Virus record (IMG/VR): IMGVR_UViG_3300020420_000691
Location: 1 to 33,230 of that record
From: a virus
Direction: 5' to 3' (one strand)
DNA: 33,230 nt
In this document: one piece after another, positions 1 to 33,230 of the stretch
Position numbering within the stretch: position 1 is the first letter of the stretch
Layout: each line of letters starts with the position of its first letter
Notes under the pieces: generated by a model
What the model saw: the letters and a program-made list of their open reading frames with translations, nothing else
Databases searched by the model: none
What the model was told of the DNA's origin: nothing
Program-made: the position numbers and the translations under genes

Positions 1-990
1 TGCATCACCTGTGCTATGAGTAGGTGCTCCACCACCAGCAGAAATAGTTTGAATAGCTTGATATACCTTAGAAGCGTTTGCAATTATGGCATAACGAGCA
101 TATGTAGTTCCAGCATCATAACTAGCATACTTAGATCCTTCTACTGCTGTAGCAATAGGTACGTTCTCTGCTAATGTAATACGACCATATCTATCAACAC
201 TAAACTTGGTTGTGTTAACAGTTTGTGTACCATATGGTTCTGAGTTACTACCAGCAGCATTAACAGATGTTAATGATTCAACGTTATATGAACCAACAAC
301 AACTGCTGTGTCAGCAAGATCAATGAATGGGTTCTGTGAACTACCATCAGGTACTGTGAATATAATTCTTCCTGCACCACCAGTTAACTGTCTAGTGGTT
401 ATATTTCCTTGTGATACTCTAGCAAGTAAACCAACTGTAGATAGTCCTGCTAATGATGTTAAGTCATCATCTAATGGTTGAGCATCAGTAATACCATAGT
501 TTGCAAGTGTAGATGCAAGTTCAGCACCAATAACCCTACCTTGTGAGTTAACCCTAACACGAGTGTATAGATCACTAGCATCAGGATCAGCAGGATTATA
601 ATGTGGAAGTGTTGTTATTAATGATAAGTCAGTTGTTAATGTAAGGTTAGATGATCCATCAAAAGAACCTGATCCAGTAACCTGACCAGCAAGTTGAATT
701 TGTCTAGCGTTAGCAAGACGTGTGGCAGTTGCAGCGTTACCAATAACTGTTGCAGTTATAGCACCAGCTTGGAAGTTACCATCAGCGTCTCTTTTTACAA
801 GTGTATTAGCAGCGTTTGATTCTGTTTCTAGTGGTCTCTCATATCTTAAACTATTCCACGGAGTTACTCCATCCCCGATTTTAATACGTGATGTATCAAT
901 TTCAATACCAAGTTCACCCTGTGCCAAGATAGGGTTGATGTTTGCCCACTGTTGAGCACCATCACGTCTTAATTGAATTCTATTTGCCAT
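1..990 (-). CDS. Tail fibre-like protein, 3' part beyond window (partial)
   Basis: The reverse complement reads from ATG at 990-988 through 330 open codons to the window edge, so the C-terminal part is missing. The protein starts MANRIQLRRDGAQQWANINP and continues with LAQGELGIEIDTSRIKIGDG, the pattern of the small N-terminal domain found on many phage fibres and on the major tropism determinant (Mtd_N-like). Around residues 75-120 comes a fibre-type repeat (DGNFQAGAITATVIGNAATATR, then VTGSGSFDGSSNLTLTT). The rest is Ser/Thr/Gly-rich and beta-prone. Family knowledge places such proteins as trimeric fibres that contact the host surface. A T4-type late promoter lies 41 bases upstream and a terminator separates the gene from its neighbour, so it forms its own late unit. 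An AGGA at 1002-1005 is a plausible weak ribosome site. Role as fibre is well supported; its receptor is unknown. Confidence 0.85.
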   Translation of the reverse strand, partial: MANRIQLRRDGAQQWANINPILAQGELGIEIDTSRIKIGDGVTPWNSLRYERPLETESNAANTLVKRDADGNFQAGAITATVIGNAATATRLANARQIQLAGQVTGSGSFDGSSNLTLTTDLSLITTLPHYNPADPDASDLYTRVRVNSQGRVIGAELASTLANYGITDAQPLDDDLTSLAGLSTVGLLARVSQGNITTRQLTGGAGRIIFTVPDGSSQNPFIDLADTAVVVGSYNVESLTSVNAAGSNSEPYGTQTVNTTKFSVDRYGRITLAENVPIATAVEGSKYASYDAGTTYARYAIIANASKVYQAIQTISAGGGAPTHSTGDA

Positions 991-1031
991 TGGTTATGGT
1001 ATCCTACATTTCGGACAATATGCCTCCAAGA

Positions 1032-1039
1032 TATTTATA
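1032..1039 (-). promoter_or_regulatory. T4-type late promoter for the tail fibre gene
   Basis: The minus strand reads TATAAATA, an exact match to the T4 late-promoter octamer recognised by the gp55 sigma factor. It sits just after a terminator and 41 bases before the fibre ATG at 990. With usual T4 spacing, transcription would start near 1026. Confidence 0.8.
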
Positions 1040-1045
1040 ACCGTT

Positions 1046-1070
1046 AAAAAGAGACCTTTCGGTCTCCTCT
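1046..1070 (-). terminator. Intrinsic terminator with GAAA tetraloop
   Basis: On the minus strand GAGACC-GAAA-GGTCTC (1051-1066) forms a six-pair stem closed by a GNRA tetraloop. The stem can be lengthened by A-U and G-U pairs (1067-1070 with 1047-1050), and the 3' arm is followed by TTTTT (1046-1050). It begins right after the stop of the 71-aa gene and ends the unit that includes gp8, the DUF4815 protein and the two small genes. Confidence 0.85.
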
Positions 1071-1074
1071 TATG

Positions 1075-1290
1075 TTATGCTCCCCCTGCATCAACACTGT
1101 CAACAGTAGGTTCACCTTTGAGGATGTACTCCAGCGTTTCTATAGCACCTTGGAGTTTTAGTGCTTGTTGTTCATTCTGTCGAATCTTTTGAGCCATCTG
1201 TTGGTTCTCATCGACATATGCTTTTAATCTAGATTTGAAATCAGAAAGTAGTTTTTCCTGATCTACAGTTTCAGGTGCGTCAGCAGTCAT
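1075..1290 (-). CDS. Small coiled-coil protein, 71 aa
   Basis: A 71-residue acidic protein with no family I can name. Residues about 10-58 (from DQEKLLSDFK to ETLEYIL) are rich in charged residues, Gln and Leu in a heptad-like pattern and should form one long helix or coiled coil; the tail is short and Gly/Ala-ending. It has no signal peptide or membrane segment. Its ATG overlaps the stop of the preceding 76-aa gene as ATGA (1287-1290), and the leader is AT-rich without a Shine-Dalgarno site, so translation is probably coupled. It is the last gene before the terminator. Context suggests a minor structural or assembly protein, but function is unknown. Confidence 0.75.
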   Translation of the reverse strand: MTADAPETVDQEKLLSDFKSRLKAYVDENQQMAQKIRQNEQQALKLQGAIETLEYILKGEPTVDSVDAGGA

Positions 1291-1517
1291 TTGTTTAATA
1301 AAGATTGTTTAATTAAGTTTTTCAACTCAGATAATTCTGATTTTAGCACATCCATATCTTTTTGCATAGTTTCGATTTTGAGATCTTTCTCTTGTCGTCT
1401 CTTAGCAGCAGATCCTGGAGGGGTTGCTTTTGTATTTAGTATGGCACCAGACTTGGTGTCTCGTACTAAATCAGGTTTACCCTTAACGTGTTGAAAGTCA
1501 GGTTTCTTAGAGGTCAC
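1287..1517 (-). CDS. Small basic/coiled-coil protein, 76 aa, GTG start
   Basis: The protein begins MTSKKPDFQHVKGKPDLVRD. Its N-terminal half is basic and probably extended, with a Thr/Pro/Gly stretch near residue 30. Residues about 41-72 (KRRQEKDLKIETMQKDMDVL onward) form a clear heptad-like coiled coil. The start is GTG at 1517-1515, inside the last codons of the 2404-aa gene (11-base overlap); the next Met is deep in the coiled coil, so the GTG start is preferred. The 3' end overlaps the 71-aa gene as ATGA. No family is recognised. The pair of tiny coiled-coil proteins behind a huge structural gene may act as assembly factors or connectors, which is inference. Confidence 0.72.
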   Translation of the reverse strand: MTSKKPDFQHVKGKPDLVRDTKSGAILNTKATPPGSAAKRRQEKDLKIETMQKDMDVLKSELSELKNLIKQSLLNK

Positions 1518-4500
1518 TTAAAGCTAATACACGAAGGTTTTTAATTTCGGGTACGTATGCTTGGTTTCGAGATGTCATAATAATTTTAATCTGAGCAGCA
1601 GTGAATTCAGCACCTGTATAGGTGTATTCTAAATCCCTGAGAAGATATGCTTCAGTCTTTTGAACTGTTTTATCTTCCAATCCGTTTCCGTTAAAATATA
1701 TATACCCTATTTCATCAAAAGTAATAGACGCACCAACAGGTTGTATACGATACATAACGTGAATTTCAGTATCAGGATGTCTCCATCCCTCAAACTGAAC
1801 CTTCAAGGTATTCGCTGGATTCAATAAGTTCATAGTCTTACTGATGTAAACAGCGTCATTCTTATCACCACTTCTTTGCTCTGCGTTAGAATTAGCAGGG
1901 TCAATCTGGTTGATTCTATTAGAAGTTGTAATTAATGAACAACGATCTGTATCAACCACAGGTGACAAGTTAGCGTTAGTTGAACTCATTAGTAAGTTCA
2001 TAGTCAATGACTTAGAACCACTTAGTTTTGCATCTTCGTTAACTTTAGAACATACCAATTTAGGGAATGTCATATAGTTATCTTCGTTTGCAATACAGTC
2101 TAAGTACACACCATCATTAATGAATGATGCTTCACTGACGTTTGCACCATTAAGTATGGATGTAGCAGAGACTGCGTTCAATCTAGGAATAATTTCCGTT
2201 TCAGGGAAGTTATTCATCTCAAGTTGTGGATAGAACTGTTCAAACTGAATGTTCTGTGTAGCAGTAACATTTTCACCACCATTCTGAACTCCATTTGTAG
2301 ATACAGATGTAACTGCAACCTTATATGAGTCAAGAGTTGGTGAACCAATAGCAGTATGTAACTTGTTAATTTCTGTTAGAGGAATACCATCTAAGTTATA
2401 GCACTCAATAATACTTGTATTACTATGTGCTAACGCAGCAGTTCCAGCTTTACCACGAGAACCAGAAGGTAATGTAATAATCTTACCGTCAGTTGATATA
2501 TTACTATACTCAATAATTTCAAAATGTTTCTGACTAATTTCAGGATCACGAATAATAATGAATCCAGTGTTACTTGTCGCAACAGCAGCACCATTGATCG
2601 TTGTATGGAACGCTGAAGCATCTTGAACGTGTAACTGGAAGGTTCCTGAAACCGCATCCGCAGCTGTAATACCATTTGTATGATATGCAGAGTCAATGAT
2701 TGTAGGAGCAACTTCTGAAATTACACCTTCTAGTCGTACATTATTAGCAGTATCGTGCATACAATGGTTAGCGTGCATCACTTCGATCTCAGTAGCTTGG
2801 TTAAAGTATGAGATAGGAGCAGCAGGATAATCGTTGATATCATCTCCTGTTGCTGTTATACCACCAGCAGCAATAGTTCCTGATCCAGTTGTGGCACCAC
2901 TTGTTGTTTGTGTTATAGCATCACCCACAGTGAACGTACCTGTAACAGATTTAATTGAAACAACACCAGTTCCTGAATTAAATGCAGTCACCATACCTGA
3001 TGCTCCTGAACCGTTTGTTATTGTATTGTTTGCATCGAATGTACCTGTAACACCAGTCAGTGTAATATCAGCAAGTGATCTAGAAGATACAAGTCTATAG
3101 ATGTAACTAGCACCAGATGCAACACCTTCTCTAAAGGTTCCTGCAACGTCATCTACGATGATGTAAGCATTAGATGACCCTTGTACACCTTGTACAACTT
3201 GTCTGATGATAGCAGATGGTACAGGGGATGTATCAGTCTGTGTAATCTCAGCACCAATAGTAAAGTTTGCTTGGTGATCAGAAAGAATAATCTTAATCTC
3301 TGGTTTTAGAGTTCTGATTGGATTTGCTCTTAGTTGAGAAATACCACTGTTACCTATAGCAAGTTCAGCATTATTGAATACAGCAGTACCTGTTGAGTTA
3401 GCAGTAAATTGTGCTTTATATAATATGAATTTTAAATCTTCATACTGGTCAGCAGTCCAAGTAGATGCGTTCTGTGATTTGAATAGAACACCAGCATAGG
3501 GTTGTTCAGAGATCGTTCTGTCATTAGTAACATCATCCTCACCCATTCTTGATATCCAGAGTTTGAATTCGTTAGAGTCAGAAAGAACAACTAAACAGTA
3601 TTCTCTATTTTCTGTAACGTATACAGGTGAATCAAATGTAAATTTAGTAGCGACTGTTCCATTCTCAGATAGATTGATCTGTGAAGGTAAAAGTGTAACG
3701 TCAGAGAAAGCAAGAACTTTAGTGGTTGGATAACCATTTGCCATCTCTCTAACCTGTACTGATACAGGAATTCTCTCATCTCTTGTATTGAAATATAACT
3801 CACAACTTGTTAAGAATGCACCACCTTTAGATTCAACCAAGAATGATTGTGCAAGAGGGTCATACCAACCTGTGTCTCTAGTTACGTTACTTGTAGTGTT
3901 ATTAACAGTTCTATCTTGTGTAACTGTATCTCTTACAATATCAGCATTTCTAACAGCAAAGATTGTTGTCTGTTTAGTTTCAATAACACCTGACGCAACA
4001 TAGTTAGCAGATGCAGCAGAGTCAACTTGACCTGGTACTCTAGAGTCAGTATCTGATGTAGTAAGTCTTACAACACGTGTACCTGTAGCAAATCTTGGGT
4101 TAGTTGATACACGTGGATTTGGTACCCACATAATACCTTCCATATCACCGTTTGTGTTTGCAACTAAACGTTTTGTCTTAACAACAGCACGAGCACCAGA
4201 TGTTTGTCCTACAAGAATCTCAGTTTCCTGTGGATTACCATAATATGCACCAGCAACTGTTTCTGACATTGTTTTAGTATCAATGTTTAAGAAACCTGTT
4301 GTAGAAGCATAAGATGTTGGAAGATCAGATCCATCATAAGGTGATTTACCATCATCAAATCCTGTTTCAGGACTTACAATTTTTAATCTACATCCAGATG
4401 TTTGACCTATAACAGTTTCATCAGTAACAAATGGTGTGTTATTTGTACGACTATCATCAACTGGGTTCTTAATAACCTCAATTAATCTTGGTGTAGTATA

Positions 4501-7500
4501 GAAGTTTACATCTACATTATCAATGAAAGCATAGAATCTTGTATTTGGTTTTAGACGTTGAATCTTAAACGCAATGTTTCTTGATCTAATAAAAGGTATT
4601 ACTGTTTTTTCTAAAGTACGATCACCCATATTCTGACGATCAATTCTAGGTGTAACTCTACTTCTGATACCAGAACGTGACTGGTTACTTACAGTGTTTG
4701 TAGTTGTTGTAGTAATTCTTCTAATATATGGCCACCTACCTCTTCTCATAGTCTGTGTATCAGATCTACTAGAAGCAGAAGACCAGTTTGTTCTCCAAGA
4801 GTTCCACTGTGTTGGAATAAATCCAGTGTTTACATCACCGCCAAGACGTTGGATACTAGCAGTAAAGTCACCTTCAATATTAACAACTCTATCTGGTACT
4901 CTACGTGTATCAACCCAGTCATCAGAAGATGGATATAAATCTAATCTACCAATATAAGCAAACACGTTGAATGGGTTTACATTCTCAACTCTAGAAGCAT
5001 ATGGTTGAACAATAAATGTACTTTCAACATATGGAAGTGTTAAAGTTCCTGTTGAATGAAGAGTAACACTACTAGATGCAGTGGCATTATATTCTAGAGG
5101 TACGTTTGTTGTATAATGGGACGCACGCATATTACCATCAGCAAAGTCTAGAGCACAAGCAAAGTCTTCGTGTGTTGATTCAGCTGAGTCAAAACTTGTA
5201 AAATTATCTACAAGGAATCCGTTCTTAAATTTATCAAAACCATCACTATCTTTAATAGGTAGAGATGCAGTTTCAAGTTCAAGAAGTGATAGTGAAGTAT
5301 AATATTCTAAGTTATCAACTCTTCTTTCAATAAGACCGATATCACGCATAGTAAATCGTCTATTGTTTTCTCTAACAATATGAACTCCTTCAGGACCATA
5401 TCCATATGGTTCGTGATATAAAGTAGCAAGTAACATTGCATTATCAATATTACCAGGTACATCATCTGCTTCACCAGGTATACCCTTTGCAACTTTGAAT
5501 CCTTGCTGGTCTGTTAAGAATAACTTATCAATTCTTCCAACATAATAATCATAGTCACAACGGAAATCTGATTCTGGTTTTGGAATATCAATAACCGTGG
5601 CGTTATTTGCAACACCACCTGAAGCAAATCCTCTATCTTTAAAGTCTAACGATGCACAGTTAACATAGTATGGTGAACTAACAGTTCCCGATCCAGATAA
5701 AACTGGAGTAACGGCAGGACGGAAATCAAGAACATCTCTGAGCTCTCTTGTTTCACCAGCAAATTTAATTGATGGAATATCTTTATAATCAATACCAACG
5801 TATGACTGTGATGCAAAGTAGTCACCTGTTGCTTCGTGTGTGAATCTGTCAAAGACTATCATCAATTTACGAAGAGGTGCACCAGCAGCAGCAAACTTAA
5901 TTAGTTTAGATATGTCATAATAATGACCTTGCTGGTTAGGATCTAAGTAGAAGCTATCTGTAATATTACGAGAACCATTATTAATTGATCCATCAGCATC
6001 ATTAATAAGACCACTGATTATATTACCATTAGCATCAAAACCTTGTACAGTTTCACCAAGTGAGAATAGACTTTCATTTTCATATACAAAATGACAAACA
6101 TATGAAACAGAGTTAAAGTTTACAACACGTGCCTTTGCTTTAGATGTCTGTCCTTCAATAATTGTACCTTTGTTAAAGATAGTCGCTGCTTGCATTGTTA
6201 AGTTTGGAATAACAGCAGCATTATCATCATTTGATTCATATACAGCGTGTATATTATAAACGTCTGTAGATCCTAAAGATATCTCTTCATCTTCAATACG
6301 AGTTCCATACAATGATCCATATGACAAACCATATTTAACATTATCAGATGAGTTAGCAGTTTTCTCTACCTTCATACATTCCATCTCAGTTGCGTTTTTA
6401 AGTTTCTTCTCAGCTGAGTTTTTAGAAACTGATGCAACTAAACGTACTGTACTTACACCTGTAAGACCAGATACTGTTAAGGAAGTTCTCGGTGTACCTG
6501 TGCTATTAAATGAGAGGTTGCTTTCGATGTCGATAAGTGTTCCTGCGGTTGGTGCGAGTTCCACCAAGGCGTAATGATCTTTATCATATGCCAAAAACTG
6601 TTCGTCTGCTGGTAAGGAAATAGTAAAGTCATTTGCTCCTGTAACTGTAATGTCGTCAAATGAACGTGCAACTATTGCAGATTCATCTGAGATGGACTTG
6701 ATTGATTCTTTGGGCATCTCAATCATTAAATCAGCAGTTTCTCTATCATAGATTTGTGGTCTTTGACGAACCATAAATCCATAATCTCCTGCTGGAATAT
6801 TGTTACCACTATAAGTTGCTGTAGTTGCACTTGTTAGATTGTTATCAATATTTGTTCCTGATAAGTTGATAAGATCAATGTATAAAGTATTACTATTGTT
6901 AAATGTTAGTTGATCACCTGGTCTGAGGTCTAAAGTAAAGTTAGACTGTGTACCAGTAATAGTACCAGTACCACCACTAGAACTAACATTAAAGTTAGAT
7001 CCAAGAATGATTGTTTCTTGATCTAATAAGAAATCACCAGCAAAAATAACTGCATTAGTATCAGGATCTTTACCGATCATTCCTTTAGCATCAGTTATTT
7101 CGTGTGTAAATGTTTCAACAACTGTTCCAATTTCTACACCATCTCTCTCAATAACTTCACCAGTTTTAAACTGTCCATATGACTGATACAATTTAATAAG
7201 ATCAACACCATTATAATCTGCCTCTACAAATGCTTTTGCTTTAGAAGTACGTCCTCTAATAACGTGACCTTGTGCTACTGTTACACTTTGACTTAACTTC
7301 ATCAAAGTTAGTGGTTGTAGATCAAATACGTATGCTTTGAATACTGTAGAAGAAGATGTTACATTAGTACCATTATGATATTCATATGCAGCAACACGAC
7401 CATAACCAATAATATTACCAGTTGCAGATAAAGATCCATTAGGTTTAACATCTCTAAACTCAACAACTTGATAGTTTGATGTAATACTGTTTCCGTTTAT

Positions 7501-8721
7501 AATAGGAGAACCCTTTACATTATTCATCAGCATATAATTGCCGAGTTCAAATGGAACAATAGAGTTCTGTAATGCTATACTTGTTCTTGATTTTTCTAAA
7601 TCTACAAAAGTAGGAACTAGAGTTTCAGATTCATAACCTCTTACATATGCCTTTCCAGGTCCAACTTCAATTACATAATATGCTTCTGATGCTGTTATAC
7701 CACCAGGTGATGTTGCACCTTGTAAATATACACCGCCATTTGCACCATCATTCTTATGCTCTCTAATACGAACATCAAAGTCACGAATAGTATAATCACC
7801 AGACTCATCAAATGTTCTTCTTGCAAGTTCTCTTGCTAATTCATTATATGCTGAACGTTCTACAAAAGTTTCAATCTGAGATTGATTGATTCTTAAAAGT
7901 TCAATAAAGTTTTTATCTGTATCATCATCAATAACTTTCTTAACTAGAGAAGTTCTAATTCTAAATCTATGACCACCTGGTGCAGAATAGTTAGATGTAC
8001 CTGTGGCATTATCGTTTAGATTTGGATCGTCTTCTGGAGTAACAATAGATTCAAAAATTTCAAGACCAACTCTATACGAGGGATTGTTAGAGTATTGATC
8101 AAGAATAATTGTTTGTGCAGAGACATCAACAAAATATCCACGAATGAAATATACACCATTAGCAATCGTTGCAGTAGAACCTACAGCAGTAGAGTTAGTA
8201 GGTAACAACTGTGCAAATGGAGTTCCAACTTCAATAAGTGAATTACCATAAGTTATTTCAGTCTCAGATATTAACTGCTCATTATTTACAAATGTTCTTT
8301 CAGTAGATTCGTCACCACCAGATGTTAGATACTTAACATATAATGTGATATATCCACGAGATGATTCTGTTGCTGGAATTGAAGATATAACTTTTGCTTT
8401 TACACCTGTAGTTAAACCACTTATAATTGTTCCAGTTAAATTAGTTCTATATTGCTCAACGTCTGCTCCTAAAAATGATCCTTGAAGTAATACTGCTTTT
8501 GCATCTAAGTCATAACCTATTTGACCAGGAATGACCATCGAGCCATCCTTGAACATATGAGTACCAAAAGATTCAATCTGATTCTGCATCAAAGATTGCA
8601 GAGTTGTTAATTCTCTTGCTTGAATCGGATAACCAGGACGAAATAGAACTCGATAAAAGTTATTTGCTTTATCGAAATCGTCGAAGTATGGCGATATGTT
8701 CAGATTGGTATTCTGTGGCAT
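1507..8721 (-). CDS. DUF4815-type giant virion structural protein, 2404 aa
   Basis: The N-terminus (MPQNTNLNISPYFDDFDKAN, then FRPGYPIQARELTTLQSLMQ) and later landmarks match the DUF4815 family of T4-like marine phage structural proteins: GPGKAYVRGYE near residue 355, LRDVLDFRPAV near 1000, RIDKLFLT near 1055 and RFTMRDIGLIERRVDNLEYY near 1130. C-terminal to this are VIPFIRSRNIAFK (about 1370), WYDPLAQSFLVES (about 1615) with WISRMGEDD, and a beta-rich tail. GxTSxAxA beta motifs recur at roughly 486, 852, 1435 and 1505. No signal peptide or membrane helix is seen. The gene starts four bases after gp8 and shares its promoter. It lies where T4 keeps gp9/gp10, so a baseplate-periphery or fibre-attachment role is plausible but inferred. 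Many family members are shorter. Confidence 0.88.
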   Translation of the reverse strand: MPQNTNLNISPYFDDFDKANNFYRVLFRPGYPIQARELTTLQSLMQNQIESFGTHMFKDGSMVIPGQIGYDLDAKAVLLQGSFLGADVEQYRTNLTGTIISGLTTGVKAKVISSIPATESSRGYITLYVKYLTSGGDESTERTFVNNEQLISETEITYGNSLIEVGTPFAQLLPTNSTAVGSTATIANGVYFIRGYFVDVSAQTIILDQYSNNPSYRVGLEIFESIVTPEDDPNLNDNATGTSNYSAPGGHRFRIRTSLVKKVIDDDTDKNFIELLRINQSQIETFVERSAYNELARELARRTFDESGDYTIRDFDVRIREHKNDGANGGVYLQGATSPGGITASEAYYVIEVGPGKAYVRGYESETLVPTFVDLEKSRTSIALQNSIVPFELGNYMLMNNVKGSPIINGNSITSNYQVVEFRDVKPNGSLSATGNIIGYGRVAAYEYHNGTNVTSSSTVFKAYVFDLQPLTLMKLSQSVTVAQGHVIRGRTSKAKAFVEADYNGVDLIKLYQSYGQFKTGEVIERDGVEIGTVVETFTHEITDAKGMIGKDPDTNAVIFAGDFLLDQETIILGSNFNVSSSGGTGTITGTQSNFTLDLRPGDQLTFNNSNTLYIDLINLSGTNIDNNLTSATTATYSGNNIPAGDYGFMVRQRPQIYDRETADLMIEMPKESIKSISDESAIVARSFDDITVTGANDFTISLPADEQFLAYDKDHYALVELAPTAGTLIDIESNLSFNSTGTPRTSLTVSGLTGVSTVRLVASVSKNSAEKKLKNATEMECMKVEKTANSSDNVKYGLSYGSLYGTRIEDEEISLGSTDVYNIHAVYESNDDNAAVIPNLTMQAATIFNKGTIIEGQTSKAKARVVNFNSVSYVCHFVYENESLFSLGETVQGFDANGNIISGLINDADGSINNGSRNITDSFYLDPNQQGHYYDISKLIKFAAAGAPLRKLMIVFDRFTHEATGDYFASQSYVGIDYKDIPSIKFAGETRELRDVLDFRPAVTPVLSGSGTVSSPYYVNCASLDFKDRGFASGGVANNATVIDIPKPESDFRCDYDYYVGRIDKLFLTDQQGFKVAKGIPGEADDVPGNIDNAMLLATLYHEPYGYGPEGVHIVRENNRRFTMRDIGLIERRVDNLEYYTSLSLLELETASLPIKDSDGFDKFKNGFLVDNFTSFDSAESTHEDFACALDFADGNMRASHYTTNVPLEYNATASSSVTLHSTGTLTLPYVESTFIVQPYASRVENVNPFNVFAYIGRLDLYPSSDDWVDTRRVPDRVVNIEGDFTASIQRLGGDVNTGFIPTQWNSWRTNWSSASSRSDTQTMRRGRWPYIRRITTTTTNTVSNQSRSGIRSRVTPRIDRQNMGDRTLEKTVIPFIRSRNIAFKIQRLKPNTRFYAFIDNVDVNFYTTPRLIEVIKNPVDDSRTNNTPFVTDETVIGQTSGCRLKIVSPETGFDDGKSPYDGSDLPTSYASTTGFLNIDTKTMSETVAGAYYGNPQETEILVGQTSGARAVVKTKRLVANTNGDMEGIMWVPNPRVSTNPRFATGTRVVRLTTSDTDSRVPGQVDSAASANYVASGVIETKQTTIFAVRNADIVRDTVTQDRTVNNTTSNVTRDTGWYDPLAQSFLVESKGGAFLTSCELYFNTRDERIPVSVQVREMANGYPTTKVLAFSDVTLLPSQINLSENGTVATKFTFDSPVYVTENREYCLVVLSDSNEFKLWISRMGEDDVTNDRTISEQPYAGVLFKSQNASTWTADQYEDLKFILYKAQFTANSTGTAVFNNAELAIGNSGISQLRANPIRTLKPEIKIILSDHQANFTIGAEITQTDTSPVPSAIIRQVVQGVQGSSNAYIIVDDVAGTFREGVASGASYIYRLVSSRSLADITLTGVTGTFDANNTITNGSGASGMVTAFNSGTGVVSIKSVTGTFTVGDAITQTTSGATTGSGTIAAGGITATGDDINDYPAAPISYFNQATEIEVMHANHCMHDTANNVRLEGVISEVAPTIIDSAYHTNGITAADAVSGTFQLHVQDASAFHTTINGAAVATSNTGFIIIRDPEISQKHFEIIEYSNISTDGKIITLPSGSRGKAGTAALAHSNTSIIECYNLDGIPLTEINKLHTAIGSPTLDSYKVAVTSVSTNGVQNGGENVTATQNIQFEQFYPQLEMNNFPETEIIPRLNAVSATSILNGANVSEASFINDGVYLDCIANEDNYMTFPKLVCSKVNEDAKLSGSKSLTMNLLMSSTNANLSPVVDTDRCSLITTSNRINQIDPANSNAEQRSGDKNDAVYISKTMNLLNPANTLKVQFEGWRHPDTEIHVMYRIQPVGASITFDEIGYIYFNGNGLEDKTVQKTEAYLLRDLEYTYTGAEFTAAQIKIIMTSRNQAYVPEIKNLRVLALSDL
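5182..8721 (-). other. DUF4815-like region of the 2404-aa protein
   Basis: Residues about 1-1180. It holds the family landmarks PYFDDFDKANNFYRVLFRPG at the start, VRGYE, DFRP, the YYVGRIDKLFLT segment and the RDIGLIERR helix followed by FKNGFLVDNF. Boundaries are approximate. At least two GxTSxAxA beta inserts (near 7,215-7,265 and 6,125-6,165) interrupt it and may account for its length. Confidence 0.7.
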
Positions 8722-8725
8722 TGTT

Positions 8726-10261
8726 TTAGAACTCTACTACGATCTTGATGTCTTCAATTTGGTCTCCAGCACGAGAGATTGCTCTCCTATTGTCTATGTA
8801 GATGACTTTTCCAGAGTCCTTTTTCACTTCTGGTTTTGCATATCCAGATGTGAACGACATACCTAGGTCATATTCTGTGTTGTTTATAACACGTGTTGCT
8901 TCACCAGGAATGATTGGGAAGTTAATATCAGGGTCAGCTGAAGTACCAGATCCTGAACCTACAACTGTATTACCTCCATCAAATACAGTTTTGTTACCAG
9001 AAATTTCTGGGAATATACCATCAACTCTGTTTTGATAATATTTCAAAACTTTAGTTGTTGAGTTCCAAGAAACAACTCTACCTCTAGCAGTCACCTGTTG
9101 ACCACCAATAGTACGAGTCTGTGTAATAATTTCATCCGTGTTGAATGAACCTGTGAAATCTGGAGAAAATATCACAGCGTTTGTAGATGATAATGTAATA
9201 GCATCTGCAAGTTCTTCAGTACCGTATTTAAGTGGATTCAAATTTAATCCAATACGTCTGTAATCGTTATCAGTTGGGAAGTCACCTGATCCTTCATCGT
9301 AGGTAAACTTCGTGTTAATCATCACACGATATCCACCAAGTTCGATTGCTGGATCAGATCCGTGTCCACCTTTCGGAGGAATGATTACGTCAATAGCACC
9401 ACCACTACCTGTACCAGCACCAATACCATTAATCTCATCAATAATAACTTTACCGAAGGAATAATTAGATCCTCCAGAGGTTACAGTAGCGTTTACAATA
9501 CGTCCACCATCAACCACAACTGAGATTCTTCCACCAGTACCATCTCCTTTTACAGGGATGTTTTCATATGTACCGTTGTTATATCCAGAACCAGATGATT
9601 GGATAACAACTGTATCAATTTCACCACCAACAGCATCAGATATAACAGCAGTATCAGTCAACACTGGCATATAATCACCAGAGAAGAATTTCAAAACCTG
9701 ACCAACAGGGATAGTAAACATATACTTCCAACGATAACCATCAGCAGTCGTGATAATAGATGTAGATGTACCTGTCGGCTCAACCGTTGATGGTTTACCA
9801 TTCGGATCTGAGGGCGATGTTCCATTGTAGATACATTTATATGCTTGATATGAACTGTTTACAACGTAGAAATCTGCGTCATATAATTTAGTAGCACCAG
9901 AAGATGCAGTCTTACTAGATGAATAATCGTGACGATACATATCGTACACATAACCCAAACCACCAGTAGTTTGTTCTGGGGGTATCCAGTCAATACGACG
10001 TATAACCTGTACAGCGTCATTCGCTAGAACACGCTTCATTGAGATCATATCATCATATGAGTCAGAGAACTCCTGAAATGAATCAACAGGGGTTGGTGGA
10101 TTGTTTTCGTTGTCCCATTCTTGGGGTCTACCAATAAAAACATACAAGCGATCTCTGTTTGCACCAGCAGCTATGTCACTCTGGTTCTTATCAGGACCTT
10201 CGAGTGATTTGATGAACTTCTCCGCAGTGAATATTCTAAATTGGTCAGTTAGTAGTGCCAT
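8726..10261 (-). CDS. 8: Baseplate wedge subunit gp8-like, 511 aa
   Basis: The start MALLTDQFRIFTAEKFIKSL, the motif YVFIGRPQEWD (residues 40-50), DGYRWKYMFTIP (174-184) and the terminal pattern IYIDNRRAISRAGDQIEDI ending VVEF are typical of gp8 baseplate wedge proteins of T4-like marine phages. T4 gp8 (334 aa) sits as a dimer in the baseplate wedge with gp7 and gp10; this protein is longer. Much of the surplus is a Gly-rich beta insert at residues about 213-310 (SSGSGYNNG, SGGSNYSFG, PPKGGHGSDP) and a second module near 376-440 that resembles the C-terminus of the 621-aa protein. A late promoter lies 22 bases before the ATG; GGAAGG at 10275-10280 may act as a ribosome site. Four bases separate it from the DUF4815 gene. 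Confidence 0.82.
   Translation of the reverse strand: MALLTDQFRIFTAEKFIKSLEGPDKNQSDIAAGANRDRLYVFIGRPQEWDNENNPPTPVDSFQEFSDSYDDMISMKRVLANDAVQVIRRIDWIPPEQTTGGLGYVYDMYRHDYSSSKTASSGATKLYDADFYVVNSSYQAYKCIYNGTSPSDPNGKPSTVEPTGTSTSIITTADGYRWKYMFTIPVGQVLKFFSGDYMPVLTDTAVISDAVGGEIDTVVIQSSGSGYNNGTYENIPVKGDGTGGRISVVVDGGRIVNATVTSGGSNYSFGKVIIDEINGIGAGTGSGGAIDVIIPPKGGHGSDPAIELGGYRVMINTKFTYDEGSGDFPTDNDYRRIGLNLNPLKYGTEELADAITLSSTNAVIFSPDFTGSFNTDEIITQTRTIGGQQVTARGRVVSWNSTTKVLKYYQNRVDGIFPEISGNKTVFDGGNTVVGSGSGTSADPDINFPIIPGEATRVINNTEYDLGMSFTSGYAKPEVKKDSGKVIYIDNRRAISRAGDQIEDIKIVVEF
9332..9625 (-). other. Gly-rich beta insert in gp8-like protein
   Basis: Residues about 213-310 carry two units of the form GG-I-x2-V-x-SGGSxY followed by a Gly-rich turn, the module found in long runs in the 621-aa protein and the giant protein. 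It is followed by the GGHGSDPAIELGG segment. Confidence 0.6.
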
Positions 10262-10283
10262 ATGACTGCTATTGCCTTCCTTT

Positions 10284-10291
10284 TATTTATA
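10284..10291 (-). promoter_or_regulatory. T4-type late promoter for gp8 and downstream genes
   Basis: Exact TATAAATA on the minus strand in the 36-base gap between the 621-aa and gp8 genes, only 22 bases from the gp8 ATG. With T4 spacing the transcript would begin near 10278, leaving a leader of about 17 bases. Confidence 0.8.
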
Positions 10292-10297
10292 CTAGGT

Positions 10298-12163
10298 TTA
10301 ATCAGGTTCATTGCGAACTGAGGAAGGATAGTAAATTTGTTGTATCGTTCCTACAATTCCAGACCCATTACCTGTGATTGTTTCATTATTATTCCACAAG
10401 AAATTACCAGAATTTCCTACAGTTGAACCTACTGATAAGGTTTTTGTTGTTGCATCCCAAGCGGTAACAATACCAGTGATACCAGTGATAGATCCTACAA
10501 CTGTTTCACCTATAGAATAGTTACCTGTTGTATGTGAACGGAATAAGAAATCTACTTGTGCAACGTGTACATCCCCATCACCTAATTGACCCGCAACAGA
10601 TACTGTGGGTGATAGTGGAGGATTAGAACCATCAGACATTTGGTCTCCAACAGCAAACAATGTTGTATTGGTACCACCTAATGTTTCCTCAATACCATAT
10701 AATGATGATGCTATACCACCATCTAGATTTATCTCTCCAGCAAAATCAGTACCAGTATTGATCAAATCAGGTATACCATCACCAGCACCTTGAAGTTCTG
10801 CAATATCTTCAAATGCTTTATCAGATATTGAACTGATAGGAACTGTTAATGTAACTATTGTTGATCCTGCTGAATCAACAATGTTATGTGGTTCAACACC
10901 AGTTTGAGTAGATGATGCAACACCAGCATAAAAGTCAATAACCTGAGATTTAATTTGAGATGAACCACCATCAATAAATGCTAGTTCGTCAACTTCAAAT
11001 GTCAGATACAATGCTCTTTCAGATGGTATCCAATCATATACCCTAGCAATTTTATTACCAGAACTTTCATTAGTCCTGACAACTCTATCACCAACAAAGA
11101 AATTATATCCTGATATATTATTAGCATCTGCAAGTGCATCTAATGTCACTTTTTGATCGTACCTAAAGTTTAGTGCACGGTCACAACCAGTAAATGATGT
11201 ACCTGTTTTACCTGTATATCTTATTACTTCTCTTCCAATTAATATTTTTCCTGAACCTGGATATGGATCAGTTGTTTGAACATATATTGTTTGATCATTC
11301 TCATCAACATTTGTTAATAGACCAGTAATATCATATATCGTAGAGTTAAATGACTGTCTATTTCTTGATGTTTTAGTTAAGTTTGTATTTCTAGTAAAGA
11401 GAACTGAGGGAGCAGTTGAATATCCACCACCAGGATTAGTAACAGAAATATTAGTAATAGCACCAAGATCAACAGTTGCTAATGCTTTACCACCAGATCC
11501 ACCACCACCATTTAATAAAATAACAGGAGGTGTCTCATAAAATTCACCTTGATTCGATATATTGATTGATTTAACAATACCAAATTCATTAACGTCAGCA
11601 ACACCTGTTGCACCCTGTCCACCACCACCAGATACAATTAAGTTAACGTCACCTATTTCATAATTAGATCCAGCAGTTTCTAATGATAAACCCGTTACAA
11701 GCCCCGTAACAGGACGTAGTTCAGCACCAGATCCACCACCACCTTGAACTGTAGCAGTTACAACGTCTGAAAAATATTCATCTCCATTAGATAAAACCTG
11801 AATGTATTGAATTGATCCAGCAGGAGCAAATACATTACCATTAATATCAATTTGATCTGTCTCGAATAATATTGCTTTTGCTTTTGCACCTTTACCATTA
11901 CCAGCAGTTTCTATATTGATTCTAAATGGATCATATCCTTCACCAGGATCTAATACTTTTACAGCAGCAATTTGACCATTAACAATTATGGGTTCTAAAA
12001 CTGCCTCTCTAATAGGAGTTCCACAATTACCAATAGTTAACTGAGGTGGGTCAGACTGGTTATAACCACTACCGCCATCCACCACAAAAACATCTCTAAC
12101 GCCAAATATAGAATTAAAGAGTGGTTCAATTACTGCACCTTGTCCTGGGACTGTTCTTGCCAT
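10298..12163 (-). CDS. Gly-rich beta-module virion structural protein, 621 aa
   Basis: After MARTVPGQGAVIEPLFNSIF, residues about 22-258 contain five or six Gly-rich beta units of roughly 40 residues (DGGSGYNQSDPP, DPGEGYDPF, SGGGGQGATG, LNGGGGSGGKA, NPGGGYSTAP). The middle, residues 277-342, has GKILIGREVIRYTG and FTGCDRALNFRYDQKVTL, a segment I recognise from cyanophage structural proteins. The end (548-610) has a module ITGITGIVTAWDATTKTLSV close to the one in gp8. No signal peptide or membrane segment is visible. It begins four bases after the 549-aa gene and precedes the gp8 promoter. A tail or baseplate decoration protein fits; the precise role is unknown. Confidence 0.8.
   Translation of the reverse strand: MARTVPGQGAVIEPLFNSIFGVRDVFVVDGGSGYNQSDPPQLTIGNCGTPIREAVLEPIIVNGQIAAVKVLDPGEGYDPFRINIETAGNGKGAKAKAILFETDQIDINGNVFAPAGSIQYIQVLSNGDEYFSDVVTATVQGGGGSGAELRPVTGLVTGLSLETAGSNYEIGDVNLIVSGGGGQGATGVADVNEFGIVKSINISNQGEFYETPPVILLNGGGGSGGKALATVDLGAITNISVTNPGGGYSTAPSVLFTRNTNLTKTSRNRQSFNSTIYDITGLLTNVDENDQTIYVQTTDPYPGSGKILIGREVIRYTGKTGTSFTGCDRALNFRYDQKVTLDALADANNISGYNFFVGDRVVRTNESSGNKIARVYDWIPSERALYLTFEVDELAFIDGGSSQIKSQVIDFYAGVASSTQTGVEPHNIVDSAGSTIVTLTVPISSISDKAFEDIAELQGAGDGIPDLINTGTDFAGEINLDGGIASSLYGIEETLGGTNTTLFAVGDQMSDGSNPPLSPTVSVAGQLGDGDVHVAQVDFLFRSHTTGNYSIGETVVGSITGITGIVTAWDATTKTLSVGSTVGNSGNFLWNNNETITGNGSGIVGTIQQIYYPSSVRNEPD
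11390..12100 (-). repeat. Tandem Gly-rich beta repeats in the 621-aa protein
   Basis: Residues about 22-258 carry five or six degenerate units built as hydrophobic strand, N/D/S-x-G-x-x-Y, strand, and a GGGGSGA-type turn. The DNA shows repeated ccaccacc runs (for example near 11500, 11620 and 11735) that encode the Gly turns on the minus strand. Confidence 0.7.
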
Positions 12164-12167
12164 TTAA

Positions 12168-13817
12168 TCATTTGACTGTGATTGTACCTATCATTGCAGG
12201 GTGTGACGTGCATTGATAGTAAAGAGTGCTTGGAGCATCGAATGGGACTGTCCAAACTTGAAGTGCTGTTTTACTTCCTGAAATTCCACCTGTATATTCT
12301 GAACCTTGATCAGAAGTTCTAATTTCTAGTGGATGTCCACCAGCAGCATTCTTAAGATCATAAGTGAATCCTCTATGAACTACAAGAGGACCATTAGCAG
12401 CATTACTTGCAGAGCCAGGTCCATTTACTATGTAATTCGTCATACCATTATTAGTGAATACATATAAAATTGTTGGAGATGGTTTGTAGATAGTAGAGTT
12501 ATCGTGTCCTTTAATAATAGAAGAACCAGCAGGAGCATTGTTCAACTGAGAACCAATACCACCACCAATCTCATTAAATCCACTACCATTATCAACTTCA
12601 AGATCACCATTAGTACCAATCTTCATTTTTTTGGTACCAATATTAATTGTACCGTTAGCAGGAAGTTCTAAGTTTCCATCAGTATCAATTTTTAATTTAC
12701 GTGCACTTGTACCAAAACGTAATTCACCGTCTGGAACTGTTAAGTTACCAGATGCGTCCATACTAATTTTGTTAGTAGCACCAAACTGAATATCTGTACC
12801 AGCAGCAAGAATCAAGTTGTCACTACCATCAAATGATAGTTTTTTATTTGCACCACTACCAAATTTAATTTCAGCAGACTCTGGAATCTGTAAGTTACCA
12901 GAACCATCAAATTCAATAGTATTGCTACTACCAAAATCTAATTTTTGTCCTGTTATTGAAACTGTACCTGTTTCATCTTCACTCAACATCTTATTGACAG
13001 ATGTTATATGAACAGGGTTTGTGGTTGACAATTCCTGAGATTGGTTTGCACCAGCAGCAGTAACAGTAATAAAACCACGTGCACCACCGTTTTCAGCAGT
13101 AAATGATGCAAAATCAACCTCTGCCTTTGCACCAGTTGAATCTTCAATATGCAACTTAGTACCAGCTGTCATAGCACTAAAACGAGTTCTGAATTGTTCT
13201 TCTTGTGTTGAGTCTTCAGAAGATAGTTTTGATGATACAGTTCTAGTTGCACCTGTGTTAATACTTTCTACAGTATGTGTTTTCTTTTTCTTTCTTTGTA
13301 ATTCTTGTGTAGTTGGATCTGCACTTATAGCAGTATCACCCAAGAAGATAGATGCGTTTGTAAAATAACCATCACGGAATCTTAGAGTTGTAGATCCAAG
13401 ATCAAATGTATTATCACTATTAGGTAAGAAGTGAGTATTTACAACAACGTTACCAGAACCATTATTGGTTAGGTTAGTAATTGATGAACCACCGCCACCA
13501 CCACCTTGTAGATCGTCGCCTGGCTGCCAGCGAGCATTTGCAGTATTCCACTTAAGAACCTGTCCGTTAGTAACCCCACTAACGTCCACGTCTGTCAGAT
13601 TAGATGCAGCAAGTTGTCCTTCAGTAAATACTGAACCGTTCCATTTTAGGACTTGGTTTGTTGATGGTGATCCAATGGAAACTTGTAGGTTGGTGTTATC
13701 GCCAAGATAGGTATATAACTCGTTTATAACATTATTGAGTTTTATAGCACCGTCTCTCAGGGTATCACCTGTTCCATCATTGGCACTTACACCAATATTA
13801 AGATTCTGTTTAGCCAT
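12168..13817 (-). CDS. Fibre-like protein with C-terminal amicyanin-like cupredoxin domain, 549 aa
   Basis: The N-terminus (NIGVSANDGTGDTLRDGAIK then NNVINELYTYLG) is the anchoring motif common on cyanophage fibre proteins. Two GQVLKWN-type units follow at about 54-100, then a GGGGGG linker. Residues 292-408 hold tandem beta units (FDGSGNL, FDGSDNL, MDASGNL, DTDGNLEL). Residues about 447-549 form a cupredoxin-like domain with H495 and the loop C536-T-S-H539-P-A-M542, giving the full His/Cys/His/Met set of type 1 copper proteins. The same domain, with ligands, lies in the next gene upstream. It has its own near-consensus late promoter; the leader contains CCCCCC and no Shine-Dalgarno site. Structural fibre role is well supported; copper binding is an inference from ligand pattern. 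Confidence 0.82.
   Translation of the reverse strand: MAKQNLNIGVSANDGTGDTLRDGAIKLNNVINELYTYLGDNTNLQVSIGSPSTNQVLKWNGSVFTEGQLAASNLTDVDVSGVTNGQVLKWNTANARWQPGDDLQGGGGGGSSITNLTNNGSGNVVVNTHFLPNSDNTFDLGSTTLRFRDGYFTNASIFLGDTAISADPTTQELQRKKKKTHTVESINTGATRTVSSKLSSEDSTQEEQFRTRFSAMTAGTKLHIEDSTGAKAEVDFASFTAENGGARGFITVTAAGANQSQELSTTNPVHITSVNKMLSEDETGTVSITGQKLDFGSSNTIEFDGSGNLQIPESAEIKFGSGANKKLSFDGSDNLILAAGTDIQFGATNKISMDASGNLTVPDGELRFGTSARKLKIDTDGNLELPANGTINIGTKKMKIGTNGDLEVDNGSGFNEIGGGIGSQLNNAPAGSSIIKGHDNSTIYKPSPTILYVFTNNGMTNYIVNGPGSASNAANGPLVVHRGFTYDLKNAAGGHPLEIRTSDQGSEYTGGISGSKTALQVWTVPFDAPSTLYYQCTSHPAMIGTITVK
12171..12479 (-). other. Cupredoxin-like domain, amicyanin-type ligand loop
   Basis: Residues about 447-549 of the 549-aa protein. 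Candidate copper ligands are H495 (GGHPLEI), C536, H539 and M542 (CTSHPAM, bases 12192-12212). The spacing C-x2-H-x2-M is the short loop of amicyanin (CTPHPFM), and the flanks also agree: YYQ before and IGTITVK after, like the last strand of that family. Confidence 0.65.
12594..12944 (-). repeat. Tandem beta repeats, FDGSGNL type
   Basis: Residues 292-408 of the 549-aa protein. Five to six units of about 20-26 residues alternate a strand ending in FG, a basic strand and [FIM]D-x-[SD]-G/D-NL turns followed by LP/VP. This looks like a fibre shaft. Confidence 0.65.
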
Positions 13818-13841
13818 AGTAGGGGGGTTATTCTACGTTTT

Positions 13842-13849
13842 TATTTATG
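13842..13849 (-). promoter_or_regulatory. Near-consensus T4-type late promoter for the 549-aa gene
   Basis: The minus strand reads CATAAATA, seven of eight matches to TATAAATA. It overlaps the TAA stop (13845-13847) of the 582-aa gene and lies 24 bases before the ATG at 13817, almost the same spacing as the gp8 promoter. Confidence 0.6.
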
Positions 13850-15593
13850 TAAGGTCGAATTCATAATTAGTTGCGTCAAGTCTAATATTATTTCTAGTAA
13901 AGTCTGGGTTATTATTGTCCCTATCAAAAGGAACTGAAGTCATATCAAATTTACCGACATTACTGTCCCACTTCAAAATACCAGATGTATCTTGTTGACT
14001 CGTTCCACCTGTTACGGTGAGGATTGCTAAGTTACTTGCAAGAGGTGAGTTAGATGCTTGTGTCTGTTCTCCAACAGGACCTATACACACACATCTATAC
14101 CTGTAACCTGACATAAACGCTTGTGCTACTACTTGTAAGGAAGAGTTATTCTGTCCTGTAAGGTTAGCCCAAGTAAATCCACCATCGGTAGATACTTGCC
14201 ACTGGTAAGCAATAGTACCAGCTTCAGGTTCAATTACAGCAATCAAACTGAAAGTTTGTGTACCACCATCAGCAATAGTTGCATTGGTAGGTTGATTTGT
14301 AATTACCAGACTAGGTGTTTGTGGTGTGCCACTACCTCCTTCACTTTCACCTCCACTAGCAGGAGGTGCACCAACACCTTGGTTGCTAGGTATATTTAGC
14401 GTCTGTTTTGATGAAAGACCAAATATGTATGGAAACTTAGGAGTCAGGTGACGATTAGGAACCACAGTTATTACACTACTCTCAGACATATTAGAATGAA
14501 GAGAGCAGAAATAATACAGTTGTGACGGTGCATCTTGAGCAACTGTGATCTCAGTATATGCACCAGCATCACCAGCAGATCCTACTGTAGTTACACCTGT
14601 TGTGTATGTTGTACCAGCACCGTGATAACCATTACTCGCATCAGAAAATAATAATTGGTGATTAGCAACACTATTATCAGAAAGTATAAACTTATATGTA
14701 CTACCTTTAACAAATGTTAAGTTTGGATAAAGTACGCCATCAATTCTGTATTTGTTACCATTTGATTCACTTGTAACAGTTACTGTATACTCTTTTGATT
14801 CAGTTTCATCACTCCACAATGTTATAAAATATGCAAATGTTCCACTTGGAAACTCTGGAGTATGACAGAAACGACCATTATAAACATCTAAATGTCTACC
14901 TGGTTTGCTAACGTTATATTCATAATCCTCCATCAAAGATCCTTTAGGAGGGTTTGCTAAAGTTAAACCATATGCAGGACGATTAGTAGCAATACTACTT
15001 CTCATTTGATACCCTGTCTCCATAAGTACTACTGGAGAAGTATTATCTGTTGGTAAATTATATCCATATGGTCCATATACAGGATAACCGTCAAATGCAA
15101 ATCCTATTATTTTAGAATGTCCATCAGGATGACGTAAATTATCTTGTCCAAATTGACTCTGACCATAGTAATCATTATATGAACTCATTACCTGGTTCTC
15201 TTGTAAACCAGTTAAAAGTTCACCATCGTGATAATGATACTGTCCAGTTGACTCAGGATGTCCACCATAACTATCTTCACCAAAATTAACCATTCCATAG
15301 TCAGCAGTGGCAACCCAATGAAATCCTGTAGGAGGACTACCACCAGAACCAGCACTGGGATTAAATATAGCAACACCGTTAGAAGTAAAACCAACAATAC
15401 CTAATGGAACTGAACTAGCACCAGTTGTATTTTCACCACCTCTATACAAGAAAGAATGATTGAAAGTATATGCTGCTACTGTGTTTGGATTATTTTCATT
15501 AGGAAATGTACCATAAGCTACAGGAGTTGGCATCCCATCACCTGTTATGGTTAATATCTTCGTCGCTGGATTGTAACTACCTTCTGCTGCCAT
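13845..15593 (-). CDS. YHYH-domain protein with nested cupredoxin and Ig-like domain, 582 aa
   Basis: The protein carries a YHYH domain: SNGVAIFNPS near 71-80, the tetrad YHYH at 119-122, FAFDGYPVYGPYGY at 165-178 and YNGRFCHTPEFPSGTFAYFI at 238-257. The domain's last piece, FPYIFG, appears only at 387-392, because a cupredoxin-like domain (about 266-380) is inserted. That insert has H312, C363, H366 and M369 (CSLHSNM). A Gly/Ser/Pro linker (about 405-427) leads to an Ig-like domain at 427-528 (YQWQVSTDGGFTW). The end (GILKWDSNVGKFD) recalls fibre proteins. The ATG overlaps the giant gene's stop as TAATG and no Shine-Dalgarno is seen, so translation is probably coupled. A virion surface role is likely; any redox or metal role is unproven. 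Confidence 0.83.
   Translation of the reverse strand: MAAEGSYNPATKILTITGDGMPTPVAYGTFPNENNPNTVAAYTFNHSFLYRGGENTTGASSVPLGIVGFTSNGVAIFNPSAGSGGSPPTGFHWVATADYGMVNFGEDSYGGHPESTGQYHYHDGELLTGLQENQVMSSYNDYYGQSQFGQDNLRHPDGHSKIIGFAFDGYPVYGPYGYNLPTDNTSPVVLMETGYQMRSSIATNRPAYGLTLANPPKGSLMEDYEYNVSKPGRHLDVYNGRFCHTPEFPSGTFAYFITLWSDETESKEYTVTVTSESNGNKYRIDGVLYPNLTFVKGSTYKFILSDNSVANHQLLFSDASNGYHGAGTTYTTGVTTVGSAGDAGAYTEITVAQDAPSQLYYFCSLHSNMSESSVITVVPNRHLTPKFPYIFGLSSKQTLNIPSNQGVGAPPASGGESEGGSGTPQTPSLVITNQPTNATIADGGTQTFSLIAVIEPEAGTIAYQWQVSTDGGFTWANLTGQNNSSLQVVAQAFMSGYRYRCVCIGPVGEQTQASNSPLASNLAILTVTGGTSQQDTSGILKWDSNVGKFDMTSVPFDRDNNNPDFTRNNIRLDATNYEFDLT
14010..14315 (-). other. Ig-like domain in the 582-aa protein
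   Basis: Residues about 427-528: NQPTNATIADGGTQTFSLIA, then YQWQVSTDGGFTWANLTG and YRYRCVC, the strand and Trp/Cys pattern of Ig-like domains common on phage surfaces. A similar domain ends the giant protein. Confidence 0.65.
14454..14798 (-). other. Cupredoxin-like domain inserted within the YHYH domain
   Basis: Residues about 266-380 of the 582-aa protein. LTFVKGSTYKFILSD, NHQLLF (H312) and LYYFCSLHSNM (C363, H366, M369; bases 14487-14507) give a complete type 1 copper ligand pattern. The piece is flanked by YHYH-domain sequence on both sides. Confidence 0.62.
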
Positions 15594-18500
15594 TAGTTGT
15601 CATCGAATATTTGGTCAGGTGTGAAGTTATCAACAGTTGTTGCACCGATGTTGATTGTCAATGTAGCAGCGTTAGAGAGTATAGGTGTAGCACCTGTGGA
15701 TGTTAATCCGACTCTAAATTCATCGCCACCATCACCCTGAGTTGTAGCAGGAGTAGTGTAAACACTTGATGTAGCACCATCAATATTTATCCAAGTATCA
15801 GTTCCGTAATCCTTCTTCTGCCACTGATAATTGATTGTATTTCCACTAGGTGTTGTGGTTGCAACTACAGTAAACGCAGCAGTCTGACCTTGGTTAACAG
15901 TTACGTTAACTGGTTGAGAAGCAATATTGATGAATGATTCACCTTGTGCTTGAGATTCACCTGTTGGAACGTAATTAGGATCGTAGATATCAATACCACC
16001 ATTAACACCTTCACCTGTAGGTCCTAAGAATGTATCTGCAACTGTTGTTGAAACAGTAACTGTAGGTTGTACATATCCTTGTCCTGCGTTCTTAACATCA
16101 ATACGTGCGAGACCAACAAGTGCTTTGATCTTACCACCAAAACCAGAGGAGGAAATCACATCAACGTTTGGACGAGATGTATAACCATCACCTGAGTTTG
16201 TAAGTATTGCTTCAGTAATACGTCCTTTCTCAATAGTTGCAAGGGCATCTGCATTACGTCCACGTACAGATCCTGTATACTCGAATGTAATTAGAGAGTT
16301 AGAAGATTCAATAAGAGCAACTTCTCTTTCAAATTCTTCACCTTCAATGAATAAGTTATCTCCAGATTCAATAGGAGGTACGACTGTTGCAGCAATAACG
16401 TCAACATCAGAACCAACGTAAGAGAATGCAACGAACGTAGAACCAGCACGAGGAACTTCAGAGAAGATAATACGTGAACCAACAAGTTCAAAACCAATAC
16501 CTGGTTCCTGAATAACACCATTTAACTGACAGATAATGTTATTTTCAGGTAATATCGTATTACTTTGTACACCATCAGTTAGTGTTAGTGAGTAGAAGAC
16601 TCCAGCTAACTTCAAGTTGAATGAGTTACGTAATGAATCAAAGTCGAATGATATATCATCTAACTGTCTTAACTTACCTACGTAAACACCGTGGAAACTA
16701 GATCCAGCAGCAGGAGCTTCAGTGAACTGAATATTATCTGAGAACGCAGTAAATGCGTTATTACCGCCTGGTGGTTGTAGAATACCATTCACAAATATCA
16801 TCATATGTCCAGCAGGATCTGGGAAGTATGCTGTACCGTTAGTTTGAGTTAATTTAAAGTTTTTCTGTACTCCGTCAAATCCTCTAAAGAACCTTCTAAC
16901 ACGACCACGTAAAGTCTTAGCAACAGAACAAGCACCTCTGAATCCATAATCACCGATGATCTGAGCATTCTTGACGAATGTTCCAGAAGTATCACCCAAA
17001 TGAATGATCGCACGAATACCAATTTGTTCAATTTTTTCGATTCTTCCATATGCACTCGTATTTGTAATAGTTACCGCAGCAATTCCTTGTGTATAAACAC
17101 TTGGGAAGTTTGAACCAGCAGGAATCTTAGAAAGTGTATATGCAGCGTCACCAGCAACAACTGTTAAGTCATCACCAATAGCAGAGAATCTACCTGTTTC
17201 ATTTGCAAGGTATACGTAATTGTTATCGGCATCGTGCTCAGTAACAACAAATGTATGTCCTACAGACTGTCCAGCATTCTGTAATTGTAAGGTATCACCA
17301 ACTTGGAATGTATCACTAACTCCAGTATCAGTAATTAACGCAGAATATGTAAATCTGGTAATCGTTGTTGTATGGAGATACTCACCAAAGTTAGGTAATT
17401 GATTGAATCCTTCAACCTCAATAATCTGATCAGTGACAGAACCGTAAATAACATCACCAGGTTCAAACGAACCTACTACAGTGGATACATCATATGTTAC
17501 TCGACCTGATTGATTGTCAAGCAATGAACCATCATTATTTCTAACAATAAGAGCATTTGCTTTTCCAGAGTCTTGCTTACTGTATATTATATCCGTAGCG
17601 ATAAATTCACCCTGTTTGAAGTTGACAAGGATACGTTTATGTGGAGATGCTGATGCAGTAGCAGTTGCACCTGATGTAACACCCTCAAGATTATCTGAAT
17701 TTGCGAATGTTCCAGAAGTCATTACTATCTTAATATAAGTTGCATTGTCAGTTGCAAGAACTGTACCAGAATTTCCTGTAGCACCTGTCTTAACAATAAC
17801 CTCACCATTTGTAAACTTAACAGCTCCACTTGTATGTGTTACTGGAACGTAATCTACTTTGTATAGAACTTTTGCAAGGTTATCTTGTATTCTGATTACT
17901 TCAGCATATGCACCACTTGTACCACCGAAGAATATATCAGCAGTATTAATACCACCACTTATAGGTGTAGGAATATCTCTAGTACCATATGTGGTTTCAA
18001 CACGTTCGATACCGTTATTAACACCAACAGAGAATGTATGAATTTGACCAGGTGTGCCAGGTGTAAGACTTGTTATTACATCTCCGTCAATATATTCTGC
18101 TAGGTATATTTTGTTTGCAGTTGTATTTGGATGGATATAATATTGTGATCTATCAAGTTCTGTAATAGCAGTACCAAGAACAATATAATTAACCACATCG
18201 TATGCTTCAAATTTATGACCAACAGAATCTATAGAACCATCAGTATTGACAGCAACACCAACATCAACAGGTTCAGTTAGATATACTGTAGGAAGTGAGG
18301 ATTTCTCAAGACCTGTCATTACTAAGTGGAATAATTGATGAATCTTATGTACAGCAGTTGCAGTAGGACGTAATTCTCTATTAGTATAAGGAACCTCAGA
18401 GTTATTAGGACCTGGGTTGAGACAATCTTGCTCTACGGTATTAACCATATATTCTTTTATTGCTTCAGCGTGATATATCAAGTATGTTCTAAAGACACCA

Positions 18501-21500
18501 GGATAAGCAACAAAGTTACCATTACTATCAAACCAACTATTAACTAATTGAATAGTTGCTATATTACCACCAGTAATTATATCGTATATCATTGCCTTAC
18601 GGATATTTGTACCAAATACAATTTCAGCAGCATATCCTGAGTAATTATTGACTGACTTATAATATGCTTCTTTATCAATATACTCGTGGTTAAACATCAA
18701 TAGTTTTGCTGCCTGTCGATACATCTCAGGTGCACCACCCAATGTATCCTCAATTAAGTCTGCTAATGTTGTAGCAGCAGATGTTACGTTGTAACAAATA
18801 CCACCACCACTGAATAGTGTATTACCAGAAGAATAAGGTATAGGAGTAGAAGTCTTAGTAATACTTTGATTTACAAGGTAACTACCATTACCAGCAGCAG
18901 CTTCTCTGATAACACCTATTGGTATAGAGAATAATGTATTGATTGAAGACGCTACAACAGCACATTCACCATTACCAGCAGTGTCATATGTGATTGTTGT
19001 ATCTCTTACAGAAGCACGTTCACCTGTCAGTGGCCATTCACCTGGTAGTGTTCTTGTAATATTATCTAAGTATGATCTTGGATTACTTGTATTACTTGAA
19101 TCAAATAGATTGACAGTAATATTCATCAATGTTGTAATAGCAGATGCTTGGTTAGAACAACGAGCTGCTCCACCACCACCTTGTACCCAGTTGACTGCAT
19201 TAGAACTAGCACTTACAAATGTGTGTGCATAATTTCCACCATACTCTACAGCACCAGATGTTGCACTTACAAATGTATGTGGATATTGTTCACTTGTAGG
19301 TGTTGGGTTTACATTAACCTTAATACGTCCATTTCTAAATCTAATACCGTGAGGTGTAGCAGATACAAATGTATGTGTATAATTTCCACCAACACTGACT
19401 GAGTTTGCAGCAGCACTAACGAATGTATGAGTGGTTGTGTTTGTAGAAGGAGTTCTACCAGATGCTAAAACATTAACCGTGATTGTTGTGTCTGTAGCAC
19501 TCTTGACTGTTAGAGGAACATCGTATGCTCTATCTTTTTTCCAAGTAATATTACCAGAAGTAGAAGTTTGATATGTATGAGTTGTTGTGTTTGTAGAAGG
19601 TATTTCAGTAGATAATAAAACAGTAACGTCAAATGTATTTGAAGTTACGTTAGATATCTCTAACCAAGATCCAGATGCAGGGTCAGTAGCACGTGGATAT
19701 GTATGATCAGTCTGATAGTTATCTTCTGCACATCTGAATGTTATAGAATTATCAGCAATCTTTATTTGATCACCATTTGCAAATCCGTGTTGAGGAACAC
19801 GAAGATTCATCACACCTGTTTGTCCATTATATGATGCGTCAGTTGAGGTATGAGTAGTAGTTGTTGTTCTAGGATATGAGTGAGTTGTTGCGTTATTATC
19901 TTCTAAACAAGTGAATGTGAAAGCATTATCAGAAAGTTTGATGTGTGCACCAGCAACTAAACTATGACTACCGATTGTGATAACCATATCACCTGTTGTT
20001 GGGTTATATACAGCATTAGATGGACTGTATAATTGTGTTGGAGATGTACCTACATTAACTTCAAATGTATCATTAGTTTTATTCTGAACAGGAAGATATA
20101 TGTTATGAGCAGGGTCAGTTAAACGAGGATATGAATGAACACTACCATAATTATCCATTGAACAAGTAAAGTTCAATGAATTAGTGTCAAACATTACCTG
20201 ATCACCATTATTAAATCCGTGAGCAACAGAAGTGATCACCATAATACCAGTTATAGGATTATATGTTGCTCCAGTTGCAGTAAATGTAGAATCTGTTACT
20301 TGTAAAACTTCTAATGATTTACCACTAGCATAATCTGTTGAACGAGGATAAGAATGGTTGGTTGAATTACCATCTTTTGTACAGGTAAATGTAACTGCGT
20401 TATCAGGTAATCTGATATGTCTACCAGCAGTAAGATTATGATTACCAATATCTAAGAATAGATTACCAGTTGCTTCTTCGTAAATAGCATATCCTACATC
20501 GTGAGTTCCATTAGATGTTGTACCAACGTCTACAGTAAATGTATCATTTGTTCTTGCAGTGATTGGTAGAGTTGCACCAGAGGCTGGATCCCAAGGTCTT
20601 GGATATGATTTGTTAGACTGATTACCATCAAATGCACAATTAAATACTAATGAATTTGGATCAAGAGTAATACTATCACCAACCTGAAGATTGTGTCCTG
20701 CTTTTGTAAGAACTAGATTACCGTTTGTTGGAGTATATGTTGCATCTGTAGGAGTTAACTGTCCAGTTGTTGCACCGTTGTTATCAATAGTAATAGTGTT
20801 ATCGTAGACAGCATATCCTTCAGTATATCCATTAACAGTAACTAACTCTTGTCTCATTACCTGAATAGCAATATCTCTTGCTTGTTCAAAGATATACTTA
20901 ACTTGTGTTGCTTGTGAGTTAATGTGTTGTACAGCATTACTAATAGTGATATAGAAATCACTAGCATACCAAACAATATTGTTACCACCGTGTGCTAAGT
21001 TAAATGTAACTGCTTCAAGAACATCAACTACATCATCAACACAAGACTGATAACCATATCCACCAAATGTAAGACTAGAATATTGTGACAAACCACGACC
21101 TACAGCAGTAGTAGCGATAAATCTTAAATTATTTTTAATTTCATTAGAAGCATCGTAATACTTGTTACCAGCTTCAGTTGATGTTGCAAATCCACCACCA
21201 GCGTTATAATCGTAATCAGGACGTGATTCTATACCACCTCCACCACCACCGAGTGCTCCACCTGATTCGTATGCAGATTCATAGGGATTAAACCCAAGTT
21301 TGTTCTGGATGGCGAGGATTGCCATATCACGTGCCATTCTCATAGCATAGATGGTTTCATCTGCTTGATCTGTCACGTGCTTCAGACCCATATCAGTATT
21401 CAAATATAATTCAGATGCTTCGTATACTTTCTCGTTAACACTAAATCTTAAATCGTGCATAACACCTTCTAAGATATCAACAATATCATCTTCACAATGA

Positions 21501-24500
21501 ACCTTACCACCAGGTACTCTGAAGTTATAATGTTTGAATGCACTTTGTTTAACTGTTAGATCAACTGCTTCTTCAGCAATAGTACGTTTGTTAGCACCAA
21601 TAAGATTAGCAGCATCTAAAGCACGATGTGATCCTGTGTAGATCTTTGGATCTGGAGGATAGAATGTACTTTCTGTTATTATGTTACCTGTTAAGTCGTA
21701 GTTAACTGCTGCATCATATGCTTTTCTAAATGCTGGTAAGTCAGTGTATTGGAACTGGAAGAAGTCATCAATAGTATTTGCATTTGTAGAACCAGCAGGA
21801 AGATTAGCAATATTCTCATTACGAGATAGTAATAAGTTTTGTAGTGCTTTTTCCATCAACCACTTAGCATATCCAATCGCTTCTAGCATTGGAAGTAACT
21901 CGTGTTCTACATCACCTATAAATCCAGCACTATTCAAGTATGAATCAATAATTCCTTGAGCATTAGAGTTACCACCAGTAATTAAATCTGTAGCAATAGC
22001 AGGAATGATATGATCCCTAATATCTCTTACACACTTCTCACGACCAGGTGAACCACCAGGTATATAAAGTTGATTTACATCTACGTTATTGATATTAACT
22101 GTATATCTTTCTTCTAACCAGTAAACAACTTCATCAGCAATACATTTACGGTTGAAGTATAGTAAATCAGCACCATCTCTAAATCTATGTCCTGTAGGAC
22201 CTAATACATCAAGAAGGTCATCCATCAATGACATAATATAAGTTGTGATGTTACTGCCAGGTGTAGCACTGAAGTAATTTGGAACACGAATACGTGTTGT
22301 GTACTCCCCAGTTAAATCAGTTTGATCTTTTGTAATTACATCGATACAAAGTTTAGCAACTTCTCTCCAAACATACATTGATTGAAGTAGTTCTTCATTA
22401 ACGTGTGCTAATTCACCTTGTTGGTTAGCAAGATATCCTCTACCAATAATAATACTATTATAATTACCACCATATCTAAGATCTTTATAAATTGCAGGAA
22501 TAATATACTCATAAGTATCTCTCAAACACTTATTTGTACCTGATAATGATGTACCAGTATCGCCAGGTATCACAAAGTCTGGATACTTAGCTTTCATTCT
22601 ACCCACTGCTTCTTCAGCAATCCAGAATTTGTTTGTTTCAATAATATCTGCACAATCTCTTTCTACCTGACGACTAAGATCAACCTCTTCAGTCATTATT
22701 TCACTTCTCCACAATTCTATACCATCAGCAGATGCAGTTGATGTAATTGATTGTTGGAAGGTAGCATATATTTCACCTTTAATAATAGGAATAGGTGCCT
22801 CACCATCAAATCCAAATGATAGATTTAGATCAGAAGAATCATATACTGCTGATGGTATAAAGGATGCTGTATATTCAGCAATTCCTTTCTTGACCATAAA
22901 GTTTTCCATATGACCAGTGAATGCTGTAGAGTTAGAAGCATTTGCACCAATCTTAATTGGTAAGTTACCATAATTTGTATTATCTGTATAACTTCCTGCT
23001 AATGTTCCACCAACAAATAATCTTGTAACACCAGTAGAACGAGTTACAGCAATATGTGTCCAAGTATTTGCAACTACCCCAGTAGATGTAATTCTATCAC
23101 TATTACCTACATTCCAACGAATTTGATTATTATTAAGTAGTAGATAGAATGCACCAGTATCAGATGTGCTACTACGGAAGTCTAGTAACATCTGTACTCC
23201 ACTAACAGAAGTTGCTTTTATCCATAATTCCATAGTAAAGTCACCAGCAGCAACAGAACCATCACCTAGAGCAAGTTTATCAGTTGCTGGATATGTTAGA
23301 TGTGCACTACCATTGAAATCTAATGATCCAGTACCAACAGCATAATCTAGATTATCTACAGTAACACCAACATTAGTTAATAGAGTGTTAGTAATATATT
23401 CTCCAACAGTAAATGCTCCACTAGGATCTTTACTGTAAATCCATTTGTTACCACCATTAGAACCAATAACTGATGCAGTATTTCCAGATGTTATACCTTT
23501 AACTAAATCACCAAATACGAAGAATCCACCTGATGACTTATTCTTATAACTGTGTTTAACACACTTAATAGTCTCAGCATCTTGGAAAGCATATGCTGGT
23601 TCAACTCTTTGTAAGTTAAAGATAGACCATTGATATGTTGTTTTATCTGCCCCAGTAGGATCTAAAAGAGTATCAGTAATAATCTTAAAGAAGTTAGTTA
23701 CAGCAGATGTTTGGTTTACACAAGCATTATCACCTACTGGATATGAAAGTCTACCTGATGAGTAATCTGCTTGAGGTGCAGTCTTAGTTACTGCTGCTTG
23801 GAATGCTTCTCTTGTACCAGGTGATGCAGTTGTACCAAGATTGGTAATAAGAATGTCCATCAATGTAGTGATGGTTGATTGTACAGCAGCACAATTACCA
23901 GGATCATTAGTAATTGAACTATCAATAACCTGAACCCAACCGTGTGAAGTATCTACTTTAGTAACAGCATTATTTTGTATAATCTGAATTGCCATTGTCT
24001 TTGCTTTTGTGAAAGCATTAACAATAGTGTTTCTATCACCTGAAGTAACACCATAGTGAAGAATACGATCAGTTGCTTCCCATATGAAGTCATTACCACC
24101 GTGTGCAGTGTTATAACCTAATGCTTCAATAACATCAACAATATCAGATAGACAATGCTCATCTCCACCTGAAACTGTATAACCAGGATTCTGTAATTTA
24201 GCATAATGTAATGACTCGTGAGCAATATACCATTTGTTAGCAAGTAATAGTGCTCTAGCATCACCGTGACTATTATCAGTCACCACATACTCAGGAGTTA
24301 CAGTTGTATCTCTCCACTGTTGTTTTGTAGTATGAGATGCAACTATAACTTCCATATTGATGCACTTAAGAGCAAGATCTCTTGCTCTCTCCATTGCATA
24401 TACAGTCTGTGCTACTTGCCCATCAACGTGATATATTGAGTTTCCTTGAACGTAAGTATTAGCGATATCCCAAACTTCAGAGTTACCATCAAACTTAACT

Positions 24501-27500
24501 TGCCAAGCAATCATATTAAGAACATCAACTATATCATCAATACAGTTTTGATTACCTGTTGGAATAGTAAAGGAGGGGTAGAAAGCCAACATTAATCCCA
24601 CGGCTTCTTCAGCGATAAACTCAGCGTTCTTTTCTAATGCCTCTGCTGCGTTAAATGCACGAGTATCAGGTTGGATTCTCATTGATGAGTTAGTGAAGAA
24701 TAATTTCTTCAAACGAACATCTGTGCCAGCAGCAAAATCAGTACCAGTTAAATTATCATAACGTATTTCTTGGTTACGTACGTTTTCAAAGTCTAAGAAG
24801 TCTTGGTTATTTGCAGTATCGGTATAAAGTTCAGTTGGGTTAATAACTGTTTCTGATATGTTATCAAGAATAACATTAGGATATGTAATAGAAGGAACTC
24901 TCTGGAATACAAGACCAAAGAAAGTGGATGAAGGAGATAAATCAACAGTATCAATAATTTGATTAGATATTGAATCTTGGTAAGGAGCAATACTAATAAC
25001 TGCTGCTGCAATCTTAGAACGTGCAGAATAAATTATATCATTAAACTTAATTTCAAATTCACCAGTTTCATATGCAGCAGTACCAGATGTACGAGAAACA
25101 ACTAAGTCATCAGATATAACACCATCTAATAAGTTATTCTCTTCAATAATAGCAAACTTACCTTGTAGGTTAGTAATTCTTTCACCTTGTTCGTAGATAG
25201 TCTTAGATGTAAGTTGTTGAACGTTAGATAGTACGGCATTAAACCCAGTTGAACTGGCGAGGACGTTATCGTTGATTTGGAAACTACCAACTACACTAAG
25301 AACATCAATATAATCAACACCTGAATCAATTACTAAAGCAGTACCTTCATTTTGTAGAGAACGAACTGTATTACCTAATAATGGGAAGATACCACCAATA
25401 GTACTAAATGTCATTCTAGTAATGACAAGTTGTGAGAACTGTACCTGTCTGAACTTAATTCTAGAAGGTGCTTTAGGTGCTTCTGAGAATACTATAGAAG
25501 GTCCTGTTGTAGAGAATGAAGTACCTGGTGACTGTGCAACACCATTTAACAGAATGAACATCTGGTCTTCTGTTGCAGTTACTGATGAACCTTCAACATT
25601 GAGAGGGAACTGGGTTTTAATCCCATCAAATTGCTCAGAGATGTTATCAATCTTCTTAACAATAGAGGTTAAGATTTCCTCAGAGTTAGTAAGTCTCTTC
25701 TGTCTGAATAATACTTCAGTATTATTAAACTCAGTGTATATTGGTTGTGCGTTAGCAAATGATGTAATCTGGTTAATATTAGTGAAACTGTTGATATTAA
25801 CTTCTTTAACAAGGTCAGATACAACCTTTCTTCCAGAAATATCTTTACCACCAGTAATTGCTAGTTCACCAAATAGGTTGAATCCAACAGGGTGGTTTGT
25901 TTCAAGAACTGGTTTTCTCCACTGGTTGATAGGTGTCTGAGACTTAATAACGTAGGAGAAGTTCTGATAGAAGTAACTATCTTGAATTTTCTGAACAATC
26001 TCTGATGGTTTACCAACGTCATCGATAAATTGACCTGGTGTAGTGGTTAGAGATGCAATTTCAAGTGTACCTCTTGCAATAGAGAGGTTATCAATCAAAC
26101 CAGATGCACGAGAAACTTGACCTGTTACACGTTCACCAGATAACCATACACCGTCATAGTTCTCAAGTTTAAGGATTCTAGGTCCGATCTGCCAACCTTC
26201 GTTAGTAGAAACATAACCAGTAGCAGATGCAAGTTCAAGAGATGAACCTTGATAAACAAGTTCACCCTCTAAGAAACGAGATGTTTCAACGATAGCAGTT
26301 GCTTGACCACCAAATACCTCAGTAAGAAGTACCTGTCTACCTTCACCTTGTGTCAAGAATGTGATGTAAGAACCAGATTCAGCATCTAACTGTGTTAGAG
26401 AGATACGTAACTGGTCAGATTCAAGACCATTTGCCTCTCCAGCAATAGCATAGTAAGTCTGAGAAGAAGATAAACTAACCAAACCAGCAGAACTTGGTTT
26501 TGGTAGAATACCAACTGTAGATCCAAGACTTTCTGCTCTTAATTGTACTTGTGCTCCGTTTGTTATACCGTGTGGGAAGTTAAACTGTAGATATCCCAAA
26601 TCAACGTTAACAACGTAGTTAAATTCTGATTTAAGTGTAACTGATGGTTCAGAACTGTATCCTGAGCCAGGATCTTTAATAATAATCTCAGAAAGTCTGT
26701 TGTTTTTAACTATTGCATCAGCAGCAGCACCAGATCCACCACCACCTTCGATTACAACAGCAGGAGTTGAAGTATATCCAGAACCTGGATCAGTTATCTT
26801 AATTTGTGCTAGTAAAGCGGTATTAAACAGTTGAAGGTTTACGGGGAATGTTATCTCAGGTTTTAGTGTATAGTCGTGAGAGTAACCGAAACCAAATTCA
26901 TTGTTCTTAAGTTTTTTGATCTTACCGATTGATTTACCTTGTAAGAACACAGATGCACCTGATCCTTCAGAAGGTATAACAACATCAAGAATACCACCAG
27001 AACCAGCAAGTAGAGGTCCTAAGATACCAGGTATGGCATCAATGTCAATAGATGCAGTAGTATATCCTTTACCAGCAGATGTTAGTTCAACAGCAGTGAT
27101 AACACCAGTAAAGTCACCATCATCAGTAACCGTGATATTACAAGAAGCACCTTCACCATCTCCACCGATAGGAACGTTATAATAGATGCCATTTACGTAT
27201 TCTGTACCACCATTAGTGATACGAACTTTTTCTATTTCTCTGTTAGATGCAATGTCACTAACAATAGGTAATTTTTGGTAGAATCCACCTGGATTTACCA
27301 GCTTGATGCTCGCAATAGGTCCAATTGCTTTTGAAGATGTTGTACTGTAAGAACTACGAGGTAGACCGAATTCATTGTTCCCCACAGCAGCAGTAGTTTT
27401 TTCTGGTTCATTTAGTAAAGCGAAGTCGAATGTTTTTCCAGCATTGCTGGTTCCTGTAACAGTGAATGTTCCTGCATAAGGTGATGGTATAACGTCAATA

Positions 27501-30500
27501 AACGATCCTTCACCAACAGGAGAGTTGGATGGAAGAGTTCTTGACGGATCAAAATAGTATGAGATGTTAGTAACATCTTCATTAATAATAAATTTAACCA
27601 ACGGAGTTGGTGAATCATCATCAGTGAAACCTGGTGTACCTTCTCTCAAGATGTTAATGAAAGGATATTCCAATTTAAACTGGTTATCCTTAGAGAATGA
27701 CAAGTAATAACCTAAGTTAGAAGAGTCATCAAGGTCAAAGATGTACTGATGACCTCTAACAAAGAGTAATTTAGGATGTTTAGCGTAAATATTGACGTTA
27801 GATACTGAAGATCCACTTCCAGAGAAGGTTGGATCTTGTACAGCAGTGCTTCTTAAATTATATGTAAAGTCTCTTGATGTAAATATCTCTTTAATGAAGA
27901 ATGATCCATTATATTCGTTTGAAGAGAAGTTTTCAGTGAATATAATATCATTAACTTCAAAATTATGTCTGCTAGTAGCAGAACAATAAACAATATCTGT
28001 ATTTGCAAGTGATCCTGAAGGTACAACGTCCTTACTAAGTGTTGCAGCGATACTAATTTTCTTAACACCAAGCAATCCACCAAATGTTGCAACCTTTCCA
28101 GTAGCATCAACAGAGAAAGTTAGGTTAACAGCATCAGCATCAATAGTATCTCCTTTAATAAAGGTAGAATCAGAATAGATTTCTTCAATCTTAATAGTGT
28201 AATCAGATGCTGAGAATGGTTTCCAAGAAGCAAATTGATTTAAAGTACCACCACTATAAGAAGTATTAGCAAGATCTACTATGAAAATACCTGAAGCAGA
28301 CGTATATGCCCAGTTTACGTTACCATCAGTTGTTGTACCACCAGTATGAACAGGTGCAATAGTACCAGATGTGGCAGTTGATGATGCAGTGTACCACTTT
28401 TTATCGTTATAAACGATGTCACCAGTAGTGTATGGGTTATTAGTTACCCATTGTGGATATGTACTCTCTTCTACAAAACTCTGAGCTAACTCGTTTGCAT
28501 CACCAGCAGTTGATTTTAGAAGTTTTGTGTTGTCAAATGTACCAATAATCTTACCAATCCTAACAAAGTTTACTCCAGTATCAACAATTACACCATATGC
28601 ACTGACTACATCAGCACCACCAATAACAGAATACTGTTGTAATGTAGAACCTTTAGTAAATGTTGCATTTTGATTAAATGTAAGAGTTTTTACAAGGTCA
28701 ATACTAGAGTATTTTGCATCTCTAAAGTAAAACTTAGGTATAACAGTAGTTGTTAGAAGTAATTTCTTACCACCTGGTGTTGGAATAGTTGCAGTTCTGC
28801 TTGCAAATGTTTCATCAGTAGATGTAAATGTTAATGAACCTGGTACGTGATTTGCAACAACATCACCATAGTCAAGGATTTGAATACCAGCAGGACCTAT
28901 TGCCCAAGGACTAACAGTAGTAGATTGGGTATTAAACGTATAACTGCTGTTGGAGGCGGTTGTTAAGGTATGTCCTGTCTCTACATCGTTTAGAGTGAAT
29001 GAACCAAGTTTTGTTTTATCTTTATCAAGTTTGTATATGAATGCTTGAGTTGTAGTATTTGTACCAGTTACTAGAGCTGGTGTATATGCTTCAATTCTTG
29101 TAGCAGTTTGTGATACAGCAACGTTATCAATCCATCCTATCCAACTATCAGAAGAACTTGGAGTACCTTTAGGTCCGATGGTTACATCTTTTAAATTAAC
29201 ATCAACTGTTGTACTTGTATTGTTTATTGCTTCAACACCATTAACATAGACTCTATAAACATAATTACCAACACCTACACGTTCTTTACTAAATGCAACG
29301 TGTACAAATGCTTCAGCATTAAAAGGTGTTACGTAAGTAGTAGCAGTTGAGTATATTGTTGCTCCACCAAGAACTAAGAATACCTTACCAGCATTAGCAC
29401 CAGAAGAAGCATCAAGACCAACCTTAACTTCATTAGCAACGTTGTCTGTTACAGTGTATAAATGTGGTGTTGTATTATTTGCTGCATACTGTGTAGAACC
29501 CAATGCCCAGAAACCTTCAACAGTCCAAGATGTTGCAACATCAGCACCGTATTGTAATGCCAAGGAGTTTGGAGCATCTAACTTAATAGCAGATGTGCCA
29601 TCATATTTTTTAGTTTGATCTATTACAGCATTACCAGTTGCATACCACGCTTTGTTAGTAGCAGTAGCAAGAGTGTCATTATATGTGTCTTCTGCAAGAT
29701 TATCAGCAGTATTCCAGTTAAATATTGCTAGTTGTACAGATTCTACTTTATTACCAGCAACAATAGTATCACCTGAGTTATCACTAGAAACTACAGTTGC
29801 TGCATATCCAATACCATTTGTTTCAGATGCAGAAGCAGAATTAAGAATATTTCCACTATTCCAAGAAATCTTACTCGTTACAGATTCTACATTATTGAAA
29901 TCTCTCTCAACGCTACAAGATAAATCAATATTACCAAATACATCAAATTTAACACCACCATTCTTACAACTTGCGTAAGTTCCAGTAGGAACAAACATTT
30001 TACTTACAACAGTAGAAGTATATACGTCATTATCAAATTTTGTATATAAAACACCGTAGTTCTTACCATCAGTATTAACAGCAGTGGCAGTTACATAAAC
30101 TGATCCATATTCGTCAATAGACATTGTTGGATCTGTAAACTTGTAACTACTATTGGTTATAATTTTAGACCACTGAACCTCAATAGTAACTCCATCATAG
30201 AATGTCTCACCAAGAATAATATCACTAGAACCAGCAGGATCACTAATACCACAGAATAAGAATGTATCATTTGCTTTCCAAAGTAACTGATGTAAATGTT
30301 CGTTACCAGAAGCAGAAGCAATTTTACGTTTTTCCATTACTGATCCATCAAGATCAAGTAATGCAACCCACATATCATCAGGACTGAGTGAGTTTGAATC
30401 AGTGTAACCACCGATCATAACTCTACCAAGTTGATCTAAATGTATGCTTGTAGCATAATCTCTACGTGTAGTACCAGATATACCAGCAATATCACGTTGC

Positions 30501-33230
30501 CATTGAACAATACCATCAGGATTATTAGCATTATCAAAACCTGACTGATATTTGATAACAACTATATCAGGGTTGTATACAAGACTTGTTGTATTTGGAG
30601 ATAATTCACCAATAACGTAGATATTGTGTGGATTTGAGTTTTCAACATATAATGACTTAAAACTAAGATTCTTAGTTCCTGATGCTGGTAATGATGGAAC
30701 TAAAGCACGTTTCCAAAGAAGACGACCATCACTATTAAACTTAGCAAGCATACCTGATGTATCACCATTAGGTATAGAACTATGTCCACAAACATAGAAT
30801 GTACGATCATCTGCTACTTGAATATCATTAATAGAAACGATTCCAGACTGCTCTTTTAGAAATGCTAAGAAATATGATGCTTTCTTAAATCTTTGTGGAT
30901 GTGATACTCTAATCTGTGGAGGATTTGTAGGACTATATCCAGAACCAGAGTTAACAATATTAGCACTATTAACAGCACCAGCCTCTGTTCTATTCAAAGT
31001 AAGTTGAAAATCTTGACCTTGAGTAGATATTAATTCATATGTTGGAGGAATATCATCAGAATAACCTAAACCTGTCTGAGTTATAGTAACATTTTCAACA
31101 CCAGGTATAACTTTAACTTTATATGTCTTATTGGTAGAATCTAATATTGGTGTCTCTTCAACAATAATTTCATCACCACTACGTAATTCGTGTTCAGTTG
31201 CAGTTGTAATACGTCCATATGGCATATCTGATGACATATAAGAGGAATATCCCTGTATAGAAAGACCAGCAACAGCACTTACTTTTGCAGAAGCACCAAA
31301 TCCTTGTGTATCATCATTATTAAAGAACAATTTATCACTAACTTTATAAGAAACACCTGGATTTTCAATAACAAATCCATCTATTTGAGCATCTTCAAAT
31401 TTAGTAGTAGTTTCAATATCAATATCAACTTCAGATCTTGTAGATACTTTAGGGTAGTAATCAAATAATTGTAATACAGGTTCTTCTGCAATAGTATAAG
31501 GTGTAGTATCTTCTAAGTTATTAATAACTCCATCACGGTTTGTATCTTCAATTTCAAAGATTAACTCAAGACCATCTTCAGTTACAAGAATATCAGTGTC
31601 TTGGTTTGGTTGACGATCAATATCTATGTCAACATTTTCATAAGGATCTCTAAATCTAACAACATCAGCAGGAATATTTGTTTGAACAGCATTCTGACTG
31701 AAGTTCCAAGAATCAGGTTGTGAGTATAGTTGAGAACCACATACATATGGGAATACTGGATTACCAGCGTCTGATGCGTCAATAGCAATAAAGTATGCGT
31801 ATACACCTTCAGGATATTCAGGAGTCTTACAAAAACGACCATTGTATTGATCTAAGTCACCTTCTTGGAAAGCATACTCATAATCTTCAATAAATGATCC
31901 TGCTGGATATTCTGTTAGTAAAGGACCATCAACTCTAACTGGATTGGGGTTAGTTGCACTATCAAAAAGAAGTACTGCTTTAATTTTATATGAAGATCTA
32001 ATACGACGTACACCAGATGATTGGTTTGTAGCGTCAATGTATCCATAAGGACCGTATATTGGGTTTCCATCAAATGCCCATCCTAAAATAGGAGAATGTA
32101 AATATCCTGTTGATAATTCTTGTAGTTGCTGAGTTGATTGATTTTTAAATACGTTATCACCTAAAACGTATCTTAATTGTTTTGGATCTGATACGTGTGC
32201 ATATTCACCACCATATTGTGTGTTATATCCTGCAAACACATAACCACGTGCCCCGTCAAAGTTTGCTCCAAGTTCTTGCTGGAGGTTACGAGTCCATTCA
32301 AATACATTAGCAGTAAATGTTCCTTGAGAACCAACTGCTTCAAGACGAATAGTAGTGCTGCCTGTAGTATATCCAATACCTCTGTTTACAACACTAACAC
32401 CAATAACTTTACCTCTATCTTCTCCAACACTACCTATTGACGCTTTTGCTACAGCACCATATCCATCTCCACTAATAATGATCTCTGGAGCAGTTGTATA
32501 TCCATTACCAGCAGCAATAATAGCGATAGATACAATTCTACCGTTAATAATAATTGGTTGTGCTACAGCACCTTCACCTGAGTTTAACTTAATTGTAGGA
32601 GATGAAGTATATGCAGATCCTGCTGATGTTATTGCTACAGACTGAATAGGACCTCTAACACTTGCAGTAGCAGTTGCACCACTACCTCCACCACCTGATA
32701 TAGAAACGTCAGGTTGTGATGTATATCCTTGACCTGGTGATTCAACAAGAACTCTTGATACAACACCATTTGTTATAACAGCAGTCGCAGTAGCACCAAA
32801 TCCACCTCCACCAACAATAGAAACTAGAGGAGATGATGTATAACCAGTACCACCAGTGTCTACTTCAATTTCACTTAAAGCACCGTTAACAGTAACACTA
32901 GCAGCAGCACCTGAACCGCCACCACCACTAATCTCAATAATAGGAGGATTTGCAGCGTCATATCCTTCACCAGCAGAACCAATAGCGATTGATGTTATAC
33001 CACCAAACTTAATTTTAGTTTCTGACTTATATGACCACACAGATACACCATTTACCCAACAACCAATCGGACCGAATGATGTTTCATCACGTTTTGATAC
33101 AGTTTCTATGATACGTGGTATACGTACAAGTTTACGTTGATTACCTGGTAATAATGCTGATCCAACAAACGGACCTACCTCATAGTTTGGTATACCAGAT
33201 GATGCGATGTAAGAATACTGTGAATTGAAG
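15593..33230 (-). CDS. Giant multidomain virion structural protein, N-terminus outside window (at least 5878 aa)
   Basis: One uninterrupted frame of 5878 codons runs from the right edge to TAA at 15595-15593. A GTG at 33040 is not the start: 63 open in-frame codons precede it, including GPIGCWVNGVSV, the first piece of a YHYH domain. Modules in order are: Gly-rich beta repeats, the rest of the YHYH domain, an EF-hand-like loop, a seven-blade propeller-like region, LamG-like 1, a carbohydrate-binding-like module, a ligand-less cupredoxin copy, more Gly-rich repeats, an LNGVxQxPG module, seven degenerate helical repeats with LamG-like 2 among them, five beta repeats, HTFVSA repeats, two more LNGV modules and an Ig-like end. 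The mass would exceed 600 kDa. It lies upstream of gp8, where T4 has gp7. A long tail or baseplate appendage for host contact is the best inference. Confidence 0.88.
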   Translation of the reverse strand, partial: FNSQYSYIASSGIPNYEVGPFVGSALLPGNQRKLVRIPRIIETVSKRDETSFGPIGCWVNGVSVWSYKSETKIKFGGITSIAIGSAGEGYDAANPPIIEISGGGGSGAAASVTVNGALSEIEVDTGGTGYTSSPLVSIVGGGGFGATATAVITNGVVSRVLVESPGQGYTSQPDVSISGGGGSGATATASVRGPIQSVAITSAGSAYTSSPTIKLNSGEGAVAQPIIINGRIVSIAIIAAGNGYTTAPEIIISGDGYGAVAKASIGSVGEDRGKVIGVSVVNRGIGYTTGSTTIRLEAVGSQGTFTANVFEWTRNLQQELGANFDGARGYVFAGYNTQYGGEYAHVSDPKQLRYVLGDNVFKNQSTQQLQELSTGYLHSPILGWAFDGNPIYGPYGYIDATNQSSGVRRIRSSYKIKAVLLFDSATNPNPVRVDGPLLTEYPAGSFIEDYEYAFQEGDLDQYNGRFCKTPEYPEGVYAYFIAIDASDAGNPVFPYVCGSQLYSQPDSWNFSQNAVQTNIPADVVRFRDPYENVDIDIDRQPNQDTDILVTEDGLELIFEIEDTNRDGVINNLEDTTPYTIAEEPVLQLFDYYPKVSTRSEVDIDIETTTKFEDAQIDGFVIENPGVSYKVSDKLFFNNDDTQGFGASAKVSAVAGLSIQGYSSYMSSDMPYGRITTATEHELRSGDEIIVEETPILDSTNKTYKVKVIPGVENVTITQTGLGYSDDIPPTYELISTQGQDFQLTLNRTEAGAVNSANIVNSGSGYSPTNPPQIRVSHPQRFKKASYFLAFLKEQSGIVSINDIQVADDRTFYVCGHSSIPNGDTSGMLAKFNSDGRLLWKRALVPSLPASGTKNLSFKSLYVENSNPHNIYVIGELSPNTTSLVYNPDIVVIKYQSGFDNANNPDGIVQWQRDIAGISGTTRRDYATSIHLDQLGRVMIGGYTDSNSLSPDDMWVALLDLDGSVMEKRKIASASGNEHLHQLLWKANDTFLFCGISDPAGSSDIILGETFYDGVTIEVQWSKIITNSSYKFTDPTMSIDEYGSVYVTATAVNTDGKNYGVLYTKFDNDVYTSTVVSKMFVPTGTYASCKNGGVKFDVFGNIDLSCSVERDFNNVESVTSKISWNSGNILNSASASETNGIGYAATVVSSDNSGDTIVAGNKVESVQLAIFNWNTADNLAEDTYNDTLATATNKAWYATGNAVIDQTKKYDGTSAIKLDAPNSLALQYGADVATSWTVEGFWALGSTQYAANNTTPHLYTVTDNVANEVKVGLDASSGANAGKVFLVLGGATIYSTATTYVTPFNAEAFVHVAFSKERVGVGNYVYRVYVNGVEAINNTSTTVDVNLKDVTIGPKGTPSSSDSWIGWIDNVAVSQTATRIEAYTPALVTGTNTTTQAFIYKLDKDKTKLGSFTLNDVETGHTLTTASNSSYTFNTQSTTVSPWAIGPAGIQILDYGDVVANHVPGSLTFTSTDETFASRTATIPTPGGKKLLLTTTVIPKFYFRDAKYSSIDLVKTLTFNQNATFTKGSTLQQYSVIGGADVVSAYGVIVDTGVNFVRIGKIIGTFDNTKLLKSTAGDANELAQSFVEESTYPQWVTNNPYTTGDIVYNDKKWYTASSTATSGTIAPVHTGGTTTDGNVNWAYTSASGIFIVDLANTSYSGGTLNQFASWKPFSASDYTIKIEEIYSDSTFIKGDTIDADAVNLTFSVDATGKVATFGGLLGVKKISIAATLSKDVVPSGSLANTDIVYCSATSRHNFEVNDIIFTENFSSNEYNGSFFIKEIFTSRDFTYNLRSTAVQDPTFSGSGSSVSNVNIYAKHPKLLFVRGHQYIFDLDDSSNLGYYLSFSKDNQFKLEYPFINILREGTPGFTDDDSPTPLVKFIINEDVTNISYYFDPSRTLPSNSPVGEGSFIDVIPSPYAGTFTVTGTSNAGKTFDFALLNEPEKTTAAVGNNEFGLPRSSYSTTSSKAIGPIASIKLVNPGGFYQKLPIVSDIASNREIEKVRITNGGTEYVNGIYYNVPIGGDGEGASCNITVTDDGDFTGVITAVELTSAGKGYTTASIDIDAIPGILGPLLAGSGGILDVVIPSEGSGASVFLQGKSIGKIKKLKNNEFGFGYSHDYTLKPEITFPVNLQLFNTALLAQIKITDPGSGYTSTPAVVIEGGGGSGAAADAIVKNNRLSEIIIKDPGSGYSSEPSVTLKSEFNYVVNVDLGYLQFNFPHGITNGAQVQLRAESLGSTVGILPKPSSAGLVSLSSSQTYYAIAGEANGLESDQLRISLTQLDAESGSYITFLTQGEGRQVLLTEVFGGQATAIVETSRFLEGELVYQGSSLELASATGYVSTNEGWQIGPRILKLENYDGVWLSGERVTGQVSRASGLIDNLSIARGTLEIASLTTTPGQFIDDVGKPSEIVQKIQDSYFYQNFSYVIKSQTPINQWRKPVLETNHPVGFNLFGELAITGGKDISGRKVVSDLVKEVNINSFTNINQITSFANAQPIYTEFNNTEVLFRQKRLTNSEEILTSIVKKIDNISEQFDGIKTQFPLNVEGSSVTATEDQMFILLNGVAQSPGTSFSTTGPSIVFSEAPKAPSRIKFRQVQFSQLVITRMTFSTIGGIFPLLGNTVRSLQNEGTALVIDSGVDYIDVLSVVGSFQINDNVLASSTGFNAVLSNVQQLTSKTIYEQGERITNLQGKFAIIEENNLLDGVISDDLVVSRTSGTAAYETGEFEIKFNDIIYSARSKIAAAVISIAPYQDSISNQIIDTVDLSPSSTFFGLVFQRVPSITYPNVILDNISETVINPTELYTDTANNQDFLDFENVRNQEIRYDNLTGTDFAAGTDVRLKKLFFTNSSMRIQPDTRAFNAAEALEKNAEFIAEEAVGLMLAFYPSFTIPTGNQNCIDDIVDVLNMIAWQVKFDGNSEVWDIANTYVQGNSIYHVDGQVAQTVYAMERARDLALKCINMEVIVASHTTKQQWRDTTVTPEYVVTDNSHGDARALLLANKWYIAHESLHYAKLQNPGYTVSGGDEHCLSDIVDVIEALGYNTAHGGNDFIWEATDRILHYGVTSGDRNTIVNAFTKAKTMAIQIIQNNAVTKVDTSHGWVQVIDSSITNDPGNCAAVQSTITTLMDILITNLGTTASPGTREAFQAAVTKTAPQADYSSGRLSYPVGDNACVNQTSAVTNFFKIITDTLLDPTGADKTTYQWSIFNLQRVEPAYAFQDAETIKCVKHSYKNKSSGGFFVFGDLVKGITSGNTASVIGSNGGNKWIYSKDPSGAFTVGEYITNTLLTNVGVTVDNLDYAVGTGSLDFNGSAHLTYPATDKLALGDGSVAAGDFTMELWIKATSVSGVQMLLDFRSSTSDTGAFYLLLNNNQIRWNVGNSDRITSTGVVANTWTHIAVTRSTGVTRLFVGGTLAGSYTDNTNYGNLPIKIGANASNSTAFTGHMENFMVKKGIAEYTASFIPSAVYDSSDLNLSFGFDGEAPIPIIKGEIYATFQQSITSTASADGIELWRSEIMTEEVDLSRQVERDCADIIETNKFWIAEEAVGRMKAKYPDFVIPGDTGTSLSGTNKCLRDTYEYIIPAIYKDLRYGGNYNSIIIGRGYLANQQGELAHVNEELLQSMYVWREVAKLCIDVITKDQTDLTGEYTTRIRVPNYFSATPGSNITTYIMSLMDDLLDVLGPTGHRFRDGADLLYFNRKCIADEVVYWLEERYTVNINNVDVNQLYIPGGSPGREKCVRDIRDHIIPAIATDLITGGNSNAQGIIDSYLNSAGFIGDVEHELLPMLEAIGYAKWLMEKALQNLLLSRNENIANLPAGSTNANTIDDFFQFQYTDLPAFRKAYDAAVNYDLTGNIITESTFYPPDPKIYTGSHRALDAANLIGANKRTIAEEAVDLTVKQSAFKHYNFRVPGGKVHCEDDIVDILEGVMHDLRFSVNEKVYEASELYLNTDMGLKHVTDQADETIYAMRMARDMAILAIQNKLGFNPYESAYESGGALGGGGGGIESRPDYDYNAGGGFATSTEAGNKYYDASNEIKNNLRFIATTAVGRGLSQYSSLTFGGYGYQSCVDDVVDVLEAVTFNLAHGGNNIVWYASDFYITISNAVQHINSQATQVKYIFEQARDIAIQVMRQELVTVNGYTEGYAVYDNTITIDNNGATTGQLTPTDATYTPTNGNLVLTKAGHNLQVGDSITLDPNSLVFNCAFDGNQSNKSYPRPWDPASGATLPITARTNDTFTVDVGTTSNGTHDVGYAIYEEATGNLFLDIGNHNLTAGRHIRLPDNAVTFTCTKDGNSTNHSYPRSTDYASGKSLEVLQVTDSTFTATGATYNPITGIMVITSVAHGFNNGDQVMFDTNSLNFTCSMDNYGSVHSYPRLTDPAHNIYLPVQNKTNDTFEVNVGTSPTQLYSPSNAVYNPTTGDMVITIGSHSLVAGAHIKLSDNAFTFTCLEDNNATTHSYPRTTTTTHTSTDASYNGQTGVMNLRVPQHGFANGDQIKIADNSITFRCAEDNYQTDHTYPRATDPASGSWLEISNVTSNTFDVTVLLSTEIPSTNTTTHTYQTSTSGNITWKKDRAYDVPLTVKSATDTTITVNVLASGRTPSTNTTTHTFVSAAANSVSVGGNYTHTFVSATPHGIRFRNGRIKVNVNPTPTSEQYPHTFVSATSGAVEYGGNYAHTFVSASSNAVNWVQGGGGAARCSNQASAITTLMNITVNLFDSSNTSNPRSYLDNITRTLPGEWPLTGERASVRDTTITYDTAGNGECAVVASSINTLFSIPIGVIREAAAGNGSYLVNQSITKTSTPIPYSSGNTLFSGGGICYNVTSAATTLADLIEDTLGGAPEMYRQAAKLLMFNHEYIDKEAYYKSVNNYSGYAAEIVFGTNIRKAMIYDIITGGNIATIQLVNSWFDSNGNFVAYPGVFRTYLIYHAEAIKEYMVNTVEQDCLNPGPNNSEVPYTNRELRPTATAVHKIHQLFHLVMTGLEKSSLPTVYLTEPVDVGVAVNTDGSIDSVGHKFEAYDVVNYIVLGTAITELDRSQYYIHPNTTANKIYLAEYIDGDVITSLTPGTPGQIHTFSVGVNNGIERVETTYGTRDIPTPISGGINTADIFFGGTSGAYAEVIRIQDNLAKVLYKVDYVPVTHTSGAVKFTNGEVIVKTGATGNSGTVLATDNATYIKIVMTSGTFANSDNLEGVTSGATATASASPHKRILVNFKQGEFIATDIIYSKQDSGKANALIVRNNDGSLLDNQSGRVTYDVSTVVGSFEPGDVIYGSVTDQIIEVEGFNQLPNFGEYLHTTTITRFTYSALITDTGVSDTFQVGDTLQLQNAGQSVGHTFVVTEHDADNNYVYLANETGRFSAIGDDLTVVAGDAAYTLSKIPAGSNFPSVYTQGIAAVTITNTSAYGRIEKIEQIGIRAIIHLGDTSGTFVKNAQIIGDYGFRGACSVAKTLRGRVRRFFRGFDGVQKNFKLTQTNGTAYFPDPAGHMMIFVNGILQPPGGNNAFTAFSDNIQFTEAPAAGSSFHGVYVGKLRQLDDISFDFDSLRNSFNLKLAGVFYSLTLTDGVQSNTILPENNIICQLNGVIQEPGIGFELVGSRIIFSEVPRAGSTFVAFSYVGSDVDVIAATVVPPIESGDNLFIEGEEFEREVALIESSNSLITFEYTGSVRGRNADALATIEKGRITEAILTNSGDGYTSRPNVDVISSSGFGGKIKALVGLARIDVKNAGQGYVQPTVTVSTTVADTFLGPTGEGVNGGIDIYDPNYVPTGESQAQGESFINIASQPVNVTVNQGQTAAFTVVATTTPSGNTINYQWQKKDYGTDTWINIDGATSSVYTTPATTQGDGGDEFRVGLTSTGATPILSNAATLTINIGATTVDNFTPDQIFDDN
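15645..15940 (-). other. C-terminal Ig-like domain of the giant protein
   Basis: SQPVNVTVNQGQTAAFTVVA, INYQWQKKDYGTDTW and LSNAATLTI show the same pattern as the Ig-like domain of the 582-aa protein, followed by a short acidic tail ending in DDN. Confidence 0.65.
16010..16235 (-). repeat. C-terminal pair of Gly-rich beta units
   Basis: NSGDGYTSRPNVDVISSSGF and NAGQGYVQPTVTV, the same unit as at the N-terminal side, placed just before the Ig-like end. Confidence 0.6.
16405..16890 (-). repeat. LNGVxQxPG modules, copies 2 and 3
   Basis: FVNGILQPPG with FTEAPAAGSSF, and QLNGVIQEPG with FSEVPRAGSTF, in tandem after RRFFRGFDGVQKNFKL. This beta module is widespread in phage tail and fibre proteins. 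Confidence 0.65.
19190..19620 (-). repeat. HTFVSA short repeats
   Basis: THTYQTS, then THTFVSAAANSV, THTFVSATPHGI, PHTFVSATSGAV and AHTFVSASSNAV. The DNA for PSTNTTTHT is duplicated: 19425-19450 and 19575-19600 differ at one of 26 bases. Confidence 0.75.
19610..20750 (-). repeat. Five tandem beta repeats, about 80 aa each
   Basis: Approximate units: 20510-20750, 20275-20505, 20035-20275, 19850-20035 (shortened) and 19610-19850. Consensus: A-x-YNPxTGxMVxT, H-x-L/F-x2-G, DNSxTFTC, DNN, HSYPRxTDPASG, then T-x2-TFxVxVGT. Unit 4 lacks the part after HSYPR. Confidence 0.8.
22845..23375 (-). other. LamG-like (concanavalin fold) domain 2
   Basis: GSLDFNGSAHLTYPATDKLA, FTMELWIKATS, TWTHIAVTRSTGVTRLFVGG and FTGHMENFMVKKG give a clear LamG_3 pattern. 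It sits between helical copies 2 and 3. Confidence 0.75.
25425..25635 (-). repeat. LNGVxQxPG module, copy 1
   Basis: FDGIKTQFPLNVEG, FILLNGVAQSPG and IVFSEAPKAPSRIKF; the same module recurs twice near 16,400-16,890. Confidence 0.6.
26625..27330 (-). repeat. Second block of Gly-rich beta repeats in the giant protein
   Basis: Units NPGGFYQKLP, NGGTEYVNGIYYNVPIGGDG, SAGKGYTTAS, DPGSGYTSTPAVVIEGGGGS and DPGSGYSSEP. The NGIYYNVPIGGDGEGA stretch closely resembles NGTYENIPVKGDGTGG in gp8. Confidence 0.65.
27485..27790 (-). other. Degenerate cupredoxin-like domain without copper ligands
   Basis: KHPKLLFVRGHQYIFDLDDS and VTNISYYFDPSR followed by GEGSFIDV align with the strand order of the two ligand-bearing copies, but Asp replaces the ligand Cys and the ligand His and Met are missing. 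Confidence 0.5.
28295..28470 (-). other. Carbohydrate-binding-like small module
   Basis: PYTTGDIVYNDKKWYTASST, then APVHTGGTTTDGNVNWAY, resembles the CBM5/12-like and phage-tail units of the form Y-x2-GD-V-Y-x-K-x-W/Y ... P-x-H-x2-GT-x-TDG-x-V-x-W-x-Y. Confidence 0.5.
29085..29665 (-). other. LamG-like (concanavalin fold) domain 1
   Basis: KYDGTSAIKLDAPNSLALQY, WTVEGFWAL, FVHVAFSKER, YRVYVNGVEAIN and IGWIDNVAVSQTATR follow the strand order of LamG/LamG_3 domains. Confidence 0.6.
29715..30845 (-). repeat. Seven-unit propeller-like region
   Basis: Seven blade-like units start with FYVCGHS, IYVIGELS, VMIGGYTD, FLFCGISD, VYVTATAV, IDLSCSV and TIVAGNK; several continue with a strand ending in a K/W-x-K/R pattern (LAKFNSDGRLLWKR, VVIKYQS, WVALLDLDGSVMEKR, AIFNWN). 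This resembles SBBP/delta-60 type beta-propellers. Confidence 0.55.
31511..31546 (-). other. EF-hand-like calcium-binding loop
   Basis: The 12 codons encode DTNRDGVINNLE, with acidic or Asn ligands at 1, 3, 5, 9 and 12, Gly at 6 and Ile at 8, the pattern of EF-hand and dockerin loops. Only a single loop is seen. Confidence 0.5.
31721..32104 (-). other. C-terminal half of a YHYH-like domain lacking the YHYH tetrad
   Basis: Contains HSPILGWAFDGNPIYGPYGY, GSFIEDYEYA, YNGRFCKTPEYPEGVYAYFI and VFPYVCG. These match the corresponding blocks of the 582-aa protein one by one, but no YHYH tetrad is present in the visible part. Confidence 0.7.
32320..32998 (-). repeat. Tandem Gly-rich beta repeats near the N-terminal side of the giant protein
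   Basis: About five and a half units of roughly 40 residues: AGEGYDAANPP, GGTGYTSSP, GQGYTSQP, GSAYTSSP, GNGYTTAP and GIGYTTGS, separated by GGGGSGA-type turns. They sit between the first and second halves of a YHYH domain. Confidence 0.75.

Follow-up and report, generated by a model that had tools for sequence, protein, structure and literature searches.

A predicted cupredoxin domain with an intact copper-ligand set in a baseplate connector protein of marine phages

The 549-aa protein encoded at positions 12168..13817 (minus strand) of the window, that is, of the whole stretch of DNA analysed in this study, one virus record of 33,230 bases, almost certainly ends in a cupredoxin domain with an intact ligand set. 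This domain occupies residues 440-549 (12171..12500, minus strand), with a core of about residues 447-549, and was recognized by AlphaFold2, Foldseek against the PDB and HMMER against the PDB. On the best explanation overall, the virion bears an exchangeable cupredoxin module, and this module probably binds copper. The basis for such a module comprises the sequence, the predicted fold, the alignment and conservation of the ligands, the spread of the domain over many virion proteins and the occurrence of a homologue in purified virions.

Sequence comparison identifies the 549-aa protein as a T4 gp9/gp10-like baseplate wedge-tail fibre connector, with both the expected N-terminal domain and the expected gene order. 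The N-terminal gp9/gp10 domain (residues 3-92; 13542..13811, minus strand) was recognized by Pfam model PF07880 (42 bits against a cut-off of 25, E 1.4e-10), the protein matched phrog_677, the baseplate wedge tail fibre protein connector, with an E-value of 1e-63, and its reading frame terminates in ...LYYQCTSHPAMIGTITVK. The baseplate gene order of the window is syntenic with S-SZBM1_203 to _208 of Synechococcus phage S-SZBM1, the connector corresponding to S-SZBM1_206. A gp8-like baseplate wedge protein (8726..10261, minus strand; phrog_438, E 7e-214) shares 83% identity with S-SZBM1_204, and a 621-aa baseplate protein located between it and the connector (10298..12163, minus strand) shares 53% identity with S-SZBM1_205. 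The gp8 proteins of Synechococcus phages S-WAM1 and S-SZBM1 share 83% identity with that of the window phage, which is on this ground considered a Kyanoviridae-like cyanomyophage. The sequence-only reading of this DNA had the coordinates and the frame right, but the 'phage fibre protein' that it described is better read as a gp9/gp10-like connector (PF07880, phrog_677). Positions 15593-33040 hold a single 5815-aa frame in a position equivalent to that of the 6619-aa S-SZBM1_208, a 'baseplate wedge initiator' represented by 71 peptides in virions (PMC9146016).

The homologue S-SZBM1_206, which carries a C-terminal cupredoxin (HPFEI...YQCTIHSGM), places this type of protein on the virion. All six products of S-SZBM1_203 to _208 are listed in the proteome of CsCl-purified virions (PMC9146016, Table 1), with S-SZBM1_206 represented by 9 peptides, 24.9% coverage and an emPAI of 0.98, as compared with 1.37 for gp8 (PMC9146016). 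The text of that paper (PMC9146016) makes no mention of plastocyanin or cupredoxin. Virions of phage S-SM1 likewise contained the product of T4-GC969, which in that phage lies directly upstream of gp9 (PMC3037559). The virion location supposed in the sequence-only reading is therefore borne out by mass spectrometry of a homologue.

Structure prediction, part of the check that had been proposed for the C-terminus, returned a cupredoxin fold for residues 440-549: the AlphaFold2 model built with 26 relatives consisted of strands only and reached a pLDDT of 89.6 and a pTM of 0.81. The cupredoxin fold is a Greek-key beta sandwich of seven or eight strands, and the window domain is predicted to adopt it. 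The best 50 Foldseek matches of the domain model in the PDB were all cupredoxin-fold copper proteins, including copper nitrite reductases, rusticyanin, pseudoazurin, amicyanin and plastocyanin as well as the Nitrosopumilus purple cupredoxin, AcoP, an engineered CuA domain and a laccase. TM-scores against these solved cupredoxins were modest (about 0.4-0.6), so that the likeness is a distant one at the level of the fold. Cyanophage baseplate and tail fibre proteins ranked best in the viral Foldseek library. Further down came giant-virus entries of BFVD, from Pithovirus, Marseillevirus and Fadolivirus; these included 'beta-sandwich' proteins and, in Fadolivirus, a 'blue type 1 copper protein'.

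Searches with the single window sequence gave weak matches only (Pfam Copper-bind, E 0.27; amicyanin in the PDB, E about 1), and profiles were therefore used. A diverse profile (A2) searched against the PDB with HMMER matched plastocyanin with an E-value of 2e-4 and amicyanin with an E-value of 6e-4, and in these alignments the His, Cys, His and Met of the domain were all paired with the copper ligands of both proteins. The four predicted ligands are H495 (codon 12333..12335), C536 (12210..12212), H539 (12201..12203) and M542 (12192..12194), all on the minus strand and each identified by alignment and conservation; the residue positions given in the sequence-only reading were correct. H495, put forward there as a candidate fourth ligand, is indeed aligned with the ligand His of plastocyanin and amicyanin and is conserved, and hhalign, run against three reference sequences entered by hand, pairs it with H53 of amicyanin. 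The AlphaFold2 model places the four residues on the right strands and loop. By alignment and conservation, the type 1 ligand pattern His...Cys-xx-His-xx-Met is present at the ligand positions of the predicted fold.

C536 is the sole Cys of the window protein, and 13 of 15 homologues likewise have no Cys besides that of the domain; a metal ligand is thereby favoured over a disulfide. In classical cupredoxins the first His is as a rule followed by Asn, a feature that is usual and not strictly defining. The window domain lacks this Asn and has Pro in its place, as do 147 of 156 copies, with Asn in four.

The first IMG/VR relatives were fetched partly by the pattern YYQCTSHP, and the invariance of that pattern among them is no evidence because it had served for fetching; this set was superseded by phages fetched with tblastn and by wildcard scans. 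In 30 copies fetched without the motif, which share 38% identity on average in pairwise comparison, all four ligand columns ranked within the six most conserved of about 100. When IMG/VR was scanned with the Cys left open (YYQxTSHPxM), 36 matches were obtained, of which 34 were genuine copies, all with Cys, and two were unrelated short frames with another residue. With the second His left open (YYQCTSxPxM), His was likewise found in 34 of 34 genuine copies. The first His was present in all 77 distinct copies of a sister subfamily recognized by their C-terminal motif alone, the loci having been ranked by similarity to the query. The amicyanin-type spacing of the loop, which the sequence-only reading had pointed out, was upheld by the profile alignment, and CxxHxxM occurs in 155 of 158 copies.

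Three copies proved to be ligand-poor, each without several of the ligands. In the S-B05-type copy, also found in S-B43, RN05-S and RB11-B, the His, Cys and His are replaced by Phe, Ala and Val. The copy in S-SZBM1_53 (L195:1173-3377) retains the first His, its protein has no Cys at all and its loop is replaced; S-SZBM1_53 is itself a virion protein detected by mass spectrometry. In one domain of L037, Tyr replaces the first His and the motif has no Cys. L037 also encodes a 1005-aa frame from base 2308 with three tandem, partly recombined cupredoxin copies, the ligand-poor copy lying further on. No clear loss of a single ligand was found among the copies examined; L037 63-156 lacks the entire segment of the first His. 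Gln occupies the Met position in a relative, L004 (CHYHTGQ), as is known from stellacyanin. In this close relative of the window phage the CHYHTGQ cupredoxin end (L004:1-144) lies just before a YHYH domain; at the corresponding place the N-terminal sequence of the window protein is a different one. The copper site looks as if it is kept or lost as a unit, on the evidence of few events, and the existence of ligand-poor copies indicates that the fold can serve without metal.

A second cupredoxin domain was found in the neighbouring gene, which encodes a 582-aa virion protein with a YHYH domain and an Ig-like C-terminal part (13845..15593, minus strand; PF14240, E 2e-32; phrog_25852; homologue S-SZBM1_207). 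Its YHYH domain (residues 55-259; 14817..15431, minus strand) scored 113 bits with PF14240 against a cut-off of 25, and the family has earlier been predicted to be a metal-dependent hydrolase (PMC7824862). The second cupredoxin domain follows it (residues 261-377; 14463..14813, minus strand), as recognized by an HMM match (E 8e-21), with H312, C363, H366 and M369 as predicted ligands and a pLDDT of 90.9 in AlphaFold2. Foldseek gave weaker results for it: a copper nitrite reductase ranked best (E 2e-3), and SO1698 and factor VIII stood among the other matches. S-SZBM1_207 aligns with the 582-aa protein on both sides of residues 261-377 yet lacks the domain, suggesting that the domain has been inserted or lost as a whole.

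The domain is widespread and unnamed among marine viruses and is not peculiar to the window phage. It matched 328 of 50,697 phage records, all of them from Synechococcus, Prochlorococcus or otherwise marine phages, and the sister subfamily adds phages of Pelagibacter and Methylophilales; a copy is also present in the podovirus P-GSP1. A pattern scan of IMG/VR yielded at least 600 matches, and 590 of the 600 listed were confirmed as relatives. Whole-record searches of 17 phages revealed one to five copies per phage, and the placement varies from C-terminal to internal or near the N-terminus, in proteins that vary greatly in length. No cellular relative was confirmed when 84,980 species genomes were scanned with two patterns, exact 8-residue patterns being a weak test, and the sister-subfamily domain matched no plasmid. 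In Synechococcus phage S-SCSM2R, a 168-aa gene annotated as PetE (L042:3800-4306) is a virion-type domain and adjoins large FhaB and peptidase S8 genes; it may have been miscounted as a photosynthesis gene.

The site is likely to bind copper, as a putative type 1 site. Free copper is very low in the cytoplasm and type 1 sites bind copper tightly, so uptake would come after assembly: the connector would be made and assembled in the cytoplasm as an apo-protein and would acquire a single copper ion once the virion is exposed to the copper of seawater or reaches the host periplasm. Several observations weigh against this reading: the scarcity of copper at the cytoplasmic site of virion assembly, the modest TM-scores, the Pro after the first His in most copies and the existence of ligand-poor copies. 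The metal might then clasp the C-terminal loop to the sandwich, giving a compact and stable module at the baseplate and fibres, and the module, displayed outward, might serve stability or contact with the host surface. The domain would be exchanged among fibre proteins as other adhesion domains are. Electron transfer by the domain is possible and is not required by the evidence; if copper is bound, redox work is a less likely role for it than a clasp or surface contact.

The main rival is metal-free use, in which the beta sandwich would serve for adhesion or as a spacer, much as Ig-like domains do in fibres, with a former copper site kept for packing only. The persistence of ligand-poor copies in S-B05-type phages, S-SZBM1_53 and L037 speaks for it, as does the movement of the domain among fibre proteins in the manner of adhesion modules, but packing alone leaves a lone free Cys with CxxHxxM spacing unexplained, and intact copies keep the Cys, two His and Met as a set among the best conserved positions; it is regarded as unlikely. 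A His2CysMet cupredoxin site is of the copper type, which weighs against iron or zinc as the natural metal. That improbable alternative draws on the iron proposed at HxH sites of phage tail fibres, including those of marine phages (T4 gp37, alterophage R22Y; PMC11705849), sites that differ from the present one in both ligands and fold.

It is highly improbable that the domain works in electron transfer, as a virion-borne blue copper protein whose redox partners during infection would be those of the host envelope or photosynthetic apparatus. The type 1 ligand set, the loop of amicyanin length and the photosynthetic hosts would suit such a role, but the gene neighbourhood encodes no partner enzyme, the non-photosynthetic Pelagibacter and Methylophilales have phages with the domain too, and nothing indicates that it enters the cell. 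That a short motif merely resembles a copper loop by chance, as the E-value of 0.27 obtained with the single window sequence against Pfam Copper-bind might suggest, is hardly credible and was rejected on the profile matches, the AlphaFold2/Foldseek fold and the conservation of the ligands; with the column conservation and wildcard scans added, the likeness goes far beyond coincidence.

A complete blue-copper ligand set on the baseplates and fibres of common ocean viruses would tie attachment to trace-metal chemistry. To judge from the hundreds of related viruses that keep the same residues, copper-bearing tails may be frequent among ocean viruses. A bolder extension, that marine virions carry working type 1 copper centres used in infection, as redox or copper-dependent sensors or in receptor contact, and that the virus pool is an unrecognised copper ligand of seawater, is doubtful at present. 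For annotators there is a warning, as at least one virion-type cupredoxin gene has been deposited as the photosynthesis gene PetE.

Among known systems, amicyanin (TIGR02657) shares with the window domain the cupredoxin fold and a CxxHxxM loop of equal length, five of its seven residues being identical (CTSHPAM in the window, CTPHPFM in amicyanin). The likeness to amicyanin claimed in the sequence-only reading holds for the loop spacing and the fold but not for amicyanin proper, since the window domain scored 17 bits with TIGR02657 against a cut-off of 110.2. Amicyanin is a separate periplasmic protein whereas the window domain is the C-terminus of a virion protein, and the window contains no methylamine dehydrogenase genes. 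The best named Pfam family is plastocyanin/azurin, PF00127, which a relative in L034 passes (24.1 against 21.2 bits); the window protein, at 12.1 bits against the cut-off of 21.2, falls outside it, and window-type copies differ from the family in mostly having Pro, not Asn, after the first His. In Foldseek, the window domain came closest to the extra cupredoxin domain of three-domain copper nitrite reductases (E 3e-6), which an early sequence search had also matched, and there too a cupredoxin is fused to another protein; those reductases, however, are periplasmic enzymes with about 20% identity to the window domain in the structural alignment. The HxH iron sites (PMC11705849) resemble the present case in that a metal has been proposed on the virion tail, and differ in fold, ligands and metal. 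Phrog_677 is the same cyanophage gene family as the 549-aa protein and already includes the C-terminal domain, but its description, unlike the present reading, leaves a copper site unmentioned. The window domain reaches the cut-off of no Pfam or NCBIfam model, and a search of open-access full text, with closed journals outside its scope, returned no description of cupredoxins in virions. What is new is the setting, since both the fold and the type of site are familiar.

Follow-up and report, generated by a model that had tools for sequence, protein, structure and literature searches.

The window, that is, the whole stretch of DNA analysed here (33,230 nucleotides of virus record IMGVR_UViG_3300020420_000691 in IMG/VR), carries on its minus strand an open reading frame of 5,878 codons which lacks its 5′ end; the domains predicted in it and the genes that follow it are as follows.

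15593..33229, minus strand: giant reading frame, 5′-truncated, 5,878 codons and stop; probable gp7-position baseplate wedge protein, PHROG 701
31775..32296, minus strand: YHYH domain (PF14240), frame residues 312-485, E=6e-30
24356..24649, minus strand: phycobiliprotein-like repeat 1, CIDD, Cys2896; AlphaFold2 model with flanks, 24332-24685
23972..24259, minus strand: phycobiliprotein-like repeat 2, CLSD, Cys3026
22892..23284, minus strand: LamG/concanavalin-like domain (PF13385), frame residues 3316-3446, E=2e-19
22331..22654, minus strand: phycobiliprotein-like repeat 3, CLRD, Cys3568, full C-x-R-D; in the piece that matches PF00502
21836..22171, minus strand: phycobiliprotein-like repeat 4, CVRD, Cys3733, full C-x-R-D
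21302..21613, minus strand: phycobiliprotein-like repeat 5, CEDD, Cys3912
20849..21151, minus strand: phycobiliprotein-like repeat 6, CVDD, Cys4063
18431..18712, minus strand: repeat 7, degenerate, without the C..D segment
13845..15593, minus strand: next gene, YHYH protein (PF14240), cupredoxin-like motif CSLHSNM
12168..13817, minus strand: protein with gp9/gp10-like N-terminus (PF07880), C-terminal cupredoxin-like motif CTSHPAM
10298..12163, minus strand: baseplate-wedge-like protein, PHROG 22827 / 708
8726..10261, minus strand: gp8 baseplate wedge, PHROG 438, PF09215
1507..8721, minus strand: structural-region protein of 2,404 aa, PHROG 358; in P-HM2 the gene following gp8 is called VrlC

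Positions 1-990 hold a PHROG 697 structural protein with an N-terminal Mtd_N domain (PF18454, E=1e-12) that runs off the edge. Isolated weak Pfam matches within the giant frame (bCoV_NAB, DUF5522) were below cut-off and were ignored.

Extent and integrity of the giant frame

An earlier note on this DNA, made from the letters alone, had described a single uninterrupted minus-strand frame of at least 5,878 codons with its start beyond the edge. This description is borne out: an ORF scan of the window finds no internal stop in 15593-33229 (base 33230 is part of the preceding codon), and each of the five remaining frames of this segment holds 235-824 stops, with no open run longer than 208 codons. 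Extension of the contig, a check proposed in the note, is supplied by five near-identical IMG/VR contigs, which at the window edge share 97-99% identity with it: in them the frame starts 1,053 codons upstream of that edge, at an ATG just after a stop. The closest relative, an independent contig (G001), is 98.4% identical to the window over all 17,638 bases with two gaps; its version of the frame encodes 6,931 aa (746.6 kDa) and contains no stop. The pN/pS ratio is 0.12-0.39 in each eighth of the frame; therefore, the entire frame is coding and under purifying selection. The independent contig and the pN/pS values both uphold the earlier view of a coherent frame free of assembly error; the frame is taken as genuine, and, to the extent that sequence allows, a chimeric join or a frameshift is excluded.

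That the long frame arose by chimeric assembly, or that it normally gives rise to several proteins, we regard as extremely improbable. Chimerism is refuted, and against either idea stand the independent contig, the unbroken frames of 11 relatives and purifying selection along the whole length. Nothing in the sequence speaks for several products; at the peptide coverage of 13.5% reached for an orthologue found in virions (see below), however, processing in the virion is conceivable. Internal starts or a split gene were considered and dropped, as a Shine-Dalgarno-like sequence precedes only two in-frame starts and the frame is conserved.

A probable gp7-like core and a family of giant relatives

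The giant frame matches the profile of PHROG 701 from end to end (columns 1049-6121 of 6,136), with a variable middle, and tblastn with its N-terminal piece finds matches in 464 phage records, nearly all of cyanophages, at up to 64% identity. In S-WAM1, P-TIM40 and Syn33 the gene lies directly after gp25-gp6, which are outside the window itself, and the order around the giant gene in cyanomyovirus relatives is the 6-7-8 order of T4. The orthologues S-SZBM1_208 (6,619 aa), S-WAM1 P090810_085 (6,737 aa), P-TIM40_99 (7,351 aa) and Syn33_092 (6,376 aa), annotated as “baseplate wedge initiator” or “structural protein” and assigned to PHROG 701, share with the protein of the window the position after gp25-gp6, the repeats, the size class (6,376-7,351 aa) and 60-64% identity in the N-terminal piece. 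The protein of the window is set apart from them by the number and arrangement of its modules (seven repeats), and its middle is just 14-50% identical to those of S-WAM1 and P-TIM40. Relatives in 11 contigs form open frames of 6,180-8,574 aa; G003 and G004 (the IMG/VR contigs of L009 and L018) encode 8,566 and 8,572 aa, more than the P-TIM40 protein. Judged by its sequence, the giant frame is a typical representative of an already known family, the giant baseplate wedge proteins of T4-like cyanomyoviruses. It is, as the earlier note had it, among the larger phage proteins, though relatives are as large or larger.

Mass spectrometry of CsCl-purified virions of S-SZBM1 has detected S-SZBM1_208 (724 kDa) with 71 peptides (13.5% coverage; PMC9146016); therefore, neither the size nor the virion location of such a protein is new. 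The search for the protein in virions, also proposed in the note, has in effect been carried out on this orthologue. The further contention that folding and packing into the virion must need help found no support; the analysis turned up no dedicated chaperone.

The first ~1,000 aa of the protein are encoded upstream of the window. A profile of this region (A2) shares with T4 gp7 the signature DFYxxKGxxxSxxFLFKxLxxExV over ~30 residues (hhalign E=1e-4, probability 55.6%), and the core matches gp7 in PDB entry 9f4a with E=0.078; a direct search of the PDB with N-terminal windows gave nothing meaningful. PF23786 (Baseplate_wedge) matches eight of 11 family members, weakly in the nearest relative. 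Members of this phage family with SAR11 or Methylophilales hosts encode only 874-1,016 aa at the gp7 position. T4 gp7 and the gp7-position proteins of HTVC008M, Mosig and Melnitz agree with the cyanophage protein in gene position, in the signature DFYxxKG...LFKxLxxExV and, in most members, in PF23786, but comprise 874-1,032 aa and have neither the extension of ~5,900 aa nor phycobiliprotein-like repeats. From position, signature and length we infer that the cyanophage protein consists of a gp7-like core and a very long extension, which is beta-rich and contains glycine-rich GxGY repeats.

Phycobiliprotein-like repeats in the extension

Past the gp7-like core, at frame residues 2861-4933, lie seven helical repeats of ~100 aa each, unmentioned in the earlier note, which sequence profiles and structure prediction show to be domains of the globin-like phycobiliprotein fold; the case is made by the agreement of independent methods, namely sequence profiles, profile-profile comparison and an AlphaFold2 model. 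A 1,000-aa piece matches PF00502 (Phycobilisome) at repeat 3 with 23.4 bits (gathering threshold 22.2), most single repeats falling below that threshold, and NCBIfam CpeA matches weakly at the same repeat. Searched against 177,635 PDB sequences, a profile of 22 repeats reached a best E of 4.7e-6 and one of 84 repeats 5.3e-7, with phycobiliproteins or their derivatives in all 60 matches listed for each. When the repeats were compared by hhalign with an alignment of phycobiliproteins from three cyanobacterial genomes, the score was 48.8 (E=2.2e-8) and the probability 95.3%, which is strong, yet not certain; none of 200 column-shuffled profiles attained that score (best 19.0), and the reversed profile scored 10.5. 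The AlphaFold2 model of repeat 1, computed with 84 phage sequences, has a pLDDT of 92.2. Each of the 50 Foldseek and 50 VIA matches listed for it is a phycobiliprotein. The Foldseek E-values are individually weak (best 0.025); the best VIA match superimposes 109 of 118 residues at 2.2 Å with a Z of 12.5, and helical models can reach a Z of 13-14 by chance. A model of four repeats jointly, made without an alignment, was discarded (pLDDT 32.7).

With the phycobiliproteins of PF00502 (phycocyanin, phycoerythrin, allophycocyanin) the repeats share the predicted fold over those 109 residues, the positions of Cys84 and Asp87, an asparagine near residue 47, and Gly-Gly after helix E. They differ from them in their low identity (~15-20%), in being shorter and starting near residue 27-40, in the replacement of Arg86 in most cases, and in standing as tandem modules within a virion protein. 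Convergence of helical bundles would account for the weak single Foldseek values and for Z values that chance can produce; it is nevertheless a quite improbable explanation, given the significant sequence profiles, the failure of every shuffle, the conservation of functional residues and the single family from which all listed fold neighbours come. We infer that the modules descend from antenna proteins of the host.

The repeats appear to be confined to cyanophages. Of 50,697 records, tblastn with two different repeats matched 343 and 365; apart from one labelled “Marine”, each of these carries the name Synechococcus, Prochlorococcus or “Cyanophage”. Profile searches of whole records found no repeats in T4, HTVC008M, Mosig, Melnitz, phiM12, the podovirus P-SSP7 or the siphovirus PSS2, nor in S-TIM5, Ma-LMM01, S-CRM01, P-SSM2, S-SSM7 and S-CAM9. 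They are present in the 6,619-aa frame of S-SZBM1 and occur in further tail genes: P-HM2 has them in a second frame, of 3,682 aa, and S-PM2 in two frames of 3,340 and 3,792 aa. Phycobiliprotein-fold domains inside a giant baseplate protein appear to be new, at least to open full-text papers; a search of PMC full text, with subscription papers and preprints outside its scope, found no report of such repeats. The modules provide an initial structural entry point to a protein that ranks among the largest of phages.

As a separate matter, the record of S-PM2 (NC_006820.1) has 16 tRNAs annotated inside the short tail fibre gene (163108-175392; L244), in which ARAGORN finds none; it finds nine farther upstream, and the tRNA coordinates of the record look shifted.

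The candidate bilin site and the possible role of the modules

The C-x-x-D of the phage repeats aligns with Cys84 and Asp87 of phycobiliproteins, and Cys84 is the bilin-binding site that all cyanobacterial phycobiliproteins possess (PMC2327270). Among 84 divergent repeats, filtered to <85% identity, the cysteine is kept in 82, the aspartate at +3 in 83, and an asparagine at the start in all 84; these are the most conserved positions of the repeats. Arginine stands at the Arg86 position in just 14 of the 84. The window itself retains the cysteine in six of its seven repeats, with a full C-x-R-D in repeats 3 and 4.

The protein as a whole is quite probably the baseplate wedge protein encoded at the gp7 position of a T4-like cyanomyovirus, with host-facing domains that bring it from ~1,000 aa (T4, SAR11 phages) to ~6,931 aa. 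Its N-terminal core would join gp6 and gp8 in forming the baseplate wedge, as gp7 does in T4, and the extension of ~5,900 aa, with its beta-rich glycine repeats and its YHYH, LamG and phycobiliprotein-fold modules, would be displayed around the baseplate and contact the cyanobacterial surface. There it may substitute for long tail fibres, which are reported absent in S-SZBM1, S-WAM1, P-RSM6 and P-TIM40 (PMC9146016), the four isolates that match the window best in the C-terminal part.

As to what the modules do, we incline slightly to the idea that they are apo-domains, in which the host's antenna fold has been adopted as a rigid spacer or as a module for interactions and the cysteine serves packing or some other contact. 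The frequent loss of the Arg86 position, the missing Cys-Asp segment of repeat 7, the repeat-positive phages that show no CpeT (PF06206), and the generic adhesion-type domains in the remaining extension are all consistent with it. Less easily reconciled is that a lone cysteine is nearly as invariant as the best-kept asparagine across repeats of ~25% identity, which exceeds the needs of a spacer, and that it lies exactly at the bilin position with the +3 aspartate alongside. These residues would be expected of real biliproteins, to whose conserved cysteine a phage or host lyase attaches a bilin; the pigment so carried in the virion might give protection, or serve redox or light sensing at adsorption. 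We consider this doubtful, though the distribution of CpeT lends it some colour. Of 36 records, 19 have both repeats and CpeT, four have repeats without CpeT, 13 have neither, and none has CpeT without repeats (Fisher P=1e-6; P=0.004 within 27 T4-like cyanomyoviruses), figures that ignore shared ancestry and come from a hand-picked set of records. In the S-PM2 group CpeT is encoded 3-6 kb upstream of the repeat-bearing tail gene. However, lyases of the CpeT type are believed to act on Cys153 rather than Cys84, and the simpler role proposed for phage CpeT is a boost to host antennae (PMC10452541); the scarcity of arginine at the Arg86 position also counts against bilin attachment, and we found no reports of coloured or fluorescent virions.

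A parallel with light has been noted as well. Adsorption is light-dependent in P-HM2 but not in P-SSP7 (PMC7112961); P-HM2 carries repeats with CARD/CIRD and P-SSP7 none. As the two phages differ in everything else, the parallel is only a lead. The fullest version of the biliprotein reading, that bilins made by host or phage are attached by phage CpeT to cysteines of the giant baseplate or tail protein, so that the tail is pigmented and possibly light-responsive, is unlikely in our estimate. If true, a pigmented tail could explain both the CpeT of these phages and light-dependent adsorption, to which a phycobiliprotein-fold module offers a link. The CpeT of cyanomyoviruses, and the bilin reductases of some, have hitherto been explained as support of the host antenna; a module with a bilin-type cysteine in a virion protein would be the phage's own candidate substrate for CpeT. 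Even if no pigment is bound, a photosynthetic antenna fold would have been recruited into a virus particle.

A link between the repeats and bilin reductase (PF05996) was also tested and is unsupported: P-SSM2 and the SAR11 phage Mosig encode a reductase but no repeats, and the reverse holds for S-WAM1, S-PM2, Syn33 and S-SZBM1. The gene of the Pelagibacter phage Mosig EXVC030M (MT647606.1, 39713-40231; PF05996, E=1.5e-18) belongs to the bilin reductase family; the SAR11 host of this phage is non-photosynthetic.

The two tail genes at 12168-13817 and 13845-15593 each carry a cupredoxin-like motif of the type-1 copper kind with an upstream histidine; the former also matches NCBIfam amicyanin weakly (E=0.0056, below cut-off). 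The same tail may hold a second fold of photosynthesis type, a putative cupredoxin-like one.
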